Part shown: positions 1 to 64,000 of the stretch, piece after piece
Position numbering within the stretch: position 1 is the stretch's first letter
Layout of the letters: every line of letters starts with the position of its first letter
IMG/VR virus record: IMGVR_UViG_3300042691_025071
Location: 144,498 to 208,497 of that record
Direction: 5' to 3' (one strand)
DNA from: a virus
Length of the DNA: 64,000 nucleotides
Translations under genes and position numbers: made by a program
Notes under the pieces: generated by a model
What the model saw: the letters and a program-made list of their open reading frames with translations, nothing else
Database searches by the model: none
Told to the model about the DNA's origin: nothing

Positions 1-2
1 GT

Positions 3-863
3 GAATTCAAAGAAGGAACAAAAATAAGTAGAAAAGAATTCGATCTTACCGATTCTAACCAAGTGAAATTAATGTACGAAAAACATACACCAGATTATGT
101 TATTCATACTGCGGCTAAAGTCGGAGGAGTTCTTTCTAATATGAGACATAAAGGCGATTTTTTCTATCAAAATATAATAATGAATACAAATGTTATTCAT
201 TACGCAAAAGAATTTAACGTTAAAAAGTTAATTGCTTTTTTGTCAACTTGTGTTTTCCCCGATGATATTGAATATCCATTGATTGAGGAAAAAATACATT
301 TTGGTCCACCACATCATTCAAATGACGCATATGCGTATTCAAAAAGAATGTCAGATATTCAAATAAAGTCATATAATCAACAATATGGTACAAAATATTT
401 TTGTGTAATCCCAACAAATGTTTATGGACCAAAAGACAATTATAATTTAGAAAATGGTCATGTTTTACCTGCAATAATTCATAAATGTTATTTATCTATA
501 AAATACGATACAATTTTAGAATTATGGGGAGACGGTAAATCTTTAAGAGAGTTCATATTTTCTAGAGATGTATCCAATATATGTGATAGGTTATTAAACG
601 AATATAATAAAACAGAACCGATAATATTATCTAACTCTGAAGAAATATCAATAAAAGAAGTTGCAAATTTGGTGACAAAGATAATGGGATATAAAAAAGA
701 AATAAGATGGGATAAAACAAAACCTAGCGGTCAGTTTAGAAAACCATCTGATAACACAAAACTAAAAAAAATATTAAAAGATTTTAAGTTCACTAATATA
801 GAAGATGGATTGAACGAAACAATAGATTTTTTTGTTAAAAATTATGAAAATATAAAAAAATAA
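3..863 (+). CDS. fcl: GDP-L-fucose synthase (NAD-dependent epimerase/reductase), 5' truncated by window edge
   Basis: The reading frame is open from base 3, so the start lies outside the window; an in-frame GTG at 63 is not the true start. GDP-L-fucose synthase converts GDP-4-keto-6-deoxymannose to GDP-fucose with NADPH. Visible family signatures are the AAKVGG segment after the Rossmann strand, the catalytic-serine segment FLSTCVFP, the YxxxK pair in YAYSKR, and the NVYGP motif. Only the N-terminal nucleotide-binding glycines are missing. Phages carry such sugar genes for glycan modification of virion or host surface (known of the class; the role here is inferred). Confidence 0.88.
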   Translation, partial: EFKEGTKISRKEFDLTDSNQVKLMYEKHTPDYVIHTAAKVGGVLSNMRHKGDFFYQNIIMNTNVIHYAKEFNVKKLIAFLSTCVFPDDIEYPLIEEKIHFGPPHHSNDAYAYSKRMSDIQIKSYNQQYGTKYFCVIPTNVYGPKDNYNLENGHVLPAIIHKCYLSIKYDTILELWGDGKSLREFIFSRDVSNICDRLLNEYNKTEPIILSNSEEISIKEVANLVTKIMGYKKEIRWDKTKPSGQFRKPSDNTKLKKILKDFKFTNIEDGLNETIDFFVKNYENIKK

Positions 864-892
864 AAGAAAAATCAGAAGGCAAAAAATAAACC

Positions 893-1456
893 ATGGCAAC
901 ATTAACTGTAACCAACGAACAATTACAACTCATACAAAAAGCGCTTGATTTTTATTCAAGAGTTGGTATCGGACAAATGTGGGCAATCAAAGAACATCCC
1001 ACATACGAAAGAATATTGGCCGACAAACTCAGACCAAAAAAGAAATTAGAAGTCGGTGATAGAACAGAAAGAGGTGATGTTGTTGAAATTGGTGATGGGT
1101 ATATTAAAACAAAGGGAAGTTGGGGAAATGGAGAAGAGATTAGAGAATGGACTGATGTTGAGAATATTAAATTATCTATTGATTATGGTTTATATCACGA
1201 TATAAGAGACAAGGCAGAAAGAATTCTTAATCAAGGAAGAAATGTGCTTCTCCAAGAAGAAATCCCCAATAACGGAAGTTACGGCATATATAGTCCAGAT
1301 GTAGATGAAAGTTGTAGGGTCGCCTATGATATTCATCAGGTAATAAGACATGAATTTTGGAAATCGGATCCCGACAGAAGTTCAATTACTGTTGATTCGT
1401 CTGTACATTTAAGAAGTAAAGATTGTAATAAAATAAAAGTTAAATTAGATAAATGA
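893..1456 (+). CDS. Hypothetical phage protein, 187 aa
   Basis: ATG at 893 follows the fucose synthase stop by 29 nt. The protein is soluble and charged, with an N-terminal helix (LQLIQKALDFYSRVGIGQMW) followed by a basic stretch. The N-terminus resembles hypothetical proteins I associate with large tailed phages, from memory only. No enzymatic motif is visible. It begins a run of tightly spaced + strand small genes. Confidence 0.75.
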   Translation: MATLTVTNEQLQLIQKALDFYSRVGIGQMWAIKEHPTYERILADKLRPKKKLEVGDRTERGDVVEIGDGYIKTKGSWGNGEEIREWTDVENIKLSIDYGLYHDIRDKAERILNQGRNVLLQEEIPNNGSYGIYSPDVDESCRVAYDIHQVIRHEFWKSDPDRSSITVDSSVHLRSKDCNKIKVKLDK

Positions 1457-1478
1457 TTTTATATTAAATTCATATACT

Positions 1479-1685
1479 ATGATATTTGAACTTACCGATA
1501 AACAAATTAAAAAGTATAATAAGTGGAAAAAGAATTTACCTAAAGTAGATGAGGGTAAGTTCGGTGCGGCGGGTGGTGGTTATTGGTTTAAGTTTATTCC
1601 AACTGGAATAGGAGATATTGTATTGGCAGGTAGAGATGATGTACCTGAATTAGATATTAATTTAACAGACTACGAAAGTTGGTGA
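1479..1685 (+). CDS. Hypothetical protein, 68 aa
   Basis: Small soluble protein, ATG at 1479, 22 nt after the preceding stop. It has a lysine-rich start and a glycine-rich centre (GKFGAAGGGYWFKF) and ends in an acidic tail. No family recognised. Position and spacing in the co-oriented run support it as a gene. Confidence 0.6.
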   Translation: MIFELTDKQIKKYNKWKKNLPKVDEGKFGAAGGGYWFKFIPTGIGDIVLAGRDDVPELDINLTDYESW

Positions 1686-1731
1686 TTTTTTTTATAAAAA
1701 TATGTAAAGTAAAACTTTTAAAAAGTGTAAA

Positions 1732-2307
1732 ATGAAAATACAAGATCTACTAGATAAGATGAATAAGTTGCAGGATGAACTTCATGAAGTTAGAGGACAG
1801 ATTAGAGAATATTCTGACGGATTTGTATATTTGACTAAACTTAGGTGCTATGGTTCTATAAATTGGGATATACACTACAATTGTTTTTCCGTTCAGGAAC
1901 TTTGTGACGAATATTATGGGGATAATGGAATTGTTGATGTTTATACAAACAACCCAAATCATTCAATAACAAGTTATGGTGAAGTTGTTGTAATGACTAC
2001 GGAAGAACTTAAAAATTTGAAAAAAGAAAATGTTTCTATGTCTGAAGCAATTGTAAATAGAATGATTGATAGTGTCATTCCAAGAAAAGTTGAAGTATTT
2101 GATAAGACAATATGTAGTGTGTGTGGATCCAAACTTAAAAGAGAAGGTAGTTCACTCCATGCATGGGATAGGGAATATGAGTGTGGTCATCATATGTATG
2201 GTTCGATAGATTCAGACGAAACTCTTGTAAATAAAGAATGTCCACAGTTAAATAATATTAAAGAGAAATATAATTTAAATAATGTTATAAATGGAAACAA
2301 CAAATGA
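1732..2307 (+). CDS. Hypothetical protein with C-terminal zinc-ribbon-like cysteines, 191 aa
   Basis: The N-terminal 30 residues look like a coiled coil (LLDKMNKLQDELHEVRGQI). Near residue 125 there is a CSVCG pair, followed by a later C-GHH and a C-P, which could bind a metal ion. Its end overlaps the start of the next gene (2291), typical of translational coupling. Function unknown. Confidence 0.72.
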   Translation: MKIQDLLDKMNKLQDELHEVRGQIREYSDGFVYLTKLRCYGSINWDIHYNCFSVQELCDEYYGDNGIVDVYTNNPNHSITSYGEVVVMTTEELKNLKKENVSMSEAIVNRMIDSVIPRKVEVFDKTICSVCGSKLKREGSSLHAWDREYECGHHMYGSIDSDETLVNKECPQLNNIKEKYNLNNVINGNNK

Positions 2308-2479
2308 AATAAAATCAGAAGATAAAGTTTGTTATAACTGTAAGTATATTGCTTGGTTGGTTGGTGTAGGGCAAGGTTTAAAATGTTGTAATCCAAAAAA
2401 AGAAATTAAACTGGAATCAATACCAAGTAAAAATCACACTTGTGATTTATTTGAATCCAAAACTAATTTTAATAAATGA
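2291..2479 (+). CDS. Small cysteine-rich protein, 62 aa
   Basis: It overlaps the previous gene by 17 nt and the next by 4 nt. A CYNC pair, a later CC and an HTCDLFE motif form a plausible zinc-binding set. Small proteins of the form CxNC...C...HTCDLFE are, as I recall, common in phages, but no function is assigned. Confidence 0.65.
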   Translation: METTNEIKSEDKVCYNCKYIAWLVGVGQGLKCCNPKKEIKLESIPSKNHTCDLFESKTNFNK

Positions 2480-2997
2480 AGATTCTATTCTTGGATCACG
2501 ATGGTGTAATTTGTCTATCAAATAATTTTGGTTCTCGTTATAAGAAACAAAAGAAGTGGGGTAGAATGAAAATGTCTATGACATTAAGAGAAGTTCCGAT
2601 TGAATTTAGATTTGATAATTTTGATAAGAAGGCAGTTAAAGTTTTAAATGAAGTTTTAACTGAAACCGATGCTGAGATAGTTGTTAGTTCAGATTGGAAA
2701 CTTCACGGATCATTAGAAGATATTGGTAAGTATTATGAACTTATGGGTGTAATAAAAAAACCAATAGACTTCACACCCATAATCAATCAATCAGGTACAT
2801 TAGAACTTCTTAGATCATTAGAAATAAAAAAATGGTTGGAAGATAAAAATGATATCACAAGTTGGGTTAGTGTTGATGATTTAGATATGAGTTTATTTCT
2901 TGGTGACAATTTTGTTTTAACACCCAAAGAAAGTGAAGGTATTAAACAAAGTGGAATTAAAGAAAAATTAATAAAAATTTTAAAAAATGAAGACTAA
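2476..2997 (+). CDS. HAD-superfamily phosphatase-like protein (HAD of RNA-repair type), 173 aa
   Basis: Motif I is seen at the N-terminus as FLDHDGVI, the nucleophile-containing DxDG of HAD phosphatases. Motif II is VVSSDWK, and a later VDDLDMS/FLGDN segment is a candidate acidic motif. The layout resembles the HAD domain found in Swiss-army-knife RNA repair proteins. The substrate cannot be told. The start overlaps the preceding stop, and the stop overlaps the next ATG. Confidence 0.75.
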   Translation: MKILFLDHDGVICLSNNFGSRYKKQKKWGRMKMSMTLREVPIEFRFDNFDKKAVKVLNEVLTETDAEIVVSSDWKLHGSLEDIGKYYELMGVIKKPIDFTPIINQSGTLELLRSLEIKKWLEDKNDITSWVSVDDLDMSLFLGDNFVLTPKESEGIKQSGIKEKLIKILKNED

Positions 2998-3260
2998 TGA
3001 ATTTAAGTGTAATTGTTGAGACTGAAATTTTAGATGGTAAATCAAATGTTTTTATTAAGTTACCACCAACTCAACCAAAATTAAGTTTTAGTGAAATGTC
3101 TCATATACTTGTATCGGGAATATCTTTATTGGTTAAACTTTCTGAAAAAGATGACGGTAAACCCGATCATGAATTAATGAAAGAAATTATTGAACATCTT
3201 CATTCCGAATTCGTTTCAATAGAATCATTTTCAGATGCGAAAACGTATCCCAAACAATAA
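2997..3260 (+). CDS. Hypothetical protein, 87 aa
   Basis: The ATG shares a base with the preceding stop, so the two genes are probably translationally coupled. Small soluble protein with a strand-rich start and a C-terminal helix rich in E, H and S. No recognised family. Confidence 0.6.
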   Translation: MNLSVIVETEILDGKSNVFIKLPPTQPKLSFSEMSHILVSGISLLVKLSEKDDGKPDHELMKEIIEHLHSEFVSIESFSDAKTYPKQ

Positions 3261-3300
3261 TTTATACTAAAAGGTATAATACCATAAAGTAAAAATAAAA

Positions 3301-3456
3301 ATGATAATCGTAGGTGACATTGTGTTTCACACACTTTCAAAATTATATTTCATTTGTGAAAACAATAAACAGGAAAGATGGATGAACATCAATTCATATT
3401 ATGTTAAATCTAACGATGTTAAATTACCTTTAACATATTTTAAGAAACAAATATAA
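3301..3456 (+). CDS. Small hypothetical protein, 51 aa
   Basis: This short ORF fills the gap between 3260 and 3464. It starts with ATG at 3301, preceded by an A-rich leader, and encodes MIIVGDIVFHTLSKLYFI... followed by a polar C-terminus. No family recognised. Accepted because it fills the only open stretch between two co-oriented genes. Confidence 0.5.
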   Translation: MIIVGDIVFHTLSKLYFICENNKQERWMNINSYYVKSNDVKLPLTYFKKQI

Positions 3457-3463
3457 AAATTTT

Positions 3464-3700
3464 ATGTCACAGGAAACAGCAGTAGATTGGTTAGTTGAAA
3501 GAATTAATCATGCTAAAATAGAGAAAATATTAACAACCCAAAGGTTATATGAATTGAAAAAAATAGCCAAACAAATTGAGAAGGATCAGATAATTGAGGC
3601 ATACAAAAGAGAATCACCATATATGAAACATGCCGGATGTACTGACGAAATGATCGATAAAAGTTCAATAAAATACTATAACAAAACATATGGAAAATGA
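3464..3700 (+). CDS. MTAVEWL-family small protein, paralogue 1, 78 aa
   Basis: It starts MSQETAVDWLVERI and ends with a KTYGK tail, both shared with the genes at 6496, 6710 and 7231. The central AKQIEKDQI segment is also conserved. Predicted helical and soluble. The family seems to be a recurring small phage protein; no function is known to me. The stop overlaps the ATG of the lipoprotein gene at 3697. Confidence 0.7.
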   Translation: MSQETAVDWLVERINHAKIEKILTTQRLYELKKIAKQIEKDQIIEAYKRESPYMKHAGCTDEMIDKSSIKYYNKTYGK

Positions 3701-3843
3701 GAAAGTTATTAGTATTTTTTATTATATTTGTTATGTTTATAACATCCTGTTCACCTGGACTACATTTGAATGGAATGTTTATGAGAAAGTTTAATATGTC
3801 ACAGAACAAGTATTCACCAAAGAAACCTTATATAAAAAAATAA
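3697..3843 (+). CDS. Small lipoprotein, 48 aa
   Basis: An N-terminal lipoprotein signal peptide is clear: MRKLL, a hydrophobic stretch, then the lipobox ITSC with the lipidated cysteine near residue 18. The remaining ~30 residues are basic and short. It is the only lipoprotein seen in the left + strand block. Phage lipoproteins are often superinfection-exclusion factors; that role here is inference. Confidence 0.62.
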   Translation: MRKLLVFFIIFVMFITSCSPGLHLNGMFMRKFNMSQNKYSPKKPYIKK

Positions 3844-3849
3844 ACTCAA

Positions 3850-4098
3850 ATGTTTCAAATAAAAAGAGAAGACGGGACAACATATTTTACAACTGAAAAC
3901 CCAAATAAAAACTTATTTATGAGTATCAAAGATTGGATTAAAGATAAATGGTATTGGTTAAAAACATTTAATAAACCTCCCACTGTAACAATTAATCAAG
4001 ATATTGTTGCATATGAAGGAGAGGGACCAGCGGTATTCAGTGACGGTAGGGTGATATTAAGTGTAAATGGTAACATAACATTAAAGAAGAGAGTATGA
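3850..4098 (+). CDS. Hypothetical protein, 82 aa
   Basis: Starts 6 nt after the preceding stop; its stop overlaps the next start. A mid-protein WIKDKWYWLKTF segment is aromatic and amphipathic, and the C-terminus is strand-rich and glycine-rich. No transmembrane segment or known motif is seen. Confidence 0.6.
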   Translation: MFQIKREDGTTYFTTENPNKNLFMSIKDWIKDKWYWLKTFNKPPTVTINQDIVAYEGEGPAVFSDGRVILSVNGNITLKKRV

Positions 4099-4319
4099 AA
4101 ATGATAGTTGGGAAAAGTGAGATAAACAAATCCATGCACTATTTCTTTTGTGAAAAATACTTTTACGCCTCACATAAAGATCCATATTTGAGACCGAAAA
4201 ATTTGGAACATGCAAAGAAATTTAATAATGAGAAAGAAGCCATTGAGTTTCTTAACCCATGGAAAAAAAGGTTAAATGAAACTAGACCTGACATTAAATG
4301 GTTTGTAGTAGACTACTAA
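4095..4319 (+). CDS. Hypothetical protein, 74 aa
   Basis: Overlaps the upstream gene by 4 nt (ATGA-type junction). Small, basic, aromatic-rich soluble protein with YFFCEKYFYASHKDPY. No family recognised. Confidence 0.58.
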   Translation: MKMIVGKSEINKSMHYFFCEKYFYASHKDPYLRPKNLEHAKKFNNEKEAIEFLNPWKKRLNETRPDIKWFVVDY

Positions 4320-4331
4320 AAATTAAAAAAT

Positions 4332-4487
4332 ATGCCAGCATACAAATTTATTATTACGATTATTGGTGGTACTTGGAATGGTCAAACTATCACCAGATTT
4401 AGTGAGCAAGAAAAGGATAGTTTTGTGTCTTTAATTAAAGAAAATTATGGGTTGGATTGTTCAGTTGAAAAAATAAAATTATATTAA
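4332..4487 (+). CDS. Small hypothetical protein, 51 aa
   Basis: ATG at 4332 follows an A-rich leader, stop at 4485-4487. It encodes a strand-like N-terminus (YKFIITIIGGTWNG) and a helical C-terminus. It ends just before the tRNA-like element and closes this block. No known family. Confidence 0.5.
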   Translation: MPAYKFIITIIGGTWNGQTITRFSEQEKDSFVSLIKENYGLDCSVEKIKLY

Positions 4488-4494
4488 CTAAAAT

Positions 4495-4638
4495 AGTCAG
4501 GTGGCGGAATTGGTACGCCATTGTAATATAAAAGAGAACAGTTTAGGGACTACTCAAACCACGCTACAGAAATGTAGGTTAGAAATAACTGTCGTGAGAC
4601 CCTTTATTACAAAACAGGTTCGAATCCTGTCCTGACCA
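4495..4638 (+). tRNA. tRNA-like RNA with a ~75-nt insertion in the anticodon arm
   Basis: Outer parts read as a tRNA. There is an acceptor strand (GTCAGG at 4496-4501, CCTGAC at 4631-4636) and a leucine-type D-arm (4503-4519, GGCG/CGCC). The T-arm is near perfect (4615-4630, ACAGG/CCTGT around TTCGAAT). In place of a normal anticodon arm an 8-bp helix (TTGTAATA 4521-4528 with TATTACAA) encloses about 75 nt. That insert holds nested helices: ACAGTT/AACTGT, CTACA-GAAA-TGTAG and CTCA/TGAG. It is too short for a group I intron. It could be an interrupted tRNA, a decayed tRNA or a tRNA mimic. The anticodon cannot be assigned. Confidence 0.55.
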
Positions 4639-4660
4639 CAACCCGTCGGAAGCTCATGTT

Positions 4661-4694
4661 GGTCCGAGTGAGATGAAAACGCGGATATCGGACC
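4661..4694 (+). terminator. Stem-loop after the tRNA-like RNA
   Basis: GGTCCGA (4661-4667) pairs with TCGGACC (4688-4694) around a 20-nt loop, then a T-rich tract follows. It could terminate or process the tRNA-like transcript. Confidence 0.5.
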
Positions 4695-4710
4695 TTTAAT
4701 AAATATTTTT

Positions 4711-4740
4711 TTTGTTTTAAAATTATTTCTCTTATATTTG
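4711..4740 (+). promoter_or_regulatory. Bacteroidetes-type promoter
   Basis: TTTG at 4711-4714, 18-bp gap, TATATTTG at 4733-4740; 14 nt before the ATG at 4755. Confidence 0.65.
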
Positions 4741-4754
4741 TTGAAAATATTGAT

Positions 4755-5003
4755 ATGGATTTATCACATTATACAATTGATGAGGACATTCTAAAAGCCG
4801 ATGGGTTTGATGACGCAATAATTGGTATTGAGGAATCGACCTATCGTCTTATATATTCTGTCACCAAATGTATTGATATATTGGTTAAGGAGGGAATGAC
4901 GGAAGATGATGCGATAGAATACTTTTGGTATAATGTTGCTGGTAGTTACGTTGGAGAGAAAACACCGATATGGTGTAATGATACATTTATAAACAACAAT
5001 TAA
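4755..5003 (+). CDS. Hypothetical acidic protein, 82 aa
   Basis: First gene after the tRNA-like element, with its own promoter at 4711-4740. Acidic and helical, with a C-terminal segment (EDDAIEYFWYNVAGSYVGEKTPIW) that is aromatic-rich. Members with this EYFWYNV... ending are, as I recall, frequent small phage proteins. No assigned role. Confidence 0.68.
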   Translation: MDLSHYTIDEDILKADGFDDAIIGIEESTYRLIYSVTKCIDILVKEGMTEDDAIEYFWYNVAGSYVGEKTPIWCNDTFINNN

Positions 5004-5008
5004 TAGTT

Positions 5009-5989
5009 ATGTCACAATTTATTCCAAGATCAAATAGGTTTGAATGGAGACCTGAGTTCGGTAAATTTTATTCTATTGAATCTTTTTATGGGAAGGAATT
5101 TGTTGATAAAATGGATTTAACAACGAGTTTCGCGGAGGAGATATCTATGTCAATGTTTAAACATTTACATCCAACTGAAGGGGTACACAAAAACAGGGGA
5201 GATTTTCTTCTATATGATCCGGTTATGTATTTTGACCAAAAGACATGTGAGGTTGAAAAATATTTGGATGGAATGAATGGTATCTTTTATCATGTGAAGT
5301 ACAGTAATGTTCTATCTAAAATCTTTGTTCAATTGATACTCAGGGAGATTGATAATATTATTTATGATATTAAAGAATATGGGTATTGGAACGAAGATAA
5401 ACATTCGAGATTAATGTATATGAGATATAAGACGGAAATCACTTTTGAGGATATGTGTTTTATCAATGAGGTGGTTCTCACCAGTGAACGTAATTTAAAA
5501 TCTTTCTGTGGTAAGAACAAAATGTCTTTTATACATTTTGCAAATTATCTATGTACACATAATGTTAGAAAGTTCGCCAATCTTCTTATCTTTCACGAAC
5601 CGGTGAACTATGAACAAATGATAAAATGGAATATTGAAAAGATTGGTGATACTCAAATAAATTATACTACCTATAATAAACATAAGAAGTATATTGTCAC
5701 ACCGATCAATGTTTTAACATCTAACTTTTTTATAGATTACATTGGATTTGGTGGGTTTAAGTGTTATGTACAAGAATCTGAAAAACTTTATGGTAATCCA
5801 CCTGATACAATTCAACATCTTTTAGATGAAATAGATTATTGTTTTTCTTTAATGATTGGGTGTAATGAGTTTAAGGAGGTTCATAAAAAATTACCATGGA
5901 ATTGTCATTATACGGTTCCAAATTGGAGTGAATCCTATTGTGTTAATCCAAATAAATTATTAAAAGAACATGAGAGTGATTTGTATTGA
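5009..5989 (+). CDS. Hypothetical protein, 326 aa
   Basis: The largest gene of the left block, beginning 5 nt after the preceding stop. Soluble, aromatic-rich, mixed alpha/beta composition. No recognisable catalytic motif or membrane segment. Codon use matches its neighbours. The C-terminus overlaps the following gene start (5970) by 20 nt. Confidence 0.72.
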   Translation: MSQFIPRSNRFEWRPEFGKFYSIESFYGKEFVDKMDLTTSFAEEISMSMFKHLHPTEGVHKNRGDFLLYDPVMYFDQKTCEVEKYLDGMNGIFYHVKYSNVLSKIFVQLILREIDNIIYDIKEYGYWNEDKHSRLMYMRYKTEITFEDMCFINEVVLTSERNLKSFCGKNKMSFIHFANYLCTHNVRKFANLLIFHEPVNYEQMIKWNIEKIGDTQINYTTYNKHKKYIVTPINVLTSNFFIDYIGFGGFKCYVQESEKLYGNPPDTIQHLLDEIDYCFSLMIGCNEFKEVHKKLPWNCHYTVPNWSESYCVNPNKLLKEHESDLY

Positions 5990-6239
5990 GAATTCGTTAT
6001 GTGTTGATGAGGGTGAAGACAAGGGTAAAGTCTATACCCATAAAGGATCGATATATCATGTTATTGATGTGATCAGTGGTGAGGAAATGAGGGAGGAAAC
6101 GGGTATTAACTTTGCACCCGGTCCTTGGTATGAATTCTTGGAGGTGGAAGGTAAACATCATCATATTAGGTTCCTTGAGATACCCGATCAAACCGAGGAG
6201 ATTATGGAGTATAATAAAGAAAAAGTCGAATTGATATGA
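5970..6239 (+). CDS. Small beta-rich hypothetical protein, 89 aa
   Basis: ATG lies inside the end of the upstream gene; the stop overlaps the next ATG by 4 nt. The sequence pattern (MRVICIENS...GKVYTHKGSIYHVIDV...FAPGPWYEFLE) suggests an SH3-like beta barrel of the kind seen in small phage proteins. That assignment is inference. Confidence 0.68.
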   Translation: MRVICIENSLCVDEGEDKGKVYTHKGSIYHVIDVISGEEMREETGINFAPGPWYEFLEVEGKHHHIRFLEIPDQTEEIMEYNKEKVELI

Positions 6240-6496
6240 AAACAACAGAAGATATACATAATCCATATTGTCCTATATGTGATGGATGTGGTGAAGAGGG
6301 GTGTTGTAGTCCATTAAGATGTGAACAAAGTTCCGAGGGTTCTTATTGTCAAACTTATTTGAAAGATTTAAAATTCGGGTATAAGATGAACAATATTTTA
6401 ATGGAAAAGATTTACCAGGATAAGGAAAAGTATAAAGAACTGATCGAGTTCTACGATCAAATGTACGATATCAATTACGATAAAATATATAAATAA
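6236..6496 (+). CDS. Cysteine-rich small protein, 86 aa
   Basis: The N-terminal half has seven cysteines (CPICDGCGEEGCCSPLRC and a later C), a likely metal-binding knot. The C-terminal half is a charged helix rich in K, E and Y. Overlaps both neighbours at stop/start codons. No family recognised. Confidence 0.66.
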   Translation: MKTTEDIHNPYCPICDGCGEEGCCSPLRCEQSSEGSYCQTYLKDLKFGYKMNNILMEKIYQDKEKYKELIEFYDQMYDINYDKIYK

Positions 6497-6705
6497 TGTC
6501 ACAACAAACGGCGGTAGAGTGGATTATAAATCAATTACGTCAACTTGCACATGATCCAACCACACATATAGGAATGGGTGATGTGAGAGTTACACAAGGT
6601 ATGATTGATGAACTTGAAGAACAATCCAAACAAATGGAGAAGAAACAACTAAATATTGCAAGATTAGATGGTATAAACTTAGTAAATAAAGGATATGGAA
6701 AATAA
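6496..6705 (+). CDS. MTAVEWL-family small protein, paralogue 2, 69 aa
   Basis: Starts MSQQTAVEWIINQL and keeps the EEQSKQMEKKQ core and GYGK tail seen in its paralogues. The ATG shares one base with the preceding stop. With the genes at 6710 and 7231 it forms a tandem trio, consistent with local duplication followed by divergence. Confidence 0.72.
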   Translation: MSQQTAVEWIINQLRQLAHDPTTHIGMGDVRVTQGMIDELEEQSKQMEKKQLNIARLDGINLVNKGYGK

Positions 6706-6709
6706 AAAC

Positions 6710-7228
6710 ATGACAGCAGTAGAATGGTTAATAAACCAAGTACAAGATAACATGGGAGATATTCCATTAGATATACAAGAACAGGTTAAACAAATGTTTA
6801 AGGATCAGATAAAAGAATCTTGGAATGATGGTAATCTTCTCGGAAGGAATGGTCATGTGTTATTAGAATATAGTACGGGGGAAGGATACTATAAAGAAAC
6901 TTATGGGAAAGGTTTACCTGAATTAAGATATAAGGATGGTAGACCAATGAGGATATATAATTCTCCTAAATTACAAGCAATAGAAATGGAAAATGAACTT
7001 GAAGAAGCTGCTGAAAAGTATAGCTTAGAATTGTTGGAAGCAAAAACAATAGATCCTCATGAAAAAACTTGGATAAAATCAATGTTTATTCACATTGTTA
7101 AATGGCAACAAGAAAGAATGTTAAAATTTATTCTTGATGAAGATAACCACACAGAAGGAGAATTAGGAAATTCTTGTATAGATGTACAAACATTAGTGCA
7201 TTTTATTGAACAATTTAAAAAGAAATAA
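6710..7228 (+). CDS. MTAVEWL-family protein with C-terminal extension, paralogue 3, 172 aa
   Basis: The start at 6710 (MTAVEWLINQVQ) is chosen by homology with the neighbouring paralogues; an upstream in-frame ATG at 6695 would overlap the previous gene. The first ~60 residues match the family, including an ETYGKG segment. The extra ~110 residues are acidic and helical and contain a hydrophobic WIKSMFIHIVKW stretch. Looks like a family member fused to another small domain. Confidence 0.7.
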   Translation: MTAVEWLINQVQDNMGDIPLDIQEQVKQMFKDQIKESWNDGNLLGRNGHVLLEYSTGEGYYKETYGKGLPELRYKDGRPMRIYNSPKLQAIEMENELEEAAEKYSLELLEAKTIDPHEKTWIKSMFIHIVKWQQERMLKFILDEDNHTEGELGNSCIDVQTLVHFIEQFKKK

Positions 7229-7230
7229 CT

Positions 7231-7491
7231 ATGACAGCAGTAGAATGGTTGGTTGAACAATTAAAAGAATACGATTTTGCCGATATAAAAGATAATGAAA
7301 ACTATATTATCAAAATACCTGCTTGGGTTTTAGCTGAAAAGGAAGAACAAGCCAAACAAATGGAGAAGGATCAAACAGAAATATCAGATGAGGAGATATT
7401 AAAAGAATCAAATAGAATTCATGGAGTATCTTCAATAGCATTCGAAGAAGGAGCCAAATGGTATAGGGAACAAATAAAATCAAAACAATAG
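7231..7491 (+). CDS. MTAVEWL-family small protein, paralogue 4, 86 aa
   Basis: Begins MTAVEWLVEQLKEYDF two bases after the preceding stop. It has the conserved EEQAKQMEKDQ core and an additional C-terminal segment (SDEEILKESNRIHG...FEEGAKWYREQIK) familiar from small phage helical proteins. The 3' end carries the junction repeat described at 7481. Confidence 0.72.
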   Translation: MTAVEWLVEQLKEYDFADIKDNENYIIKIPAWVLAEKEEQAKQMEKDQTEISDEEILKESNRIHGVSSIAFEEGAKWYREQIKSKQ

Positions 7492-7512
7492 AAGTTTATG
7501 AATAAAGAACAG
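7481..7512 (+). repeat. Gene-junction repeat, copy 1 of 3
   Basis: The segment AAAACAATAGAAGTTTATGA lies across the end of one gene and the ATG of the next. It recurs at 7922-7948 and, shortened, at 8098-8116. Confidence 0.6.
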
Positions 7513-7947
7513 ATCATTGATGAGGCTTATGAGAATTACCAAAACTATCCATTAGCAACAATACACGACCATCGTACAAATCTTCTTTATCAAAATATAG
7601 GTAAAGGTTGGTGTATGTTGAATGGTCGTTCTATGGTATCTCCACATCCAACTCGTCATTTAACCAAAGAAGAATTCATCAACAAAATCAAAACCGACAC
7701 AGAGTTCTCTGAAAAGTGGAGATTAAAGATTGAAGAAAGAGAGTTGAGTTTGGAAGAAAAAGAATGGCAATTGGAAAAAACTAATTGTATAAATGATATT
7801 GAGAATGATAGGATAATTTATGGACATGAATGGGAAAAGTATATTCAAGAACAATACGAAGGCATTCAGTCAAATCAAGGTATAAACATCCCAACTCAAC
7901 TAATTACAGTAACATACAAAGATAAAACAATAGAAGTTTATGAATAA
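7498..7947 (+). CDS. Hypothetical helical protein, 149 aa
   Basis: The N-terminal part has mixed composition with aromatic residues. The central ~50 residues are a strong charged helix (KWRLKIEERELSLEEKEWQLEK). The C-terminus ends IEVYE, as does the next small gene, because both share the junction repeat. No domain recognised. Confidence 0.66.
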   Translation: MNKEQIIDEAYENYQNYPLATIHDHRTNLLYQNIGKGWCMLNGRSMVSPHPTRHLTKEEFINKIKTDTEFSEKWRLKIEERELSLEEKEWQLEKTNCINDIENDRIIYGHEWEKYIQEQYEGIQSNQGINIPTQLITVTYKDKTIEVYE

Positions 7948-7948
7948 C
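7922..7948 (+). repeat. Gene-junction repeat, copy 2 of 3
   Basis: Near-identical to the repeat at 7481; it supplies the last codons of one gene and the start of the next. Confidence 0.6.
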
Positions 7949-8116
7949 GAACAAAAATACATTGGATTATTTAAAAATGAATTTGATGACTACTATAAAA
8001 TGGGTTATAGAGAAACATCCAACTTAGAAAAACTTAAAGAATGGAAAAAAGAAATGTTGGAATGTGTAAATGTGAAAGATTGTAAAATACTTAAAATCGA
8101 AGAAGTTTATGAATAA
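7940..8116 (+). CDS. Small hypothetical protein, 58 aa
   Basis: Starts inside the end of the upstream gene (ATG at 7940) and ends in the third copy of the junction repeat. The product is charged and helical, MNNEQKYIGLFKNEFDDYY..., ending KIEEVYE. No known family. Confidence 0.55.
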   Translation: MNNEQKYIGLFKNEFDDYYKMGYRETSNLEKLKEWKKEMLECVNVKDCKILKIEEVYE

Positions 8117-8312
8117 AATAGACGGAAATCAGTTATTGAAACACTTAACATTTTGGCATAATAAAACAGATGATGAGTGTATTGAAATGGCCACAAGTGA
8201 AACAGGTGTTGATGCAGAACAAGCACTAAAGAATATACTTGAACGAGATTTCTGTACAGAGATGAATAATAATATAATTGAAGAATTAAAACAATGGAAC
8301 GACCAGAAGTAG
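8109..8312 (+). CDS. Small hypothetical protein, 67 aa
   Basis: ATG at 8109 lies within the last codons of the preceding small gene. Acidic and helical. The pattern (LKHLTFWHNKTDDECIEMATSETG) suggests a compact helical fold. The 3' end overlaps the next gene by 19 nt. Confidence 0.58.
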   Translation: MNKIDGNQLLKHLTFWHNKTDDECIEMATSETGVDAEQALKNILERDFCTEMNNNIIEELKQWNDQK

Positions 8313-8692
8313 ATCTGAACCTCTCCATACTATTTCCTCTACTCGGACACAGTAAGAAAGTTCATACACAGGAAAAGTATGTAGAGAAGATAGAAGAGTT
8401 TGAAAGGAAATGTGAGAAGAGTCTAATGGAAACATTGGGTAAATTAGATATACAAGGAACGGTTAAGACGGACCCTTATTCACTCCCTCACACAGATGAG
8501 GTGGTCGTCACATTAAAGGGGGAGTCTTATCTAAGTGGTCCATATGAGTTCCACAGAGTTGCTCGTCAGATCGTAAAGAAGTTACTGGAAGAGAATGTCT
8601 ATAAGGTAAGGTTCTATATGTTCATTAATGTTCTACCCATGGGACTCTTGGGGAAGGTTGAGTATAAGTTTAGGTATTATATACATAACTAA
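8294..8692 (+). CDS. Hypothetical protein, 132 aa
   Basis: Last + strand gene of the left block. The first ~50 residues are helical and charged, and the remainder has alternating strands (VVVTLKG, YKVRFYMFINVLP, KVEYKFRYYI). No motif assigned. Downstream is a GGTC/GACC-flanked hairpin (8711-8733) that may help end transcription, although no U-tract follows it. Confidence 0.62.
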   Translation: MERPEVDLNLSILFPLLGHSKKVHTQEKYVEKIEEFERKCEKSLMETLGKLDIQGTVKTDPYSLPHTDEVVVTLKGESYLSGPYEFHRVARQIVKKLLEENVYKVRFYMFINVLPMGLLGKVEYKFRYYIHN

Positions 8693-9015
8693 TTGGGTAC
8701 CAGTAAACGAGGTCACCCACTTTATGGGGGACCGAGTGTATTACAAATTTCTATTAAAATAACCTATAAAAACCAGACATTTTGTCACCTTTTTTGTCGT
8801 ACCTATTTTTTCCCTTCTACAGATACCTGTAACCCACATTTTTTTGGTTCTATGTATGACAGAGTGGAAAAGTGGGGAAAAGTGTAACTTTGTGGGAGAT
8901 AGTGTAGGATTGTCCCTTGTCCGAATCACGACCCACTTTCTGAAAAATTTATAAACGTCATACATTTATACGTCTTCAGTATACGTTTTATATATGTATA
9001 TGTGGAATAGATTAT

Positions 9016-9050
9016 CGTCCTCCCTCGTTTCACGATGGTCGGACTTCAGG
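9016..9050 (-). repeat. Degenerate inverted copy of the GACCGAAGGGAGG hairpin
   Basis: Reads CGTCCTCCCTCG then, after an insertion, GGTCGGACTTCAG. This is an imperfect reverse complement of the elements at 9112 and 10033. Confidence 0.4.
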
Positions 9051-9062
9051 GGGAACGGTCAC

Positions 9063-9096
9063 AAAAAAACCCATATATATTTGTCATACATATGGG
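9063..9096 (-). terminator. Terminator of the leftmost - strand transcript
   Basis: On the - strand CCCATAT (9090-9096) pairs with ATATGGG (9070-9076) and is followed by seven Ts. Confidence 0.62.
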
Positions 9097-9111
9097 TCAC
9101 TATATTCGGGG

Positions 9112-9141
9112 ATGAAGGGCCGACCGAAGGGAGGCCCGTAA
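9112..9141. repeat. Covarying hairpin element, copy 1
   Basis: GGGCC (9117-9121) pairs with GGCCC (9133-9137) around CGACCGAAGGGA-type sequence. The copy at 10038 has GGACC/GGTCC instead, so both sides of one base pair changed together. Confidence 0.6.
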
Positions 9142-9972
9142 TTAATTAAACTCTACATTGTCTATACCGAACTTTTTAAGTCTATTCTCGATGTGATTTT
9201 TTACTTTATCATATTCGTCGGTATCCTCATAAAAATATTTACTTAGGTTTATCTTTAACATACTTTTGAAAACCGGGTGAATATAGTTTTCCGATTCCCT
9301 GTATAGTTTACGATCCAACTGAATAAACATATGTACGTGTGAATTATTTATGTCATACGTGGTATCATCAACCTTACCTTTAAGAAGGTGTTTTGTTGCG
9401 GTTAATATCTTTTTATATTCAATATCGTTCCATTTTTTTAGGTCCACATCTACCTTTGGTAACGGTCCAACATCTTTAAGTAGGTCACCTGAATATAAAT
9501 CTTTAAAAGAATATTCCTGACGGTATACGATATTGTTAAGAGAAGTGGATAGGTAATCGGTTAGATCAAACTTAAGAAAATTAAAACTAAGTGCACCTAA
9601 GTCAATACTATATTTATAATCTGGATTTGGTACGATAACATGAAAACCGATAACTCTAAATTTACGGTCACCAAAATCTTCACTTGTGTACCCGCTACCT
9701 TTTAACTTTTCAACTAGTTTGTTCAGGGCGGTGTTGAATATATTTGGATCAATTGTATTTGATTTTATATTCAATGGTACGTTTTCAAAAGTGACATGGA
9801 CCTTATCACCATCGGACATTGATTTATACATCATTACAATGGGTTCATAAGTTCGGTCTTGGTCTTCATAACTTAATTCATATTTTATATACTTATCAAG
9901 TTTATTTTCTATCTCTTCCCTTTTTTCTGATTCTCTCAGTATGTCATACATCTTAAGTCTTGTCATACACAT
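9142..9972 (-). CDS. Hypothetical protein, 276 aa
   Basis: ATG at 9972 with in-frame Met also at residue 3. Soluble, Asp/Lys-rich, mixed alpha/beta. No catalytic motif recognised; GDRKFRVIGFHVIVPNPDY and DINNSHVHMFIQLDRKLY are strand-rich segments. It is flanked on both sides by the two covarying hairpins, which may delimit a self-contained cassette. Confidence 0.7.
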   Translation of the reverse strand: MCMTRLKMYDILRESEKREEIENKLDKYIKYELSYEDQDRTYEPIVMMYKSMSDGDKVHVTFENVPLNIKSNTIDPNIFNTALNKLVEKLKGSGYTSEDFGDRKFRVIGFHVIVPNPDYKYSIDLGALSFNFLKFDLTDYLSTSLNNIVYRQEYSFKDLYSGDLLKDVGPLPKVDVDLKKWNDIEYKKILTATKHLLKGKVDDTTYDINNSHVHMFIQLDRKLYRESENYIHPVFKSMLKINLSKYFYEDTDEYDKVKNHIENRLKKFGIDNVEFN

Positions 9973-10005
9973 AAATATATTTGGTTAATTAATGAGCATA
10001 GTTAT

Positions 10006-10018
10006 GCCACGGAAAATC
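10006..10018. repeat. Single right-arm copy of the intergenic dyad
   Basis: GCCACGGAAAATC without a partner arm, 34 nt upstream of the 9972 start. Confidence 0.4.
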
Positions 10019-10032
10019 TGATGTTCATTTTC

Positions 10033-10063
10033 CTGAAGGACCGACCGAAGGGAGGTCCGTAAT
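10033..10063. repeat. Covarying hairpin element, copy 2
   Basis: GGACC (10038-10042) pairs with GGTCC (10054-10058); the loop CGACCGAAGGGA matches copy 1 exactly and CCGTAAT follows in both. Confidence 0.6.
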
Positions 10064-10065
10064 GT

Positions 10066-10084
10066 AAAAAGACCCCGTGGGTCC
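10066..10084 (-). terminator. Terminator after the AP2-like gene
   Basis: On the - strand GGACCC-ACG-GGGTC is followed by TTTTT. Confidence 0.68.
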
Positions 10085-10155
10085 CATACACCTGTATAGG
10101 ATTTATCCACGAAGGTCTTACTGAGATTGTTTACCTGTGTGAGGTTGTGTCCGAA

Positions 10156-10368
10156 TTAAGCGGACAACAACTGGTTGCGGTAAGCAATAGCATTCTTCTT
10201 CGAAGTGAAGTTCTTGCTGTACTTGATACCGTCAACACTTACACGTACACGGTAACTAGTACCGTCATGGTAAACATTGTTCGTTACCGCAACATAAGTG
10301 GTGCGGCGGGTCTTGTTGGCTGTCTTGGAACCTGTTCCACGAGTAGCCTTGGTTGTTGTTTTCTTCAT
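10156..10368 (-). CDS. Small AP2/integrase-N-like DNA-binding protein, 70 aa
   Basis: The start at 10368 (MKKTTTKATRGTG) is preferred over an upstream ATG that would add an unlikely hydrophobic leader. Residues 1-25 are basic and Thr-rich. Then comes the pattern YVAVTNNVYHDGTSYRVRVS...KNFTSKKNAIAYRNQ, three strands and a helix, like AP2 or arm-type DNA-binding domains. Likely DNA-binding (inference). Its own terminator lies at 10066-10084. Confidence 0.68.
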   Translation of the reverse strand: MKKTTTKATRGTGSKTANKTRRTTYVAVTNNVYHDGTSYRVRVSVDGIKYSKNFTSKKNAIAYRNQLLSA

Positions 10369-10492
10369 ATCATAAACATACAAAATGAATGGTAGAAAAC
10401 AAAATCTTGCCGTAACTTTTTTTAACAAAACTTTATCCCAGTAAGGATTTCAAAGAACTTATTGTCGGGGCATACCTCTCCCATATGGATTT

Positions 10493-10505
10493 GCCACAGA
10501 AAATC
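10493..10505. repeat. Single right-arm copy of the intergenic dyad
   Basis: GCCACAGAAAATC with no left arm nearby, between the genes at 10368 and 10519. Confidence 0.45.
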
Positions 10506-10518
10506 GAGGGGTCATATC

Positions 10519-10653
10519 TCACCTGTCGATTCGTATTCTGTATTTGTCCCCGTACTTGTTGATCATATTACGATGGTACCTGTTGATCTTTCTCTCATTG
10601 TACAGGAAGTACAAGATGTAGTAATCAAAGAACCAAGCAATCTTACTTATCAT
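10519..10653 (-). CDS. Small basic hypothetical protein, 44 aa
   Basis: ATG at 10653, three nt after the stop of the PH-like gene. Encodes an aromatic N-terminus (ISKIAWFFDYYILYFLY) that could be a short membrane anchor, followed by a basic tail. Probably co-transcribed with the upstream membrane protein. Confidence 0.5.
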   Translation of the reverse strand: MISKIAWFFDYYILYFLYNERKINRYHRNMINKYGDKYRIRIDR

Positions 10654-10656
10654 AAA

Positions 10657-11085
10657 TTATAGGTTATATAGGTCAAATTCTTTAACTCCTTCGAGCTTTC
10701 TCCACTGATCGGTGTTAGATCTAATGTACTCACGGAGGTAATGTCCGTCGGATACAGCGTATAAAACCAATTCAGGATGATATTGATCGGAGGTGATTAT
10801 GGATACTTTGGACAGTCCGAAGATTCTCATCCACAGTGGTTCGTCGATTCTGATGGATTTAATCCTGTAGAAGTGAACCTCCTTCCTTGTCACGGATAAT
10901 ATTCCCCTTCTTTCAATGATGGTCCTCTCCCTGAATTCATATCTCCAAAAATATACATCCAACATCTTGATGACAGCAAGAAGGGGAACAAAGATAGTTT
11001 GGATCAAAGCAATACCAAGAACGATATAGATTAAATTAATCCACTGAGATGGTCTGATGATTCTGATCAAGTTATCTGAGTACAT
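10657..11085 (-). CDS. Membrane protein with bacterial PH-like (YdbT/bPH2-type) domain, 142 aa
   Basis: Residues ~15-40 form one hydrophobic segment (LIYIVLGIALIQTIFVPLLAVI). It is followed by WRYEFRERTIIERRGILSVTRKEVHFYRIKSI, the hallmark pattern of bacterial PH2 domains. Such proteins sit in the inner membrane with a cytoplasmic beta domain. A phage role is unknown. Confidence 0.72.
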   Translation of the reverse strand: MYSDNLIRIIRPSQWINLIYIVLGIALIQTIFVPLLAVIKMLDVYFWRYEFRERTIIERRGILSVTRKEVHFYRIKSIRIDEPLWMRIFGLSKVSIITSDQYHPELVLYAVSDGHYLREYIRSNTDQWRKLEGVKEFDLYNL

Positions 11086-11126
11086 AATATTAGATTTATA
11101 TTTTTATAATAGGGTTTAAATGAAAA

Positions 11127-11146
11127 TGGTGGTCATTTGACCACCA
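11127..11146 (-). terminator. Terminator after the DUF4241-like gene
   Basis: TGGTGGTCA pairs with TGACCACCA around a 2-nt loop; TTTT follows on the - strand. Confidence 0.62.
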
Positions 11147-11151
11147 AGTTC

Positions 11152-11724
11152 TTAAACTAATTCTTTCTTCCTGTAATCGAAGTCGATGTACTTACCCTCC
11201 TCAACTCCAAAGTCAATGGCGAAGGCCACGATCTTGTTTCGTTTCTTAACAACATACAATTGATAAGCTCCATCTCCGAATCCTGAACTGGAAACAATCC
11301 CACTGTCATACACTCCCCAAGATTGATCACTCAATGTGTGTTTACACATATGACGATACCACAGGTCACCACCCTCATTATTACTAAGGTAATCATTACC
11401 GAAGTCATATGGTTCGAAATCGAACTTAACTTCGTCATTCCTGTAGGATTCAAAAGAAAAGATCCCACATTGACCCGAGTCAACTCCGATGGATGCTGGG
11501 TGTTCTTCCCATTTCCCGTGTAACAGGTGATCAAAGTTAACATACTCCTCGTGGATTGCAAAGACCATTGAACAACGATTTCCCCAATCACCAGCGTCGT
11601 GTTTCCTGACTGTCGTGTGATACACGCCGGGTTTTACATTTTCGATTACAGCTTGACACCAAGTTGGGATGGTGTAACAAGGGTCGGATACGACCACTTT
11701 TTTTCCGAGATTGATAGTGTGCAT
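11152..11724 (-). CDS. DUF4241-like hypothetical protein, 190 aa
   Basis: The family impression comes from MHTINLGKKVVVSDPCYTIPTWC at the start and VDSGQCGIFSFESYR in the middle. These resemble the DUF4241 pattern of a buried strand, a DSG turn and a glycine-rich loop. I chose ATG at 11724; a longer start at 11805 would overlap the upstream gene by 56 nt and add 27 residues. Function unknown. Last gene of its operon, ahead of the terminator at 11127. Confidence 0.62.
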   Translation of the reverse strand: MHTINLGKKVVVSDPCYTIPTWCQAVIENVKPGVYHTTVRKHDAGDWGNRCSMVFAIHEEYVNFDHLLHGKWEEHPASIGVDSGQCGIFSFESYRNDEVKFDFEPYDFGNDYLSNNEGGDLWYRHMCKHTLSDQSWGVYDSGIVSSSGFGDGAYQLYVVKKRNKIVAFAIDFGVEEGKYIDFDYRKKELV

Positions 11725-11749
11725 ATACTTGAGTTTTGAGTTACGAAAT

Positions 11750-12097
11750 TTAAATGTGAGAATGTAATCCTCGTCCACCAGCGGGATCGATAAAGTCGTC
11801 TTCATCTACCGTGTAGTCCCCACTCTCGAGAACATCCATTATGTATGCGATCTCGTAGATACTACAGTTCTCGATCTTTATTTCTTCATCATAAGCTCCG
11901 ATGGAACCATCAGCATACAATGACCTCGCCACAATTGGAACCATAACATAATCATCAAATGATGGTTCTTCAACAAAGATCCTGAGTGGGGTTTTTAATT
12001 CCACCATATTTAAATCATTCTCATCCATAAAGGAAAGAACCTTATTGATCAGTTGTTTCTGTAGATCCTGAACTAACATTCTATTGCTATTTGTCAT
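11750..12097 (-). CDS. Hypothetical acidic protein, 115 aa
   Basis: The ATG at 12097 lies in a GTATGAC context, 18 nt after the -7 box at 12116. Helical N-terminus, then a strand-rich acidic part (SFDDYVMVPIVARSLYADGSIGAYDEEIKIE). No family recognised. Its promoter sits in the end of the methyltransferase gene region. Confidence 0.64.
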   Translation of the reverse strand: MTNSNRMLVQDLQKQLINKVLSFMDENDLNMVELKTPLRIFVEEPSFDDYVMVPIVARSLYADGSIGAYDEEIKIENCSIYEIAYIMDVLESGDYTVDEDDFIDPAGGRGLHSHI

Positions 12098-12115
12098 ACA
12101 CTTGGATTTAGATTA

Positions 12116-12146
12116 CAAATATAATATGTGAAATGTTTTCCACAAA
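12116..12146 (-). promoter_or_regulatory. Promoter for the 12097 gene
   Basis: -7 box TATATTTG (12116-12123), 19-bp gap, TTTG (12143-12146). Confidence 0.66.
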
Positions 12147-12148
12147 AT

Positions 12149-13066
12149 TTATTTTTTAAGACCTTTTAATAGGTGAACAAATACATTGACGGTGAACCCA
12201 TTACCGATGGCGTGCCACCTCTTACCTTCAGCAACACCAGGAACTTTGGTATAGTTCTTCGGGAGATTTTGAAGTTGTTCAGCTTCCTCGATGGTGATTT
12301 GTCTAATGGTTCCGTCCTTTAATTCCACTTTGGAACAGTTACCCTTTCTTGTTGTTAAACAGTTGGCCTTACCATCTTTTCTTGTTGTAGCGTTCTTACG
12401 CCAAACTTTTTTACCTTCAGGAGTTTTCTTACCTGTATCAATGTTTCTAACACCGTGTCCACCGATCGCATCAGGAATAATACTTGAAAGATGAATTCCT
12501 TTATCTTTTGGAATTATAGCACCAGGAATATTTGTCCAATAGTATCTCTCACGATGTTGAGCGGAAACCAATTTTGAATCTATTAAGATGGGACTAACAC
12601 CGAAAGATGTTGATATGATGTACATCCACTTTGGATCCATTTTAACATTCTCAAAAATGAAATACTTCGGTTTAACTTCTTTGAAGATCCTATATACTTC
12701 CCAAAAAATGTGTGATTGAGATCCTTCTCTAATCCATCCCTTTTTATCGGCTTCACGATACTTCTTGTATGTGTCGAGAACATTTCCGTGAATATCTGTT
12801 AATCCATCTTCATTACCTGCTCTTGAGAATTGTTGACAAGGAAATCCCGCAACCATAATATCGATCTCAGGTAAATTTTTTCCTTTGATGTTACGGATAT
12901 CACCAAGTTGTTTTGTTTTCGGGAAATTCTTCATTGCTATACTCATAGCAGTTTCACTGATCTCACCTGAAAAATAATTCTTGTACTCAATTCCTGATTT
13001 TTTCAATGCGTATTGGAACATTGAGATACCGTCACATAATGATAATACATTGTTAATCTTTTTCAT
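12149..13066 (-). CDS. C5-cytosine DNA methyltransferase, 305 aa
   Basis: Transfers a methyl group from SAM to C5 of cytosine. Motif I (LSLCDGISMFQYAL) binds SAM. Motif IV has GFPCQQFS with the catalytic Cys77, motif VI is FIFENV, motif VIII QHRERYYWTN, and motif X AIGNGFTVNV. Length is usual for a compact enzyme. The region between VIII and X (CLTTRKGNCS...) is the target-recognition domain; specificity cannot be read. No restriction partner lies next to it, so it probably protects phage DNA. It sits in a long operon. Confidence 0.9.
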   Translation of the reverse strand: MKKINNVLSLCDGISMFQYALKKSGIEYKNYFSGEISETAMSIAMKNFPKTKQLGDIRNIKGKNLPEIDIMVAGFPCQQFSRAGNEDGLTDIHGNVLDTYKKYREADKKGWIREGSQSHIFWEVYRIFKEVKPKYFIFENVKMDPKWMYIISTSFGVSPILIDSKLVSAQHRERYYWTNIPGAIIPKDKGIHLSSIIPDAIGGHGVRNIDTGKKTPEGKKVWRKNATTRKDGKANCLTTRKGNCSKVELKDGTIRQITIEEAEQLQNLPKNYTKVPGVAEGKRWHAIGNGFTVNVFVHLLKGLKK

Positions 13067-13067
13067 A

Positions 13068-13547
13068 TTAATCTATTTTATTTACAGTTTCCAAATTTTG
13101 GTTAATAATCTCGTTCATAGCCTCAACCAATTTATTCTTGGCTTTGTCCATAAACTCTTTGTTGTCATACATCTTGTCCACTTCCACACCATTGAATTCA
13201 GTTAATCCAACGATGACACGGATGTCGTTTGATTCCTTATCGTTACGATGGAAAGGAATACGAGCGTAGATGTACTCACGGACAATGTTCAATTTGATCA
13301 TATCATTGGACAGGTTGTCCCGTGTACGGATCTGCATAATCACATCCTCAAGCTTTGCTAACTTCTCAAATATTGTTTTATTTGATGTTATTTCTTTCTT
13401 GTATTGTGTGATTAATTTCTTAAGTTCCTGACTCGGTTTTTTTAAATCGTCCTGAACATTTAAGAATTTGTCATACGAAGGAATGATTGTTTGATTACCT
13501 ACGATACTGGTGAACACACCCTCTGTAAGTTTGTTAACTCTACCCAT
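13068..13547 (-). CDS. Hypothetical helical protein, 159 aa
   Basis: Directly upstream of the methyltransferase (1-nt gap), so probably co-expressed. Mostly charged helix with a likely coiled coil around residues 30-75 (DLKKPSQELKKLITQYKKEI). No motif. It may be a partner of the methyltransferase, but there is no sequence evidence beyond adjacency. Confidence 0.65.
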   Translation of the reverse strand: MGRVNKLTEGVFTSIVGNQTIIPSYDKFLNVQDDLKKPSQELKKLITQYKKEITSNKTIFEKLAKLEDVIMQIRTRDNLSNDMIKLNIVREYIYARIPFHRNDKESNDIRVIVGLTEFNGVEVDKMYDNKEFMDKAKNKLVEAMNEIINQNLETVNKID

Positions 13548-13592
13548 ACTTGTTTGATTTGTGCTGTATAAACAGCTGGTTAAAAATAAAAA

Positions 13593-14189
13593 CTATGATT
13601 CATTATATAATTTCTCAATCTCTTTTTTGTCTTCTTCATTCACATAACCATAATCCAATATGAAGTTTTCCAAAGATACATCATCTTCTTTTGCAAACTC
13701 TATATTATTTATAATTTCATTCCAAAAACCTTCTTTATCAAAGACATATTTCCCATGTACAAAATCATAATCCTCCTCCGTCAACGTACCATCTTCAGTG
13801 ATTATAGTTTTACCACAGAAGTCGGAACCTGGTTCCTCATAGTACATCTCCACCTTTACCCCATAGTTCCTTGCCAAACTTTGAGCAAATCCAATTGGTG
13901 GTGACCAAGCTGTATCAGGTGACATGGTTATTTCAGTATCCTCAAAAGAGAAATAAGATTCATTATATGCCACATCCCATTTGGTCCCCCAATTATCTAT
14001 GTTGGTTCCATACCACTTCTGTTCATATTCATACAGATTCATGTCAGGAGGAATTCCGACGAGAGTCATGAAAACATTCGCTTCCTGTCGTTTTTCAGTG
14101 GGGATACCATTCTCAATTACATTCTTTAAGAATTTAATTTTTTCCTCATCACCTGTTATGGTGATTGAGTTTGAACACCAATTTGGCAT
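13593..14189 (-). CDS. Api92-like (DUF1281-type) protein, 198 aa
   Basis: The MPNWCSNSITITG start is the hallmark of the Api92-like/DUF1281 family. It is followed by the FMTLVGIPPDM segment and the WGTKWDV region, seen here as NWGTKWDVAYNESYF. The family is common on phages and plasmids and has a ferredoxin-like fold, role unknown. Full length. Lies in the same operon as the methyltransferase. Confidence 0.82.
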   Translation of the reverse strand: MPNWCSNSITITGDEEKIKFLKNVIENGIPTEKRQEANVFMTLVGIPPDMNLYEYEQKWYGTNIDNWGTKWDVAYNESYFSFEDTEITMSPDTAWSPPIGFAQSLARNYGVKVEMYYEEPGSDFCGKTIITEDGTLTEEDYDFVHGKYVFDKEGFWNEIINNIEFAKEDDVSLENFILDYGYVNEEDKKEIEKLYNES

Positions 14190-14193
14190 AGTT

Positions 14194-14592
14194 TTAATTT
14201 TTAGTTATGAATAATTTATAATCCACTGTTCCAATTTCATTTACTGTTACTCCATCCATACACATTAGATAACCATCATCTTTCACCCAATATGGTAATC
14301 TTCTTGGATTGTATGTTAATCGATCCAGATCCATCGTGTCATACGCCTTAAATTTATCGAACTTCACATCGATATCCTCACAGAGTACCCAAGCACAAAC
14401 GACTTTGTGTGATTGATTTTTATAAATCTTCTCAGCGGCATTCCTGTTGTTCTTAAGCTGACAGTTCTTCATTACGAGTTGTACATTGATAGGATAATGA
14501 TACTCTACCTCACCTGATGGATATTCGATTTTCCATTTTAGATAGTTCTTACCTCTACCGAGATTGAACCTAACTTTAATTCGTTTTTTCAT
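14194..14592 (-). CDS. Hypothetical protein, 132 aa
   Basis: Basic N-terminus (MKKRIKVRFNLGRGKNYLKWKIEY) with a strand pattern, then a PRRLPYWVKDDGYLMCMDG segment. I associate this pattern with small hypothetical proteins in plasmids and phages, without known function. Four nt upstream of the Api92-like gene. Confidence 0.65.
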   Translation of the reverse strand: MKKRIKVRFNLGRGKNYLKWKIEYPSGEVEYHYPINVQLVMKNCQLKNNRNAAEKIYKNQSHKVVCAWVLCEDIDVKFDKFKAYDTMDLDRLTYNPRRLPYWVKDDGYLMCMDGVTVNEIGTVDYKLFITKN

Positions 14593-14598
14593 ATAGAT

Positions 14599-14814
14599 TT
14601 ATTTTAAAATGATTTCATGTAAATAAACCTGAGCTTCTGAACCCCCATATTGAATTAGAATTGGATAACCCATTGGGTCTTCATCATCATCAATTTCATC
14701 TAGTGGTTCAATGTATGTGATTGTATAATCAGTACCTTTGATTGGGTCAGGGTCATTCCATACTAATGGAACACCGTTTGTTATTGCTGTTTTTAATTCT
14801 AAAAAACTTCTCAT
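14599..14814 (-). CDS. Hypothetical acidic protein, 71 aa
   Basis: Small, Asp/Glu/Pro-rich and strand-forming (DYTITYIEPLDEIDDDEDPMGYPILIQYGG). In the same operon as its neighbours, with a 6-nt gap. No family known. Confidence 0.6.
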   Translation of the reverse strand: MRSFLELKTAITNGVPLVWNDPDPIKGTDYTITYIEPLDEIDDDEDPMGYPILIQYGGSEAQVYLHEIILK

Positions 14815-14825
14815 ATAGATTTATT

Positions 14826-15062
14826 TTAAAGTGTAGGTAATACACCATCTTTACCATAGAATAAAACACCACCATCATTACCCTCGTCGTCCATAGAGAG
14901 AATACAGGATGTTCCGTTGTCGAGGAAGAACACGACAGGTCGTTTATACCAACCCATCATTTCCATTTCTTTATCATTAAGATAACGGACTGATATAATA
15001 GTTCGTCCCTCTAATACTTCTTTCGCTTTGGTTGTCCAAGTTTGTAACAATTCTTTTGTCAT
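14826..15062 (-). CDS. Hypothetical protein, 78 aa
   Basis: ATG at 15062 (MTKELLQTWTTKAKEVLEG) is chosen because the promoter at 15086-15117 lies just upstream; the longer frame to 15143 would run through it. The C-terminal half is strand-rich with DNGTSCILSMDDEGNDGG. Short hypothetical proteins of this type occur next to the MGLDQYL family. Confidence 0.64.
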   Translation of the reverse strand: MTKELLQTWTTKAKEVLEGRTIISVRYLNDKEMEMMGWYKRPVVFFLDNGTSCILSMDDEGNDGGVLFYGKDGVLPTL

Positions 15063-15085
15063 AAGATTTATTTTAAAATGTGATA

Positions 15086-15117
15086 CAAAGATATAAAGGG
15101 GATATCGTTTTACCAAA
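15086..15117 (-). promoter_or_regulatory. Promoter for the 15062 gene
   Basis: -7 box TATCTTTG (15086-15093), 19-bp gap, TTTGG (15113-15117). No dyad upstream. Confidence 0.65.
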
Positions 15118-15136
15118 CAATATCCCCAATATTTTT

Positions 15137-15679
15137 TTACCAAGACGAGTCGTAATAAAATTCACCGTCACTGTCTAATAGTGGTTCGATCGCGTTAATA
15201 GTATTTTCAATATCCTGAAGATACCATTTATCGAACTCATATGAACCAAAGAAGAAACCTGGACTCGGTGGTAACAATTCCTCCGCGACTTCCGTGTCGG
15301 TGTAAACTTCGATATTGTCATACATCTTCTCACCATTAGCCCAACCAACCTCAGCTTGAACCAATTTGATTTCGGACTTCAATAAACTGTCACGAACTTT
15401 CTTACAGGTGTCAACAAGTTCTTTCAGTTTTTCTTTCTCCACATAATGTTCCCGACAATTATCTTCACCATCCTGAACATTCTGTACAAACCAATTATGA
15501 ATTTGATTTGCTTTTCTCCAATACATTACTTCCTCAACAATGTAGGAGATTTTTTCAGGGTTAATGTCGGTTCTTTTCTTACCACCCTTCTTAACGGTGA
15601 CAGTGTGTTTTTGTTCCTTAGTGTGGAAGCTCCAATTTTTAACATAAGTTTTCTTGGAGAGATACTGGTCTAATCCCAT
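15137..15679 (-). CDS. MGLDQYL-family phage protein, 180 aa
   Basis: The start MGLDQYLSKKTYV is typical of a widespread phage hypothetical family. Also seen are the YWRKANQIHNWFV segment and a C-terminal FFFGSYEFDKWYL motif, both of which I recall from that family. No activity known. Promoter at 15713. First gene of a long operon. Confidence 0.74.
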   Translation of the reverse strand: MGLDQYLSKKTYVKNWSFHTKEQKHTVTVKKGGKKRTDINPEKISYIVEEVMYWRKANQIHNWFVQNVQDGEDNCREHYVEKEKLKELVDTCKKVRDSLLKSEIKLVQAEVGWANGEKMYDNIEVYTDTEVAEELLPPSPGFFFGSYEFDKWYLQDIENTINAIEPLLDSDGEFYYDSSW

Positions 15680-15712
15680 AAAATAAAATTTAAATTGTTA
15701 GATAATGTGATA

Positions 15713-15744
15713 CAAATATACGGAGTTTTAAATTATAATACAAA
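15713..15744 (-). promoter_or_regulatory. Promoter for the 15679 operon
   Basis: -7 box TATATTTG (15713-15720), 20-bp gap, TTTG (15741-15744). Confidence 0.66.
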
Positions 15745-15752
15745 AATATTTT

Positions 15753-16208
15753 TTATACTTTTTCTTTTTCTTTGTATTTTTTAACAAAATCTTTAGGGTT
15801 TCCCTCGAATATCCATTTACGGTCATACACATCATAACAACGGAGTAAGATTTCTTTCGGGTTGTCTTCATCTACAATAACCTCATATCGATACTGTTCC
15901 CAACAGTTGGTAATTCCTCCCCTGTGTAAATAAATTCCTCCAGAATTGGTTTTGAAATGTCCGATTACCTGTGCGGACAAACAACCCATTCCATTAAAGT
16001 AAAGTGTCTTGTCTTCACCTGTAATTACACCTATCGGCAAACCATTAACAACAGTACCACCAGCCAAAAAATCTGCGAGGTCAAGTCCGTGTCCTTCGGG
16101 GTAACCGTCCATTTGACGATACATTGTTACAATCTTAACTTGTTTCTTTTTACCTGTCTTTTCATCGTTCCATCTTTCAATGAATGTTGTGAGAGATCTA
16201 GTTCCCAT
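15753..16208 (-). CDS. MGTRSLT-family hypothetical protein, 151 aa
   Basis: Begins MGTRSLTTFIERW and contains MYRQMDGYPEGHGLDLADFL and a GGIYLHRGG segment. These are recurrent features of a phage family without known function. Full length. The promoter at 16246 lies 38 nt upstream of the start. Confidence 0.74.
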   Translation of the reverse strand: MGTRSLTTFIERWNDEKTGKKKQVKIVTMYRQMDGYPEGHGLDLADFLAGGTVVNGLPIGVITGEDKTLYFNGMGCLSAQVIGHFKTNSGGIYLHRGGITNCWEQYRYEVIVDEDNPKEILLRCYDVYDRKWIFEGNPKDFVKKYKEKEKV

Positions 16209-16245
16209 GTTAATAAAATTTAGAGTTTAATAATTAATGACATCA

Positions 16246-16277
16246 CAAATATACAACGGATAAAGTTATAATCCAAA
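16246..16277 (-). promoter_or_regulatory. Promoter for the 16208 gene
   Basis: -7 box TATATTTG (16246-16253), 19-bp gap, TTTGG (16273-16277). Confidence 0.72.
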
Positions 16278-16342
16278 TATATTTTGTTAAAATTTTGCAA
16301 AAATATTTTTGATCACGACCCCAGCCCGGCACGGTAAAAATA

Positions 16343-16375
16343 TTCTGTGGCGTAATACAAATGTCTGCCACAGAA
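16343..16375. promoter_or_regulatory. Intergenic dyad
   Basis: TTCTGTGGC and GCCACAGAA are perfect inverted arms, 15-nt spacer; left arm 66 bp from the -33 box at 16277. Confidence 0.72.
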
Positions 16376-16474
16376 AATCCATAGCTCTGAATCTGGCAAC
16401 TTGCTCTGGTGTTGCTGCAACTTTTGCAACTTTTGCTATTTTCATAACTCATTGATAATCAATAAAACTATTCT

Positions 16475-16484
16475 GCCACAGAAA
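16475..16484. repeat. Right-arm half-site of the dyad
   Basis: GCCACAGAAA without a left arm, between the full dyad and the terminator at 16524. Confidence 0.45.
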
Positions 16485-16523
16485 TTCCACTGTGCTTTGC
16501 GCTGCGATCTGCTCTGGTAACAG

Positions 16524-16555
16524 CAATAAAAAACCCACCATTTTACTGGTGGGTT
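16524..16555 (-). terminator. Terminator after the GP88-like gene
   Basis: AACCCACCA and TGGTGGGTT pair; T6 follows on the - strand. Confidence 0.75.
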
Positions 16556-16575
16556 CTCTATCAAAACAAAAACTA

Positions 16576-17340
16576 CTAAACAACGAACTTGTAATCATCC
16601 TTTAACTTGTTTCTAACACTTTTATATTTCAAACCTACAATAACATTTTTTTCATCGTAGTATCTCATATCGTATTCATCCCCGTCAATAACTTTACGAC
16701 CCCAGAAAGTTTCGGGTAATTCTTTTCTAAATACGACCGCCACTCTAACATCATTATTCAACATACTAATACAATCGGGAAAGTTATATCCACTAAATGA
16801 AAATGTTAAATCGTAGTTATTGTACTTCTTTAACAATTCAATTCGTTTCGGAACTTTCGTGTAATCGTAAAATTTAACATCGGGGAAAATCTGTAATACA
16901 TTTCTCACTTCTCCTTTATATGTCACATAAAAACTTTCGGGGGTTATATCTGATGTATTGTTTAAACGAACACTGAACTTGTGACCGAGTTTATCTGCCT
17001 TTTTCTTTGCGGTGTATATTTCATCTATCATCCAATTAACAAAAAATTCCCTGTGTTCAAAGAATAATTTCGTTTTTTTAATTCTAGATTCATTAATAAC
17101 ATCACCCTTTACCTTCTGTGTCATTTTATTCATTCCCGATTCGTTCAAACATAGCAATGTACATTCTTCACTTCTCATAGGACAAACCTCATAACCACTT
17201 GACTTTGCGGGTGCGAGGTATAAACTATAAGTAAGTTCATTGTACTTGTACGCCTTCTGATGTTTGGTAGTTAAGTTAACCGACCCCAGGTAACCGATAC
17301 CCGTTAATTTTTTTGCTTGAGCTTTAGTTGTGTAAATCAT
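16576..17340 (-). CDS. GP88-family phage protein, 254 aa
   Basis: GTGYLG-like start (LTGIGYLGSVNLTTKHQKAYKYN) followed by SLYLAPAKSSGYEVCP and CTLLCLNESG are the recognised opening of the gp88 family, widely conserved in phages of unknown role. Later segments RLNNTSDI and FYDYTKVPKR are also family-like. ATG at 17340 is chosen because the promoter at 17355 would lie inside a longer frame. Single-gene transcript. Confidence 0.82.
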   Translation of the reverse strand: MIYTTKAQAKKLTGIGYLGSVNLTTKHQKAYKYNELTYSLYLAPAKSSGYEVCPMRSEECTLLCLNESGMNKMTQKVKGDVINESRIKKTKLFFEHREFFVNWMIDEIYTAKKKADKLGHKFSVRLNNTSDITPESFYVTYKGEVRNVLQIFPDVKFYDYTKVPKRIELLKKYNNYDLTFSFSGYNFPDCISMLNNDVRVAVVFRKELPETFWGRKVIDGDEYDMRYYDEKNVIVGLKYKSVRNKLKDDYKFVV

Positions 17341-17354
17341 AATTTTAATTTTTA

Positions 17355-17386
17355 CAAATATACAACTTATATATTTTGATTCCAAA
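17355..17386 (-). promoter_or_regulatory. Promoter for the GP88-like gene
   Basis: TATATTTG (17355-17362), 19-bp gap, TTTGG (17382-17386). Confidence 0.76.
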
Positions 17387-17451
17387 TTTATTTTCGTTAA
17401 AGTTTAGTTAAGATATTATATCTAAAAATTTCAGGATCTGAACCAAGAATT

Positions 17452-17484
17452 TTCTGTGGCGAGTATAGTTGATCCGCCACAGAA
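17452..17484. promoter_or_regulatory. Intergenic dyad
   Basis: Arms extend to 13 bp of perfect complement (ATTTTCTGTGGCG with CGCCACAGAAAAT); 66 bp from the -33 box. Confidence 0.78.
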
Positions 17485-17535
17485 AATCTCACCTGTTAAT
17501 ATGCAGATCGAGTGCACAAAAAGTGCATAAAAAAA

Positions 17536-17554
17536 GGGGTACTAATTGTACCCC
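17536..17554 (-). terminator. Terminator of the 19645 operon
   Basis: GGGGTAC/GTACCCC with T7 on the - strand; an adjacent GTGCAC/AAGTGCAT pair lies upstream in the cassette. Confidence 0.74.
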
Positions 17555-17574
17555 CTTTCATTTGTCAAAAACTA

Positions 17575-18246
17575 CTAACTCTCAGCGACCAACAGATTTT
17601 TGTACTCACTTTCCGTTAAGTGTCTTGTACTTTCCGACTTTACTTTCTTCCCTATCGGTTTAATCAACACACAATCTCCCTGTCTTACAATCTTCTCAAT
17701 ACAACCTTCGGGAATGTCCGTTTGAATAGTCCAAGCAATTGCCTGAATTGCATTGACCTTTTTAATATCCCAATTCCAACCCTGACCATTTGTGTTTGCC
17801 ACACTTTTCATATCAACCCAAATGAAATACTCTCTGTCGGTACTTGTGTCCTTACACTTTACATAGTAACAATCATCAGGTTTTGACCAAGAATTACGAG
17901 CCTTACCGAAAACTTCCCCATTAACTTTGTAAAGTTCATAAGTGTCATTGAATTTTTTGGTAACAAGTTGTCCGTCTTGACTAACCCAAGTTGTTGTTTT
18001 CTTCAATGTTTTCTTATCAATCAATTCGGGTTTAATCTCTTTGACCAATCTATCTAACCCATAGTTCAACATAGCCACACGGCGTTGTTCCAAGTTCTCT
18101 AATTGGGCTATCTCTTTGAAAGTAATCGGGGTAATATCTTCCCAAATATCTTCCAACTGACTGAAAGGACAATCTTTGTGTTTCACTTTCAAAATACGAC
18201 AACCAATGTCATACGGAAATTGTAAATTATTGATAACGATTTGCAT
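17575..18246 (-). CDS. Hypothetical protein, 223 aa
   Basis: Soluble mixed protein. The middle WVSQDGQLVTKKFNDTYELYKV and DCYYVKCKDTSTDREYFIWVDMKSV look like strands of a beta domain. FKEIAQLENLEQRRVAMLNYGLDRL is helical. Appears alongside MGLDQYL- and DUF6915-like genes in similar phage regions (recollection). Last gene of its operon. Confidence 0.66.
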   Translation of the reverse strand: MQIVINNLQFPYDIGCRILKVKHKDCPFSQLEDIWEDITPITFKEIAQLENLEQRRVAMLNYGLDRLVKEIKPELIDKKTLKKTTTWVSQDGQLVTKKFNDTYELYKVNGEVFGKARNSWSKPDDCYYVKCKDTSTDREYFIWVDMKSVANTNGQGWNWDIKKVNAIQAIAWTIQTDIPEGCIEKIVRQGDCVLIKPIGKKVKSESTRHLTESEYKNLLVAES

Positions 18247-18274
18247 AACTGATTTAATTTAATTTGTTAATAAT

Positions 18275-18955
18275 TTAATCTTCTTTGTAAATGATAAACG
18301 AAGTTCCAACAGATACCAACAACTTATCATCTTTGATAGTTAATTCTTCTCTATCATCTCCGTCATTTGTTGTGAAAGTATAGTAATCTTCTTTCTCCCC
18401 TTCATCATAGGAAGGCTCAAAGTCTGCGGTTTCTTGTAATACAATTTCTTCCAATTCTCCCACCAACTTTTCTTGTTCGTCAGACATTATGAAATCTTTT
18501 TTGAAATTGATAGTACAATTCCCTTCTTCTCCGTTAATGTTACTAACATACTCCGAAACAAATTTAGACATCTTCTTTGATAATTTGATTTCCATTGTTT
18601 CTTCAATTCTCTCCGACCACTCACTTTTGGCACTTTTTGAATAAATGAAAGTATGTTCTTCTTCATCTTCATCACTATCATCTAATTCAATATAAACATT
18701 TCCGTGCTCCCCAATGTAGTGTCCGTCAGAGTTTACATAAAACTCAACTTCATCAAACACTTCTTTGTCAAAGTAACTTTCCAATTCGGGACTATTAACC
18801 TCAATTTCTTCGGGGACATTCTTTTTCTTACTATCGTTTTTCTTGTAGAAAGTAAAGTGGTAGTCATTCATACTATCTCCACCACAACTGAACTCCATAT
18901 TTGCGTGTGTAATACCTAACTCCTTCCAGAGTTTTACTGCTTCATTAGTTTGCAT
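18275..18955 (-). CDS. Acidic hypothetical protein, 226 aa
   Basis: Strongly acidic, with an N-terminal helix then FSCGGDSMNDYHFTFY, and long Glu/Asp stretches. The ATG overlaps the end of the upstream gene (18945) by 11 nt. Acidic small phage proteins can act as DNA mimics, but nothing specific shows that here. Confidence 0.66.
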   Translation of the reverse strand: MQTNEAVKLWKELGITHANMEFSCGGDSMNDYHFTFYKKNDSKKKNVPEEIEVNSPELESYFDKEVFDEVEFYVNSDGHYIGEHGNVYIELDDSDEDEEEHTFIYSKSAKSEWSERIEETMEIKLSKKMSKFVSEYVSNINGEEGNCTINFKKDFIMSDEQEKLVGELEEIVLQETADFEPSYDEGEKEDYYTFTTNDGDDREELTIKDDKLLVSVGTSFIIYKED

Positions 18956-19349
18956 AATCGTGTAATTTTTGATTTAAGTTTTTAACAATTTCGTACGCTT
19001 CGGGATTATCAACGGGCTTAACTCCATTATTCATCCAGGGTTGGACTTCTAAATGTTTAAGATAGTCCTGTGGTGTCGGTACAAACTTCATTCGGAAATC
19101 TTCTGCAATATGTAACATCGCAATATCTACAACATCAACGGACTTTCCGTCAGAATTAACAATGTTGTAACCAAAGATTTTCGGAACAATGTGGTATGCG
19201 AACCAGGTATTGTGAGTAAGTAACCTCGCACTATTATTATTCATAGTCATTTTTGGACTATCAATAAGTTCGTGAATAGGTAAATAATCTTCTACCTTTC
19301 CACCCCAGCGTTTAACACTGGATTTAGAATGAATTAACGGATTTGCCAT
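18945..19349 (-). CDS. DUF6915-like protein, 134 aa
   Basis: MANPLIHSKSSVKRWGGKVEDYLPIHELID matches the start I recall for the DUF6915 family, with the His/Asn motif LLTHNTWF and a conserved DIAMLHIAEDFR. ATG at 19349 is chosen by that homology and because the upstream gene ends at 19376. Family role unknown; the conserved histidines suggest metal binding. Confidence 0.72.
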   Translation of the reverse strand: MANPLIHSKSSVKRWGGKVEDYLPIHELIDSPKMTMNNNSARLLTHNTWFAYHIVPKIFGYNIVNSDGKSVDVVDIAMLHIAEDFRMKFVPTPQDYLKHLEVQPWMNNGVKPVDNPEAYEIVKNLNQKLHDYAN

Positions 19350-19375
19350 TTGAGTTGATTTAGTGTGTGAATAAA

Positions 19376-19645
19376 TTAGTCCCAAACTTGACTTACTGAA
19401 CGAGAAAACGGATTGTACTCAACTTGTTTTCCCATAACCCAATTACCTTTGTCAATCTTTAAGGCTTGATGTTCGTTTGAGAAACTTCCGTCAGGTTGTT
19501 CGTGTTTTAATACACTATCCTTTGTTACTTCCAATGTTGCAAAGGACTTTTCTTCATCAATCTTAAACTCTCCGTAAAGAGTGTGTTGGTTTGCTCCCTC
19601 TCCTTTGAGTAGGGTGTGTTTTTGTTTTTTTACTTTACTTTTCAT
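19376..19645 (-). CDS. Hypothetical protein, 89 aa
   Basis: First gene of a four-gene operon with promoter at 19682. Basic N-terminus, then strand-rich sequence (HTLYGEFKIDEEKSFATLEVTKDSV) compatible with a small beta domain. No recognised family. Confidence 0.62.
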   Translation of the reverse strand: MKSKVKKQKHTLLKGEGANQHTLYGEFKIDEEKSFATLEVTKDSVLKHEQPDGSFSNEHQALKIDKGNWVMGKQVEYNPFSRSVSQVWD

Positions 19646-19681
19646 TTGAAAAAGTTTTGAGTTAATAATTAAATGACATTA

Positions 19682-19714
19682 CAAATATACAACTTATTTC
19701 TTTGTATTTCCAAA
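19682..19714 (-). promoter_or_regulatory. Promoter for the 19645 operon
   Basis: TATATTTG (19682-19689), 20-bp gap, TTTGG (19710-19714). Confidence 0.76.
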
Positions 19715-19790
19715 TTTATTTTGTTAAAATTTTCTTAACAGATATAAATAGTTTTACCCTGAAACTGTCCTGACCCCGGTCATCTGAAAT

Positions 19791-19823
19791 TTCTGTGGCG
19801 AGTGTGTTTAGTCTGCCACAGAA
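19791..19823. promoter_or_regulatory. Intergenic dyad
   Basis: TTCTGTGGC/GCCACAGAA perfect arms; 77 bp from the -33 box, about one helical turn more than the usual ~65. Confidence 0.72.
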
Positions 19824-19869
19824 TATCTCACCTGTTGCGCACAGGACCAGCAAAGTTCAAGCAACAAAA

Positions 19870-19892
19870 AACCCCAACATTATGTCGGGGTT
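19870..19892 (-). terminator. Terminator of the 21908 operon
   Basis: AACCCC/GGGGTT stem with T-run on both sides. Confidence 0.7.
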
Positions 19893-19919
19893 AAAAAGGT
19901 ACAGATTAGGTTTCTCATA

Positions 19920-20255
19920 TTATCTCTTTCTAAATTGAGAAAATGTTTGATACGCACCAAACTGACGCCACCTATTTAATTCATTGTTCTTTTGAATACA
20001 AAGGTCTTTCGCCCAAGTATAAACCAATTCAGTTTCTTCAAAGGTTTCAAAGTTCCTTTTAATATGTTCCTCTAATAAGGAACACGCCCTCATCCACTTA
20101 TAGTATTGTTTATCATCAATCCTTGTATTAACCCATTCATCTGATACTCTACCACAATCCTCTCTTTTAATGTGTTTCCACTTATCAATGATGGCGTCGA
20201 AATCTACTTTATCGAATTGACTTTGAACAACTTTTGCTATGTGGTGTGCGGTCAT
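19920..20255 (-). CDS. Hypothetical protein, 111 aa
   Basis: All-helical pattern with many Trp/Arg residues (WKHIKREDCGRVSDEWVNTRIDDKQYYKWMRACSLLEEHIK). The start overlaps the preceding gene by 4 nt. Last gene of an eight-gene operon. No family assigned. Confidence 0.63.
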   Translation of the reverse strand: MTAHHIAKVVQSQFDKVDFDAIIDKWKHIKREDCGRVSDEWVNTRIDDKQYYKWMRACSLLEEHIKRNFETFEETELVYTWAKDLCIQKNNELNRWRQFGAYQTFSQFRKR

Positions 20256-20482
20256 ATAACTTCGTTTAATAATTCTTGATACTGACTTTGTATTTTATCA
20301 AAGTTATCGGTGTAATGTTTCAACAACATTTTACTTTGTTCTTCTAACAAACCATTAACAATCTTTGGGGTTTTTACTTTAAGAATTGTTTTGTTAAATG
20401 ATTTGATTTCTACTCCACCCTCTAAATCAAAGATAACTTTTACAAAGTTCTCACTCCATTCTCTAAATGTTAAAATTTCCAT
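20252..20482 (-). CDS. Hypothetical protein, 76 aa
   Basis: N-terminal strands (FREWSENFVKVIFDLEGGVEIKSFN) and C-terminal helix (QSKMLLKHYTDNFDKIQSQY). ATGA overlap with the downstream gene. Unrecognised. Confidence 0.6.
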   Translation of the reverse strand: MEILTFREWSENFVKVIFDLEGGVEIKSFNKTILKVKTPKIVNGLLEEQSKMLLKHYTDNFDKIQSQYQELLNEVI

Positions 20483-20483
20483 A

Positions 20484-20768
20484 TTACAAAGATGATATTA
20501 ATTTTTTTCTTTTTTCAATATAAGTTCCTAATCTTTTGATAAAGTTCTCTGCCGCTTTCTTTGTACTGAAATATGCAAAGAATTGACAATATTCACTATC
20601 CTCACTAGTTTTACTTGAAAGGACATTATTATCTTTTAATCTTTCAACCACATCATAATTACTTTCGCAGTTCTCAAAGGTTTCAAGTCCACGAAGATCT
20701 GCGGTTACCGTCCATTTATCATCCCATTCGTATTTGACTGGAATTATTTTATCTATTGTGTATGACAT
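20484..20768 (-). CDS. Hypothetical protein, 94 aa
   Basis: Mixed fold with a clear C-terminal helix (FFAYFSTKKAAENFIKRLGTYIEKRKK). Its first base overlaps the stop of the upstream gene. The operon context points to a small accessory function; nothing specific is visible. Confidence 0.6.
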   Translation of the reverse strand: MSYTIDKIIPVKYEWDDKWTVTADLRGLETFENCESNYDVVERLKDNNVLSSKTSEDSEYCQFFAYFSTKKAAENFIKRLGTYIEKRKKLISSL

Positions 20769-21010
20769 TATTTTGAGTTTTTTAATACTTCACCAATAGC
20801 GGTCTGTAAATCTTTAAGGTCTTCCCTTGTCATAACGGGAACCATTATCCTATTAAAATTCATATCCCTTCTATCTGCTCGACTATCACCTTCGGGATAA
20901 AGGTTATTATCTTCAATAGATATATAACCAATATCACCAGTCAATCCAACACAAATTTGATGTCCGTTTGAATAGGTTTGTCTTTGTGCTAATTTTGATA
21001 CTCTTGCCAT
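20768..21010 (-). CDS. Hypothetical protein, 80 aa
   Basis: Starts MARVSKLAQRQTYSNGHQICVGLTG; a central RADRRDMNF and a C-terminal TREDLKDLQTAIGEVL helix. No family known. Two nt downstream of the next gene up. Confidence 0.6.
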   Translation of the reverse strand: MARVSKLAQRQTYSNGHQICVGLTGDIGYISIEDNNLYPEGDSRADRRDMNFNRIMVPVMTREDLKDLQTAIGEVLKNSK

Positions 21011-21012
21011 AA

Positions 21013-21276
21013 TTAAAATTCTAATTTTGTACCTGAATGTAAATCTGTAATTCTCTGTTCCACTTCACGAACTTCATCACTTGTTAAACCTTCGGCGTAA
21101 AATCTACCATAACCGAATTTCGCTTTAATCTGTGTAAATCTAAAACCGGGTTTCTTAACAAAGTCCTCAAACTTTTTATCTAACCATTCTACAAATTCTC
21201 CAGCACCTATGGCTAAACCATAGTGTCCTTCCTCCAAGTAATCTTTGTACTTCTCGTTGAATTGTTGTGTTGTCAT
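21013..21276 (-). CDS. Hypothetical protein, 87 aa
   Basis: ATG at 21276 (MTTQQFNEKYKDYLEEGHYGLAIG) in a GTATGAC context is favoured, since the longer start overlaps the gene above. Then FVEWLDKKFEDFVKKPGFRFTQIKAKFGYGRFY. Short proteins with a YLEEGHYGLAI motif are, as I recall, common in phages of this kind. Confidence 0.64.
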   Translation of the reverse strand: MTTQQFNEKYKDYLEEGHYGLAIGAGEFVEWLDKKFEDFVKKPGFRFTQIKAKFGYGRFYAEGLTSDEVREVEQRITDLHSGTKLEF

Positions 21277-21313
21277 ACAATTTTTTTTATTTGTAAAGAT
21301 AATATAATAATCG

Positions 21314-21511
21314 TTAATCAAAAGTTAAAAGGTTAACTGGAATTAAATCAAATTCTTCTTTTGTTTCGGGTTCTGCATCCCTATCGTAGTTATGGTTCTT
21401 CAACCACTTCTTAAAATCTTTTTCATCTTTTAATACCACCTCTATTTTCTTCTGGTCTCCGTTACCATATCGGTCATTGTACATTACAATAAAAACTTGT
21501 TGTGATTTCAT
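21314..21511 (-). CDS. Hypothetical protein, 65 aa
   Basis: Small beta-alpha protein (VFIVMYNDRYGNGDQKKIEVVLKDEKDFKKWLKNHN). No family assigned. In the eight-gene operon led by the promoter at 21923. Confidence 0.58.
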   Translation of the reverse strand: MKSQQVFIVMYNDRYGNGDQKKIEVVLKDEKDFKKWLKNHNYDRDAEPETKEEFDLIPVNLLTFD

Positions 21512-21512
21512 T

Positions 21513-21671
21513 TTATTTTATTAATGATTGAATAAATTGTCCGATAATGTTGAGTTTAATTCTCATTTCGATTGATTTTTCTTCTTCGCCATTGTTTTCA
21601 AGTTCATCGGCGATGTCATATAAACTTATCAATTCAGTGAAAACTTTGTCTGTTTGTTCTCTTGTTGGCAT
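21513..21671 (-). CDS. Small helical protein, 52 aa
   Basis: ATG at 21671 encodes MPTREQTDKVFTELISLYD..., an acidic two-helix peptide, and ends one base before the next start. It fills the gap between two genes of the same operon, which supports it as real. Confidence 0.52.
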   Translation of the reverse strand: MPTREQTDKVFTELISLYDIADELENNGEEEKSIEMRIKLNIIGQFIQSLIK

Positions 21672-21677
21672 ATTATT

Positions 21678-21908
21678 TTATGGGTTATAGTTTGTGTTGT
21701 ATTGTTTATTATATCTCTCCACAAGTCCTTTCCAATAACCACTTTCGGAGGCGTATCTTTGAGCGACTTCAAGTTCGGGAAAAACAGACATTAACTTCTT
21801 TCTGTTCTCCGTATCTCCTTTGAAAAAGGTTTCGTAAAGTGATTGTTTGAACGAACCGGCTAAACCGATTTTATAGTCCATAAATTTTTCTTCGTGTAAA
21901 GTTACCAT
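21678..21908 (-). CDS. Hypothetical protein, 76 aa
   Basis: First gene of the operon; promoter 15 nt upstream at 21923. Helical, basic/acidic mix with ELEVAQRYASESGYWKGLVERYNKQYNTNYNP, a pattern seen in small phage proteins of unknown role. Confidence 0.63.
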   Translation of the reverse strand: MVTLHEEKFMDYKIGLAGSFKQSLYETFFKGDTENRKKLMSVFPELEVAQRYASESGYWKGLVERYNKQYNTNYNP

Positions 21909-21922
21909 AATTTTAATTTTTA

Positions 21923-21955
21923 CAAATATACAACTTAAAACATTATACCTCCAAA
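21923..21955 (-). promoter_or_regulatory. Promoter for the 21908 operon
   Basis: TATATTTG (21923-21930), 20-bp gap, TTTGG (21951-21955). No dyad; it abuts the winged-helix gene end. Confidence 0.74.
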
Positions 21956-21964
21956 TAATTTATG

Positions 21965-22375
21965 TTAAACATTTGTTAAAGTCTCTCTATCACTCCAAGT
22001 ATATCCAACTCCCTTAATTGTTCTAATTGGAATTGTTGGAAATTTATTTCTAATTCTCCTGATGTGAACATCAATAGTTCTGTTTATTACAATCACATCA
22101 TCTTCCCAAATTTTATTTAGTATCTTATCTCTATTCAATACCTTGTTTTTATTTTCCATAAGGTAATGAATAATCAAAAATTCTTTTTTTGGTAGGTTGT
22201 GTTTTTTATCGTCAATAGTTATTTGTCTGGTTTCCATATCGGCAACAAACCCACAACTTTCAACTCTATGAGTTTCTTCTTTTTTATTATACTTCTCAAT
22301 GACTTCAATAATTTCTTCTATTGAGTAGGTTTCTTTTCCTCTCCACTTCAATTCCGATTTAATCATTTCAATCAT
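21965..22375 (-). CDS. Orphan OmpR/PhoB-type winged-helix DNA-binding protein, 136 aa
   Basis: The C-terminal ~90 residues match the effector domain of OmpR-family response regulators. A four-strand sheet precedes PKKEFLIIHYLMENKNKVLNRDKIL, then the recognition region INRTIDVHIRRIRNKF and the IRTIKGVGYTW wing. There is no receiver domain and no phosphorylatable aspartate, so it is not a two-component protein. ATG at 22375 is set by the promoter at 22388. It is a candidate regulator of the repeated upstream dyads (inference). Confidence 0.84.
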   Translation of the reverse strand: MIEMIKSELKWRGKETYSIEEIIEVIEKYNKKEETHRVESCGFVADMETRQITIDDKKHNLPKKEFLIIHYLMENKNKVLNRDKILNKIWEDDVIVINRTIDVHIRRIRNKFPTIPIRTIKGVGYTWSDRETLTNV

Positions 22376-22387
22376 AATGTTTTTTTT

Positions 22388-22420
22388 CAAATATACAATA
22401 TAATACTTTCTATTTCCAAA
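22388..22420 (-). promoter_or_regulatory. Promoter for the winged-helix regulator
   Basis: TATATTTG (22388-22395), 20-bp gap, TTTGG (22416-22420). Confidence 0.75.
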
Positions 22421-22457
22421 TTTATTTTCATAATGTTTTGTTAAAGAGTTTGATCCT

Positions 22458-22467
22458 GCCACAGAAA
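22458..22467. promoter_or_regulatory. Right-arm half-site of the dyad upstream of the regulator
   Basis: GCCACAGAAA only, 38 bp from the -33 box; no left arm is seen. Unlike the other operons. Confidence 0.55.
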
Positions 22468-22517
22468 ATTTCCCCGTCGTCTTCAGGACCGCAGATTCTG
22501 AGTTCGTAACAAAAAAA

Positions 22518-22537
22518 ACCACCCCTTTCGGAGTGGT
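22518..22537 (-). terminator. Terminator of the ParB-like gene
   Basis: ACCAC/GTGGT stem with T8 on the - strand. Confidence 0.68.
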
Positions 22538-22561
22538 CTTTGTTCACACTTACTATCTAAC

Positions 22562-23305
22562 TCAAAACCTTAAATTCACTTTATCCTTTCTCATGTAGTT
22601 GTAGATACCCTCAATCATTTCCACATATTGTTCCACCGTTCCACACGGAACTAACTTCATTGGTCTCAACTTTACTTTGTGTAAAAACTCTTCAAAAACA
22701 AAGTCTTTCTTATTTGACATAATCTTCACCATCGCCCTCACAAAGATTGACTTGTTGTAATACTTCTCAAAGTAAGGTTTGAGTTCAAGAATGTTGTTAG
22801 CCCACTCACGAGCTTTCTTCTCGTTCTTTACAACATATTCACCACTTTCAAAAGTATCTCTCTTCACACTTGACATTGAGTTGTTGAGAAACATCGCGAC
22901 TTCGGTGTACTTATACATTGGATAGTCGGTAATGAAATTATTGAATACAACATAATTCTTATTACCCTTCACAACGAACTTGTGTAAGTGGTCAAACGGA
23001 GACCAATTCTTTTGTAGTGTATTCATTTCCGTCATTTCATCACTTCCTGCTCCTTTCACTACTTTGTAACGAATCGGACAACCAACACTCATCGCTGCGG
23101 TCACACGATTTTGTCCATCAATAATATCACCACTTCCATTAATAGTGACAACTGATGTTGGTAACCAACCACGTTCAGACATTCTCTTCGCTAACTTCTT
23201 AACATGGTTTGGAATGATTGGACGATTGTCCTCTCTGAATTTGAAAATTGAATAATCTTTTGTCTCAAAGATTTCTCCTACTTTTTTTCCATGAAACTTA
23301 TTCAT
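22562..23305 (-). CDS. ParB/Srx-domain protein, 247 aa
   Basis: Residues ~15-85 fit a ParB N-terminal domain: FKFREDNRPIIPNHVKKLAKRM, then the core SGDIIDGQNRVTAAMSVGCPIRYKVV with the DGQNR motif. Such proteins bind DNA or act as nucleases or CTPases. The C-terminal half is helical and unrecognised. No ParA lies nearby, so it is probably a phage ParB-like regulator rather than a partition pair. Confidence 0.82.
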   Translation of the reverse strand: MNKFHGKKVGEIFETKDYSIFKFREDNRPIIPNHVKKLAKRMSERGWLPTSVVTINGSGDIIDGQNRVTAAMSVGCPIRYKVVKGAGSDEMTEMNTLQKNWSPFDHLHKFVVKGNKNYVVFNNFITDYPMYKYTEVAMFLNNSMSSVKRDTFESGEYVVKNEKKAREWANNILELKPYFEKYYNKSIFVRAMVKIMSNKKDFVFEEFLHKVKLRPMKLVPCGTVEQYVEMIEGIYNYMRKDKVNLRF

Positions 23306-23356
23306 AAGATAATTTGTTCAGAACTCCTGTCCCCGAGTTAGATTAGTAATGAGTAA

Positions 23357-23388
23357 CAAAGATATAACTATTATATTAGTTTTCCAAA
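23357..23388 (-). promoter_or_regulatory. Promoter for the ParB-like gene
   Basis: TATCTTTG (23357-23364), 19-bp gap, TTTGG (23384-23388). Confidence 0.7.
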
Positions 23389-23408
23389 TTTATTTTCTTA
23401 AAGTTTTG

Positions 23409-23957
23409 TTAACATGCTGCAATTCCGAAGAAAACATACTTACCCTCTTTTTCTTTTCCATCGGTTTTATATTCGATCTCCGCAACCCTTGTGTTACCAT
23501 TAACAAGTTTCTTCCTCATTTCTATTGATACTCTTCCTTTACTCTTCTCAACCAAATCACGACCATGTTTAACCGCATCGTTCTTACTATTGAATGACTT
23601 AACACTATCTCCACGAACAATCACATCATAAACCAACTCCCATTTCTTCGTTCCCTTACTTACAATGTTTGTAACCTTAGATTTTATCTTAGATTTATTT
23701 TGTGTCGGTTCTTCAATACATACTCCCCAAGCCGAACCCCACTTCTGACAACTATCAATATGTTTGTTAATAAATTCATCAATAGAAAGTTTTGATGACT
23801 TAAACATTGAGGTCTTATCAATAACCCCACGAGTTGTGGATATTGTTCCGTTGTAACCATCGTTTCCATATTCGTCTCTCGCATATTCAACTGCGGTGTC
23901 ATACGCTTCGGACATTGACCAACCTCTTTTTGTTGTTCTGAAATCTGTTGCTCCCAT
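23409..23957 (-). CDS. Hypothetical protein, 182 aa
   Basis: MGATDFRTTKRGWSMSEAYDTAVEYARDEYGNDGYNGTI is an opening I recall from phage proteins. Later segments are basic and strand-rich. No enzyme motif. Two nt downstream of the 43-aa ORF at 24091, with which it is probably co-translated. Confidence 0.68.
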   Translation of the reverse strand: MGATDFRTTKRGWSMSEAYDTAVEYARDEYGNDGYNGTISTTRGVIDKTSMFKSSKLSIDEFINKHIDSCQKWGSAWGVCIEEPTQNKSKIKSKVTNIVSKGTKKWELVYDVIVRGDSVKSFNSKNDAVKHGRDLVEKSKGRVSIEMRKKLVNGNTRVAEIEYKTDGKEKEGKYVFFGIAAC

Positions 23958-23959
23958 TG

Positions 23960-24091
23960 TTATTGTTTTAATTGATTAACATTATTGATTACTATATTAC
24001 AAACGATGTCTAAATCTTCTTGTGAGATTAATTCCTCCAAGTGTGAGATTAAATCTTCTTGTAGTTGTTCTTTTAATTCTTGTAGTGTCAT
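23960..24091 (-). CDS. Small acidic helical protein, 43 aa
   Basis: ATG at 24091 in a GTATGAC context, with a promoter at 24104 just upstream. Encodes MTLQELKEQLQEDLISHLEE..., a two-helix acidic peptide. The promoter placement strongly supports it. Confidence 0.6.
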   Translation of the reverse strand: MTLQELKEQLQEDLISHLEELISQEDLDIVCNIVINNVNQLKQ

Positions 24092-24103
24092 ACGATTTTT
24101 TTA

Positions 24104-24136
24104 CAAATATACAATGTAATACTTTCTATTTCCAAA
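24104..24136 (-). promoter_or_regulatory. Promoter for the 24091 operon
   Basis: TATATTTG (24104-24111), 20-bp gap, TTTGG (24132-24136). Confidence 0.75.
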
Positions 24137-24152
24137 TAATTTTTGTTAAAAT

Positions 24153-24365
24153 TTAGTTAATGATCCTTTCAATAACTTCCAATTCTTCCTTTGTTAATTC
24201 ATCACTTGTTTCAGTTTCCATATAGTATTTACGGAAAGGAACATCGGAAAGTAATTTAACAATATTGTTTTCAAGGTCTATCGGTTTAACACCATCAACC
24301 CTGATACTTTCACTCATAGTTCGTGAACTATCTCTATCAATGATATGAATTGTTATTGTTCTCAT
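24153..24365 (-). CDS. Hypothetical protein, 70 aa
   Basis: Strand-rich start (MRTITIHIIDRDSSRTMSESIRVDGVKP) followed by a C-terminal acidic helix (SDELTKEELEVIERII). ATG overlaps the upstream stop. No family. Confidence 0.6.
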   Translation of the reverse strand: MRTITIHIIDRDSSRTMSESIRVDGVKPIDLENNIVKLLSDVPFRKYYMETETSDELTKEELEVIERIIN

Positions 24366-24688
24366 TTTCCTTGTTGTATTGTTTCGGGTAAATAATTTAT
24401 TAAGTTGATAACTGGAACCGTTCTTAATAGTTCGTCAATTGCGGTAAAATCCTCACTTACATTGATGTCGTGTTTAATTTGTTCAATGACTTCATCAATC
24501 AATTTATCAAAATCACAAATTTCATTTGATAATTTAATAAGGTCTTCATCAGTTTCAATATGGACACCACCATCATCATCCATTTCTGGAATATGCCACT
24601 TAAACCCTTTGATATTTGAAGGAACAACATCAACCTTGTGTTGTATTTTTATTAGGACAATAGCCCCTGTTAAATTTGTTACTCTCAT
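24362..24688 (-). CDS. Hypothetical acidic protein, 108 aa
   Basis: N-terminal strands, then an Asp-rich loop (EMDDDGGVHIETDEDLIKLSNEICDFDKLIDEVI). Middle gene of a three-gene transcript from the promoter at 24946. No recognised domain. Confidence 0.62.
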   Translation of the reverse strand: MRVTNLTGAIVLIKIQHKVDVVPSNIKGFKWHIPEMDDDGGVHIETDEDLIKLSNEICDFDKLIDEVIEQIKHDINVSEDFTAIDELLRTVPVINLINYLPETIQQGK

Positions 24689-24702
24689 TTGAAATAGTTT
24701 TA

Positions 24703-24924
24703 TTAACGATATAAAGTTACGAATTTTCCAAAATGTTTGTCAAAAACTTTTATCAAGTTTTCATAATCACCTTTCATCATTTCGGATTGTATTTTACTTT
24801 TATCCAAACCTAATTGTTTTGATAAGTTACCCGCGATACCGATAAGAACGAAGGCGTTACCATCTGGACCAGTTAAGTCAATTTCAAGTTTTGATTTCTT
24901 TGAGTTTTTACTTTTGATAGCCAT
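24703..24924 (-). CDS. Hypothetical protein, 73 aa
   Basis: ATG at 24924 (MAIKSKNSKKSKLEIDLTG) is fixed because a longer TTG start would fall inside the -7 box at 24946. Contains GPDGNAFVLIGIAGNLSKQLGLDKSKIQSEMMKGDYENLI, a pattern I associate with small phage proteins, function unknown. Confidence 0.68.
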   Translation of the reverse strand: MAIKSKNSKKSKLEIDLTGPDGNAFVLIGIAGNLSKQLGLDKSKIQSEMMKGDYENLIKVFDKHFGKFVTLYR

Positions 24925-24945
24925 TGTGATTTGTTTTTGTTTAGA

Positions 24946-24978
24946 CAAATATACAACTATTATAGTTCTATTTCCAAA
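24946..24978 (-). promoter_or_regulatory. Promoter for the 24924 operon
   Basis: TATATTTG (24946-24953), 20-bp gap, TTTGG (24974-24978). Confidence 0.76.
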
Positions 24979-25042
24979 TAATTTGTGCTAATCTTTTGTT
25001 AAAGGATTTCTGAAGAAAAAGATGTCCGGGATCAGGAAAATA

Positions 25043-25075
25043 TTCTGTGGCAAGTGTGTCGATCCTGCCACAGAA
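25043..25075. promoter_or_regulatory. Intergenic dyad
   Basis: TTCTGTGGC/GCCACAGAA; 65 bp from the -33 box. A second pair AGCTG/CAGCT (25082-25106) follows. Confidence 0.74.
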
Positions 25076-25123
25076 AATCCGAGCTGCGTTTGCGCTGCGA
25101 TCAGCTGGTGAAAAGCAACAAAA

Positions 25124-25143
25124 AACCCAGATTTCTCTGGGTT
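25124..25143 (-). terminator. Terminator of the 26248 operon
   Basis: AACCCAG/CTGGGTT with a T-run on the - strand; overlaps the end of the 33-aa ORF. Confidence 0.68.
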
Positions 25144-25243
25144 ACTTTTTCTTTTTAACTTTTGTCGGTTTAATCTTTATACACTTAACGGCTCCTTTAA
25201 CTTTAACCTTTCGTGTATGACCTCGCCTGTTGTGTGTACTCAT
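25142..25243 (-). CDS. Very basic small peptide, 33 aa
   Basis: ATG at 25243, inside the end of the upstream gene and in another frame. Sequence MSTHNRRGHTRKVKVKG... with a poly-Lys tail; could bind nucleic acid. Small and unsupported by homology. Confidence 0.4.
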   Translation of the reverse strand: MSTHNRRGHTRKVKVKGAVKCIKIKPTKVKKKK

Positions 25244-25403
25244 AATTTAATAGTTCTAACTTGTATAAAATTTCATTCATCGTTTTATTAATCTTAACTG
25301 CCGCTTCGTGTCTACTACCTTTACCAAAACATTCCGATAGTTCCGATAGTACACTATATTGTGCCTTCAACTGAATTTCTTTTACTTGTTGTTCTGGTGT
25401 CAT
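25203..25403 (-). CDS. Hypothetical helical protein, 66 aa
   Basis: MTPEQQVKEIQLKAQYSVLSELSECFGKGSRHEA, then a second helix. ATG in the GTATGAC context at 25403. Follows the SprT-like gene by 5 nt. Confidence 0.6.
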   Translation of the reverse strand: MTPEQQVKEIQLKAQYSVLSELSECFGKGSRHEAAVKINKTMNEILYKLELLNYEYTQQARSYTKG

Positions 25404-25408
25404 ACGAA

Positions 25409-25870
25409 TTAATATCTTGTTTGAAATTCTAATAAAACTCTATTGTTCCAATCCTTACCACTTTGACATAAACACGACCTACGAACATGCTTTAGTTTTA
25501 ATCTTGCCTTTTCGTGTTTTCTACCACAAGCACCACATACCGCGTAATACTTCATTTCGGGTGTGTTTGTGTCGTCACTATCATAACATCTTTCGGGTTT
25601 TGCACCAATCTGAACACAAATATCTTTCCACTTTTGCCCGTGTCCTACACCAGGTCCCGCAAGTGCGTGTGCAATTTCGTGCAGTATTGTGTCCTTAACT
25701 TGTTCCACATTATTTACCTCAACCAATTTCCTTGACAACCCAATATACTTTCTACCTTGACTACAACAACCGAACCTCCTCAATGAATTATCCCACTTAA
25801 AACTCCAACCACGTAAATTGTGTTTGTGCATCAAAGATAGTGTGAGTTTCTCAGCTTTGTCTAAATTCAT
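25409..25870 (-). CDS. SprT-like zinc metallopeptidase, 153 aa
   Basis: The HEIAH active site (His64, Glu65, His68) with the downstream GHGQKW (third zinc ligand His77) is the SprT/Spartan signature, in a wider region LHEIAHALAGPGVGHGQKW. A C-terminal zinc-ribbon follows (VCGACGRKHEKA...RRSCLCQSGK). Length fits the family. Such proteases process DNA-protein crosslinks; the phage substrate is unknown. It overlaps the gene at 25867 by 4 nt. Confidence 0.88.
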   Translation of the reverse strand: MNLDKAEKLTLSLMHKHNLRGWSFKWDNSLRRFGCCSQGRKYIGLSRKLVEVNNVEQVKDTILHEIAHALAGPGVGHGQKWKDICVQIGAKPERCYDSDDTNTPEMKYYAVCGACGRKHEKARLKLKHVRRSCLCQSGKDWNNRVLLEFQTRY

Positions 25871-26061
25871 AGTTTAACAATTTTAATGTAGTTGTGTAAT
25901 TCGTTCAAAGGTATTCTACCATAGTTTACCGAACTATAATATCCTTGTCTTTCGTAATTCTTCTTCCACTTCTCAAAAGCTTTTTTTGCTTCTTTCTTAT
26001 TACTATAAGTGTCGGAAAAATGAATTGAAAAACCATCGGGGGAAATTACATCAAACTTCAT
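25867..26061 (-). CDS. Hypothetical protein, 64 aa
   Basis: N-terminal strands then AKKAFEKWKKNYERQGYYSSVNYGRIPLNEL, a small alpha/beta fold. Stop overlaps the SprT-like start; coupled translation likely. Confidence 0.6.
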   Translation of the reverse strand: MKFDVISPDGFSIHFSDTYSNKKEAKKAFEKWKKNYERQGYYSSVNYGRIPLNELHNYIKIVKL

Positions 26062-26062
26062 A

Positions 26063-26248
26063 TTATTTCTTTTTAATTGTTAATGTATCGGTTTCAACTT
26101 TTCTTGTGTAAGTGTCGGTTATTTTATACCGAACACCACCTCTCTTAAAGGTATAACTTTTTTCCGAATTGTAACTTGTTGTTTGATATTGTGTTGAACA
26201 ACTTGTCAATAAGACAACAACTGATAATAGTGTGATTACTTTTTTCAT
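26063..26248 (-). CDS. Small lipoprotein, 61 aa
   Basis: Signal peptide MKKVITLLSVVVLLTSC with the lipobox LTSC (Cys17), then a basic Tyr/Thr-rich tail. First gene of the SprT-containing operon, promoter 17 nt upstream. Likely anchored to a membrane and possibly a superinfection factor (inference). Confidence 0.72.
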   Translation of the reverse strand: MKKVITLLSVVVLLTSCSTQYQTTSYNSEKSYTFKRGGVRYKITDTYTRKVETDTLTIKKK

Positions 26249-26264
26249 AATGTTTTAATTTATA

Positions 26265-26297
26265 CAAATATACAACTATTATAGTTCTATTTCCAAA
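26265..26297 (-). promoter_or_regulatory. Promoter for the 26248 operon
   Basis: TATATTTG (26265-26272), 20-bp gap, TTTGG (26293-26297). Confidence 0.77.
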
Positions 26298-26372
26298 TAA
26301 TTTGTGCTAATCTTTTGTTAATGTGTTTTATGATCTGGGCTACGAACTTTTTAGCCCGGCGTCATCTGAAAT

Positions 26373-26415
26373 TTCTGTGGCGAGTCGTTTCCCCTGTAAT
26401 TTTCTTGCCACAGAA
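26373..26415. promoter_or_regulatory. Intergenic dyad
   Basis: TTCTGTGGC/GCCACAGAA with 25-nt spacer; 76 bp from the -33 box. CACC/GGTG pair (26421-26450) follows. Confidence 0.74.
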
Positions 26416-26463
26416 AATCCCACCTGTTGCGCTGTTGCGATCGGCTGGTGAAAAGCAACAAAA

Positions 26464-26486
26464 AACCCCAGCTTTTTGCTGGGGTT
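26464..26486 (-). terminator. Terminator of the DUF932-like gene
   Basis: AACCCCAGC/GCTGGGGTT perfect 9-bp stem, T-run on the - strand. Confidence 0.8.
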
Positions 26487-26507
26487 ATACACGATTCACT
26501 TATAGGG

Positions 26508-27341
26508 TTATACCAATTCAACCAAGTCGTTAAAGATTTTCCTTTCACGATTTCCGTACACACCAAACATTTTCTTTTCGGTATTGTCTTCCTTACTCAT
26601 TGAGTGAGTTGTGTATTTAGTTACTCCACTAAACAACCCCCAAAGATTATCTCCCTTCTCCTTCATTTCTCCGTTCAAATCAACATAGAAACGAGATATT
26701 TTATTTTGAGTTACGGTTGATATCGCCTCAATATCTTTGAGATTAACACTTTTATCAATGTTGAATAATGTCCGTAATACATCATCAACATTTTTTGTTC
26801 CGACACGAGTTTCCGACAACTTCACAATGTTATCAAACATTTTCTTTTCTTCCTCAACTACACCCATTAAACTTCTACAAATGTCGTCAATACGAACAAC
26901 CATATTTTTTGTATGACGAACCTTTGTGTTAAGACCACGAAACGCGGCGAAGAACGAGTTGGTACAACTGATAGTAACATTACTGGGTCCGAATGCGAGT
27001 GATGTTGAACCATCAAAGGAATTGATACCTGTCAAATATCCTTCAACCCTATCATTACCGAGTTTAAGGTCGTTTGACTTCAACTGAATAAACACCTTCT
27101 CTCCGTCCCCGAATAACCCCGATTTTTTAATTTCCATACCGGTTTGGTTTGATACCCTTTCAAGTAGTTCAACCAATTCGTGATTTTGATACGGTTGATA
27201 ACCATCAGCCATAATTGACAAAGGAACATTCGTATCGTTACGAACTATCGCAAGTTGTCCAGGAATTACGATACCACTTTCGGTTTGAACAGGCTCCTGA
27301 CGAACTGTCCAATTAAGATTGTCGGTTGACGCGAATTTCAT
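26508..27341 (-). CDS. DUF932-like (phage/plasmid) protein, 277 aa
   Basis: Recognised from LAIVRNDTNVPLSIMADGYQPYQNHELVELLERV (the RxD-G-xYxPxQN motif) and the later CTNSFFAAFRG segment. DUF932 proteins are widespread on phages and plasmids with unknown function. Length is usual. Independent transcript with its own promoter (27368) and terminator. Soluble. Confidence 0.84.
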   Translation of the reverse strand: MKFASTDNLNWTVRQEPVQTESGIVIPGQLAIVRNDTNVPLSIMADGYQPYQNHELVELLERVSNQTGMEIKKSGLFGDGEKVFIQLKSNDLKLGNDRVEGYLTGINSFDGSTSLAFGPSNVTISCTNSFFAAFRGLNTKVRHTKNMVVRIDDICRSLMGVVEEEKKMFDNIVKLSETRVGTKNVDDVLRTLFNIDKSVNLKDIEAISTVTQNKISRFYVDLNGEMKEKGDNLWGLFSGVTKYTTHSMSKEDNTEKKMFGVYGNRERKIFNDLVELV

Positions 27342-27367
27342 AATTATAAATTTTAATGATTAAAGAA

Positions 27368-27399
27368 CAAAGATAAAACTATTTTAATTAAAAACCAAA
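27368..27399 (-). promoter_or_regulatory. Promoter for the DUF932-like gene
   Basis: TATCTTTG (27368-27375), 19-bp gap, TTTGG (27395-27399). No dyad. Confidence 0.72.
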
Positions 27400-27416
27400 T
27401 TTATTTTTATCCCCTA

Positions 27417-27707
27417 TTAATTAAAATCAATAGGGGTTGTGGTAATTGTGTGGTCATCAAATTCATCCCAATCGGGTTCGTTGAATGTTCTAAATTCAAT
27501 AGTCATTACATCATCAATGATAGTAATAGTTCCCGATGTTCTGTGTTCTGATAAGAAAAACCCTTCAACATTATCCTCCAACTTCTTAATGTAGTTGGTA
27601 ATATCTTCAAAATCATAATCGTAGGTTTTATCTTCATCGTTAAGGAATAGTGTATAATCTTCACACTCCCCTGAATAGTCCATTGAAAATTCTAAATAAA
27701 GGTTCAT
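27417..27707 (-). CDS. Hypothetical acidic protein, 96 aa
   Basis: ATG at 27707 (MNLYLEFSMDYSGEC) is chosen because the longer start would lie in the -7 box at 27731. Acidic and strand-rich (DVMTIEFRTFNEPDWDEFDDHTITTT). The downstream DUF932 promoter follows within 20 nt of the stop. No family known. Confidence 0.65.
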   Translation of the reverse strand: MNLYLEFSMDYSGECEDYTLFLNDEDKTYDYDFEDITNYIKKLEDNVEGFFLSEHRTSGTITIIDDVMTIEFRTFNEPDWDEFDDHTITTTPIDFN

Positions 27708-27730
27708 AATATTTGTTTTTAATTGTTTCA

Positions 27731-27763
27731 CAAATATACAACTATTATAGTTTTATTTCCAAA
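27731..27763 (-). promoter_or_regulatory. Promoter for the 27707 gene
   Basis: TATATTTG (27731-27738), 20-bp gap, TTTGG (27759-27763). Confidence 0.76.
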
Positions 27764-27826
27764 TAATTTACGTTAATCTTTTGTTAAAGGATCGGATCAC
27801 GACCCCAGCCCAAATACTGTAAAATA

Positions 27827-27869
27827 TTATGTGGCAAGTCACTTTGTGTCATACGATTTTGCCACAGAA
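27827..27869. promoter_or_regulatory. Intergenic dyad
   Basis: TTATGTGGC/GCCACAGAA; 64 bp from the -33 box; GTCATAC lies in the spacer. Confidence 0.68.
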
Positions 27870-27921
27870 AATCACGAGCTGTTGCGCGCTGCGATCGAGC
27901 TATGATGACAGCAACAAAAAA

Positions 27922-27941
27922 GGGTATCATTTCTGATACCC
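27922..27941 (-). terminator. Terminator of the 28655 gene
   Basis: GGGTATCA/TGATACCC with TTTC loop and T-run. Confidence 0.78.
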
Positions 27942-27962
27942 CTTAAATGTAATACGATAATG

Positions 27963-28655
27963 TTAAGATACTCTACGAACTATAACCAACATCATTGGTG
28001 ATCTTTTTTTATCATCCCCATCATCCCTATACGAATACCTTTCAACAATTTGATAATTCATACCACACACACGATTGAGAAAAGTCATAACGGCTGGTTC
28101 TGTTCTGTTCTCACCCTCTTTCTTATCAAAATTCGGGTTAAGTCGTTCCATTTCTTCAATGAATTTCATATTAGTATCTCCCGAAATTCTTTTATTGAAT
28201 GTCATAGATATTGTTCCACCGACACACACAATATTATTTTTAATTGCGTGTTCAATTTCTTTATGGTATGTTCCGATTTGACCACAATAGTCAAGTATTA
28301 AATCAGTATAATCATTCTCCCGACTTCTGTAAATTTCATCACCGATTGAACCAGAAAGGATTGAATGTGGGATTCTAGTTTTACTAGTAACGATATTCAT
28401 TAACAATTTTTTATACACTTGTTCATTGTTTTCACATAAAACAAATTTAATCAGTTTAGATACATTCGTAAAAAGTTGTTTTTCAATAATACAATTATCA
28501 GCCGGTAAAGATAGTATTCTTCTATTTTTTAAGTTACTCTCCTTAATTGTATTAACTATCTTCATTCTAGCCCTATTCTTATACATTCCATCGTGGTTTG
28601 AATAAGTTGATTTTCTTTTACTTTTTGTCTGGATTTTAATTGTTTTTGTTTTCAT
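27963..28655 (-). CDS. Possible Rossmann-fold methyltransferase-like protein, 230 aa
   Basis: The middle reads RRILSLPADNCIIEKQLFTNVSKLIKFVLCENN, then DLILDYCGQIGTYHKEIEHAI, and a C-terminal segment ending MMLVIVRRV. This order resembles strands 1-4 and motif IV of SAM-dependent methyltransferases (a D-x-x-x-D-Y acidic stretch), but the Gly-rich SAM loop is not clear. Basic N-terminus (KTKTIKIQTKSKRKSTYS). Low confidence in function; the gene itself is well supported by promoter and terminator. Confidence 0.6.
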   Translation of the reverse strand: MKTKTIKIQTKSKRKSTYSNHDGMYKNRARMKIVNTIKESNLKNRRILSLPADNCIIEKQLFTNVSKLIKFVLCENNEQVYKKLLMNIVTSKTRIPHSILSGSIGDEIYRSRENDYTDLILDYCGQIGTYHKEIEHAIKNNIVCVGGTISMTFNKRISGDTNMKFIEEMERLNPNFDKKEGENRTEPAVMTFLNRVCGMNYQIVERYSYRDDGDDKKRSPMMLVIVRRVS

Positions 28656-28689
28656 TTTTTTTGAGTTTAATAGTTAGTGAGATAGTACA

Positions 28690-28722
28690 CAAATATAAAT
28701 CTATTTTGTTTATATTTCCAAA
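28690..28722 (-). promoter_or_regulatory. Promoter for the 28655 gene
   Basis: TATATTTG (28690-28697), 20-bp gap, TTTGG (28718-28722). Confidence 0.76.
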
Positions 28723-28787
28723 TAATTTATGTTAAAGTTTTCTTAATGAATTTACTGAAGGAGGAGGTGATCCGGATCAGGAAAATA

Positions 28788-28822
28788 TTTTGTGGCAACA
28801 ATAGTACGGATTTGCCACAGAA
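28788..28822. promoter_or_regulatory. Intergenic dyad
   Basis: TTTTGTGGCAA/TTGCCACAGAA arms; 66 bp from the -33 box. GACTGTAA/TTACAGTC hairpin (28847-28867) follows. Confidence 0.68.
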
Positions 28823-28878
28823 AATCAACCTGATCGCACTGGACCAGACTGTAATCTATTTACAGTCATAAAACAAAA

Positions 28879-28903
28879 AACCCCGATGTAGAAACATCAG
28901 GGA
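28879..28903 (-). terminator. Terminator of the 29516 operon
   Basis: CCCCGATGT/ACATCAGGG stem with one mismatch and T-run. Confidence 0.66.
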
Positions 28904-28931
28904 ATTTTCACTTGATTGCTTGTCTTAATCT

Positions 28932-29171
28932 TTAATATATTACTTTAATGTTTGGATATTCTTCTTTTAATGTTTCCAAACTATCAATGTGGTCAATGGT
29001 CTTATATTGAGTAATCCAAAAGAATTTGTATGTTTGATAAATGACATAACCCGCGAAAGGTTTACCCTCGTACTGATAGATAATACCTTTCGCAACCAAT
29101 CCAGTATCATTAACAAAACAATTATTAATTGTCTTTTTCAGTTTTTCTTTGAGTATTGTAATCATATACAT
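28932..29171 (-). CDS. Hypothetical protein, 79 aa
   Basis: Overlaps the lipoprotein gene end by 47 nt; the start could be 29171 or the second Met at 29165. Mixed fold with an aromatic centre (GKPFAGYVIYQTYKFFWITQY). Gene-end to terminator distance is short, as in the neighbours. Confidence 0.6.
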   Translation of the reverse strand: MYMITILKEKLKKTINNCFVNDTGLVAKGIIYQYEGKPFAGYVIYQTYKFFWITQYKTIDHIDSLETLKEEYPNIKVIY

Positions 29172-29361
29172 TGTAATGATTATTTTGATATGTTTGAGTA
29201 ATTGATTTAGTTGGATAATAATATCTCCAATCGGAATACTTCATACTTTCTTTTAATTGTCTTTTTGATACCTTATTCTTATATCCACACCTACTAACTG
29301 AACAACCGATAGTAGTAAAGATAACAAAACTAAATAACAAATAAGTAAGATTTTTTTTCAT
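29125..29361 (-). CDS. Small lipoprotein, 78 aa
   Basis: MKKNLTYLLFSFVIFTTIGC with lipobox TIGC near residue 20. The rest is polar, Tyr/Lys/Gln-rich. Coupled to the upstream 52-aa gene by an ATGA overlap. One of several small lipoproteins in this island. Confidence 0.7.
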   Translation of the reverse strand: MKKNLTYLLFSFVIFTTIGCSVSRCGYKNKVSKRQLKESMKYSDWRYYYPTKSITQTYQNNHYNVYDYNTQRKTEKDN

Positions 29362-29516
29362 CGTTTACGAAATTTTAATGATATTGATTTTTGAATAGGT
29401 TTACCTTTTACACTTGTTTTATATGGTTCTTGAAAAACAAATACATTTTTCGCATCTTCATCCGTAAAATACTTCGGTTCACTTTTTTTCTTTTCTTTTT
29501 TAATTGTTTGTTCCAT
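29358..29516 (-). CDS. Small basic protein, 52 aa
   Basis: ATG at 29516, promoter just upstream at 29532, stop overlapping the lipoprotein start. Encodes MEQTIKKEKKKSEPKYFTD..., Lys-rich at the N-terminus. Promoter placement makes it convincing despite its size. Confidence 0.62.
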   Translation of the reverse strand: MEQTIKKEKKKSEPKYFTDEDAKNVFVFQEPYKTSVKGKPIQKSISLKFRKR

Positions 29517-29531
29517 ACAATTTAATTTATA

Positions 29532-29563
29532 CAAATATACAACTAATATAGTTTTATTCCAAA
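29532..29563 (-). promoter_or_regulatory. Promoter for the 29516 operon
   Basis: TATATTTG (29532-29539), 19-bp gap, TTTGG (29559-29563). Confidence 0.76.
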
Positions 29564-29626
29564 TTTAATTTGTTAAAATTTGTTAATGTTTTTCTGAAGG
29601 AAAATGCTGACTCAGGATGGTAATTT

Positions 29627-29659
29627 TTTTGTGGCATGTAATACGGATCTGCCACGGAA
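29627..29659. promoter_or_regulatory. Intergenic dyad
   Basis: TTTTGTGGC/GCCACGGAA, partly mismatched; 64 bp from the -33 box. Confidence 0.6.
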
Positions 29660-29717
29660 AATCACGAGCTGTTGCGCACTGGTTCGAGCTTAAGCGCAAA
29701 TTCGGGCAATAAAAAAA

Positions 29718-29735
29718 GGTATCATTTCTGATACC
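29718..29735. terminator. Bidirectional terminator after the 30365 gene
   Basis: GGTATCA/TGATACC flanked by A7 and CCCTTTT. Confidence 0.75.
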
Positions 29736-29762
29736 CTTTTCCCTTTAACAACTAAAACTAAA

Positions 29763-30365
29763 CTATGAACAAACACTCTTTTCTTCTTCCTTAATGTAAT
29801 ACTCCAATATCCTTTTACCTTCCGCCTCCACACTTTCCTCTCCATAATAACCCCAACAACTATCTACTTCTTCATCGTGTTCACAACCCTTATCACACAC
29901 TTCAATCTTTGATACTCTATACCCGTAAACATCACCCGTAAGATATTGGTCGTATGTTTCCACTTCACCTTTCAACACATTGGTAACTTTCTCAATAATA
30001 TCTTTGGTAATTCTTTTTACTCCGTATTCACTTTTCACTTTTTCCTTTGATACTACTATCCAACCAACCTGACCACTATCCCAACCACAACTGAAACCTG
30101 TTGTGTTCATTGTTATCCCACTATGGTCGTAAAGATACAAGGGTAAGATAACACACACATTCTCTTGTTTAGAAATTTCTTTTTTCTGTTCTTCCCAACC
30201 CGAATAATCTCTATGATTATAGTCGTGTTTATCCCCTAAATTGTATCTTCCGTGAAAACAAATCATTGTTCCCAAATTATCCCAACTTCTTGGACTTTCG
30301 GGACTATCCTCTTGAAAAATTTCTAATTTGTAGTTTCCTTTGGTAATTGTGTTAATCGCTTCCAT
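29763..30365 (-). CDS. Hypothetical phage protein, 200 aa
   Basis: Segments IFQEDSPESPRSWDNLGTMICFHGRYNLGD and VILPLYLYDHSGITMNTTGFSCGWDSGQVGWI belong to a phage/conjugative-element family of unknown function, as I recall. Acidic, with several Cys at the C-terminus (CDKGCEHDEEVDSCWGYYGEES). Promoter at 30395 without an upstream dyad. Full-length looking. Confidence 0.78.
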   Translation of the reverse strand: MEAINTITKGNYKLEIFQEDSPESPRSWDNLGTMICFHGRYNLGDKHDYNHRDYSGWEEQKKEISKQENVCVILPLYLYDHSGITMNTTGFSCGWDSGQVGWIVVSKEKVKSEYGVKRITKDIIEKVTNVLKGEVETYDQYLTGDVYGYRVSKIEVCDKGCEHDEEVDSCWGYYGEESVEAEGKRILEYYIKEEEKSVCS

Positions 30366-30394
30366 TGTGTTTTGTTTTAATTGTTAATGTTACA

Positions 30395-30426
30395 CAAATA
30401 TACAACAATAAATTTTATATTCCAAA
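30395..30426 (-). promoter_or_regulatory. Promoter for the 30365 gene
   Basis: TATATTTG (30395-30402), 19-bp gap, TTTGG (30422-30426). Confidence 0.76.
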
Positions 30427-30446
30427 TTTATTTTGTTAATGTTTTC

Positions 30447-30734
30447 TTAAAACCCCCACTCACGAGGACAAGGAGGTAAAGTTTTGAACTCATTAAAAAC
30501 TACAACACTATCACCAACCTTAAAATCAACTATTCCACGATGACGATACCAAACATTATTAGTACCCCTAACAAAATTTCCGAGATATGTATAAACAATT
30601 CTTTCTACTTTTATATTAACACTATCTTTTAAGTCAATATCTAAATTTGAAAGGTTAAATTTCACATTACACTCTTTTTGAACTGAACAACTGAAAAGAA
30701 AAACAACAAATGATATTACAAATAACTTTTTCAT
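30447..30734 (-). CDS. Small lipoprotein, 95 aa
   Basis: MKKLFVISFVVFLFSCSVQ with lipobox FSC near residue 16. The mature part is strand-rich (INIKVERIVYTYLGNF...RHRGIVDFKVGDSVVVF), a plausible small beta domain. Own promoter at 30763. Confidence 0.7.
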   Translation of the reverse strand: MKKLFVISFVVFLFSCSVQKECNVKFNLSNLDIDLKDSVNIKVERIVYTYLGNFVRGTNNVWYRHRGIVDFKVGDSVVVFNEFKTLPPCPREWGF

Positions 30735-30762
30735 AATTGTAAATTTAATTGTTAATGATAAT

Positions 30763-30794
30763 CAAATATACAAATTATACAAACACAATCCAAA
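30763..30794 (-). promoter_or_regulatory. Promoter for the 30734 gene
   Basis: TATATTTG (30763-30770), 19-bp gap, TTTGG (30790-30794). Confidence 0.76.
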
Positions 30795-30826
30795 TTTATT
30801 TTCTTAAAATTTTGTTAAAACAAAAA

Positions 30827-30844
30827 CCCCCGAAATATCGGGGG
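30827..30844 (-). terminator. Terminator of the 31079 gene
   Basis: CCCCCGA/TCGGGGG stem with T-run. Confidence 0.78.
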
Positions 30845-30860
30845 TTAAGTTACTTTTTGA

Positions 30861-31079
30861 TTAAAATGTTTCGGGTTTAATTTCTTTCTTTTTCTTTAAG
30901 AAAATACGATACACCAAATACATTCCCCCGAAGAAATAAAGGTAAAATAACACATAACCAAAAGTCGGTAGGTTAAGATTATCGGGAGTTTGAAATGTAC
31001 TTAAAAACACCGATACAATGAATAAACCAATAAAGTAAGTAACTACTGCGAGTACAATGTTCTTAATTTTTGTTTTCAT
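30861..31079 (-). CDS. Small membrane protein, two TM segments, 72 aa
   Basis: Two hydrophobic stretches (NIVLAVVTYFIGLFIVSVFL and FGYVLFYLYFFGGMYLVYRIF) joined by a short Pro/Asn-rich loop; Lys-rich C-terminus predicts a cytoplasmic end. No family. Confidence 0.68.
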   Translation of the reverse strand: MKTKIKNIVLAVVTYFIGLFIVSVFLSTFQTPDNLNLPTFGYVLFYLYFFGGMYLVYRIFLKKKKEIKPETF

Positions 31080-31109
31080 AAAAATAATTTTTAATTGTTA
31101 TTGATAGAA

Positions 31110-31142
31110 CAAATATACGAAATAAAATCTTATATTTCCAAA
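31110..31142 (-). promoter_or_regulatory. Promoter for the 31079 gene
   Basis: TATATTTG (31110-31117), 20-bp gap, TTTGG (31138-31142). Confidence 0.75.
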
Positions 31143-31174
31143 TATTTATTGTTAAACCTTTGTTAAAACAAAAA

Positions 31175-31203
31175 ACCCCTCAATGTAGAAACATAAGGGG
31201 GTT
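31175..31203 (-). terminator. Extra terminator-like hairpin
   Basis: AACCCCTCAATGT/ACATAAGGGGGTT, lying between a TACCTTTG box (31234-31241) and the next promoter. Confidence 0.62.
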
Positions 31204-31301
31204 ATTAATCCAATATCCTGTGAAAAACCAAAACAAAGGTAATACATTTTTTTTAATTAGTCAAGTTTTTCCTGAAGACTGGTGCTCTGGTCTTCCACTT
31301 T

Positions 31302-31335
31302 TTTTATGGCGAGTGTAATACGATCAGCCACAGAA
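31302..31335. promoter_or_regulatory. Intergenic dyad
   Basis: TTTTATGGC/GCCACAGAA; 160 bp from the next -33 box, an outlier, with an extra terminator between. Confidence 0.58.
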
Positions 31336-31391
31336 ATTCCCTGATCTGCTCACCGTCCCAACACATCTTGTTGTAATACCCCAAAAACAAA

Positions 31392-31419
31392 AACCCCCAA
31401 TGTAGAAACATCGGGGGTT
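31392..31419 (-). terminator. Terminator of the 32065 operon
   Basis: AACCCCC-AATGT and ACAT-CGGGGGTT pair. Confidence 0.72.
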
Positions 31420-31439
31420 ATTTTATTTATGACAAAAAA

Positions 31440-31985
31440 CTATTGTGTAAGGTACAACCTATTATTATTGTAATACCCTATCGGGTTAGTTTCGGAAAAT
31501 TTACCATATTCCTTTGTAACTTTTTTGTGAATTACCGAAACATTGTCATTGATATACTTTGAGAGAATGTTTGAGAATGTATCATTACTTTCCGTTACAA
31601 TATCTTGTGGAGAGGGTACACCACAATACTCACTTTCTCCGACTTCGGAAATAAACATACCACTGAAAAACCCTTTGAGGTTATGTTTACGAACAAACTT
31701 GTCCGCGTTACACCATATAAAGATATTTTCAGTTTTCTCACTCAACACATCAACAAAGGTTTCGTCAATGATAAACCCCCAACTACTTTTGAATTGACCT
31801 ACGGACATCAACCCATTGGGAGTTCCGTGTCCACACATAATAACCCTATCAAAGTCCTTTATCATTTCCCTAACTTCATCTTTTGAGTACCCACCACTAA
31901 TAACAACCTTATCGGGTATGTTTTGGTAAAATACACTTAAAAAATCAGTCGTTCTGTCTTTCGGGTGAATAATTAAAGTTTTCAT
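31440..31985 (-). CDS. Possible clan CD (caspase/CHAT-like) cysteine peptidase, 181 aa
   Basis: A hydrophobic strand ends in GHG (RVIMCGHGTPNGL, His53), and ~40 residues later another strand ends in Cys (IFIWCNADKF, Cys92). This H-then-C arrangement at strand ends is the core of caspase, gingipain and CHAT peptidases. GMFISEVGESEYCGVP follows. No overall family match is recognised, so the assignment is inference. Co-transcribed with a 25-aa hydrophobic peptide (31988). Confidence 0.58.
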   Translation of the reverse strand: MKTLIIHPKDRTTDFLSVFYQNIPDKVVISGGYSKDEVREMIKDFDRVIMCGHGTPNGLMSVGQFKSSWGFIIDETFVDVLSEKTENIFIWCNADKFVRKHNLKGFFSGMFISEVGESEYCGVPSPQDIVTESNDTFSNILSKYINDNVSVIHKKVTKEYGKFSETNPIGYYNNNRLYLTQ

Positions 31986-31987
31986 AA

Positions 31988-32065
31988 TTAATGTTTGAAG
32001 AATGTTTTAATTAAAACATACATAACCAATATAATCGGAAATATGTAAGGTTTTAGTTTCTTCAT
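31988..32065 (-). CDS. Hydrophobic micro-protein, 25 aa
   Basis: ATG at 32065 starts only 4 nt past the -7 box (32070), so the mRNA would be nearly leaderless. Encodes a single hydrophobic helix (PYIFPIILVMYVLIK). Stop 2 nt before the peptidase-like gene. Confidence 0.55.
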   Translation of the reverse strand: MKKLKPYIFPIILVMYVLIKTFFKH

Positions 32066-32069
32066 AACA

Positions 32070-32101
32070 CAAATATACAACTTATACACCCCTATTCCAA
32101 A
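32070..32101 (-). promoter_or_regulatory. Promoter for the 32065 operon
   Basis: TATATTTG (32070-32077), 19-bp gap, TTTGG (32097-32101). Confidence 0.77.
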
Positions 32102-32165
32102 TTTATTTTGTTAAAAACTATTAACAAATTTTATTTTCTGAAGGAGCATCCTTCCATCCAGAAAT

Positions 32166-32199
32166 TTCCGTGGCGTCCATAAACCGATCCGCCAGATAA
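32166..32199. promoter_or_regulatory. Intergenic dyad
   Basis: TTCCGTGGC/GCCAGATAA, arms partly diverged; 65 bp from the -33 box. Confidence 0.6.
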
Positions 32200-32246
32200 A
32201 TTCCCCGATGGAGCTGTCTGTGAAGGTGAGTTCGGGGAAACAAAAA

Positions 32247-32270
32247 CCCCCAATGTAAAAACATCGGGGG
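32247..32270 (-). terminator. Terminator of the 32636 gene
   Basis: CCCCCAATGT/ACATCGGGGG, loop AAAA. Confidence 0.78.
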
Positions 32271-32294
32271 TAAATATGAAACGATAATCCAAAA

Positions 32295-32636
32295 TTAATT
32301 CAATGATGATACTCTTTCCATTTCATCGTGTTTCTTAACATTAATTCTCATATCCTTTAAGAATTTAGTATAACTATACTTTGTCTGTTCCATTCTTTCA
32401 AGGAGTTCCAATTTTTCCTCACGAGTTTCCCCTTGTTCCCAACCCATAATGTCAAGGACAATTCCGTTTCTTTTGTTACTCAAAGAGTTACACATAATAT
32501 CCTCAATCGGTTCAAGACCATCTTCTTTCTTTTTCATAAAAAGAGTAGTCATAAGGGTATCAACCATTAATAATGCTTTTTCTTTTTCGTTGAGTTCATC
32601 AACATTTTTTCCGTAGTGTGTGATTACAAAGTTCAT
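32295..32636 (-). CDS. Hypothetical helical protein, 113 aa
   Basis: All-helical, charged (ELNEKEKALLMVDTLMTTLFMKKK). A SLSNKRNGIVLDIMGWEQGETREEKL segment is conserved-looking. Own promoter at 32668. No family assigned. Confidence 0.62.
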   Translation of the reverse strand: MNFVITHYGKNVDELNEKEKALLMVDTLMTTLFMKKKEDGLEPIEDIMCNSLSNKRNGIVLDIMGWEQGETREEKLELLERMEQTKYSYTKFLKDMRINVKKHDEMERVSSLN

Positions 32637-32667
32637 TTGTTTTTAATTTTAATTGTTTAACAATACA

Positions 32668-32699
32668 CAAATATACACGATATAAACTTTCATTCCAAA
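32668..32699 (-). promoter_or_regulatory. Promoter for the 32636 gene
   Basis: TATATTTG (32668-32675), 19-bp gap, TTTGG (32695-32699). Confidence 0.76.
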
Positions 32700-32719
32700 T
32701 TTATTTTGTTAAAGATTAG

Positions 32720-32944
32720 TTAATCATCATCAATCATATCGTATTTGAAGTCAACTTTTTCAAATATACTTATCATATCATCATACACACTTGGTTTGTC
32801 AACCTCTTTGAAATCTTCGTCAAATACAATAATTGAGGAAGGTTCACAAGTAACCTTATTATCATCTTTTTGAATAAGGACATTGTAGTTAGTATCATTA
32901 ATTGTAACTGAATACCAATTACCAATTCTTTGTAAGTTTGTCAT
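32720..32944 (-). CDS. Hypothetical acidic protein, 74 aa
   Basis: Strand-rich (WYSVTINDTNYNVLIQKDDNKVTCEPSSIIVFDEDF), ending in an Asp tail. ATG at 32944 in a GTATGAC context. Promoter at 32974 preceded by a dyad 65 bp upstream. Confidence 0.62.
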   Translation of the reverse strand: MTNLQRIGNWYSVTINDTNYNVLIQKDDNKVTCEPSSIIVFDEDFKEVDKPSVYDDMISIFEKVDFKYDMIDDD

Positions 32945-32973
32945 ACGTTTAGTTTTAATTGTTTAACAATACA

Positions 32974-33005
32974 CGAATATACAACATATACAATTCCACT
33001 CCAAA
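32974..33005 (-). promoter_or_regulatory. Promoter for the 32944 gene
   Basis: TATATTCG (32974-32981), 19-bp gap, TTTGG (33001-33005); one base off in the -7 box. Confidence 0.68.
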
Positions 33006-33069
33006 TTTATTTTTGTTAAAAAGTGTTAAAATAAAAATCAGAATCATACCTGTCGTCCTGAAGTGGAAT

Positions 33070-33110
33070 TTTTGTGGCTTCTGTAATACGAATACCGATC
33101 TGCCACGTAA
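33070..33110. promoter_or_regulatory. Intergenic dyad
   Basis: TTTTGTGGC/GCCACGTAA; 65 bp from the -33 box. The palindrome TGATCCGGATCA (33126-33137) follows. Confidence 0.6.
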
Positions 33111-33165
33111 AATCCCGGATGGAGCTGATCCGGATCACATCTTCTTGGGTTTTGGACAAAAAAAA

Positions 33166-33185
33166 TCCCCAACTTTCGTTGAGGA
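33166..33185 (-). terminator. Terminator of the 33625 operon
   Basis: TCCCCAAC/GTTGAGGA with T-run. Confidence 0.68.
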
Positions 33186-33207
33186 CTTTGTTATCAAAGG
33201 TAAGTGA

Positions 33208-33390
33208 TTACCCAATTTCAAAATGAACTATCCTTTTTCCATCCATACAACCAACTCTAAATTCGTTACACCACTTTTCAAAGTCAGTTTGATTGAACTC
33301 CCTTAAAGGATATTGTTTCTTTTCAAATTTCAACTCTCTGAATTTTTGTTGAGGTTTAATACCGAACAAGATAAAAAGTAATTGTTTCAT
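33208..33390 (-). CDS. Small hypothetical protein, 60 aa
   Basis: ATG at 33390 (MKQLLFILFGIKPQQKFREL) is preferred; the longer start at 33444 overlaps the lipoprotein gene. Hydrophobic start, then a charged tail with CxxxxRVGC. May carry a weak signal anchor. Confidence 0.56.
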   Translation of the reverse strand: MKQLLFILFGIKPQQKFRELKFEKKQYPLREFNQTDFEKWCNEFRVGCMDGKRIVHFEIG

Positions 33391-33430
33391 AAAAATTGAT
33401 TTAAGGTTTAACGAAGATAAGAATTTTTTT

Positions 33431-33625
33431 TTAATGAACACCACTACGATACCTACCCGAATTTGGATTGTTTATCCAATTCATTCTTCTTTGATGACTT
33501 CTATCCCTTTCAAATTTTTTGGGAAACCACACACCACAACCATTCCCACCACTTGTTCCGTAATAAGTTGTTCCACAACTTGAAAAGATGATAACCACAA
33601 CGATAAGACCGAGTAACTTTTTCAT
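33431..33625 (-). CDS. Gly/Cys-rich small lipoprotein, paralogue of 34985, 64 aa
   Basis: MKKLLGLIVVVIIFSSC with lipobox SSC (Cys17), then GNGCGVWFPKKFER. The same leader and GCGVWxPxKFE motif recur in the lipoprotein at 34985. The C-terminal tail differs. Promoter at 33656. Confidence 0.72.
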   Translation of the reverse strand: MKKLLGLIVVVIIFSSCGTTYYGTSGGNGCGVWFPKKFERDRSHQRRMNWINNPNSGRYRSGVH

Positions 33626-33655
33626 AATGTATTGTTTTAATTGTTAATGATAGAA

Positions 33656-33687
33656 CAAATATACAACAAATAAATTTATATTCCAAA
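33656..33687 (-). promoter_or_regulatory. Promoter for the 33625 operon
   Basis: TATATTTG (33656-33663), 19-bp gap, TTTGG (33683-33687). Confidence 0.76.
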
Positions 33688-33703
33688 TTTAATTTGTTAA
33701 AAT

Positions 33704-33925
33704 TTATACAACATTCCACCACTTAGGGTTATTCTCATACATTTCAACATACCTATCTATGTTCCCAATGTGGACATTCTCCCAATACTCTTTTGGTATC
33801 TCAATAGTTTTGGTACTATCCCACCACGAACGATTTGTAAAGTTTAAGAAATTCCGAAGTGTCATAAAACCTTTGGGAAGTGAGTTACAATAACACACCA
33901 CCACTTTGATTGTTTCTTTGTTCAT
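33704..33925 (-). CDS. Hypothetical protein, 73 aa
   Basis: ATG at 33925 (MNKETIKVVVCYCNSLPKGFMTLRNFLNF) is set by the promoter at 33949. Trp-rich C-terminus (YVEMYENNPKWWNVV). No family recognised. Confidence 0.6.
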   Translation of the reverse strand: MNKETIKVVVCYCNSLPKGFMTLRNFLNFTNRSWWDSTKTIEIPKEYWENVHIGNIDRYVEMYENNPKWWNVV

Positions 33926-33948
33926 AGTATATGTTTTTAATTGTTTAT

Positions 33949-33981
33949 CAAATATACTATGTAATACCTTATATCTCCAAA
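33949..33981 (-). promoter_or_regulatory. Promoter for the 33925 gene
   Basis: TATATTTG (33949-33956), 20-bp gap, TTTGG (33977-33981). Confidence 0.75.
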
Positions 33982-34049
33982 AAATCTCTGTTAATGTTTT
34001 CATAATGAATTTAACGATGACGAGGAGATGTCTACTGAGATGTTGAAAT

Positions 34050-34090
34050 TTCCGTGGCTCCTGTAATACGAATACCGATCCGCCAGAGAA
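34050..34090. promoter_or_regulatory. Intergenic dyad
   Basis: TTCCGTGGC/GCCAGAGAA; 69 bp from the -33 box; GTAATACGAATACCGATC in the spacer as at 33083. Confidence 0.6.
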
Positions 34091-34143
34091 ATTTTCGGAC
34101 GCGTCTTCTGTCTACGACTCGTGGATAGGTATGGACATAAAAA

Positions 34144-34165
34144 AAGGTAGTCAAATGACTACCTT
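34144..34165 (-). terminator. Terminator of the 34714 gene
   Basis: AAGGTAGTCA/TGACTACCTT 10-bp stem with 2-nt loop, T6 on the - strand. Confidence 0.76.
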
Positions 34166-34186
34166 ATATTTCGGTTGTGTAATACC

Positions 34187-34714
34187 TTATCTACCTACCA
34201 CCACATATTCCGTTCCGTTTAGTGTCATTTCCTCAATGGAAGATACCATAAACGATTGTGGTTTGTGTTTGTTCTCTTGTGGTTGTCTTGAACTCTCCGA
34301 CCTCTTTACCTCATAACTACGGAACAACTCTCTCTCAATACTATCTCCCTCATAGGTAAATTCACTCTTGATGTTACTTGTAGGGAAGATGAAGTATTGA
34401 AGATAGTACCTCTGTAAGTTCTCATTATACTGAACACACTTGGTAATATGTTCTCCGACTGAACATTCTTGACTTTCAAAATTAGGTTCAATACCCTCTT
34501 TCACACAACGAGTGTTTACCATATCCTCATAACTACCACCGATGAAGTAGTTACCTTTTGAGTGTTTGGTAACTTTATCAAAATACGGATTACCACCTTT
34601 ATTCATTCTCACTTTGGTTTTAGATACAATGTGAGTGAATGTAGGTTTGTCAATACTCATTAAGATAATTAACAACTCTCTTTCTGTTACAAATACTCTT
34701 TGTTTCTGTTTCAT
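34187..34714 (-). CDS. Hypothetical protein, paralogue of the + strand gene at 40727, 175 aa
   Basis: Shares VSKTKVRMNKGGNPYFDKV, the VGEHITKCVQYNE segment and the SESSRQPQE...SFxxSSIEExTLxGxxYxVxR ending with the gene at 40727 (+ strand). The two copies are about 6 kb apart on opposite strands. Soluble, function unknown. Promoter at 34738. Confidence 0.72.
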   Translation of the reverse strand: MKQKQRVFVTERELLIILMSIDKPTFTHIVSKTKVRMNKGGNPYFDKVTKHSKGNYFIGGSYEDMVNTRCVKEGIEPNFESQECSVGEHITKCVQYNENLQRYYLQYFIFPTSNIKSEFTYEGDSIERELFRSYEVKRSESSRQPQENKHKPQSFMVSSIEEMTLNGTEYVVVGR

Positions 34715-34737
34715 AAAATTTGTTTTAATTGTTTATA

Positions 34738-34770
34738 CAAATATACAACTTATTACTACCTATTTCCAAA
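34738..34770 (-). promoter_or_regulatory. Promoter for the 34714 gene
   Basis: TATATTTG (34738-34745), 20-bp gap, TTTGG (34766-34770). Confidence 0.76.
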
Positions 34771-34851
34771 TTTTTATTGTTAAAATGTTGTTAAAGGATT
34801 TTGTGTTAAAGTTTTGTTAAAATTTCAGGGACGGGATCTGGATTATTAATT

Positions 34852-34885
34852 TTCTTTGGCTTGTAGGTTGACCTGAGCCAGAGAA
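34852..34885. promoter_or_regulatory. Intergenic dyad
   Basis: TTCTTTGGC/GCCAGAGAA pairs with one G-T wobble; 82 bp from the -33 box. TGATCCGGATCA (34901-34912) follows. Confidence 0.58.
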
Positions 34886-34935
34886 AATCCACGGTCGAGC
34901 TGATCCGGATCACATCTTCTTGTGTTTGAAAAAAA

Positions 34936-34958
34936 AATCCCCGACTATTGTCAGGGAT
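34936..34958 (-). terminator. Terminator of the 35152 gene
   Basis: ATCCCCGAC/GTCAGGGAT, one mismatch, T-run. Confidence 0.68.
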
Positions 34959-34984
34959 TTTTATTGATAGGTTTATTTAGAACA

Positions 34985-35152
34985 CTATCCTCCGAAGTGT
35001 CGATACATTGGATGATTTCGAGTAGGGAACACCTTTGTTTTTTCAAATTTACGAGGATACCATACCCCACAACCTCCACCACCTCCGTTTACATAATGAC
35101 TACAAGAAGAAAATAAAACCACGATAACGATAAGACCAAGTAACTTTTTCAT
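34985..35152 (-). CDS. Gly/Cys-rich small lipoprotein, paralogue of 33431, 55 aa
   Basis: MKKLLGLIVIVVLFSSC lipobox (Cys17), poly-Gly then CGVWYPRKFEK. Nearly the same signal peptide and central motif as the 33431 lipoprotein; tails differ. ATG at 35152, promoter at 35182. Confidence 0.68.
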   Translation of the reverse strand: MKKLLGLIVIVVLFSSCSHYVNGGGGGCGVWYPRKFEKTKVFPTRNHPMYRHFGG

Positions 35153-35181
35153 AATGTTTGTTTTAATTGTTAATGATATAA

Positions 35182-35213
35182 CAAATATACACCATATAAA
35201 TTTTTATTCCAAA
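35182..35213 (-). promoter_or_regulatory. Promoter for the 35152 gene
   Basis: TATATTTG (35182-35189), 19-bp gap, TTTGG (35209-35213). Confidence 0.76.
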
Positions 35214-35278
35214 AATAATTTGTTAAAAATTTGTGAAAGGATTTCCTGAAGGAAAACAGGTGATTCGGATTACCAAAT

Positions 35279-35322
35279 TTCCGTGGCTTGTGAGGTTGAC
35301 CTGAATACGATCAGCCACAAAA
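35279..35322. promoter_or_regulatory. Intergenic dyad
   Basis: TTCCGTGGC/GCCACAAAA; 66 bp from the -33 box. Confidence 0.6.
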
Positions 35323-35370
35323 AATCCCTGAAGACACGGTGAACCACGACTCAAGTTCCTCCAAAAGAAA

Positions 35371-35394
35371 ATCCCCCAACTTTCGTTGAGGGAT
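35371..35394 (-). terminator. Terminator of the 36026 operon
   Basis: ATCCCCCAAC/GTTGAGGGAT, one mismatch. Confidence 0.7.
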
Positions 35395-35421
35395 TTCTTC
35401 ACAATTAAAACCAAACCTAAA

Positions 35422-35550
35422 CTATGACGACAATATCATTATTAACTTGACAATCGTTCCAATCAACCAAATAGTGAAAACACTAAACACCAATATCATT
35501 GTAATACGAAAACCAATTTCTTCAATTTTATTTAGTCTATCTCTGTTCAT
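35422..35550 (-). CDS. Small membrane protein, 42 aa
   Basis: ATG at 35550 overlaps the upstream stop. MNRDRLNKIEEIGFR then a hydrophobic run (MILVFSVFTIWLIGTIVKLIMIL), one or two TM segments. Last gene of a four-gene cassette. Confidence 0.58.
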   Translation of the reverse strand: MNRDRLNKIEEIGFRITMILVFSVFTIWLIGTIVKLIMILSS

Positions 35551-35756
35551 ACTATTTCCGATTTAATGTTTCTTTGATTGATTAACTCATTTATTGTTCC
35601 AAAATCTTCATCAGACAAACTATGAAACCACTCTATATCAACATCGTCAATATGGACATTTTGATTTTTATCATATCCACCATTTAGTAACATTGGATAT
35701 GTGAATAGTGTTTCTGTGTCAATAACACTTCCGACTGAATGTAATTCAAGTATCAT
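35547..35756 (-). CDS. Hypothetical acidic protein, 69 aa
   Basis: MILELHSVGSVIDTETLFTYPMLLNGG, then HIDDVDIEWFHSLSDEDFGTINELI. ATGA overlap with the upstream basic gene and with the downstream gene. Unknown. Confidence 0.6.
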   Translation of the reverse strand: MILELHSVGSVIDTETLFTYPMLLNGGYDKNQNVHIDDVDIEWFHSLSDEDFGTINELINQRNIKSEIV

Positions 35757-35905
35757 ACATAATTGATTTTAAGTTTAACACGACATTTGTTTTTACTTTC
35801 TTTCTTCTTCTTATCTACCACCACACGACTACGGAAACGACCATCGTACATTCCTTGTTGTACTTGTTCCTTTCTTTTAATTGTACTTAAATAATTATTT
35901 TTCAT
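35753..35905 (-). CDS. Small very basic protein, 50 aa
   Basis: ATG at 35905. MKNNYLSTIKRKEQVQQGMYDGRFRSRVVVDKKKK..., a Lys/Arg-rich strand region. Likely nucleic-acid-contacting (inference). Stop overlaps the next start. Confidence 0.58.
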   Translation of the reverse strand: MKNNYLSTIKRKEQVQQGMYDGRFRSRVVVDKKKKESKNKCRVKLKINYV

Positions 35906-35915
35906 ATTTCGTTTT

Positions 35916-36026
35916 TTAGAAATGGAAAACTAATTGATATTTTATTTGAAAGTAAACAAAGGTGAATACCATCATCCAAAATAAAAGTAAAATTTTGTAA
36001 AATCTATTTTCGTATTTCTGTTTCAT
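35916..36026 (-). CDS. Hydrophobic micro-protein, 36 aa
   Basis: ATG at 36026, 4 nt past the -7 box (36031), so nearly leaderless. MKQKYENRFYKILLLFWMMVF... with one TM segment. First gene of the four-gene cassette. Confidence 0.55.
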   Translation of the reverse strand: MKQKYENRFYKILLLFWMMVFTFVYFQIKYQLVFHF

Positions 36027-36030
36027 AACA

Positions 36031-36062
36031 CAAATATAAGGTATTATTTATTATATTCCAAA
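36031..36062 (-). promoter_or_regulatory. Promoter for the 36026 operon
   Basis: TATATTTG (36031-36038), 19-bp gap, TTTGG (36058-36062); no dyad. Confidence 0.75.
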
Positions 36063-36068
36063 TTTATT

Positions 36069-36179
36069 TTAGATTTCACCCGTTAGATAATACTTTAAGG
36101 AGATTACAATAACAAGTGTAATAAAACAGATTATTAATGTTAATCCTTGAATCCATTGGTCAGAATTGTCTTGTTTCAT
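36069..36179 (-). CDS. Small single-TM protein, 36 aa
   Basis: ATG at 36179 following a normal leader from the promoter at 36203. MKQDNSDQWIQG then a hydrophobic helix (LTLIICFITLVIVISL). Stop just before the next promoter. Confidence 0.58.
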   Translation of the reverse strand: MKQDNSDQWIQGLTLIICFITLVIVISLKYYLTGEI

Positions 36180-36202
36180 TGTAGTAGTTTTTAATTGTTT
36201 AA

Positions 36203-36234
36203 CAAATATACATCATTATACTTTATATTCCAAA
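36203..36234 (-). promoter_or_regulatory. Promoter for the 36179 gene
   Basis: TATATTTG (36203-36210), 19-bp gap, TTTGG (36230-36234). Confidence 0.76.
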
Positions 36235-36299
36235 TTTATTTTGTTAAAACTTTGTGAAGATAACCGACAGGCGATTTCCTGATCCGGGTCGTTGGAAAT

Positions 36300-36341
36300 T
36301 TCTTTGGCGTCTAACTTCCTGTAATACGATCAGCCACAGAA
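36300..36341. promoter_or_regulatory. Intergenic dyad
   Basis: TTCTTTGGC/GCCACAGAA; 66 bp from the -33 box. Confidence 0.64.
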
Positions 36342-36391
36342 AATGACATACCGGGAGCATGGTGAACACGGAGTTCTGTGGAGAAACAAAA

Positions 36392-36415
36392 AACCCCAAC
36401 ATTTCTGTTGAGGTT
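36392..36415 (-). terminator. Terminator of the DUF4314 gene
   Basis: AACCCCAAC/GTTGAGGTT, one mismatch, T7. Confidence 0.7.
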
Positions 36416-36439
36416 TGTCTTTATGAGGGAACGAACGGA

Positions 36440-36643
36440 CTACTCTGTGTCAATAATGACGAATTGGTCTTCTTCGGGTATAACCGATAAACTTCTTCCG
36501 TTATCCCATTTGACTTGATATTGATTTAACCCATCAACTCCGATAATTGTACCCATTGTGTTTGGTTCAATAGGTTGAGGGTCATCCATAAAAATCATCA
36601 TAATTCTTTTTCCGATTAGTTCAGTTCTTAATTGTAAATTCAT
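36440..36643 (-). CDS. DUF4314-type protein, 67 aa
   Basis: GKRIMMIFMDDPQPIEPNTMGTIIGVDGLNQYQVKWDNGRSLSVIPEEDQFVII fits the DUF4314 pattern: a small beta-barrel with GKRI, D-P-x, a central GxV/I-GVD and the VKWDNG motif. Role unknown; widespread in phages. Promoter at 36664 without a dyad. Confidence 0.82.
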   Translation of the reverse strand: MNLQLRTELIGKRIMMIFMDDPQPIEPNTMGTIIGVDGLNQYQVKWDNGRSLSVIPEEDQFVIIDTE

Positions 36644-36663
36644 AGTGAGTGGGTTTAGTTAAA

Positions 36664-36695
36664 CAAATATACAACAATAAATATTATATTTCAAA
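36664..36695 (-). promoter_or_regulatory. Promoter for the DUF4314 gene
   Basis: TATATTTG (36664-36671), 20-bp gap, TTTG (36692-36695). Confidence 0.7.
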
Positions 36696-36720
36696 TCTAA
36701 AATGTTAAAAAAAATAAAAA

Positions 36721-36742
36721 ACCCGATGTAAAAACATCGGGT
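36721..36742 (-). terminator. Terminator of the 36897 gene
   Basis: ACCCGATGT/ACATCGGGT, loop AAAA. Confidence 0.78.
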
Positions 36743-36759
36743 TAAAACCAACCATACTA

Positions 36760-36897
36760 CTAATAAGGTTTGTTAATTCTTTTCATCAATCCACCCCAAC
36801 TTTCTTTCCCCTTACAACCATACCCACTTGTTTTACAAGAGGACATTGTTAATGATACAAGAACGATAACTACGATAACTGAATAAATCTTTTTCAT
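36760..36897 (-). CDS. Small lipoprotein, 45 aa
   Basis: MKKIYSVIVVIVLVSLTMSSC lipobox SSC, followed by KTSGYGCKGKESWGGLMKRINKPY. Very short mature part with one extra Cys. Promoter at 36921. Confidence 0.64.
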   Translation of the reverse strand: MKKIYSVIVVIVLVSLTMSSCKTSGYGCKGKESWGGLMKRINKPY

Positions 36898-36920
36898 AAT
36901 GTTTTTTTTAATTATTTATA

Positions 36921-36952
36921 CAAATATACAACATATACATACTTATTCCAAA
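36921..36952 (-). promoter_or_regulatory. Promoter for the 36897 gene
   Basis: TATATTTG (36921-36928), 19-bp gap, TTTGG (36948-36952). Confidence 0.76.
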
Positions 36953-37007
36953 TTTTTTTTGTTAAAATTTTGTGAAGGTGAATTCGGATCACCTTCCATC
37001 CTGAAAT

Positions 37008-37049
37008 TTCTATGGCTTGTCGGTTTCTCTAATAGGATCAGCCACAAAA
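37008..37049. promoter_or_regulatory. Intergenic dyad
   Basis: TTCTATGGC/GCCACAAAA; 56 bp from the -33 box. Confidence 0.58.
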
Positions 37050-37055
37050 AATGTC

Positions 37056-37072
37056 CACCAGCGAATCTGGTG
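37056..37072. repeat. Second intergenic hairpin
   Basis: CACCAG-CGAAT-CTGGTG; the same hairpin recurs at 38429, 39216 and 39825. Confidence 0.68.
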
Positions 37073-37103
37073 AACACGGAGGTCTGTGACTTGACAAAAA
37101 AAA

Positions 37104-37123
37104 TCCCCAACTTTCGTTGAGGA
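37104..37123 (-). terminator. Terminator of the 37492 gene
   Basis: TCCCCAAC/GTTGAGGA. Confidence 0.68.
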
Positions 37124-37150
37124 CTTTTCGTTCACAATTAAAACCAAACA

Positions 37151-37492
37151 CTACTTAATTTTCAATTCGGTGTATCGGTAACCTTGACCAATCATACCCA
37201 AAGCGTCGTGATAAGCCAAAGACATTGCGTGGTGTCTTTCATCTGACGTTTTAGAATTTTTACAACCAAATTGTATCCCCCAAGTTAACATACATTCAAT
37301 ACCATAATCAACATCAAAGTATTGTCGTGTTTTTTCGAGTGAGGGTTTGTGTACTACTTTCTTTTTCCAACTTTCAGGTAAATGTGTCAAATACACAAAA
37401 TACATCATTAAGGCGTTTTGTGTGGGCTTACCATTCTTTGACCAAAAACCTTTCGGAAACATTTTTCCATTACATTCATTTTGTTCTTTCAT
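37151..37492 (-). CDS. Hypothetical protein, 113 aa
   Basis: ATG at 37492 (MKEQNECNGKMFPKGFWSKNGKP) is set by the promoter at 37524. Cys/Trp-rich with KTSDERHHAMSLAYHDALGMIGQG, two His that might bind metal. No family known. Confidence 0.62.
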   Translation of the reverse strand: MKEQNECNGKMFPKGFWSKNGKPTQNALMMYFVYLTHLPESWKKKVVHKPSLEKTRQYFDVDYGIECMLTWGIQFGCKNSKTSDERHHAMSLAYHDALGMIGQGYRYTELKIK

Positions 37493-37523
37493 TTGATATA
37501 AATTTAATTTGTTAGATAATACA

Positions 37524-37555
37524 CAAATATACAACTTATATTTTTTGATTCCAAA
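37524..37555 (-). promoter_or_regulatory. Promoter for the 37492 gene
   Basis: TATATTTG (37524-37531), 19-bp gap, TTTGG (37551-37555). Confidence 0.76.
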
Positions 37556-37601
37556 TTTATTTTTCAAAACCATATTCATACCTGTCGTCCTGGTAAACTT
37601 T

Positions 37602-37643
37602 TTTTATGGCGAGTGGGTTTCTGTAATACGGATCGCCACAGAA
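37602..37643. promoter_or_regulatory. Intergenic dyad
   Basis: TTTTATGGCG/CGCCACAGAA; 47 bp from the -33 box. Confidence 0.6.
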
Positions 37644-37703
37644 AAAGGTGTAATCCCAGCTCGAACCGCGATTCAAGTTTTGTGTAATACCACAAATAAA
37701 AAA

Positions 37704-37723
37704 ACCACCCCTTTCGGAGTGGT
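37704..37723 (-). terminator. Terminator of the 37941 gene
   Basis: ACCACCCC/GGAGTGGT with TTTC loop. Confidence 0.68.
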
Positions 37724-37746
37724 TTCGTTCACAATTAAAACTACAA

Positions 37747-37941
37747 CTATCTTTTAGAAATTCGTTTGTCAAAGTAACATAAGACCACCGATAACACAAC
37801 GGATAAAGACATCATAACCAAGAAAATGTTGTTAATGATTGTTAGGTAGTTATCTTCCAAGTTGTTGAAGTAAAACATAACAACCAACCCAACCATAATT
37901 GTCAAGTGAAAACCGAGAATAGAACTGAAAAACTTTTTCAT
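37747..37941 (-). CDS. Small membrane protein, two TM segments, 64 aa
   Basis: ATG at 37941 (MKKFFSSILGFHLTIM). Two hydrophobic runs (TIMVGLVVMFYF and IFLVMMSLSVVLSVVLCYF), basic C-terminus DKRISKR. Promoter at 37966. Confidence 0.64.
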   Translation of the reverse strand: MKKFFSSILGFHLTIMVGLVVMFYFNNLEDNYLTIINNIFLVMMSLSVVLSVVLCYFDKRISKR

Positions 37942-37965
37942 AATTTTTGTTTTTAATTGTTTATA

Positions 37966-37997
37966 CAAATATACAACTTATACCGAGTAAAACCAAA
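37966..37997 (-). promoter_or_regulatory. Promoter for the 37941 gene
   Basis: TATATTTG (37966-37973), 19-bp gap, TTTGG (37993-37997); abuts the next gene end. Confidence 0.75.
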
Positions 37998-37998
37998 T

Positions 37999-38253
37999 TT
38001 ATTTTGTTAAACTTTTCTTAATGAATGACCTAACCACTATCAACCCAATCAAAGTAACAACTGACCAAACCCAAGTCCACATAACATACCAACCCGAATT
38101 TCCTTTATCCCAAAGGTGTTCATAATCGTACAACCCATCCTCATCCCAAGTAGTAGGTTCCGCCCCCAACATCATAAGTGTTAATAAACCGATAAAACAA
38201 CCGAGAAGAAAACCAATGTTTTCAATTCTGTTAATTAGTTTGTTTTTGTCCAT
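37999..38253 (-). CDS. Small membrane protein, two TM segments, 84 aa
   Basis: MDKNKLINRIENIGFLLGCFIGLLTLMMLG, an acidic Trp-containing loop (TTWDEDGLYDYEHLWDKGNSGW) and a second TM (WTWVWSVVTLIGLIVV). Promoter at 38277 with a perfect dyad upstream. Confidence 0.66.
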   Translation of the reverse strand: MDKNKLINRIENIGFLLGCFIGLLTLMMLGAEPTTWDEDGLYDYEHLWDKGNSGWYVMWTWVWSVVTLIGLIVVRSFIKKSLTK

Positions 38254-38276
38254 TGTAGTATGTTTTAATTGTTTAA

Positions 38277-38308
38277 CAAATATACATCATTAAACCTTAT
38301 ATTCCAAA
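38277..38308 (-). promoter_or_regulatory. Promoter for the 38253 gene
   Basis: TATATTTG (38277-38284), 19-bp gap, TTTGG (38304-38308). Confidence 0.77.
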
Positions 38309-38372
38309 TTTATTTTGTTAATCTATTGTTAAAGAGTTTCACTGGTGGAAACCTGGATCTGAACCAAAAAAT

Positions 38373-38422
38373 TTATGTGGCGTGTAATACCACCTTTATC
38401 TGTAATACGATCCGCCACATAA
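38373..38422. promoter_or_regulatory. Intergenic dyad with compensatory change
   Basis: AATTTATGTGGCG pairs perfectly with CGCCACATAAATT: the C-G pair of other copies is replaced by A-T on both arms. 65 bp from the -33 box. Confidence 0.78.
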
Positions 38423-38428
38423 ATTCAC

Positions 38429-38445
38429 CACCAGCGAATCTGGTG
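38429..38445. repeat. Second intergenic hairpin
   Basis: CACCAG-CGAAT-CTGGTG followed by AACACGGAGTTCTGTGG. Confidence 0.68.
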
Positions 38446-38472
38446 AACACGGAGTTCTGTGGAAAAACAAAA

Positions 38473-38496
38473 AACCCCCGACTTTTGTCGAGGGTT
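38473..38496 (-). terminator. Terminator of the 39047 operon
   Basis: AACCCCCGAC/GTCGAGGGTT. Confidence 0.7.
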
Positions 38497-38516
38497 TCTG
38501 TATTACGATTTCGTGA

Positions 38517-38855
38517 TTAGTGTTTGTAAATCGGTATTCGTTCGATTTTATCATCTATCCTTTCGGTGAGTTCGTCAAAATAGACCAAGTGTTGTTCATC
38601 TTTGACTTTACCATTGTTTGATACATAAAACACCGAGTAAGTGTCTGTAAAACCGAGTGTGATGATTACCCAACCTTTGTGGTGATGTCCTGATACTTTC
38701 AAACATAACCCCTTATTAAACATATTAAGGAGTTTAGATACACCCCAAGACCAATATGTTGTTCTGTTGTGGGTTAATACTTGTAAGGTTTCTTGTGGGT
38801 TAAATTCCCTTTCACCTTTTTCCGATACGAAGTTGTGTAGTTGTTCGTGTGTCAT
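38517..38855 (-). CDS. Hypothetical protein, 112 aa
   Basis: Helix then strands (WVIITLGFTDTYSVFYVSNNGKVKDEQHLVYFDELTERID), a pattern I associate with small phage proteins. Contains a GHHHKG cluster. Second gene after the 59-aa membrane protein at 39047. Confidence 0.64.
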   Translation of the reverse strand: MTHEQLHNFVSEKGEREFNPQETLQVLTHNRTTYWSWGVSKLLNMFNKGLCLKVSGHHHKGWVIITLGFTDTYSVFYVSNNGKVKDEQHLVYFDELTERIDDKIERIPIYKH

Positions 38856-38867
38856 AGTTGGTAGTTA

Positions 38868-39047
38868 TTAAATGTTTGAGAGAAAAATGTCCATCATAAA
38901 GAGAGTGAATGTCATCATTGTCAAACCGAATAAAACACGAAGAAAAATGTTTGAGATTTTGTCATTCCTCATATAGTGAGAGAATAACATTGTTAACCCC
39001 ATTAGTCCGAGTGTAAGGAGAAGGAGTGTGAGAGTGATTTTGTCCAT
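38868..39047 (-). CDS. Small membrane protein, 59 aa
   Basis: ATG at 39047. MDKITLTLLLLTLGLMGLTMLF, a short MRNDK loop, then ILFLRVLFGLTMMTF-like second segment; two TMs. Promoter at 39071. Confidence 0.6.
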   Translation of the reverse strand: MDKITLTLLLLTLGLMGLTMLFSHYMRNDKISNIFLRVLFGLTMMTFTLFMMDIFLSNI

Positions 39048-39070
39048 TGTAGTAGTTTTTAATTGTTTAT

Positions 39071-39103
39071 CAAATATACGACATTATACCTTATATTTCC
39101 AAA
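39071..39103 (-). promoter_or_regulatory. Promoter for the 39047 operon
   Basis: TATATTTG (39071-39078), 20-bp gap, TTTGG (39099-39103). Confidence 0.76.
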
Positions 39104-39167
39104 TTTTTATTGTTAAAATGTTGTTAACGAATTTTCCCCGTGAACCGCTGTTGCGATCAGGATAATT

Positions 39168-39209
39168 TTCCATGGCGAGTAGGTTAATCTGTACCTATCC
39201 GCCACAAAA
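39168..39209. promoter_or_regulatory. Intergenic dyad
   Basis: TTCCATGGC/GCCACAAAA; 65 bp from the -33 box. Confidence 0.58.
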
Positions 39210-39215
39210 AATATC

Positions 39216-39232
39216 TACCAGCGAATCTGGTG
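39216..39232. repeat. Second intergenic hairpin
   Basis: TACCAG-CGAAT-CTGGTG, core ACCAG/CTGGT. Confidence 0.62.
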
Positions 39233-39252
39233 AACACGGAGTTCTAACAAAA

Positions 39253-39275
39253 AACCCCCGATACTATCGGAGGTT
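39253..39275 (-). terminator. Terminator of the 39581 gene
   Basis: AACCCCCGATA/TATCGGAGGTT. Confidence 0.7.
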
Positions 39276-39299
39276 TAATGTTTTGAGTGGAGTGTGAAG

Positions 39300-39581
39300 T
39301 TACTTAATCATTGAGTGTATTTGTTTCCAATACTTTGGGAGTTTCTGACCACATTTAGTGAGGTGTTTCTCGTTTAAGTGATTACCACCCTTTATCCATT
39401 TCGCACAATAGGAGAGATACCGACTATCCGATGAATTAAAACCAACCCCATTCTCTTTGATTGTTTCGTTTGTGATTTGTTCTTCGGTAGTTTGGAGGTT
39501 ATGTAAGACAACCAACGCTCTTTCTATCCATTTAGGGTTTCTTGACAAGTTCATTTTGATTTCTTCTTTTGTGTAAGACAT
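39300..39581 (-). CDS. Hypothetical protein, 93 aa
   Basis: ATG at 39581 (MSYTKEEIKMNLSRNPKWIERALVVLHNLQT) lies after the promoter at 39603. Contains SSDSRYLSYCAKWIKGGNHLNEKHLTKC, a pattern I recall from small phage helical proteins. Unknown role. Confidence 0.66.
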   Translation of the reverse strand: MSYTKEEIKMNLSRNPKWIERALVVLHNLQTTEEQITNETIKENGVGFNSSDSRYLSYCAKWIKGGNHLNEKHLTKCGQKLPKYWKQIHSMIK

Positions 39582-39602
39582 AACTTTGAAAGTTTGTTTC
39601 GT

Positions 39603-39635
39603 CAAAGTTAACCAATTTATACCCTTATATCCAAA
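39603..39635 (-). promoter_or_regulatory. Promoter for the 39581 gene
   Basis: TAACTTTG (39603-39610), 20-bp gap, TTTGG (39631-39635). Confidence 0.7.
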
Positions 39636-39702
39636 TTTATTTTGTTAAAGTTTTGTGAATGTGTAATACGATGACACGACAGGTGATCCGGGATTATGGA
39701 AT

Positions 39703-39759
39703 TTCCTTGGCGTGTAACCTCCTGTAATACCCCTATTATGTAAGACAACCGCCACAGAA
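39703..39759. promoter_or_regulatory. Intergenic dyad
   Basis: TTCCTTGGC/GCCACAGAA; 68 bp from the -33 box; long spacer with GTAATAC. Confidence 0.58.
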
Positions 39760-39824
39760 ATATTTTCGCATGCGGTGTCCCCAACCACATCTTCTAACTG
39801 GTTCTACAAGCCAAAGAAATTTAC

Positions 39825-39841
39825 CACCAGCGAATCTGGTG
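39825..39841. repeat. Second intergenic hairpin
   Basis: CACCAG-CGAAT-CTGGTG, same flank as at 38429. Confidence 0.68.
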
Positions 39842-39867
39842 AACACGGAGTTCTGTGGGAAATAAAA

Positions 39868-39891
39868 AACCCCAACATTTCTGTTGAGGTT
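39868..39891 (-). terminator. Terminator of the 40287 gene
   Basis: AACCCCAAC/GTTGAGGTT. Confidence 0.7.
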
Positions 39892-39912
39892 TCGTTTCAG
39901 TTTCCAACCCGA

Positions 39913-40287
39913 TTAACTTATCATTATCATTCGTTCAGGGTTATATCCATTTTCCACAAAGAATTTATTTCTTTCGTATTCATCTTGTCCAACTATCTTT
40001 TTCACGATTTGATGAAATTCGTAGAAGGAGATTTCATCAAACATTTCAAACACCAACTTTTGAAGTTTGGAGTAGTCAGTCAGGACATTTGATTTACACC
40101 CCATAAGGTAACGGAAGTTCATCTGTTGTTTGGTAAACGAACAAGGAGTTGTACCGATGAATTTGGAGAGTTCTTCTTCGGTTTTCAAATGAATGTACCG
40201 AGTACCGAATTTGGTAACATAAAAGTTCAGGATTAAGTCATTGTCAGTCCAATGATGAAGTCCGAGTGTGAGAGTTCTTTTTAACAT
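39913..40287 (-). CDS. Hypothetical protein, 124 aa
   Basis: Rightmost gene of the - strand module. Mixed: strands at the start (LILNFYVTKFGTRYIHLK), then helices (SKLQKLVFEMFDEISFYEFHQIVKKIV). No family recognised. Promoter at 40319 is imperfect at -33. Confidence 0.64.
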   Translation of the reverse strand: MLKRTLTLGLHHWTDNDLILNFYVTKFGTRYIHLKTEEELSKFIGTTPCSFTKQQMNFRYLMGCKSNVLTDYSKLQKLVFEMFDEISFYEFHQIVKKIVGQDEYERNKFFVENGYNPERMIMIS

Positions 40288-40318
40288 AGTAGTAGAGTTT
40301 TAACTTGTGAACGATATA

Positions 40319-40344
40319 CAAATATACACCTTATACACCCCAAA
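40319..40344 (-). promoter_or_regulatory. Promoter for the 40287 gene
   Basis: TATATTTG (40319-40326); the TTTGG at 40340-40344 is only 13 bp away, so the -33 part is uncertain. Confidence 0.5.
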
Positions 40345-40415
40345 ACAATCAACCCGAATGTTAATGTTATGTTAAAGAATTTTACGGGTAAACCCCGGAT
40401 CACCCGGAAAACTTT

Positions 40416-40496
40416 TTCTCTGGCTCATAATAACTTTAACTTTTTATTAACAAATAATTTCGTACCTTTGTGGTTTTTTTCCTACACGCCACAGAA
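40416..40496. promoter_or_regulatory. Intergenic dyad enclosing a + strand promoter
   Basis: TTCTCTGGC (40416-40424) and GCCACAGAA (40488-40496), 63-nt spacer holding direct repeat A. Confidence 0.52.
40432..40471 (+). repeat. 40-bp direct repeat A with + strand promoter box
   Basis: Differs at two positions from repeat B (40555-40594); ends in TACCTTTG, a TAnnTTTG box. Confidence 0.7.
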
Positions 40497-40554
40497 AATC
40501 CAAACCTTCACGGGTTCACCTCCAAATTTTTTTTCTTAAAATTTTGTTAACGAA

Positions 40555-40594
40555 AACTTTAACTTTTTATTAACAAATAATTTTGTATCTTTGT
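40555..40594 (+). repeat. 40-bp direct repeat B with + strand promoter box
   Basis: Ends in TATCTTTG; followed by a degenerate right arm GCCACGAAA at 40603. Confidence 0.7.
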
Positions 40595-40670
40595 AGGTTC
40601 TCGCCACGAAAAAAGTCACCCCGAACCTTCACCCCCGAAATGTTAAAGTTTTGTTAAAGGGAAAAAAAAA

Positions 40671-40703
40671 TTTGGAAATATACATTTTGAGGGTGTATAT
40701 TTG
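40671..40703 (+). promoter_or_regulatory. Promoter for the 40727 gene
   Basis: TTTGG (40671-40675), 20-bp gap, TATATTTG (40696-40703), then an A-rich leader. Confidence 0.76.
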
Positions 40704-40726
40704 TGAAACAATTAAAAATTAAAACT

Positions 40727-41248
40727 ATGAACAAAGAAACAAAAACAATCGGACAAACTGAATTATTGGAAATCTTAATGAATGTTGATAAATCAACCTT
40801 TGTTAATATCGTTTCCAAAACAAAAGTTCGTATGAACAAAACAAATAACCCTTATTATGATAAGGTGTTCAAAGTGAACAAATGTAACTACCTTATTGGA
40901 AATGAGTACGAAACGAGAGTGAATACCAATGATAAAAAAGAGGGTGGAGAGGGTAATTTTGTGAGTGAGGAAAATAAGGTGGGTGTTCATATTTCAAAGT
41001 GTGTTTTGTTCAATGAGAAACACAATTCCCACTACTTACAAGTTGAAAGATTTGACGAAATCAAACCGAATGTAAGTTACATTTTTGAGGGTAACGAAGT
41101 TGAAAAGACATTGTTTGAAAGTTACCTTGTTAAAGTGAGTGAGAGTTCAAGACAACCACAAGAAAGGAGAGTGTTGGTACAATCATTTAAGTTGAGTTCT
41201 ATTGAGGAAATTACTTTGGGTGGTGTTCACTACATTGTAGAAAGATAA
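40727..41248 (+). CDS. Hypothetical protein, paralogue of the - strand gene at 34187, 173 aa
   Basis: ATG at 40727 (MNKETKTIGQTELLEILM) is fixed by the promoter at 40671-40703; a longer start overlaps the -7 box. Shares the VSKTKVRMNK, VGVHISKCVLFNE and SESSRQPQE segments with the 34187 protein. The triple promoter arrangement suggests strong expression. Confidence 0.72.
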   Translation: MNKETKTIGQTELLEILMNVDKSTFVNIVSKTKVRMNKTNNPYYDKVFKVNKCNYLIGNEYETRVNTNDKKEGGEGNFVSEENKVGVHISKCVLFNEKHNSHYLQVERFDEIKPNVSYIFEGNEVEKTLFESYLVKVSESSRQPQERRVLVQSFKLSSIEEITLGGVHYIVER

Positions 41249-41276
41249 GGTCTTAAATTGACTCTAATGAGTTCAC

Positions 41277-41300
41277 AAAGGTATCGGAAACGATACCTTT
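41277..41300 (+). terminator. Terminator of the 40727 gene
   Basis: AAAGGTATCG-GAAA-CGATACCTTT then T8. Confidence 0.82.
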
Positions 41301-41518
41301 TTTTTATACCCCCTATCCAAGATACAGACCGACCACCCCCGTCCCGATTCAAAATTTCTCTGGCGACCCCCCTATCTCCCTACATACCCCTCCCCCCTAT
41401 ACCACCCCCCTCCCGTATCCCCCCTTAAATAGGGGTTTTTAGGGGGGGTTAGAAAGGGGGGACAATGCCGTAACAGAAATTTTTCCGGAAAAAATCTGAA
41501 AATCGGATCAATAGGGGT
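41301..41518. other. C-rich/G-rich non-coding tract
   Basis: Strong strand bias: runs of 4-7 C on the + strand, then GGGG, GGGGGGG and GGGGGG within about 30 nt (41430-41461). No gene found. It also holds degenerate dyad arms (41356 and ~41468). Confidence 0.65.
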
Positions 41519-41571
41519 AAAACTGAAAAAAAAATTTCTGGAAATTTTTCAGAATATTTATGATAATATGA
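41519..41571 (+). repeat. Terminator-plus-start direct repeat, copy 1
   Basis: CTGAAAAA...TTTTTCAG hairpin followed by AATATTTATGATAATATG; nearly identical to 43009-43062. Confidence 0.7.
41553..41561 (+). promoter_or_regulatory. Late-promoter-like motif
   Basis: AATATTTAT, 6 nt before the ATG at 41568. Confidence 0.5.
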
Positions 41572-43010
41572 AAATTTTAATTAAAGAATCGCAACTTAAA
41601 AATATTATTAAAAATACGTTATCTAATTTTAATTTAATTAATGAATATATTTCACTTAACCTATCTAAACAAATTAGATCAAAACAATTAAAATCAGATT
41701 ATGAAGAAAAATTAACAGAAATATTTGGTAAAAATGTCTATCGTTTATACTATGATCTACAAACTGGTGAACAAATTACACCAACCAAACATACACCAAA
41801 ATTAAAAATAGACATTAAATTAGATGATAAATTAAAAAATCAAATATCATCAAGTTTAGAAGAATTAGGTTACTCAATTGTTGATTTTAATAAAAATACC
41901 GCAAAAAATAAAAGAAACGGACAAGAAATAAAAATAACCAAAGTATTAAATGATAATGACAATACACTTTTAAAAAATTATACTGATTTTTTAGGTGCAC
42001 TAACTAAAGAATATAAAGGTGAGGATAAATTATATGTTGTAATTTCAAGACACTCACATGATATTGCCGAAATGTCATCAAAACCGAAAATAACATCTTG
42101 TGAAAACTTAACACAATATACCAATATATTACAAACGGGAATACCATCAGCCGGATTTGGTGATGTCGGTGAAGGTTCTGGTCGAGTAATAATTAATACT
42201 GTCCAAAATGGACTATTAGTCTTTTATCTTATAAAAAGGGGAGACTGGAACATAAAAGACCCAATAAGTAGATTTTTAGAATCAAGTGTTTGTGAATTTG
42301 GAAATGCTTATCATTTTTATGGTGAATTTAATAATGACTTTAAAAACTTTATTAGAGAATGGATGATAGAATATAGTAAAATAACAAATAAAGAAAATAT
42401 TAGATCAGATAAAAATATATTCAATAAACCATCTGATGAAATAATAGAATTAATAAAGACAAATTCAAATAATTTAGATGAAGTTAAATTCATAATAAGG
42501 GGATCAGTAATAAATAAAAGATACGATGTATTAAAAAAATTCTTATCGGTATATGACCCCGATTTTTTAACTTCAATCTTAATCAGTACATTCGGAATAA
42601 ATGTGTTTAAAAAATTACCTAAAGATATCATTGACCCAATGTATGATAACATACAAAAATTAATGGAAACAGAATTATCTAAAATGGATGTTATATATGG
42701 TATAGTAACAAAACCAATAGAAAATAATGAAATCATTAAAAATATCAAAGACTTTATAAAAAGAAACAATAACTCAGTGGTTAGTATTATTATAAAAAAT
42801 TATGAAAAAGAAATAAATAACTATAAACATAATCCAAGTCAAATAACCTCTTCTATAGAATTTAAATCAGGTCTTGCAAGATTATCAAATCCAACACTCT
42901 ATACCAAAATAAATAACTTAAACCAAAAATTAGAAAAAATAGGTACAAAAAACATTAATGATAAACTTGATCAATTCTTAAAAATCCTAAAATTGGACTT
43001 TAATCGATAA
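41568..43010 (+). CDS. Tagged protein of unknown function, 480 aa
   Basis: N-terminal leader MKILIKESQLKNIIKN, ending INE at residues 24-26. The body is Asn/Lys/Ile-rich, with VISRHSHDIAEMSSKPKITSC and GFGDVGEGSGRVIINT as the most conserved-looking segments. The latter resembles a ligand-binding loop. No family recognised. First gene of the tagged-protein module, with the ATATTTAT motif upstream. Confidence 0.72.
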   Translation: MKILIKESQLKNIIKNTLSNFNLINEYISLNLSKQIRSKQLKSDYEEKLTEIFGKNVYRLYYDLQTGEQITPTKHTPKLKIDIKLDDKLKNQISSSLEELGYSIVDFNKNTAKNKRNGQEIKITKVLNDNDNTLLKNYTDFLGALTKEYKGEDKLYVVISRHSHDIAEMSSKPKITSCENLTQYTNILQTGIPSAGFGDVGEGSGRVIINTVQNGLLVFYLIKRGDWNIKDPISRFLESSVCEFGNAYHFYGEFNNDFKNFIREWMIEYSKITNKENIRSDKNIFNKPSDEIIELIKTNSNNLDEVKFIIRGSVINKRYDVLKKFLSVYDPDFLTSILISTFGINVFKKLPKDIIDPMYDNIQKLMETELSKMDVIYGIVTKPIENNEIIKNIKDFIKRNNNSVVSIIIKNYEKEINNYKHNPSQITSSIEFKSGLARLSNPTLYTKINNLNQKLEKIGTKNINDKLDQFLKILKLDFNR

Positions 43011-43062
43011 AACTGAAAAAAAAAATTTCTGGAAATTTTTCAGAATATTTATGATAATATGA
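43009..43062 (+). repeat. Terminator-plus-start direct repeat, copy 2
   Basis: Same sequence as the copy at 41519, placing the same hairpin and ATATTTAT motif (43044-43052) before the next gene. Confidence 0.7.
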
Positions 43063-44108
43063 AATTATTAGAAATATTATATGAAATTGAAAAAAAAATA
43101 TGGACTTTAAGTGATGTTAAAGATTACGTTTCTAAATTTTCGTCTATGGATGATTTTAGAAAAGATCCTAAATATTCAGGCATAAAAACATACATTTATA
43201 GAAACTACGATTCAAATACATGGGGTGATATTACGAAATATTTGTTAAGAATCTCCCCTAAAAAAAAAGATGACGATGTGGTAACCCAAGAATTAATTAA
43301 ACAATTTCCTGAATTAGATTTTTCCAATGTAAAATATAGATTAATAAACGGTAGAAGATTTATTGATGGTATAAAATGTCATAAAACAGATGAAAATGGT
43401 GAGGAACATGGTATATCAAATAACATCAATGTAAAAGATTTAAAAATAAGGGGGAACGGTTGTAGAAAATGTGGTAAAGATAGAATTATATCTGCAGTAA
43501 AAATAAATGTGAGAGATTGGATTAATTCTTTTCCCGCGGAGAGAGGATTATCATTTAAACCTGAAAATTTTTTTTATAAGACGGATGGTTTAAAAAATAA
43601 AACTTTATTTGTTAAAGATGTTATATGTACAAAACACACAACACCTTTTGTTTTTGCTCAAGAAGGTATAAACATACATAACCTAAAAAAAGGAAAAACA
43701 GGTTGCCCTATATGTGGTAAAAAAGAAAGTAAGGGCGAATCTCAGGTGATAAGTGTATTAAACGAATTAGGTTATAAAGTAAATAAACAAAAATCTTTCG
43801 ATGGTTGCTTTGGTTATGGTGGTAAAAGATATTGTGATAAACTAAAATTTGATGCTCATGTAATAAAAAATGATGGTACTGAGGTGTGTATAGAATATGA
43901 CGGTATCCAACATTTTGAACCTATTGAGTATTTTGGTGGAGAAGAAGGATTTAAGTCATTACAAGAAAGAGACTTAATTAAAACAAATTATTGTAAAGAT
44001 AACAACATACAATTAATAAGAATACCATACTGGGAAGAAAAAAATATTAAATCTATTTTAACATTTGAATTAGGTCATTTTATGTTGAGAGAAAATAATT
44101 ACATATAA
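43059..44108 (+). CDS. Zinc-finger and endonuclease-like (PD-(D/E)XK/Vsr-type) protein, 349 aa
   Basis: Leader MKLLEILYEIEKK. Two CxxC knots (GCRKCGK and GCPICGK) precede a C-terminal nuclease-like domain. That domain has LKFDAHVI...VCIEYDGIQHFEPI and a lysine-containing IKTNYCKDNNIQLIRIPYWE, the D...ExDGxQH...IRIPY layout of Vsr-like phage endonucleases. Such genes often occur as mobile nucleases. Activity is inferred, not shown. Confidence 0.7.
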   Translation: MKLLEILYEIEKKIWTLSDVKDYVSKFSSMDDFRKDPKYSGIKTYIYRNYDSNTWGDITKYLLRISPKKKDDDVVTQELIKQFPELDFSNVKYRLINGRRFIDGIKCHKTDENGEEHGISNNINVKDLKIRGNGCRKCGKDRIISAVKINVRDWINSFPAERGLSFKPENFFYKTDGLKNKTLFVKDVICTKHTTPFVFAQEGINIHNLKKGKTGCPICGKKESKGESQVISVLNELGYKVNKQKSFDGCFGYGGKRYCDKLKFDAHVIKNDGTEVCIEYDGIQHFEPIEYFGGEEGFKSLQERDLIKTNYCKDNNIQLIRIPYWEEKNIKSILTFELGHFMLRENNYI

Positions 44109-44109
44109 T

Positions 44110-44157
44110 ATGAGAAAACTTATAATTACCGAACAAGAAATAAACATAGTAATATGA
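44110..44157 (+). CDS. Orphan leader peptide, 15 aa
   Basis: Encodes MRKLIITEQEINIVI then stop: the same ITEx leader as the tagged proteins, without any body. It overlaps the ATG of the following gene. Possibly a remnant of a lost tagged gene. Confidence 0.4.
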   Translation: MRKLIITEQEINIVI

Positions 44158-44672
44158 ACCTACAAGAAAACATACAAAGGATTAAAGAAATGATGGGGTT
44201 AATTTCAGAAAATGAAAGTACCACATTAGAAGAATTGAACAATACTCCCGCAGATATAAAAGTAAATAAAGGAGCAATAAGTGATGTGACAACCATATAT
44301 TATTCTTTGGGTGATGCAACTGCGGAAGTTAAATATTTCGGTGAAGATGAAATAATGGGTATCGAACTTGAACTTCCATGGAAAACAAAAGAATTCTATT
44401 TAGAAAGAATAGATAGAAAAAATGATGCAATTAAAGGTATTGGATTGATATTATTAAAAAATATTTTTGAACACTCAAAAAGAAATAAAATAAACATCAT
44501 TACATTAAAAAGGGACGAATTCAGTGGACCAAAACTTCATGAGTATTATAAAAAGTTAGGTTTTGTTGATGCAAATAAAGATAATCCAAATGAAATGTAT
44601 TTGGATTTAAGAACTGACGAACCTTTAAAAAAAATCAATGAATTGATTAATGAGTTAATTAATAAATCTTAA
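44154..44672 (+). CDS. Tagged GNAT acetyltransferase-like protein, 172 aa
   Basis: Leader MNLQENIQRIKEMMGLISEN with ISE at 17-19. The body fits a GNAT fold: strands, KGIGLILLKNIFEHSKRNK (acetyl-CoA loop and helix), then KLHEYYKKLGFVDANKDNPNEMYLDL, the classic Y-KLGF motif. Target unknown. Leader DNA is nearly identical to 44673 and 45554. Confidence 0.72.
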   Translation: MNLQENIQRIKEMMGLISENESTTLEELNNTPADIKVNKGAISDVTTIYYSLGDATAEVKYFGEDEIMGIELELPWKTKEFYLERIDRKNDAIKGIGLILLKNIFEHSKRNKINIITLKRDEFSGPKLHEYYKKLGFVDANKDNPNEMYLDLRTDEPLKKINELINELINKS

Positions 44673-45551
44673 ATGAACCTACAAGAAAACATACAAAGAA
44701 TTAAAGAAATAATGGGACTTCTTACGGAAGAAACCCAAGAAAAAGAAATCATTTTGATTGATGGAACGTCATCTGCGGGAAAATCACAAACTGCTAAAAT
44801 TTTAAATGCGGTTCCATTTTTTAAATCAACAGACCCCAATCAGTGGGTTCAAATTGATAGTGATATGTTTGGATGTGATGATGATCAATGTATTCAAAAC
44901 AGAATCAAATACGACCACTCTGGTGATGGACCTAATCCACAATCAGGTGAAGAATTTCATAAACAAATGGCGGAAAAAAGAAAAGGAGGGTTCGGAGAGA
45001 AAAGAGGAGACACAACAGTAGGTTTCCCTTTGCACCCACATAATAAAGATTTAATAAAAGGACTTGATTATAGAAATTGGTATATGGCTCAAGAAGTAAA
45101 ATATGGTGGACATAAAAAAATTATAATAGATGATATCGGAAATGGTATTTTACAATATATACCAAACGAAAAGATTAAAAATGTTTTACTTCACGCTCCA
45201 ATTTATATTTTATTAAAAAATGTTGAGACTAGAAAACTAACGGAACCAAGAGACCCAAAAGAAGTTTTGAAACAATATTTAACTAAGTATGAGGTGACAA
45301 AACAAAAACCTGATATTTCAATTGGAGACCCAACTACTGAGTTAACAAAAGATGGATTGATTGGATTATTAAAAAGTAATGGTTTAGATGATGAATTTAT
45401 AAATTACTTTTTGAATGAACTCGGAGTAGTGGACAATGGTGTATATTATATTAAAGTCAAAGACGAATATATGACACCAACAACTAAATTAATAAATGTC
45501 GATTCCGAAAGAACTGTTTATTTGGATAAATTCAAAGAAATTGTGAAATAA
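44673..45551 (+). CDS. Tagged P-loop kinase (chloramphenicol phosphotransferase/zeta-toxin-like), 292 aa
   Basis: Leader MNLQENIQRIKEIMGLLTEE with LTE at 17-19. Walker A GTSSAGKS at residues 31-38, preceded by IILID, resembles CPT-like phosphotransferases and zeta toxins. IIIDDIGNG near the middle is a candidate Walker B. The body has DSDMFGCDDDQC, possibly binding substrate. As a toxin-like kinase it could act on a host metabolite (inference). Confidence 0.74.
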   Translation: MNLQENIQRIKEIMGLLTEETQEKEIILIDGTSSAGKSQTAKILNAVPFFKSTDPNQWVQIDSDMFGCDDDQCIQNRIKYDHSGDGPNPQSGEEFHKQMAEKRKGGFGEKRGDTTVGFPLHPHNKDLIKGLDYRNWYMAQEVKYGGHKKIIIDDIGNGILQYIPNEKIKNVLLHAPIYILLKNVETRKLTEPRDPKEVLKQYLTKYEVTKQKPDISIGDPTTELTKDGLIGLLKSNGLDDEFINYFLNELGVVDNGVYYIKVKDEYMTPTTKLINVDSERTVYLDKFKEIVK

Positions 45552-45553
45552 AA

Positions 45554-45625
45554 ATGAATCTACAAGAAAACATACAAAGGATTAAAGAAATAATCAAATT
45601 AAATTATGATTTTATAATGATATGA
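45554..45625 (+). CDS. Orphan leader peptide, 23 aa
   Basis: MNLQENIQRIKEIIKL then stop. The first ~39 nt repeat the leader DNA of 44154, but no body follows. Likely a decayed or transitional duplicate. Confidence 0.4.
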   Translation: MNLQENIQRIKEIIKLNYDFIMI

Positions 45626-45864
45626 AAATAATAACGAAAATACTTGGTTATATTCTCAGTATTCTTTTTGTTATTCTATTATTACCATTCGGTTTGTTTT
45701 ATTTATTGGTTAGTGTCTTTTGGAAAGTTTTCGGTACAACTGTCATCTCATTCATTATTCTTATGTTGATGGGTTCGACTATGGAAGAATGTTTAAAATA
45801 TTCTTCATCATTGGGTTTCTTTGTCGGTGTATATCTAAAATATAGAGAGATGAGAAAAAGTTAA
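45622..45864 (+). CDS. Small membrane protein, 80 aa
   Basis: Three hydrophobic stretches (ILGYILSILFVILLLPFGLFYLL, VFGTTVISFIILMLMG, and SSSLGFFVGVYL). Lacks the leader of the module's other proteins. Ends in REMRKS. The ATG overlaps the stop of the orphan leader. Confidence 0.64.
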   Translation: MKIITKILGYILSILFVILLLPFGLFYLLVSVFWKVFGTTVISFIILMLMGSTMEECLKYSSSLGFFVGVYLKYREMRKS

Positions 45865-45888
45865 ACCTCCGGAACCGGGAGTGTTTTT
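45864..45888 (+). terminator. Terminator
   Basis: CCTCCGGAACCGGGAG stem, then T7. Confidence 0.66.
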
Positions 45889-45892
45889 TTGT

Positions 45893-45903
45893 TATATTTA
45901 TAT
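45893..45903 (+). promoter_or_regulatory. Late-promoter-like motif
   Basis: TATATTTATAT, 12 nt before the ATG at 45916. Confidence 0.5.
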
Positions 45904-45915
45904 AGAAAATAAAAT

Positions 45916-46308
45916 ATGAAGAAAGTTGTTAGATTAACAGAAAGTGAATTGATCGACTTGATTAAAAATGTGATCAGTGAACAAAATATGGGTAGAGACA
46001 CATCAACTATAAAACCTACTATCGTACCTAAAAAAGATGATATATCTTGTTTAAAAGGATTTCAATTTGAAAAAGGACATTACTCACCTTTAAAAGGAGG
46101 TCGTAATGTTCCTGATAGTTGGTCGGGAAAATATAATGGTAAAGATGTGACGTTATATAAAACAGATGTTTATGTTAACAGTGAAGGAAAATATAATGCA
46201 AGGTTACTTCCTGCATCAATGAAATATCAATTGTGTAGATGGAAATGTGAAAACGGTAAATTGGTTTTGTATAATTTTAGTGAAATTAGAACCAATTATC
46301 CAACCTAA
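45916..46308 (+). CDS. Tagged protein of unknown function, 130 aa
   Basis: Leader MKKVVRLTESELIDLIKNVISEQ with ISE at 20-22, closest to the RLTES form I recall from other phage proteins. Body contains SCLKGFQFEKGHYSPLKGGRNVPDSW and a C-RWKC pair. Function unknown. Confidence 0.68.
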   Translation: MKKVVRLTESELIDLIKNVISEQNMGRDTSTIKPTIVPKKDDISCLKGFQFEKGHYSPLKGGRNVPDSWSGKYNGKDVTLYKTDVYVNSEGKYNARLLPASMKYQLCRWKCENGKLVLYNFSEIRTNYPT

Positions 46309-46321
46309 AAAAAAATTCAAT

Positions 46322-47263
46322 ATGGGAAAATTTATAATTACAGAAGAAGAAAAAACAAGAATAAGAGGTCTATACGAAGGAGTAACAAGGAAAGTATTAA
46401 ACGAGGCTTCAGTAAATCCTGAAAATGTGGTAACAAGTATGGATTTTAATGCCTTATGGAATAATTTTCCTAATGCGGATGAGGAAGAAATTTTTCCTGG
46501 TATATTCCCAAACCAATATAAACAATCACCACAAACATTCCAAAATGCATGTGCAACCAGATTATGTTTGGCATTAATTAAAATGGGTGTAGAATGTGGT
46601 CGTGCATTTAGAAGTGAAAAAGATTGGACGTTTAAAGGTATTACGTATCCCACTAAAGGTAAAGATATTACAACAGGTGCTAAAAATAGTTTAATTTATT
46701 TAACAAGAACTTTTGGGGAACCTACAATTGATTCAATAGATAACACTCCAGAAAATATTGAAAAATATCTAAAAGGTAACAAAGGAATTTTTGTCATAAC
46801 CAATAACCCCAAATGGCCGGGAATATCGGGACACGCTGATATCTTTAATGAAAAAGGGAAGTGTGGACATTGGTGTTACCATGGGGAAGGAGGTAAAATC
46901 ACCGCATGGGTTTTTGGTAAATATAAAGGTCAAAACTCTTCGGGTGGCCAACAAACACAACAAACTAAACCACAACAAACTCAAACTCAACAAACTCAAC
47001 CACAACAAGCACCACCTGAAATAACCGATAGGGTAAAGGCGTTAGTTTATTTAGAATATAAAGGGGTGGATCGACAAAAAATGATTAATTTAGATAATGA
47101 TCTTTTAATTAATTGGGCAAACGCACATATACAAAATAAACACGTTTTCAAGAACGGAGATACATATTACAACACACAAAATGCAAGTGTTGCAAATGAT
47201 CAACAGGCGGCATCACAATTAATAAACACTGTATCAAGTCAACCTATTAAAATAAATTTCTAA
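46322..47263 (+). CDS. Tagged Tae4-like peptidoglycan amidase, 313 aa
   Basis: ATG at 46322 (MGKFIITEEEKTRIRGLYEG), leader ending LNE at 26-28. The body resembles type VI secretion amidase effector 4. It has the catalytic-type QNACATRLCLALIKMGV (Cys77) and GISGHADIF (His171), the expected Cys/His pair of an NlpC-like fold. A Gln/Thr/Pro-rich linker (~211-240) joins a C-terminal helical domain. Likely cleaves peptide cross-links at entry or lysis. Preceded by the 45916 gene. Confidence 0.8.
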   Translation: MGKFIITEEEKTRIRGLYEGVTRKVLNEASVNPENVVTSMDFNALWNNFPNADEEEIFPGIFPNQYKQSPQTFQNACATRLCLALIKMGVECGRAFRSEKDWTFKGITYPTKGKDITTGAKNSLIYLTRTFGEPTIDSIDNTPENIEKYLKGNKGIFVITNNPKWPGISGHADIFNEKGKCGHWCYHGEGGKITAWVFGKYKGQNSSGGQQTQQTKPQQTQTQQTQPQQAPPEITDRVKALVYLEYKGVDRQKMINLDNDLLINWANAHIQNKHVFKNGDTYYNTQNASVANDQQAASQLINTVSSQPIKINF

Positions 47264-47273
47264 AAAAAATATT

Positions 47274-47295
47274 AACCCCTCCAATGTGAGGGGTT
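47274..47295 (+). terminator. Terminator
   Basis: AACCCCTC/GAGGGGTT then T7. Confidence 0.8.
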
Positions 47296-47347
47296 TTTTT
47301 TATTTCAATTATTTTGTTTATATTGTACTTTATAAAACAAATATATT

Positions 47348-47680
47348 ATGACAGTATTATCAATTATCGGTTGGATTCTTAGTATCCCCGCAGTTTGGAC
47401 CCTATCTAAAAGTGGTACAGACAAAATTATTAAATCAAATGAATCGGTTCAGAATTTTCAATTCATGAAACTCCAAAACTACAGAGTACCTATCGGTATC
47501 TTAGAATTACTCGGAGTATTGTTATTTATTTTCCCCGCAACATCCCTTTACGGTTTGTTAATCATCGTATCTGTAATGAGTGGTGCGGTGGCTTTACACC
47601 TATCACTTATGGGTGGAAAGAAAACATGGTTTCCATTATTAATCGGTGGATTATCTGTATTATCTTTCTTTATTAGATAA
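47348..47680 (+). CDS. DoxX-like membrane protein, 110 aa
   Basis: Four hydrophobic segments. MTVLSIIGWILSIPAVWTLSKSGTDKI, FMKLQNYRVPIGILELLGVLLFIF, ATSLYGLLIIVSVMSGAVALHL and WFPLLIGGLSVLSFF fit the DoxX_2-type fold. Lacks the leader tag. Own terminator at 47705. Role in phage unknown. Confidence 0.72.
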   Translation: MTVLSIIGWILSIPAVWTLSKSGTDKIIKSNESVQNFQFMKLQNYRVPIGILELLGVLLFIFPATSLYGLLIIVSVMSGAVALHLSLMGGKKTWFPLLIGGLSVLSFFIR

Positions 47681-47704
47681 CACATTTAATCGATTTAAAT
47701 TTTA

Positions 47705-47727
47705 AAACCTCCCGCCGGGAGGTTTTT
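47705..47727 (+). terminator. Terminator
   Basis: AACCTCCC-GCC-GGGAGGTT then T7. Confidence 0.84.
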
Positions 47728-47731
47728 TTGT

Positions 47732-47740
47732 TATATTTAT
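47732..47740 (+). promoter_or_regulatory. Late-promoter-like motif
   Basis: TATATTTAT, 6 nt before the ATG at 47747. Confidence 0.5.
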
Positions 47741-47746
47741 AATGAT

Positions 47747-48433
47747 ATGAACGATCAATATAAAAATAGATTTTATTATCTTTTGGAGTCCGAAAGAGGT
47801 AATGTTAAATCAATTATTGGTGAACAAAATATAATGTTAGGTGGTCCGGCAATGTTTGGCGGTAGATCACATGATCCCATAGGCGCCTTGGCCGATATAA
47901 GAGATGAATTTCCATTAATTATCGATACAATTGTACAATTTGGACTTTGGAAAATTCCTTTGGCCGGTAGTTTTCTGGCGGCAGGTTATGGATCAATGAT
48001 GGCATATAGAGATTTAAAAAGAGGAAAATACACTGAAGGAATAATTGGTTTACTAACAAGTCCACTTTCATTAGGAAGAACGGTAAGAGCAATGAATTTT
48101 TTGGGTATCAAACCCAATATTGCAAATGTTTTAAGTAAAATACATAAATCAGGTATTACCGTTTTAACTTCACAAGGAAAATCGGGGTTTTTAAAATGGG
48201 CCAGTGATAATTTTGTCAATAAAGATGATCGTGAAAACTTTAATAAATTTATGACCTTTTTAACAAAGGGAGATCACTTAAAATCTTTATTGAATTTAAT
48301 TAACGACGATGTTAATAAAGAAGCGTTAAATAAACAAAATAAAGTACTTGTTAAAAATGATGTTTTAGATAAACCACAAAATACCTCATCATCAACGTTT
48401 GTTAAAAAACCACAAAACATACCAAAACTGTAA
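47747..48433 (+). CDS. Tagged protein with hydrophobic Gly-rich centre, 228 aa
   Basis: Leader MNDQYKNRFYYLLESERGNVKSIIGEQ with IGE at 24-26. The middle has FGLWKIPLAGSFLAAGYGSMMAYRDLKRGKY, a hairpin-like pair of hydrophobic helices. GIIGLLTSPLSLGRTVRAMNF follows. The composition recalls membrane-active or pore-forming phage proteins. C-terminus is polar. Function inferred only by composition. Confidence 0.68.
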   Translation: MNDQYKNRFYYLLESERGNVKSIIGEQNIMLGGPAMFGGRSHDPIGALADIRDEFPLIIDTIVQFGLWKIPLAGSFLAAGYGSMMAYRDLKRGKYTEGIIGLLTSPLSLGRTVRAMNFLGIKPNIANVLSKIHKSGITVLTSQGKSGFLKWASDNFVNKDDRENFNKFMTFLTKGDHLKSLLNLINDDVNKEALNKQNKVLVKNDVLDKPQNTSSSTFVKKPQNIPKL

Positions 48434-48481
48434 AATTTTATTATTTAAATTATTTTTTGTATATTTTACAAAAAACATTTT

Positions 48482-48754
48482 ATGGGAAAGAAAATTAATG
48501 TAAGACTAATCGAATATCAACGAACAATGGTTGTTCGTGACTCTGTAGAAATTGATACCGACAATTATCCTGAATTATCGGGTAAGGATGATGAAGAAAT
48601 ATCTGAATATATTAAGGAAAACATTTCAGATATGAAACCATTACCCGGATCCGAAAGTTGGGCAGATAGTTTGTATGATGAACTTATGGAAATGGATATC
48701 ACCAGAGAAAAAGATTTGGGAACAGATACCGAGATCGAAGTTGAAAATTCTTAA
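48482..48754 (+). CDS. Acidic hypothetical protein, 90 aa
   Basis: Starts MGKKINVRLIEYQRTMVVRDSVEIDTDNYPELSG; strongly acidic. Untagged. Preceded by TTTTTTGTATATTTTAC, a weak promoter. Small, soluble, no family. Confidence 0.62.
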   Translation: MGKKINVRLIEYQRTMVVRDSVEIDTDNYPELSGKDDEEISEYIKENISDMKPLPGSESWADSLYDELMEMDITREKDLGTDTEIEVENS

Positions 48755-48787
48755 AAAATTAATATTATTAATCGATTTTATTTTTTA

Positions 48788-48810
48788 AACCTCCGGAACC
48801 GGGAGGTTTT
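48788..48810 (+). terminator. Terminator
   Basis: AACCTCC/GGGAGGTT around GGAACC, then T8. Confidence 0.8.
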
Positions 48811-48830
48811 TTTTATTTCATTTTTTTAAG

Positions 48831-48840
48831 ATATTTATAT
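48831..48840 (+). promoter_or_regulatory. Late-promoter-like motif
   Basis: ATATTTATAT, 15 nt before the ATG at 48856. Confidence 0.5.
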
Positions 48841-48855
48841 TAAAAACAAAATATT

Positions 48856-49380
48856 ATGGGACAACGTTTTACAATTACTGAATCTGAAAGAAATGAAATC
48901 AGAAAACAGTACAATTTAGTTAAAGAAGAGGAATCCACCACAAATGCTCCGAGATACTGGGATTCATTTTTAGAATCGATTAAAGAATGGGGTGGAAAAG
49001 TTAGTGTATCACCAGATAAGTTACAAGTAACATATAACGGAGCAATGTATACAATTAACATTGTTAAAAACAATGGTAATATAGATTACACAATAACTTT
49101 CAGTCCACAACATGAACCATTAGAATTATTGAAATCAATCAATAATGCATATTTTGCATCATATAGAGTGGATCATCCATTAATAAAAAATATTTTTTCA
49201 ACTAGAAAAGATGAGATACCAAATTTAAAAAATTTTAAATCATCTCTCGGTGTTATAGATTTAGGTAATATCGCTAAACCAGGAAAAAGATTTTTTGAAG
49301 AATTATTTGCAATTGATAGTAACCCAACAAATCAAACATCATTTGATAAAAAAATGAATATGAAAGATCTTGAAATGTAA
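48856..49380 (+). CDS. Tagged protein of unknown function, 174 aa
   Basis: Leader MGQRFTITESERNEIRKQYNLVKEEE, nearly the same as 56894. No exact (L/I)xE; VKE takes the place. Body rich in strands (SVSPDKLQVTYNGAMYTINIVKNNGNIDYTITF). No motif. Confidence 0.68.
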   Translation: MGQRFTITESERNEIRKQYNLVKEEESTTNAPRYWDSFLESIKEWGGKVSVSPDKLQVTYNGAMYTINIVKNNGNIDYTITFSPQHEPLELLKSINNAYFASYRVDHPLIKNIFSTRKDEIPNLKNFKSSLGVIDLGNIAKPGKRFFEELFAIDSNPTNQTSFDKKMNMKDLEM

Positions 49381-49397
49381 TTTTCATATAGTTAAAA

Positions 49398-50282
49398 ATG
49401 AACCTACAAGAACAAACATATAGAATAAAACAGATGATGGGTCTATTGATTGAACAAGCAGAAACACCTGTATGTAGTGCGGGTGGTTGTTCGGGAAAAT
49501 ACGTTGGACCTGAGTTTGATAATACGGGTGATGTTGCACATAAGTATTCTAACACGATCACACAATACGTTGCAGCAAAATTAAAAGAATTATATAGATC
49601 AGGAACATATGTCAAAGTTGACTTTAAAGGTATACAAATGACAACAAAAGGAATGGGTAGTGGAAATGTTGTCTATACTGTTGTTATTCCATTTGTTGGT
49701 GTTTCTGATAAATGTGAGGCAAGAACGGGATTTGCCCATGTTGGGGGTTGGAATCATACACCTGAATTAAATGCAAGAAAAAGTGAAATATTAAATTATA
49801 TTCCATCAGGAAAAAAAGAAAATGTAGTATTAAATAACGAATTGGATGTTAGTCAATTAACAAAAACACCCGAAGGATTGGAAGAATATTGGATACAATG
49901 GAAACACAGAGATTATCAAAGTGATTGTGGCGGTCAAACACAACAAGGAAACCAACAACAAAATAGTGGTGTTAATATAACAAGTACGGATTTAAGTCAA
50001 TTTATTAAAGACATTCAAATAAAATCAAAAGGCAGTTCAATTGATTTAAATAATGTTCAAGTTGTTTTGGATACTAAAACAAATAACTATTCTTTAAAAA
50101 TAGGCCCAGGTAAAACACAAATCAATTATTTAAGATTGGCACTAAATGTTAGAGACGATAAAACTAAAGGTGTCTTCCCATCAAGAGATAAAATATTAAA
50201 TGATTTTCCTGGTGCTAAATCAATCAAAGATGGTACATTTGACGGAGGGACGAGGGATTACTCAATAATAATGATTCCTTAA
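49398..50282 (+). CDS. Tagged protein of unknown function, 294 aa
   Basis: Leader MNLQEQTYRIKQMMGLLIEQ with LIE at 17-19. Body has Cys-rich CSAGGCSGKYVG and EARTGFAHVGGWNHTPELNA. A Gln/Asn-rich linker (QTQQGNQQQNSGVN) separates a C-terminal domain of about 95 residues. Organisation like the 46322 amidase: leader, domain, polar linker, domain. Confidence 0.7.
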   Translation: MNLQEQTYRIKQMMGLLIEQAETPVCSAGGCSGKYVGPEFDNTGDVAHKYSNTITQYVAAKLKELYRSGTYVKVDFKGIQMTTKGMGSGNVVYTVVIPFVGVSDKCEARTGFAHVGGWNHTPELNARKSEILNYIPSGKKENVVLNNELDVSQLTKTPEGLEEYWIQWKHRDYQSDCGGQTQQGNQQQNSGVNITSTDLSQFIKDIQIKSKGSSIDLNNVQVVLDTKTNNYSLKIGPGKTQINYLRLALNVRDDKTKGVFPSRDKILNDFPGAKSIKDGTFDGGTRDYSIIMIP

Positions 50283-50283
50283 C

Positions 50284-50292
50284 AATATTTAT
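50284..50292 (+). promoter_or_regulatory. Late-promoter-like motif
   Basis: AATATTTAT, 14 nt before the ATG at 50307. Confidence 0.5.
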
Positions 50293-50306
50293 TAAAAACA
50301 AATAAG

Positions 50307-50894
50307 ATGAAAAAACAAAACTTAAACGAACAAGTTTCCCGTATAAAAAAAATGATGGGATTAAATGAAAATGAATCTCAGGAAGATAATGTATCTGGTG
50401 ATAAAAATTTTAAAGTTGGAGACATTGTAATGAATCCCGTATCGTTATCGGAAGATCCAAGTTACTATGGTAAGATTTTGAATATTTTCCCAAATTTGGA
50501 GGCGGCAAAAGATCAACCTTCATACGATCTGACGGTTAAATATTTGGGAAATGATGATCCAAATGATACATATTATTTAATTGATTGGAAATCAGAAGGA
50601 ATAGATTTATATCCGAAAGAATATATGGAAAGTGAAGTTGAGCTCGCTCCGAATCCTGAATTATATGATGAAAAAAATGAGGACGAAGACGATAATGATG
50701 AGGAAGATGGTGATGATATGTGTTCTAATTGTAATGGAACTGGCGAAGGACAGTATGATGGATCAAGATGTAGTTCTTGTGGTGGATCAGGTGTAATTGA
50801 AAGAGATTACGATGATTATGATGGACCAGATGATTATGATGATAGAGATGATTATGATGTAAGAGCTAAAGAATGGGGTGGTATGGACTTTTAA
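50307..50894 (+). CDS. Tagged acidic protein with DnaJ-type zinc knuckles, 195 aa
   Basis: Leader MKKQNLNEQVSRIKKMMGLNENE, LNE at 19-21. The middle is a beta domain (FKVGDIVMNPVSL...). The C-terminal part is very acidic and carries CSNCNGTGEGQYDGSRCSSCGGSG, two CxxCxGxG-type zinc motifs as in DnaJ. Could be a chaperone-like partner (inference). Confidence 0.72.
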   Translation: MKKQNLNEQVSRIKKMMGLNENESQEDNVSGDKNFKVGDIVMNPVSLSEDPSYYGKILNIFPNLEAAKDQPSYDLTVKYLGNDDPNDTYYLIDWKSEGIDLYPKEYMESEVELAPNPELYDEKNEDEDDNDEEDGDDMCSNCNGTGEGQYDGSRCSSCGGSGVIERDYDDYDGPDDYDDRDDYDVRAKEWGGMDF

Positions 50895-50904
50895 TTAATT
50901 TAAT

Positions 50905-51552
50905 ATGAAAATAATCATAACTGAATCACAATATAATAATCTAATACAAAAAGACTTGGATGAGGATTATCCAACTAGTTGGAGTATTGAGGAATTTAAA
51001 AAATTAACATCGTTTTCTGCCAGAGTTAATTATTGTAATCAACATCTCCAAAGACTATCTTCGGGTAGTAGTAGAATAGTGTATAAAATCGATGACAATA
51101 AGGTCTTAAAGCTCGCCAAAAACAAGAAGGGTATTGCCCAAAATGAAACTGAGATTGATTTTGGTAATGATTCTTATGTGAATGATGTTGTTGCAAAAAT
51201 ATTTGATCACGATGAAAACAACCTATGGGTTGAAATGGAATTAGCCAAAAAAGTGACTCCGTCAATTTTCAAAAATATTGTGGGTGTTACATTTGAAAAT
51301 TATTGTCACATAATAAAATATCGTAATAGTATTTCAGTTGATTTTGGTTTCACTGTATCAAAACCAGAGAATTATAATGACATATGGGAAAATGAATTTG
51401 TTTATAATATGATGGATTTTATGGTTAATTACGAATTACCTTGGGGTGATTTGTGTAGATTATCATCATATGGGTTAGTTGGAAATAATAGAATAGTCCT
51501 AATTGATTACGGATTGACTTCTGATGTATACGACACTTATTATAAGAGATAA
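50905..51552 (+). CDS. Tagged protein-kinase-like protein, 215 aa
   Basis: Leader MKIIITESQYNNLIQKDLDED, LDE at 18-20. GSSRIVYKIDDNKVLKLA suggests a kinase N-lobe (Gly-rich loop and VLKL lysine, Lys69). The ETEID segment gives a candidate Glu, and IVLIDYGLTSD near the end resembles the DFG region. No HRD is clear, so activity is uncertain. Confidence 0.62.
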   Translation: MKIIITESQYNNLIQKDLDEDYPTSWSIEEFKKLTSFSARVNYCNQHLQRLSSGSSRIVYKIDDNKVLKLAKNKKGIAQNETEIDFGNDSYVNDVVAKIFDHDENNLWVEMELAKKVTPSIFKNIVGVTFENYCHIIKYRNSISVDFGFTVSKPENYNDIWENEFVYNMMDFMVNYELPWGDLCRLSSYGLVGNNRIVLIDYGLTSDVYDTYYKR

Positions 51553-51555
51553 TAT

Positions 51556-52053
51556 ATGAAAAAAATAATAATAACAGAATCACAATTAAAAAAAGTGATT
51601 AAATCATTAACAATAAAAGAACAACCTGTACTTGGTCTTGCTGATGTTTTAGCTGACCCATCAAATACCGGATTAAATGTACCTGGCTCTGATGATGGTA
51701 CAACAGGTGATATTGAATATAAAAAAGATGTTCTTAATTTGTTTACCGAATGTAGAAGAATGGGTGACAATCAACTTAACTTAAATAATAATAGAAATAT
51801 TCAATTATTTAATAATCTGTATAATCAAATACAAGGTTTATCAAAACCAACAAATACCGTCAATGTACTAAAACAAATAAAAAACAAAAATGAATTTTGT
51901 GCGGTTGATAGATTATTCAGTAAACAAAAAAAACAAGATTTATTTAAAGAATTAGATAGTGAATGGGGGTTAACTTGGGGAAATATTGTTGATGGATTAA
52001 AATCATTTATAACTATAACGAGTAAATCTAGTTACAGTGATATACAAGCGTAG
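51556..52053 (+). CDS. Tagged protein of unknown function, 165 aa
   Basis: Leader MKKIIITESQLKKVIKSLTIKEQ, IKE at 20-22. Body helical with DIEYKKDVLNLFTECRRMGDNQL. A VDRLFSKQKKQDLFKELDSEWGLTWGNI segment follows. No family recognised. Confidence 0.66.
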   Translation: MKKIIITESQLKKVIKSLTIKEQPVLGLADVLADPSNTGLNVPGSDDGTTGDIEYKKDVLNLFTECRRMGDNQLNLNNNRNIQLFNNLYNQIQGLSKPTNTVNVLKQIKNKNEFCAVDRLFSKQKKQDLFKELDSEWGLTWGNIVDGLKSFITITSKSSYSDIQA

Positions 52054-52083
52054 GGGGAGAAATCAAATAGAAAAAAACAAAGA

Positions 52084-52494
52084 ATGAATATAATAATCAC
52101 AGAATCTCAAATGAATAAACTTAAATCCGATTGGAAAGTCGTGAAAGGTAAATTATGTAAAAAATTTGAATTTGATTCTTATAAAGATGTGTTAGATTTC
52201 GTGAATAAAGTAGGTGAAATTGCGGAAGAACAAAATCATCACCCTGATATGATTGTAAAATACAATGAAGTGATTGTTACAATGTTTGATCACGATAAAA
52301 ATAAAATTTCTGATAGGTGTTATAAATTTACAAATGCGGTGGACGAAATGATGATGGATTCTGAAGAAGAAATCGATGAACGTAGTAGAAGTTTTGCATT
52401 TACACGTAAAAAACGTTTATTTCCAAAAAGTGCAATGATGTCAAATCCCAATAGATTTAAAAAGTACGATAAAGAAGTTAAAGGTTTGGATTAG
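52084..52494 (+). CDS. Tagged pterin-4a-carbinolamine dehydratase-like protein, 136 aa
   Basis: Leader MNIIITESQMNKLKSDWK. Body DSYKDVLDFVNKVGEIAEEQNHHPDMIVKYNEVIVTMF matches the PCD/DCoH fold, with the HHP motif (His, His, Pro) of the active site. Normal role: dehydrating 4a-hydroxytetrahydrobiopterin. The C-terminus is extended and basic (RSRSFAFTRKKRLFPKSAMM). Confidence 0.74.
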   Translation: MNIIITESQMNKLKSDWKVVKGKLCKKFEFDSYKDVLDFVNKVGEIAEEQNHHPDMIVKYNEVIVTMFDHDKNKISDRCYKFTNAVDEMMMDSEEEIDERSRSFAFTRKKRLFPKSAMMSNPNRFKKYDKEVKGLD

Positions 52495-52882
52495 ATAAAT
52501 AATCAATTACAAAATTGATTGTTGTTGGAATGATATCTTTCATATTATTAATTTCATAATAAGAGAAGAATTTAAATTCGGTGTGTTCATCATTTAATAT
52601 AATTTTATTTTCATCAAATTCGGGTGAATTATAAACATAAACATTTATTAAATTATTACCCATATCGTATTTATTCAATAATATAAAATTAGGGATACTG
52701 ATACCAAGTTCTTCTCCAATTTCTCTAATTAAAGCATCCGTCGGGGTTTCATTTTTTTCGACAGAACCACCAGGTAATCCCCAAAATCCCGAATATTTGT
52801 ACTCGGATGGACTTCTTTTAAGCAATAAAAATTTTTTATTTTTAACTAACAACAGTAGAGACACCATAACAATAAGTATCAT
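52478..52882 (-). CDS. Nudix hydrolase, 134 aa
   Basis: Perfect Nudix box: GSVEKNE, seven residues, then REIGEELGI. The N-terminal VSLLLLVKNKKFLLLKRS is the usual first strand. Start may be 52882 or the Met at 52867. Lies on the - strand inside the + strand module and untagged; overlaps the end of 52084 by 17 nt. Substrate unknown; Nudix enzymes clean nucleotide pools. Confidence 0.86.
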   Translation of the reverse strand: MILIVMVSLLLLVKNKKFLLLKRSPSEYKYSGFWGLPGGSVEKNETPTDALIREIGEELGISIPNFILLNKYDMGNNLINVYVYNSPEFDENKIILNDEHTEFKFFSYYEINNMKDIIPTTINFVIDYLSNPNL

Positions 52883-52890
52883 TATTTTGA

Positions 52891-52899
52891 TATATTTAT
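52891..52899 (+). promoter_or_regulatory. Late-promoter-like motif
   Basis: ATATTTATT, 4 nt before the ATG at 52904. Confidence 0.45.
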
Positions 52900-52903
52900 T
52901 TAT

Positions 52904-53674
52904 ATGGAAAAAATTTTAAAAGAGGAAATTAATCGAATTCGTAAAATGATGTTATCTGAAGAAAACGTCAGAAAAAACGGATTAGATAAACTAAAAGATA
53001 CGGTGGAGGTGTTAAAAACTAAGAAAAAGGTTTTATTATTGAGTTGTTCGAACAGATTCAATTGGGATAAAAGTAACATTGACATACCTAAATCAAAGAT
53101 ACTTGCAGAATATTTGGCCGATGAATTGGATAATGTAAAACTTATAGATGTTTCTGAATTAAAAATATTTCCATGTGAAGGTAATGTGTCCAGATCTGAT
53201 GGTAATTCATGTGGTGTTAAAAAATCTGTTCTAAAAGATGATGAAAAAAACCCATCGGGACATCATAGATGTTGGGCGTCTATAAATAATAAATCAGATG
53301 AACTTTGGAAAATAAGTAAAGAATTATTTGAATCTGATTGTGTTATATTTTTAAGTTCGGTTAGATGGGGTTCCGCAAATATGTTTTATCAAAATTTAAT
53401 TGAAAGATTAACATGGTTGGAAAATAGACACGCTAGTTTAGGTGAATCAAATTTGTTAAAAAATATTGAGGGTGGAATGATATGTGTAGGACAAAATTTT
53501 AATGGAACAAATGTAATTGATTTACAACGTAAAATTCATGAATTTTACGGTTTTAAAATAAATGATAAATTATATTGGAATTGGCAATATACAAGTAATG
53601 AGAAAGATGAAACGTTAAAATCATATGAAAAATCACACGATTCATTTATAAAAGATTTTGATTTAAATAAATAG
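52904..53674 (+). CDS. Tagged flavodoxin-fold NAD(P)H-dependent reductase-like protein, 256 aa
   Basis: Leader MEKILKEEINRIRKMMLSEE, LSE at 17-19. Body KKVLLLSCSNRFNWDKSNIDIPKSKILAEYLADEL is the flavin phosphate-binding start of NADPH-dependent FMN reductases. Later it has DCVIFLSSVRWGSANMFYQNLIERLTW and GGMICVGQNFNG, in the positions expected for flavin loops. Substrate unknown. Confidence 0.76.
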   Translation: MEKILKEEINRIRKMMLSEENVRKNGLDKLKDTVEVLKTKKKVLLLSCSNRFNWDKSNIDIPKSKILAEYLADELDNVKLIDVSELKIFPCEGNVSRSDGNSCGVKKSVLKDDEKNPSGHHRCWASINNKSDELWKISKELFESDCVIFLSSVRWGSANMFYQNLIERLTWLENRHASLGESNLLKNIEGGMICVGQNFNGTNVIDLQRKIHEFYGFKINDKLYWNWQYTSNEKDETLKSYEKSHDSFIKDFDLNK

Positions 53675-53682
53675 ATAAAATC

Positions 53683-53787
53683 ATGGCAAGAGCAAAGAAA
53701 AAACAAAAACCGATGAAAAGTAGAAAATCTACTTTAAAGACATCTAAAAGAATAAAAGAAAATAATAAAGTATTAAAATCTTTATAA
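53683..53787 (+). CDS. Very basic small peptide, 34 aa
   Basis: MARAKKKQKPMKSRKS... with about one third Lys/Arg; likely DNA- or RNA-binding. Nine nt after the reductase stop. Confidence 0.5.
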   Translation: MARAKKKQKPMKSRKSTLKTSKRIKENNKVLKSL

Positions 53788-53862
53788 AAAAATAAGTTTG
53801 GCCATCATATTTTAGAGCAAAAGTTGTCATACTTTTCAAATAATAGTTTTCTATTTATTGGT

Positions 53863-53961
53863 ATGAAAACTATTATTAAATTCTTTAATCGTTTATTATT
53901 TCAGTATGGTGAGATGGGTAAAATGATACCACCTAAACAGTGGAATAGAGGGTTATTTTAA
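53863..53961 (+). CDS. Small protein, 32 aa
   Basis: MKTIIKFFNRLLFQYGEMGKM..., amphipathic and basic. Its end overlaps the - strand gene at 53958. Weakly supported. Confidence 0.32.
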   Translation: MKTIIKFFNRLLFQYGEMGKMIPPKQWNRGLF

Positions 53962-54326
53962 TATAATATTTGATTGTTCCTTTTTAAGATTGAATAACCC
54001 AATTTAATTCGTGGTTCTACTTGTGGGATTGCAAATTCCACGATATTTCTTATTTCATAAATAAGTTTGTCGTCTTCACCCACCAGTTTCACATTTTCAA
54101 AAAAGACATATCTATTTTTGTCAAAATCTTTTTTGATCATGTTAAAAGACGCATCAAAATTTAATAGTTCATCTATTAATTTTTCTAAATGTAAAAGGTG
54201 TGGAGATAACATTTTATTATGGAAATCGTGGTCGACTTTTTGTAGATAAGAATATAGAACATATTCCTTATGTTCAAAATCTATTGGAGATTCAATATAC
54301 CATGTCAAGGGTAATAAATTTTCCAT
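53958..54326 (-). CDS. Hypothetical protein, 122 aa
   Basis: Soluble, aromatic and acidic/basic mix (YVLYSYLQKVDHDFHNKMLSPHLLHLEKLIDELLNF). On the - strand within a + strand module. Its start is preceded by AATATTTATAT on the - strand (54336-54350), the same motif as its + strand neighbours, in the correct orientation. No leader tag. Confidence 0.64.
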   Translation of the reverse strand: MENLLPLTWYIESPIDFEHKEYVLYSYLQKVDHDFHNKMLSPHLLHLEKLIDELLNFDASFNMIKKDFDKNRYVFFENVKLVGEDDKLIYEIRNIVEFAIPQVEPRIKLGYSILKRNNQILY

Positions 54327-54335
54327 AAACCCCTT

Positions 54336-54350
54336 TTTATATAAATATTT
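54336..54350 (-). promoter_or_regulatory. Late-promoter-like motif, - strand
   Basis: AATATTTATAT read on the - strand, about 10 nt before the ATG at 54326. Confidence 0.48.
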
Positions 54351-54371
54351 TATAGTTGGGTTAATGTTTCT

Positions 54372-54382
54372 TATATTTATAT
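54372..54382 (+). promoter_or_regulatory. Late-promoter-like motif
   Basis: TATATTTATAT, 3 nt before the ATG at 54386. Confidence 0.5.
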
Positions 54383-54385
54383 ATT

Positions 54386-55564
54386 ATGAAAATTGTTATA
54401 ACTGAATCACAATTAAATAAAATAATGTATTCAGATTTATTGGTTGAAGAAAGAATAAAATTCAATATATCAATACCTGAAGACATTATTAAAATTAAAG
54501 ATATTTTCAAAAAAAATAACTATAAATTATTTGTTGTTGGTGGTGCGGTTAGAGATGCGGTATTGGGTAAAACACCAAAAGATTATGATTTGACCACGGA
54601 TGCAACACCCGATGAGGTTGAAACAATATTAAATAATTCAGGTTACAAAACATTACCGACGGGAAAGGCGTTCGGTGTTATAAATGTTTTTACAGATAAC
54701 GATGAATATGAAATAGCAACATTTAGATCTGAATCTTATTCAGAGTCAGATAAAAGAAGACCAGATAAAGTTGAATTTACAGATATTGAAACAGATGCGA
54801 AAAGAAGGGATTTCACAATAAATGCTCTTTATTATGATATTGACACAGGTGAAGTTGTTGATTTAGTTGGCGGTGTTGAGGATTTAAAAAACGATATTGT
54901 TAGAACTGTTGGTAACCCTGACGATAGATTTAATGAAGATAGATTAAGAATACTTAGAGCAATTAGATTTGCTGGTAGGTTCGGTTCAGATTTAGATAAT
55001 AATGTTGATCAATCATTACAGAGAAATTCAAGTATAGATGGTATATCGGGAGAAAGGATTAGAGATGAATTTATAAAGGGAATTATATCATCTAAATCAA
55101 CAATACATTTTTTACAATTGATTGATAAGTATAATTTATTTGATTCAATATTCAGAGGTTTATCTGTGTCAAAAGATTTTATAGAAATTAAAGATCCGAT
55201 TTTAGTTATATCAAGATTATTAAAAAACAATGATCTATCTACAATCGGAAAAAAATTGAATAATCTAAAATATAGTGTTGATGAGATAAAGGACATTACT
55301 TTCTTAATTAATTTAAAAAATATGTCATTAGATAATGTAATTCAATTAAAAAGAATACAAAAAAACACAAATTTATCTGACGATCAAATAATGACTTTTG
55401 GTAATTTAGAGGGTATTGATAAAAAGTTATTAAATGCCTTTGTTAATTTTAATTTAACCGTTAGTGGAGATGATGTTATGAAAAAAATGAATTTAAAACC
55501 GGGTAAAGAAGTGGGTGATATGATAAATAAAATTGAATTAGATAATTTCAAAAAAATAATATAA
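54386..55564 (+). CDS. Tagged tRNA nucleotidyltransferase (CCA-adding) / poly(A) polymerase-like protein, 392 aa
   Basis: Leader MKIVITESQLNKIMYSDLLVEE, LVE at 19-21. Class II nucleotidyltransferase motifs are complete: VVGGAVRDAVLG (52-53 GG), DYD at 66-68, RRDFTINALYYD, and RFNEDRLRILRAIRFAGRF. The C-terminal part is shorter than in bacterial CCA enzymes, and the HD domain is a separate gene downstream (55573). Likely repairs or adds CCA ends; why it carries a leader tag is open. Confidence 0.88.
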   Translation: MKIVITESQLNKIMYSDLLVEERIKFNISIPEDIIKIKDIFKKNNYKLFVVGGAVRDAVLGKTPKDYDLTTDATPDEVETILNNSGYKTLPTGKAFGVINVFTDNDEYEIATFRSESYSESDKRRPDKVEFTDIETDAKRRDFTINALYYDIDTGEVVDLVGGVEDLKNDIVRTVGNPDDRFNEDRLRILRAIRFAGRFGSDLDNNVDQSLQRNSSIDGISGERIRDEFIKGIISSKSTIHFLQLIDKYNLFDSIFRGLSVSKDFIEIKDPILVISRLLKNNDLSTIGKKLNNLKYSVDEIKDITFLINLKNMSLDNVIQLKRIQKNTNLSDDQIMTFGNLEGIDKKLLNAFVNFNLTVSGDDVMKKMNLKPGKEVGDMINKIELDNFKKII

Positions 55565-55572
55565 TTATTGGT

Positions 55573-56094
55573 ATGAAAATTATAATAACAGAATCACAGT
55601 TTGAAGAAATAAAAAGTGATGTTGATGCAAAAAAATTGATTTATTCGTTACCTGACGACATAAAAAATCGTTTTTTTGGTCTGTGGAAAGTACCACAAAG
55701 ACCTGATTATCATCCCGAAGGCAATACGTTAAAACATGTTATAATGGTAGTTAAAAGAGCAATTAAGAATTACCCAAATAACATGAACATAATTTTAGCC
55801 GCATTGTTTCATGACATTGGTAAGGATGAAACTCATTCTATAAACCCTAAAACCGGTTTTCCAACTGCATATGGTCATGAAGATGTGTCTGCTGAATTAG
55901 TAAAAAAATATTCTGATTGGATTGTTGAAAAAGGTGGAGATCCAGAAATTATTTATTACATTGTTAAAAACCATATGAATGCACATAGATTGGATCAAAT
56001 GAAACTATCAAAACAAGAAAAAATAAAATCAGACCCAAACTTTGGGGATTTAGAAAATTTTGAAAAATTAGATAAAGGTGGTTTAGATTTATAA
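55573..56094 (+). CDS. Tagged HD-domain hydrolase, 173 aa
   Basis: Leader MKIIITESQFEEIKSDV. The HD-domain ligands His55, His80-Asp81 (ALFHDIGKDE) and a later His/Asp (GHEDVSAELV) are visible. Nine nt after the CCA-like gene; in many bacteria the two domains are one protein. Likely phosphohydrolase acting on nucleotides or tRNA ends (inference). Confidence 0.82.
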   Translation: MKIIITESQFEEIKSDVDAKKLIYSLPDDIKNRFFGLWKVPQRPDYHPEGNTLKHVIMVVKRAIKNYPNNMNIILAALFHDIGKDETHSINPKTGFPTAYGHEDVSAELVKKYSDWIVEKGGDPEIIYYIVKNHMNAHRLDQMKLSKQEKIKSDPNFGDLENFEKLDKGGLDL

Positions 56095-56095
56095 T

Positions 56096-56106
56096 AATAT
56101 TTATAT
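56096..56106 (+). promoter_or_regulatory. Late-promoter-like motif
   Basis: AATATTTATAT, 5 nt before the ATG at 56112. Confidence 0.5.
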
Positions 56107-56111
56107 ATATT

Positions 56112-56852
56112 ATGAAGATTTTAATTACAGAACGCCAACTAAAATTAATTTTAGAAACTGACGATGTTGAAGATAAAAGTATAGAAGATATACAAAAAGA
56201 ATTAGTTTATGTCCATAAAAAAGATATCGGTAAATATGGACCTAAAAAAGATGGTGTTGATGGTATTATGGGACCAATGACCAGAAAGGCCTATGAAGAG
56301 GTTTATGGTAAAGAATACGTTGGACCTACGTTCTCGACAGATTCGGAAGATATAAACGATAAAAGTATAAAAAATTTCCATAAAATACCTTTAGGTGATA
56401 ACAATTATCGTTCCGCAGAACCTACGGCAGATGCACTAAAAGGTGTTATATTAAAATATGGAATAAAAAATGTAGTAAGATTTAATGGTGATGGTGGAGA
56501 TAGTTCTGGATTATCCATAAAAGAAGAAAAAAGAGTTTGTGAAGAAAATGGGTGTAAATTTTATAAATTATCATCCACAAAAGATCAAGATAAAGTAAAT
56601 GAATTGTTGGATAAAGGAAATACATTAATTCATTGTCATCATGGTGCTGATAGAACTGGTGGTAATGTTGGTGGTTGGTTATATAAAAAGGGATGGGGTG
56701 ACACAAAAAAAATATGGGACTACACTACTCAATATAATGGTTGGAAGAGAATGATAAAAAATTCACCAAATAATTTTGTGAATGGTGGTTATTTAAAACA
56801 AGCACAAAAATTTGGTGTTATTGATTTAGGACATGCAAAATCTTTGATGTAA
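56112..56852 (+). CDS. Tagged protein with peptidoglycan-binding-like and dual-specificity phosphatase domains, 246 aa
   Basis: Leader MKILITERQLKLILETDD, ILE at 13-15. Residues ~41-65 (KYGPKKDGVDGIMGPMTRKAYEEV) match the peptidoglycan-binding repeat. The C-terminal domain has HCHHGADRTGG: catalytic Cys175, five residues, Arg181, the cysteine-phosphatase P-loop. The combination suggests a wall-binding or entry-related phosphatase; substrate unknown. Confidence 0.84.
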   Translation: MKILITERQLKLILETDDVEDKSIEDIQKELVYVHKKDIGKYGPKKDGVDGIMGPMTRKAYEEVYGKEYVGPTFSTDSEDINDKSIKNFHKIPLGDNNYRSAEPTADALKGVILKYGIKNVVRFNGDGGDSSGLSIKEEKRVCEENGCKFYKLSSTKDQDKVNELLDKGNTLIHCHHGADRTGGNVGGWLYKKGWGDTKKIWDYTTQYNGWKRMIKNSPNNFVNGGYLKQAQKFGVIDLGHAKSLM

Positions 56853-56870
56853 GTTAAAAATATAATAGAG

Positions 56871-56880
56871 ATATTTATAT
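56871..56880 (+). promoter_or_regulatory. Late-promoter-like motif
   Basis: ATATTTATAT, 13 nt before the ATG at 56894. Confidence 0.5.
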
Positions 56881-56893
56881 AAAAAGAAATATA

Positions 56894-57229
56894 ATGGGAA
56901 AACGTTTTACAATTACAGAATCCGAAAAAAATGAAATAAGAAAAAAATATAATTTGATTAATGAAGGTGAAGGGTTTTTCGGTCGTTTTGGTAGATTTTT
57001 TAATAAACCTACAGCTCAGGATGCGGCTAAAGATGCATTAAGATCACAAGGTTATAGTCATATGGGTAAAGACAATTCTAACGACAACGAAGACACTTAT
57101 TATACCGTTTTTAATGGTCAAAAATTTTATCCCGATCAAATAGAATTTGCCGATAATCAAGATATGGGTGAGATTCCTCGTGTTGAAGGTGATAAATTAA
57201 TAATCGCAAATCCAATGTGGAGAGAATAA
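56894..57229 (+). CDS. Tagged protein of unknown function, 111 aa
   Basis: Leader MGKRFTITESEKNEIRKKYNLINEG, INE at 22-24, almost the same as 48856. Then GFFGRFGRFFNKPTAQDAAKDALRSQG, a Gly/Phe-rich amphipathic stretch, and a beta-rich C-terminus. Confidence 0.7.
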   Translation: MGKRFTITESEKNEIRKKYNLINEGEGFFGRFGRFFNKPTAQDAAKDALRSQGYSHMGKDNSNDNEDTYYTVFNGQKFYPDQIEFADNQDMGEIPRVEGDKLIIANPMWRE

Positions 57230-57230
57230 T

Positions 57231-57560
57231 ATGAAATTTTTAGAGATATTAGAAGAATCCAAAGAAGAACAGTTTGAGGAATTTTCTGGCAAAAGATTAA
57301 AAGGTGCTACAAAGATTGCGAATACCGCAAAAGAAAAGGGTGGTTCTTCTATGTTAACTTATCATCATTTTGTGGTTAAATTACCTTATTATAAGAAAGC
57401 ATCTGAAGGTAAATTTGATGTTGAAAAATCCAAAAAAGAATATAAAGAACTATTGGATAAATTATGTAAAACAGATGATCCGAGTTTGGGTCAAGTTGAA
57501 TTTCAAAAATTAGTTGGTAAAATAGAAGTGTTGGGTGAGTTACTCATAAAACACAGGTAA
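57231..57560 (+). CDS. Tagged protein of unknown function, 109 aa
   Basis: Leader MKFLEILEESKEEQFEE (ILE at 6-8), similar to the 43059 start. Body basic and helical with TYHHFVVKLPYYKKASEG. Directly after the 56894 gene (1-nt gap). Confidence 0.64.
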   Translation: MKFLEILEESKEEQFEEFSGKRLKGATKIANTAKEKGGSSMLTYHHFVVKLPYYKKASEGKFDVEKSKKEYKELLDKLCKTDDPSLGQVEFQKLVGKIEVLGELLIKHR

Positions 57561-57566
57561 GATACA

Positions 57567-57584
57567 CCGAGTTTAGATACTCGG
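57567..57584 (+). other. Small hairpin after the 57560 gene
   Basis: CCGAGT/ACTCGG around a 6-nt loop, preceding the terminator-like hairpin. Confidence 0.5.
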
Positions 57585-57616
57585 ATTAGGACCGGGATGG
57601 TTATATTCCGCGACAA

Positions 57617-57641
57617 GGACAAGAATTCGCTACTCTTGTCC
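57617..57641 (+). terminator. Terminator
   Basis: GGACAAG/CTTGTCC, then TATTTTGTTTTTG. Confidence 0.7.
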
Positions 57642-57668
57642 TATTTTGTTTTTGTTCTATTTTTTTAT

Positions 57669-57676
57669 ATATTTAT
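57669..57676 (+). promoter_or_regulatory. Late-promoter-like motif
   Basis: ATATTTAT, 4 nt before the ATG at 57681. Confidence 0.45.
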
Positions 57677-57680
57677 TATT

Positions 57681-58640
57681 ATGTTCTTTAAACCAAAATT
57701 TAAAAAAATAGATAAAATTTCATACAAAGGATATGAAATTCCAATATATTCAAACGGTGATGAAAAATACGTGGGATACCCACAAAAAGAAGGTGTTGAT
57801 GTTGAAGAAAATAAAATTTATAGGATAGAGGATATTGGTGAATTAAAAACTGGTATTTTTTTAATTAACAAATATGGTGATGACGTGGATACTACTGAGT
57901 TTTTTCCAAAATCAATAGGTACAATTAAAATAAAAAATTCAAAAAAAATGAACGAGCTAAGATTAGAAAATATAATAAAAAAATACCTTAAAGAAGAAAT
58001 TGAGAAGATAAATGAGAAAGATGATTGGAGAATAAAATCAAGATCTCAAAAACTTAGTTCGGGAAAATTTAAAAATATACCCACAGATTTTGATGGTATT
58101 GTACAAAAAGTAGTACAAGAACTTGAGGGTGGATATTATCATCCTAACATGTTAAAAGATGGTAGAGTAAAAGACCAAAGATATGCAGGTTCGGGTGAAA
58201 CCATGTTTGGTATAGATAGAAAAACGGGAGGTAGTATCAATACAACGTCTGCCGGTAAACAGTTTTGGTCAATAATTGATGGTCAGAACGCAAAAAATAA
58301 ATGGAAATGGAATTATTTCGGTGGACCGTTACAATCTCAATTAATGTCTTTAATACCTAAAATGATGAAACCATTGTATGACCAATACTGTAAATCATAT
58401 TTATCACCAAAAGCAATTCAGATAGTTAATTCAACACCACCGTTAATGTTCCATTTTGTTTATGGTGTTTGGAATGGACCGGGTTGGTTTCAAAAATTTG
58501 CAAAAAAAATAAATTTACAAGTTGCAAATGGTAATTTAGATCCTGTTTATTTAACTAAATCCGCAGTAAGTCACAGAATAAATAGTGGTAATAGTTTGAT
58601 CGCACAGGGAGGTAGAAAAATAAGTAACATGGTTGCTTAA
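57681..58640 (+). CDS. Lysozyme-like protein with internal leader tag, 319 aa
   Basis: Start at 57681 (MFFKPKFKKIDK) is set by the hairpin and ATATTTAT motif just upstream; a longer frame begins before both. Residues ~90-112 read MNELRLENIIKKYLKEEIEKINE, an internal copy of the leader with its own ATG at 57948. The C-terminal domain VVQELEGGYYHPNM...GSGETMFGIDRKTGG has the Glu and GxxxGI pattern of GH108-type/tail lysozymes. Probably a virion-associated muramidase, perhaps made in two forms. Confidence 0.76.
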   Translation: MFFKPKFKKIDKISYKGYEIPIYSNGDEKYVGYPQKEGVDVEENKIYRIEDIGELKTGIFLINKYGDDVDTTEFFPKSIGTIKIKNSKKMNELRLENIIKKYLKEEIEKINEKDDWRIKSRSQKLSSGKFKNIPTDFDGIVQKVVQELEGGYYHPNMLKDGRVKDQRYAGSGETMFGIDRKTGGSINTTSAGKQFWSIIDGQNAKNKWKWNYFGGPLQSQLMSLIPKMMKPLYDQYCKSYLSPKAIQIVNSTPPLMFHFVYGVWNGPGWFQKFAKKINLQVANGNLDPVYLTKSAVSHRINSGNSLIAQGGRKISNMVA

Positions 58641-58668
58641 TATATTTTAAATAAAAAAATAATTTATT

Positions 58669-58752
58669 ATGTTACTTTTAATTTGTGTTCCATCAATTTA
58701 TCTATTAAAGATATTTCTAACACAGAGATATGAAAATAGAAAAAATTTTTAA
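58669..58752 (+). CDS. Hydrophobic micro-protein, 27 aa
   Basis: MLLLICVPSIYLLKIFL... with one hydrophobic helix and a basic end. Short; placed between two convincing genes. Confidence 0.38.
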   Translation: MLLLICVPSIYLLKIFLTQRYENRKNF

Positions 58753-58772
58753 ATCCCCAATTTGGGGATTTT
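58751..58772 (+). terminator. Terminator
   Basis: AAATCCCCAA/TTGGGGATTT, then T-run. Confidence 0.8.
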
Positions 58773-58803
58773 TTATGTTATAATAGTTTATTTAGTCCTT
58801 AAA

Positions 58804-58814
58804 AATATTTATAT
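58804..58814 (+). promoter_or_regulatory. Late-promoter-like motif
   Basis: AATATTTATAT, 10 nt before the ATG at 58825. Confidence 0.5.
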
Positions 58815-58824
58815 TTAAACTAGT

Positions 58825-60474
58825 ATGTCAAATATTTCGGGATTACTGATTAAAGAATCATATAACTATGTTTTACAGTCAGATATTACAAGTGGTATTG
58901 TTTATAGAATAGGTGGTGATATCCCCGTCAATCCGATATTTTCGTCGGGTATGACAATAATGGGCACATTGAAATACCAAGATGGTTCCGAATCATACGG
59001 TTATGTTTTAACATCGGATTCAAGTGGTAATGCAACTTGGAAACCAATTTCAGGTGGTACTGGTGGTACAACAGTAACAGGTGGGACATTTGATTCAAGT
59101 ACAAAAGTATTAACTCTTTATAATTCAGATAATAGTAATGTAATCGTTACAGGGTTCACTGATACATTTATTAGTGGTGGGACAGTATCGGGAACTTCAA
59201 TTGTTTTTAGTTATAATGATGGTAATAGTTTTACTCTAACCAATATTACACCATATTCACTATTTGAGTCGTTTACATCTTCAACTCAAAACAATCTTTC
59301 ACAAAAAGTAAATAAAGGTGGTGACACAATGACGGGACAATTAAATGTCCCATCACTATCGTCATCAGGTAGTGTAACGGCTTTCACTTATTTTGGTGAT
59401 GGTAGTAATTTAACGGGTATTCCTAAAGCGGGTGGTGGTTCAGGTGGTCAAATATATTATCTGAATATATCTAATACCCAAGATGGGTATTATGAATTTT
59501 CTCCAACACCAACATCCGGGATAGAACAAATAATATCAGCAACAACAGGGTCAACACAAACGGTATATATTGGTGGGTTTTTAACTCCTTCTAATATACC
59601 TAATTTAACACAACTTCCGATAGGAATTGTTGGTTTTTATCTTCATGCAAAAACAGGTTCTGTAAGTGCCGCTTTTAACATTTATGTTGAATTATATAAA
59701 AGATCTTCGGGTGGAACAGAAACTTTATTATTAACAACGGAGACTGTTCCTGTTGTGTCTACAACAACTCAGATGTATATTTCTGATGCTTATTTTTCGG
59801 GTGCTACGTTGGATCTTACCGATAGGTTATTAGTTAAGATATATGGACAAAATACTTCTAATTCAACTGAAACAATTTATTTGTATAGTGAGGGTAGTAA
59901 TGAATATAGTTTTGGTATAACAACAATACCATCATTCATTGATACATATGTTACTGGTTTAACATATTCAAATAATGTTTTGACATTAAATCAGAATGAA
60001 GGAAAATTACCTTTAACTGCAAATATCGTATCATACAAATTCTATTATCAAAACACGGCACCAACAGGTACAGGGACTGCATCAATTGACGAAGGTTCAG
60101 TTTGGCAACATTCTGAAACAGGTGTGGAGTATAAATATAATTATGATGGTAACAGCTATCAATGGATACAACAAACATTACCTGTTGGTCCTCAAGGTCC
60201 TCAAGGTGTTAATGGAACAAATAACATTGATTCAGGGACAACAACAACTTTTACAGGTGTATTAATTGGTGATGGTGTGGTTGTATCTGCGGCGAGTATA
60301 ACTAATGTGATTGGTTATATACCTGAAAATGTTGCAAACAAAGAAACTGTTGCGTTGGACAGTTCAAATACAAAATATCCAACAAATAATGTTGTTAATA
60401 ACGCTTTACAATCTTTTAGTGATGAAGTAGATTATGCAACAATGATAAATCAAAGAATATTATTTAATTATTAA
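58825..60474 (+). CDS. Tail fibre protein with collagen-like segment, 549 aa
   Basis: Low-complexity Ser/Thr/Gly/Asn-rich beta sequence typical of fibres. Motifs: KGGDTMTGQLNVPSLSSSG (a common tail-fibre repeat), GPQGPQGVNG collagen-like stretch near residue 455. A C-terminal NVIGYIPENVANKETVALDSSNTKYPT segment follows. Structural, on the virion surface. The N-terminal GLLIKES resembles a leader but is not counted as one. Confidence 0.84.
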   Translation: MSNISGLLIKESYNYVLQSDITSGIVYRIGGDIPVNPIFSSGMTIMGTLKYQDGSESYGYVLTSDSSGNATWKPISGGTGGTTVTGGTFDSSTKVLTLYNSDNSNVIVTGFTDTFISGGTVSGTSIVFSYNDGNSFTLTNITPYSLFESFTSSTQNNLSQKVNKGGDTMTGQLNVPSLSSSGSVTAFTYFGDGSNLTGIPKAGGGSGGQIYYLNISNTQDGYYEFSPTPTSGIEQIISATTGSTQTVYIGGFLTPSNIPNLTQLPIGIVGFYLHAKTGSVSAAFNIYVELYKRSSGGTETLLLTTETVPVVSTTTQMYISDAYFSGATLDLTDRLLVKIYGQNTSNSTETIYLYSEGSNEYSFGITTIPSFIDTYVTGLTYSNNVLTLNQNEGKLPLTANIVSYKFYYQNTAPTGTGTASIDEGSVWQHSETGVEYKYNYDGNSYQWIQQTLPVGPQGPQGVNGTNNIDSGTTTTFTGVLIGDGVVVSAASITNVIGYIPENVANKETVALDSSNTKYPTNNVVNNALQSFSDEVDYATMINQRILFNY

Positions 60475-60477
60475 ACT

Positions 60478-60939
60478 ATGGCTTTAAGAAACGACGCAAT
60501 TGTAAGGGTTGCAAATGAATTAAATAGTGGTATTGCGGTATTAAACGGAACCACAATTGGAACATTAGGTAGCAATACAAATGGTGTTACCATTGAAACT
60601 GCTGGAACATATGGGACAAGAATAATTTCGTTGATCGCTTCAACAGATGATGCATCATTATCACCTAACGTATTCCTTTATATTTTAAGAGGTGGTTCAA
60701 CAGTTGTTCCAATTGGATTAGTTAACGTTCCAATATCCGCAGGTAATACGAATGCTGCTAGGTTTGTAACGGACTTTTTGAATGGAACAAATATTCCTGG
60801 TCTCCCAATAGATAATACAGGGAGACAATATATTCCATTGGTGGCTGGTGATGTTTTAAGAGCGACAACATTAGCTAACTTGACGGCAGGTAGGTCCTGT
60901 TGGATAACATCATTTGCGCAAGATTTTGTCGCACCTTAA
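60478..60939 (+). CDS. Structural protein, fibre-associated, 153 aa
   Basis: Three nt after the fibre stop. Small-residue, Thr/Asn-rich beta protein (GTTIGTLGSNTNGVTIETAGTYGTRII) resembling a jelly-roll receptor-binding or fibre-tip domain. The middle has LSPNVFLYILRGGSTVVPIGLVNVPI. Likely part of the tail adhesin complex. Confidence 0.74.
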   Translation: MALRNDAIVRVANELNSGIAVLNGTTIGTLGSNTNGVTIETAGTYGTRIISLIASTDDASLSPNVFLYILRGGSTVVPIGLVNVPISAGNTNAARFVTDFLNGTNIPGLPIDNTGRQYIPLVAGDVLRATTLANLTAGRSCWITSFAQDFVAP

Positions 60940-60951
60940 AATTAATAATTT

Positions 60952-61362
60952 ATGAATGGACTTGCAAATGGAATGTATGGTGGTGATTTGGCAAATAATA
61001 TCAATACTCCGTGGATTGATTTCTCGGAGCAGTCTACTATTGTGGGATGGGGTAGTTATACAAGAAAAATAATAAAATATAAAGTGGTAGGTAATATGGT
61101 TTATGTTTTTGTGAGTATTGCTGGAACATCAAACTCTACATCATTGAATTTTTCATTACCATTTATAATTAAAGGGTTATTGGGAATTCCATATTCATAT
61201 TTAGCAGACAATGGTTCATTTCAATTAGGTTTCATTGCACAAACTACAAGTCCTACAAATATATTAAATGCATATAGATTTACAGCATTTAACAATGCAA
61301 CTACAACATTTACTGCATCTGGAATAAAAGAAATATCTTGTCAATTCTTCTACGAAATATAA
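60952..61362 (+). CDS. Structural beta-rich protein, 136 aa
   Basis: MNGLANGMYGGDLANNINTPWIDFSEQSTIVGW... then beta strands (YKVVGNMVYVFVSIAGTSNSTSLNFSLPF). Patterns like NMVYVFVSIAGTS are common in phage fibre-tip proteins. Probably a receptor-binding component. Confidence 0.72.
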   Translation: MNGLANGMYGGDLANNINTPWIDFSEQSTIVGWGSYTRKIIKYKVVGNMVYVFVSIAGTSNSTSLNFSLPFIIKGLLGIPYSYLADNGSFQLGFIAQTTSPTNILNAYRFTAFNNATTTFTASGIKEISCQFFYEI

Positions 61363-61373
61363 ATATAAAAACT

Positions 61374-61916
61374 ATGACATACAATTTTAATTTTAACATT
61401 GAAAAAGATGGTTCACCTTATGGAACCACAGACACAGCGGCAACATATATTGCACAAGAATTAGACAGAAGAATAACTTCTGATAAACCTCTATTGGAGT
61501 ATAGAATCTCAACAGAATTGAAATCAACATCAGAAGTTGTTTTAACAGAATCAGAAAAAAATCATCTATTATCTGTTCTAACATCACTTCCGATTGATAA
61601 TTATTTCAAAGGACAATTAACACATCCTTTGGTAACAGATGTTGTTGATGGAGTTCCTGTTAAGGTAACAAGATGGCAGTTAAGAGCGGAACTTGCAATT
61701 CAAGGATTGGAAAGTGATGTTACAAATGCAATTAATGCTCTTCCATCAGGAACACAACCTGAACAAGAACTTAAAATAAAAGCTCAATATGCTTGGGATT
61801 ACTCAAACTATATTGAAAGAGATAGTCCAACCGTTAGTATGATACAAATGGTTTTAGGATTAACAGACCAACAAGTGGATGATATATTCATAAGTGCATA
61901 TCAAATTGAAATCTAA
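61374..61916 (+). CDS. Hypothetical fibre-cluster protein, 180 aa
   Basis: ATG at 61374 (MTYNFNFNIEKDGSPYGTTDTAATYIAQEL) is chosen because the longer frame starts inside the previous gene. Mixed helical/strand; DNYFKGQLTHPLVTDVVDGVPVKVTRWQLRAELAIQG resembles tail-assembly or fibre chaperone proteins. One base overlap with the next start. Confidence 0.66.
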   Translation: MTYNFNFNIEKDGSPYGTTDTAATYIAQELDRRITSDKPLLEYRISTELKSTSEVVLTESEKNHLLSVLTSLPIDNYFKGQLTHPLVTDVVDGVPVKVTRWQLRAELAIQGLESDVTNAINALPSGTQPEQELKIKAQYAWDYSNYIERDSPTVSMIQMVLGLTDQQVDDIFISAYQIEI

Positions 61917-62233
61917 TGGCATTAAACTTTCCAACAGGAGCAACACCTAATCAAATATATACTTCAGGAGGAATCTCTTGGAAGTATAACGGTTATGCTT
62001 GGGATGCATATAATGAATATAATTTGATAAGAAGATTTGCGTTATCAGGATCAAATCTTTATTGCGGAGTTGCACCTGTTACAACAACAGGTGTTGCAAC
62101 AACAGAGTCCGATTTGGTTTGGACGATAACAAGATTAACAACATCAAGTGATGGAAGTGTTAGTGCTACGGCAACAGCACAACCTGTTGGTGGGGTTAAT
62201 TGGGTAGGGTATTTAACACATAGTTATAGTTAG
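61916..62233 (+). CDS. Structural beta-rich protein, 105 aa
   Basis: MALNFPTGATPNQIYTSGGISWKYNGYAWDAYN is the tail-fibre-type ...PNQIYTSGGISWKYNG motif found at adhesin N-termini. The rest is Ser/Thr-rich. Short, so possibly an adaptor. Confidence 0.72.
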   Translation: MALNFPTGATPNQIYTSGGISWKYNGYAWDAYNEYNLIRRFALSGSNLYCGVAPVTTTGVATTESDLVWTITRLTTSSDGSVSATATAQPVGGVNWVGYLTHSYS

Positions 62234-62235
62234 AT

Positions 62236-64000
62236 ATGGCAACACGTTGGGCAGTAACAGGTGGAACATGGTCTTCAACATCAACATGGAATAATGGTGC
62301 AACATTGGGTATTCCCACATCATCTGATGATGTATTCTCCAATGGTTTCACTGTTACTATGAATGTTAATTCTACGGTGAACAGTTTAAACAATAGTGCA
62401 AGAGCAAGAGATATTGCTACACCGCAGATGACGGCCAACAATGCTCCAAGTCCTTATGTTGCTGCTGCTAGCACTGTTTTTGCCGCTGGCCAAGAAGCAT
62501 ATAGAGCTTTTGATAGAAACTATTCAACATCAACCTATTGGACTAGTAACGGTCTTCCTTCTTGGTTATCATTTGATTTTGGTAGTTCTATTATTATAGA
62601 TGGTTATACCATTTACGGAAGTAATAGTGTTAATGATAATCCTCGTAACTGGACATTTGAAGGAAGTAATAATAATACTAGTTGGAATATATTACATACA
62701 GTTACAAGTGCAACCGCAATACCTGCTGGTGGAACATATTCAATATTCTCCATAGGTAATCCAACAGCATATAGATATTACAGAGTTAATGTAAGTAATA
62801 ATGGTGCTAGTTCAAATACAAGAATAACAGAACTCGAACTCTACCAACCAGGAACAGCTGCATTGGCTGCGGGTGGGTCTTTCAACTTCAACACAGCAGG
62901 TGTATCTGTAACTTGTACATCCACTTCATCATCTCTATCAATAGGTGCGACAAATTTAATAACAATTACCGCTACAGGAGGGACAGTAACACTTAATTTA
63001 GCAAGCACTGTGACTGCATTAGCAACAGTCGGAACACAGATGTTCAATCACACAGGAAATTGTGATTTAATATTGAATGGTATTAGATTCAATGGAGGTA
63101 ATGCAAGTGGTACTGCGTTTTGTATAAATAAAACTTCAACAGGTACTATAACGATAATAGGTGATATGTTCGGCGGTGGAAATGGGGGGACAGCTTATGC
63201 TCTCAACTCTATTGCTGGAAATACGGTAGTTGTGGGTAATGTTAATGGTAATAGTACATTAGCATCAATAAATCAAACTGCCGGTAATATAACTATTACA
63301 GGTAATGTACAGGGTAATACTTCTGGTACTAGGGGTGTTATACTAAATAACGTATCTTCAATTCTGATAATCAACGGTAACCTATTTGGTGGTTTTAATG
63401 TTAATGCTGAAGCGGTATTTATCACATCCGCGGCATCTGTTCTAATTAACGGTGATGTATATGCTGCGGCGTCTAATGGATTAATAACAACCGCACCAAC
63501 AACAATAAATGGTAACATTTATGGCGCCGCTGCTGTCGGAGTATCAACAACTGCACCACTTATAATAAATGGTAGTGTTTTTGCAAGAGCGACTGCGGGT
63601 ATTTCAACAACATCCGCAATTGCTATAACTGTAAGTGGTGATGTTTACGCCTCATCAACATCTGTTGGTATCTCATCAACAAATACAAATAGTAATGTCA
63701 ACCTAACAGGTAATATGTATAACACATTGGGAAGAATGGCTATATGGTGTCCTAACGTATTTATCAGCAATAGTGCAACAACACTTTGGAGAATGGATAT
63801 AGGTGGAGGATTAACAAGAACATTATATTCCGCAGATAGTTTTCCAAATTTACCTCCAACAAGTGATGTTAGAAATTTGATTCAATATGGACCTGCAAGT
63901 GGTTTAACAGGAACAATGATTGTTGCATCTCCATCAGATATAAGAGTTAATGTTCTAACTGATAATACAGTTGGAACTGCGAATATAACGGCACAAGACA
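62236..64000 (+). CDS. Large adhesin with F5/8 type C-like domain and beta-helix repeats, 3' truncated
   Basis: ATG at 62236; the frame stays open to the window edge (588 codons). Residues ~80-215 resemble an F5/8 type C (discoidin) carbohydrate-binding domain: EAYRAFDRNYSTSTYWTSNG, LSFDFGSSIIIDGYTIYGSN, NPRNWTFEGSNNN, YYRVNVSNNG. Then come repeats of about 22 residues (INGNIYGAAAVGVSTTAPL-type) that look like a right-handed beta-helix. Probably the distal receptor-binding or depolymerase-type spike. Confidence 0.82.
   Translation, partial: MATRWAVTGGTWSSTSTWNNGATLGIPTSSDDVFSNGFTVTMNVNSTVNSLNNSARARDIATPQMTANNAPSPYVAAASTVFAAGQEAYRAFDRNYSTSTYWTSNGLPSWLSFDFGSSIIIDGYTIYGSNSVNDNPRNWTFEGSNNNTSWNILHTVTSATAIPAGGTYSIFSIGNPTAYRYYRVNVSNNGASSNTRITELELYQPGTAALAAGGSFNFNTAGVSVTCTSTSSSLSIGATNLITITATGGTVTLNLASTVTALATVGTQMFNHTGNCDLILNGIRFNGGNASGTAFCINKTSTGTITIIGDMFGGGNGGTAYALNSIAGNTVVVGNVNGNSTLASINQTAGNITITGNVQGNTSGTRGVILNNVSSILIINGNLFGGFNVNAEAVFITSAASVLINGDVYAAASNGLITTAPTTINGNIYGAAAVGVSTTAPLIINGSVFARATAGISTTSAIAITVSGDVYASSTSVGISSTNTNSNVNLTGNMYNTLGRMAIWCPNVFISNSATTLWRMDIGGGLTRTLYSADSFPNLPPTSDVRNLIQYGPASGLTGTMIVASPSDIRVNVLTDNTVGTANITAQD

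Follow-up and report, generated by a model that had tools for sequence, protein, structure and literature searches.

Short exchangeable N-terminal leaders on about twenty unrelated phage proteins suggest T4-like capsid targeting on a large scale

Within a 64,000-nucleotide stretch of viral DNA (the window), 20 proteins encoded between 41.5 and 58.6 kb carried one of a few short N-terminal leaders in front of otherwise unrelated bodies. We consider it highly probable that these leaders represent capsid targeting of the T4 kind on a far larger scale: more than one docking code would be in use, one of them mimicking the scaffold tail, and the prohead protease would remove the leaders. The interpretation of a previous sequence-only reading, that a swappable leader taken off by the prohead protease loads enzymes into the head, was supported.

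Results

Shared leaders and putative cleavage site

The claim that about 20 unrelated proteins of this cluster have common starts was confirmed, with 20 counted over the window at the positions given. An unsupervised test was carried out on the 114 window ORFs by ungapped comparison (BLOSUM62 score of at least 35), counting pairs with non-homologous bodies; residues 2-22 were common to 39 such pairs vs. 1 pair for residues 31-52. The same test gave 22 vs. 2 pairs for the cultured Flavobacterium phage vB_FspM_immuto_2-6A, 5 vs. 0 for the late region of the longer record described below, 5 vs. 2 for T4 (50-150 kb), where the sharers included IPII and IPIII, and 1 vs. 1 for crAss001. Two starts were chosen by the leader and moved inward from the longest frame (46322, not 46247, and 57948, not 57597).

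The tripeptide (L/I)xE with its E at residue 13-28 was present in 15 of the 20 leader proteins, vs. 3/20, 2/20, 1/20, 0/20, and 3/18 in control 16-residue windows of the same proteins, and 12 of the 83 genes before 41 kb had it at the leader position (Fisher p = 3e-7). The site thus lay where it had been proposed to lie, in fewer proteins than the "about 17" reported. Among the five exceptions, 48856, 52084, and 55573 had no strict site in that interval, the last two being clear enzymes, and in 43059 and 57231 the tripeptide occurred at residues 5-9 instead. Leader lengths predicted from the putative cleavage site were about 15-26 residues, compared with 10-19 for propeptides of the T4 type.

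Leadered genes of the window

All leadered genes were on the plus strand. Type A (ITES) leaders preceded seven bodies. The gene at 41568-43010 had a KESQ variant with INE at residues 24-26 and a body of 480 residues without any Pfam family over the cut-off; 50905-51552 (MKIIITESQ...LDE) corresponded to phrog_4301, to which no function is assigned, and 51556-52053 (MKKIIITESQ...IKE) had a body without assigned function. The remaining ones were a pterin-4a-carbinolamine dehydratase (PCD; 52084-52494, MNIIITESQ; PF01329, 2.5e-18), a CCA-adding enzyme (54386-55564, MKIVITESQ...LLVE; PF01743, 2e-40), an HD hydrolase (55573-56094, MKIIITESQ; PF01966, 9e-10), and a tyrosine-phosphatase-like protein (56112-56852, leader MKILITERQLKLILE; weak PF13350, below the cut-off).

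Type B (RIKxMMG) leaders were found on a GNAT-like body (44154-44672, RIKEMMGLISE; phrog_1758, 0.001), on a P-loop kinase-like body (44673-45551, RIKEIMGLLTE; weak CPT/AAA_18 in Pfam and phrog_2071 ATPase, 8e-4), on a body without assigned function (49398-50282, RIKQMMGLLIE), and on an acidic body with CxxC motifs (50307-50894, LNEQVSRIKKMMGLNE), and a B-like leader, INRIRKMMLSE, on an FMN-reductase-like body (52904-53674; PF03358, 8.5e-4, below the cut-off). The type C leader RLTESELIDLIKNVISE (45916-46308) was followed by a body without assigned function. Short leaders occurred at 43059-44108 (MKLLEILYE, HNH/homing-type endonuclease body; PHROGs phrog_559, 7e-32) and at 57231-57560 (MKFLEILEE), where homologous bodies carry other leaders. 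Further starts were FIITEEEKTRIRGLYE...LNE on a Tae4-type amidase (46322-47263; PF14113, 2e-12), a possible leader MNDQYKNRFYYLLESERGNVKSIIGE on a body without assigned function (47747-48433), FTITESERNEIRKQYNLVKE (48856-49380), FTITESEKNEIRKKYNLINE on another body without assigned function (56894-57229), and the leader-like MNELRLENIIKKYLKEEIEKINE (57948-58640), which lies within the 57597 frame and whose body-family members have type B or D leaders.

Not all of the body names proposed from sequence alone could be traced. The amidase (Tae4), PCD, CCA-adding enzyme, and HD hydrolase exceeded the Pfam cut-off, the FMN reductase, P-loop, GNAT, and phosphatase matched only below it, and the nuclease was recovered with PHROGs as the HNH endonuclease of 43059. 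The lysozyme was not substantiated, as no lysozyme family appeared in Pfam at E 0.1 among the 20 window proteins scanned. Leadered bodies in relatives included lysozyme, chitinase, and cell-wall hydrolase; a sigma factor was also found among leadered bodies. In the predicted structure of the CCA enzyme (five aligned sequences), residues 1-19 were of low confidence and most of the body of high confidence, with exceptions at 93-96 and 114-142; this model is supportive only.

Leaders in other viruses and exchange at the junction

On viral contigs, the ITES leader was found with 45 body clusters (115 distinct bodies), the RIKxMMG leader with 35 (61 bodies), and the type C leader RLTESDLHRIV with 52 (61 bodies). 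Among the 84,980 cellular genomes of one collection, the ITES pattern was nowhere matched exactly. The cultured Flavobacterium phage has type B leaders and others of a MENFDLKKFL type. The E of the site fell at residues 13-20 in 30 of the 45 ITES representatives vs. 3-8 in control windows, a value reached by 0 of 2000 shuffles; its position varied, mostly from 15 to 20, and the site was outside 13-20 in the other 15. For type C, [LIM]xE (M allowed) was present in 48/52 vs. 2, 2, and 5 in controls.

The proposal that the leader is swappable was borne out directly: bodies related to each other were found behind different leaders, with the join at (L/I)xE. Fifteen body families presented two or more leader types, some of these assignments being doubtful as types were assigned by hand-made regular expressions. 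A type C protein, LVKRVINE/GLHDTS (the slash marks the junction), was 67-85% identical to four type B ones (RIKQMMGVINE/GLHDTS and variants). Among homologues of the 57231 body, the one in locus L051 started with MKIIITESQ and that of the cultured Flavobacterium phage with MRLLELLREA, and relatives of the CCA enzyme 54386 had other leaders or none; two of four such relatives were leaderless, without ATG, GTG, or TTG further upstream in frame. Junction positions were spread across the 138 cross-type pairs, as BLAST alignments frequently extend into the leaders and the pairs depend on one another; the argument for exchange rests on the distinct families and not on this histogram.

Head genes, prohead protease, and capsid site

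Searches with Pfam for S77, Gp23, terminase, and T4 portal found none of them in the window's own record, and from this record an objection to the loading proposal, that the genome has no prohead protease, seemed to hold. It was overturned by a longer record that agrees with window positions 42,060-64,000 at 100% identity, and the window's record is probably a fragment without head genes. The longer record encodes a T4-type portal (8e-78), a Gp23-like capsid protein and, adjoining the portal, the gp21-like prohead protease that had been called for (S77, PF03420, 1.4e-22), in which H85 and S140 of T4 were aligned.

In the capsid protein, INE60/A aligned with LTE65/A of T4 gp23, the cut itself being predicted, and this alignment supports an (L/I)xE specificity of the putative protease. 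LINE/A occurred at the capsid site in 76/76 near relatives read; these loci are at least 65% identical and therefore not 76 independent cases. Two further relatives departed from the strict motif, G003 with LMNE/S and the Flavobacterium phage, which has an annotated prohead protease, with IVSE/A. The T4 portal was found in 28 of 44 leader contigs of at least 100 kb vs. 4 of 15 controls (p = 0.018), and in one set examined the 18 contigs with portal were the same 18 with S77. Among leader contigs of at least 200 kb the portal was not found in three (1/12 of type A/B and 2/9 of type C).

Resemblance of the type B leader to the scaffold tail

Resemblance was found between the RIKxMMG leader and the scaffold protein's C-terminal tail. 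With a profile made only from scaffold tails, 48 of the best 50 non-C-terminal matches began in the first 16 residues, all of them type B, vs. 3-18 N-terminal matches among the best 50 for 20 permuted control profiles. The ORF set used was enriched with type B loci, so that these counts overstate the natural frequency; the permuted controls carry an equal bias. When the profile was built on two scaffold tails, N-terminal matches numbered 27/50. When all head-protein windows were treated alike, the scaffold tail ranked first of 568 with 28/50, barely above windows of the core protein (25, 24, and 23), a gene2838 window (24), and others. The counterpart of the 50307 protein in another record, L289, ranked in the top three non-C-terminal matches with every scaffold-tail profile. 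These reverse profiles were far clearer than the forward one, in which the type B leader was searched against 1799 proteins and the best internal match was one scaffold tail (8.8 bits; next 7.2 and 6.7).

Types A and C had no convincing counterpart among head proteins. No clear leader match emerged from the head regions of two phages with type C leaders, where the highest scores were 42 (in a protein of 1207 residues) and 31. As a separate observation, the core protein encoded between portal and protease aligned locally with the type C leader of the window (score 47) and came second in the head-protein window scan, a weak lead.

DNA upstream of the leadered genes

The element TATTTAT preceded 10 of the 20 leader genes vs. 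2 of the 94 other window genes; it also preceded terminase, portal, S77, and scaffold genes, and 95 of 389 other genes in ITES loci. A 42-nt cassette with TATTTATGATAAT (41526-41567, plus strand) upstream of 41568 was repeated exactly before 43059 (43017-43058), yet the leaders of these two genes differ. The nine-residue leader was encoded by 79 different DNA words in 136 starts.

Discussion

In the mechanism that we infer, each leader would be a capsid-targeting sequence. The leadered enzymes would be made late in infection from late promoters of the TATTTAT type that also serve the head genes, as the shared element suggests. Through its first 10-20 residues, the leader would attach to the scaffold core as this grows in a T4-like prohead. 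Type B would do so by mimicking the very end of the scaffold's C-terminal tail, giving cargo and scaffold one docking site in common, and the other types would use other sites. Within the prohead, the S77 protease would cut after (L/I)xE, and the enzymes freed in the head would be delivered together with the DNA into the next cell. Because the junction of leader and body would be the cleavage site, any leader could be exchanged with the mature enzyme untouched, and such exchange has recurred in evolution. The literature search found no virion proteomics of a leadered phage.

It is unlikely that the leaders dock proteins into the virion uncut, (L/I)xE being merely the inherited end of a conserved leader. 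The ITES leader spans the site region, so that common descent alone could keep the tripeptide, and five window leaders are without it; against this, unlike leaders (A, B, C, and D) finish with the same tripeptide, the position of its E varies, bodies resume directly after it behind different leaders, and a matching protease and capsid site are present in the same genome. An address other than the head (tail or baseplate, host envelope, or an intracellular phage compartment) appears a little less probable still: the Tae4 cell-wall amidase, and the lysozyme, chitinase, and cell-wall hydrolase of relatives, could act from the tail, but the scaffold-tail resemblance, the head-protease site, and bodies acting inside cells, such as the CCA enzyme and the sigma factor, point to the head interior. 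Finally, the shared 5' ends might be nucleic-acid elements, a late promoter and an early-codon translation enhancer copied together, as TATTTAT near many leader starts and the duplicated 42-nt cassette could suggest. This is very improbable, as the same nine residues are written in so many different DNA words, 41568 and 43059 have a common cassette but different leaders, and terminase, portal, protease, and scaffold genes have TATTTAT without such leaders.

The capsid-targeting reading finds its closest parallel in T4 IPI-IPIII and Alt, whose leaders are removed by gp21. According to the available parts of PMC9026906 and PMC3012670, these also have a short N-terminal propeptide on otherwise divergent proteins, and the L/I-x-E site, S77 protease, T4-type portal, and capsid protein are alike. 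The T4 propeptides are described as having affinity for the scaffold core, and the internal proteins as co-purifying with scaffold gp22 (part of PMC9026906). For T4 IPIII, an E-to-D change at the site is reported there to leave loading intact while preventing the cut. T4 has four such proteins, in contrast with about 20 cargo genes in one cluster here, many of them enzymes, with several interchangeable leader families, of which type B is scaffold-C-terminus-like. By eye, types A-C are unlike the T4 leader MKTYQEFIAEA, and the short MKFLEILEE type looks similar to the T4 CTS.

In phage P1, residues 1-30 of DarB are enough to bring a reporter into the head; as far as the available part of PMC9024508 goes, the Dar proteins have no N-terminal consensus and P1 has no separate scaffold, whereas the present leaders are shared and swapped. 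phiKZ and SPN3US are likewise large phages with numerous head proteins, which are delivered with the DNA and of which the prohead protease cuts some (PMC9026906, in part), and propeptide-cleaved ejection proteins are treated in PMC5694885, PMC7411985, and PMC10052503; they belong to a different head lineage, and the available parts of these sources do not mention a common leader on unrelated enzymes. In the prophage toxins Bxa and Apk2, various effectors are fused to a MuF domain, a module linked to head genes for which a capsid-targeting role has been hypothesised (PMC11699363, in part); it is a large N-terminal domain, unlike the short, putatively cleaved leader found here. The terms CTS, capsid targeting, internal protein, and leader are absent from the text of a paper on T4-related genomes (PMC2993671), and the available part of a jumbo phage overview (PMC7824862) mentions the S77 peptidase and not such leaders.

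If the capsid-targeting reading is right, the leaders alone would predict, for the many uncharacterised proteins of large T4-like phages, which ones accompany the DNA into the host, a point that otherwise takes proteomics to establish. Imitation of the scaffold tail would give the propeptide-core affinity described in part of PMC9026906 a testable molecular form, the protease site would be a place where evolution recombines tags with cargo, and proteins could be loaded into large heads by using the leaders as off-the-shelf tags. The chances seem even for a broader proposal, that huge T4-like phages have a general head-loading system with several interchangeable docking codes, each copying a terminal peptide of a different core protein, as type B would copy the scaffold tail. 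If this is true, any late gene could become virion cargo by gaining a cassette of 15-25 codons, and the cargo of a virion would run to dozens of enzymes, among them a sigma factor that might act at once on the host polymerase.

Leaders in the window and across viruses

Products of 20 genes on the + strand, located between 41.5 and 58.6 kb of the window, start with short related leaders of four types: type A (K-I-I-I-T-E-S-Q), type B (N-L-Q-E-x-I-x-R-I-K-x-M-M-G), type C (R-L-T-E-S-E-L..I-K, with the variant F-x-I-T-E-S-E) and the short type D (M-K-F-L-E-I-L-E-E). The leadered bodies included a Tae4 amidase, PCD, CCA-adding enzyme and HD hydrolase above the Pfam cut-off, FMN reductase, P-loop, GNAT and phosphatase matches below it, and an HNH endonuclease (PHROGs). 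The amidase (46322-47263, +) is of the T6SS Tae4 type, here with a leader in a phage. When the 114 window ORFs were compared pairwise over residues 2-22, excluding homologous bodies and counting scores of at least 35, 39 pairs shared their N-terminus vs. one pair for residues 31-52. The T4 gp21-type cleavage motif (L/I)xE ended at residue 13-28 in 15 of the 20 leaders, as compared to 0-3 in equal-sized windows deeper in the proteins and to 12 of the 83 genes before 41 kb. The sequence-only reading had counted about 17 such leaders, a figure slightly high; those of PCD, HD and gene 48856 lacked it at 13-28, and in 43059 and 57231 it lay closer to the start than residue 13.

Another N-terminus, around TAV(E/D)W(L/I) and unrelated to the leaders, was common to four proteins early in the window (3464, 6496, 6695 and 7231, +). 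Two paralogous-looking proteins (..VSKTKVRMNKxxNPYxxKV..) precede the leader cluster on opposite strands (34187-34714, -; 40703-41248, +).

Searching IMG/VR for ATG-KIIITE(S/T/R)Q gave at least 120 stretches; among the matches listed there were 136 starts, with 115 distinct bodies in 45 clusters (E 1e-3), and the cleavage motif stood at the expected place in 30 of 45 ITES (type A) cluster representatives vs. 3-8 in control windows and a mean of 8.0 after shuffling. The nine ITES leader residues were encoded by 79 DNA words, which indicated that the protein sequence is what is conserved. No exact match to the pattern occurred in 84,980 bacterial and archaeal species (one genome each). RIKxMMG (type B) matched 86 times, with an ATG no more than 25 codons away in 84 cases; these yielded 61 distinct bodies, grouped into 35 clusters. 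RLTESDLHRIV (type C) matched 72 times, with an ATG no more than 20 codons away in 68 cases, for 61 distinct bodies and 52 clusters; [LIM]xE was at the expected place in 48 of 52 type C representatives vs. 2, 2, and 5 in control windows.

Leader exchange at the predicted cut

In the set of 482 leadered ORFs, more than one leader type occurred in each of 15 body families. The clearest case was a type C protein, L249 (RVINE↓GLHDTS, the arrow marking the predicted cut), which shares 67-85% identity across about 120 residues with four type B proteins: L298 (RIKQMMGVINE↓GLHDTS), L295 (GLLTE↓GLHDTY), L271 (GLLKE↓GLHDTS) and L262 (GVINE↓GLHDTS). Other exchange pairs were VITE↓GKDPKTG and VISE↓NDPKSG (72%), and INE↓NEELLNK and ISE↓NDELTNR (51%). 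The CCA enzyme junction reads LLVE↓ERIKF in the window and ILME↓QRIKY in one relative; of three other relatives, one starts with another leader and two lack any. In the predicted structure of the window enzyme, residues 1-19 were modelled with low confidence and most of the body with high confidence. Taken together, these data indicated that leader and body meet at the predicted cleavage site. The earlier proposal of a swappable leader is thereby upheld, related bodies with different leaders being joined at (L/I)xE.

Expression

TATTTAT was found in the 30 nt before 10 of the 20 leader genes vs. 2 of the 94 other window genes, and of 26 of the 45 ITES representatives vs. 95 of the 389 other genes of their loci. 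It also precedes the terminase, portal, protease and scaffold genes. A late promoter common to leader and head genes would be the natural reading. An exact 42-nt upstream cassette is duplicated (41526-41567 and 43017-43058), so that genes 41568 and 43059 have identical upstream sequences whereas their leaders and bodies differ.

Head genes and prohead protease

The S77, Gp23, terminase and T4-portal families had no match in the window's own 208,497-base record, of which the window is bases 144,498-208,497. A 286,785-base record matched the window at 100% identity in four stretches (17,176, 439, 4,162, and 6,622 bases) jointly covering window positions 42,060-64,000. On the strand that matches the leader cluster, this longer record encodes terminase, T4 portal (8e-78) and S77 protease (1.4e-22), together with an acidic protein in scaffold position and a Gp23-like capsid protein, the last named from its alignment with a relative (60% identity) that Pfam had confirmed. 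The gp21-like prohead protease to be sought in the rest of the genome was thus located in the longer record. It aligns with T4 gp21 at H85 and S140, which we take to be catalytic. The capsid protein has INE60↓A at the place of T4 gp23 LTE65↓A; LINE↓A occupied this site in all 76 near relatives read (80 loci fetched), and two further relatives had LMNE↓S and IVSE↓A, so that P3 may tolerate M and V. Given the S77 protease and the capsid motif at the gp23 cut place, this phage very probably has a protease of the (L/I)xE type.

Among the 29 type A/B contigs that reach 100 kb (all those listed, minus the window's own species), the same 18 contain T4 portal and S77 protease; of the 12 that reach 200 kb, 11 have the portal. 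Among type C contigs the portal was present in 10 of 15 (7 of the 9 reaching 200 kb), vs. 4 of 15 controls picked by tRNA motif (2 of the 4 reaching 200 kb). Overall, 28 of 44 leader contigs and 4 of 15 controls had it (p = 0.018), a weak test because contigs are fragments. One 268,739-base contig (G009, record of L048) holds two T4 portals and two S77 proteases, from either two head modules or a chimeric assembly. In locus L511 (G053:286000-305000), type C leadered genes lie amid head genes, ahead of the terminase and between portal and protease (one per strand).

Resemblance of type B leaders to the scaffold tail

The gene preceding the capsid gene (scaffold position) encodes a tail ..(L/I)xE-(S/A)-K-x-Y-E-N-P-Q-F-x-R-M-K-D-L-M-S-K-I-K, or close, in 73 of 76 loci, with [LIV]xE immediately ahead in 73 of 73. 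In the cultured Flavobacterium phage vB_FspM_immuto_2-6A the scaffold-position protein ends in SEVSEQVSRWQKLAGIIK; among 216 ORFs from part of this genome, that tail was the top non-N-terminal match for two of its leaders, SEQFRRMQKLAGIITE (score 49, next 35) and SEQFKRMQFLAGIITE (42, next 32). The corresponding protein of Microcystis phage Mel-JY01 ends in NVVERMKKLAGIVK.

A profile of seven tails was run against 6,019 distinct ORFs, a set enriched with type B loci. Of its best 50 non-C-terminal hits, 48 fell in the first 16 residues, which make up 8.2% of the set, and all 48 belonged to type B, 45 of them recognised by regular expression and 3 by eye. In the same enriched set, each of twenty column-permuted profiles had 3-18 N-terminal hits. 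N-terminal hits among the best 50 numbered 40 with a 44-tail and 27 with a two-tail profile. When 568 windows taken from nine head proteins were compared, the last 20 residues of the scaffold came first (28 of 50), with the core protein (25, 24, and 23) and the neighbouring gene2838 (24) next. The type B leader is read as imitating the scaffold tail in mirrored order: body-site-tail in the scaffold, tail-site-body in the cargo.

Discussion

According to PMC9026906 and PMC3012670, T4 internal proteins carry targeting propeptides of 10-19 residues that have affinity for the core and that gp21 cuts off at L/I-x-E; internal proteins of diverse kinds with a conserved targeting sequence are already on record. 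PMC9024508 assigns targeting to the N-terminus of P1 DarB. The leader system would work like these, its packaging, cleavage and delivery being predicted from sequence; its likeness to the T4 leader is one of predicted working and not of established homology. Five leader strings had no match in full-text literature, and no account of these leaders was among the literature listed by subject, most subscription papers and bioRxiv lying outside the coverage of both.

Pfam (E 0.001) named few of 80 cluster representatives (45 ITES, 35 RIKxMMG); its 21 families, most in one member, include a sigma-70 factor, lysozyme, chitinase, cell-wall hydrolase, peptidoglycan-binding, DHH, P-loop kinases and DUFs. 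Delivery would need bodies of up to about 500 residues to pass the tail. The sigma-70/ECF factor with an MKIIITESQ leader (L115:2357-2932, +; confirmed by NCBIfam TIGR02937 at 104.8 bits, cut-off 42.9) is a candidate virion-packaged sigma factor.
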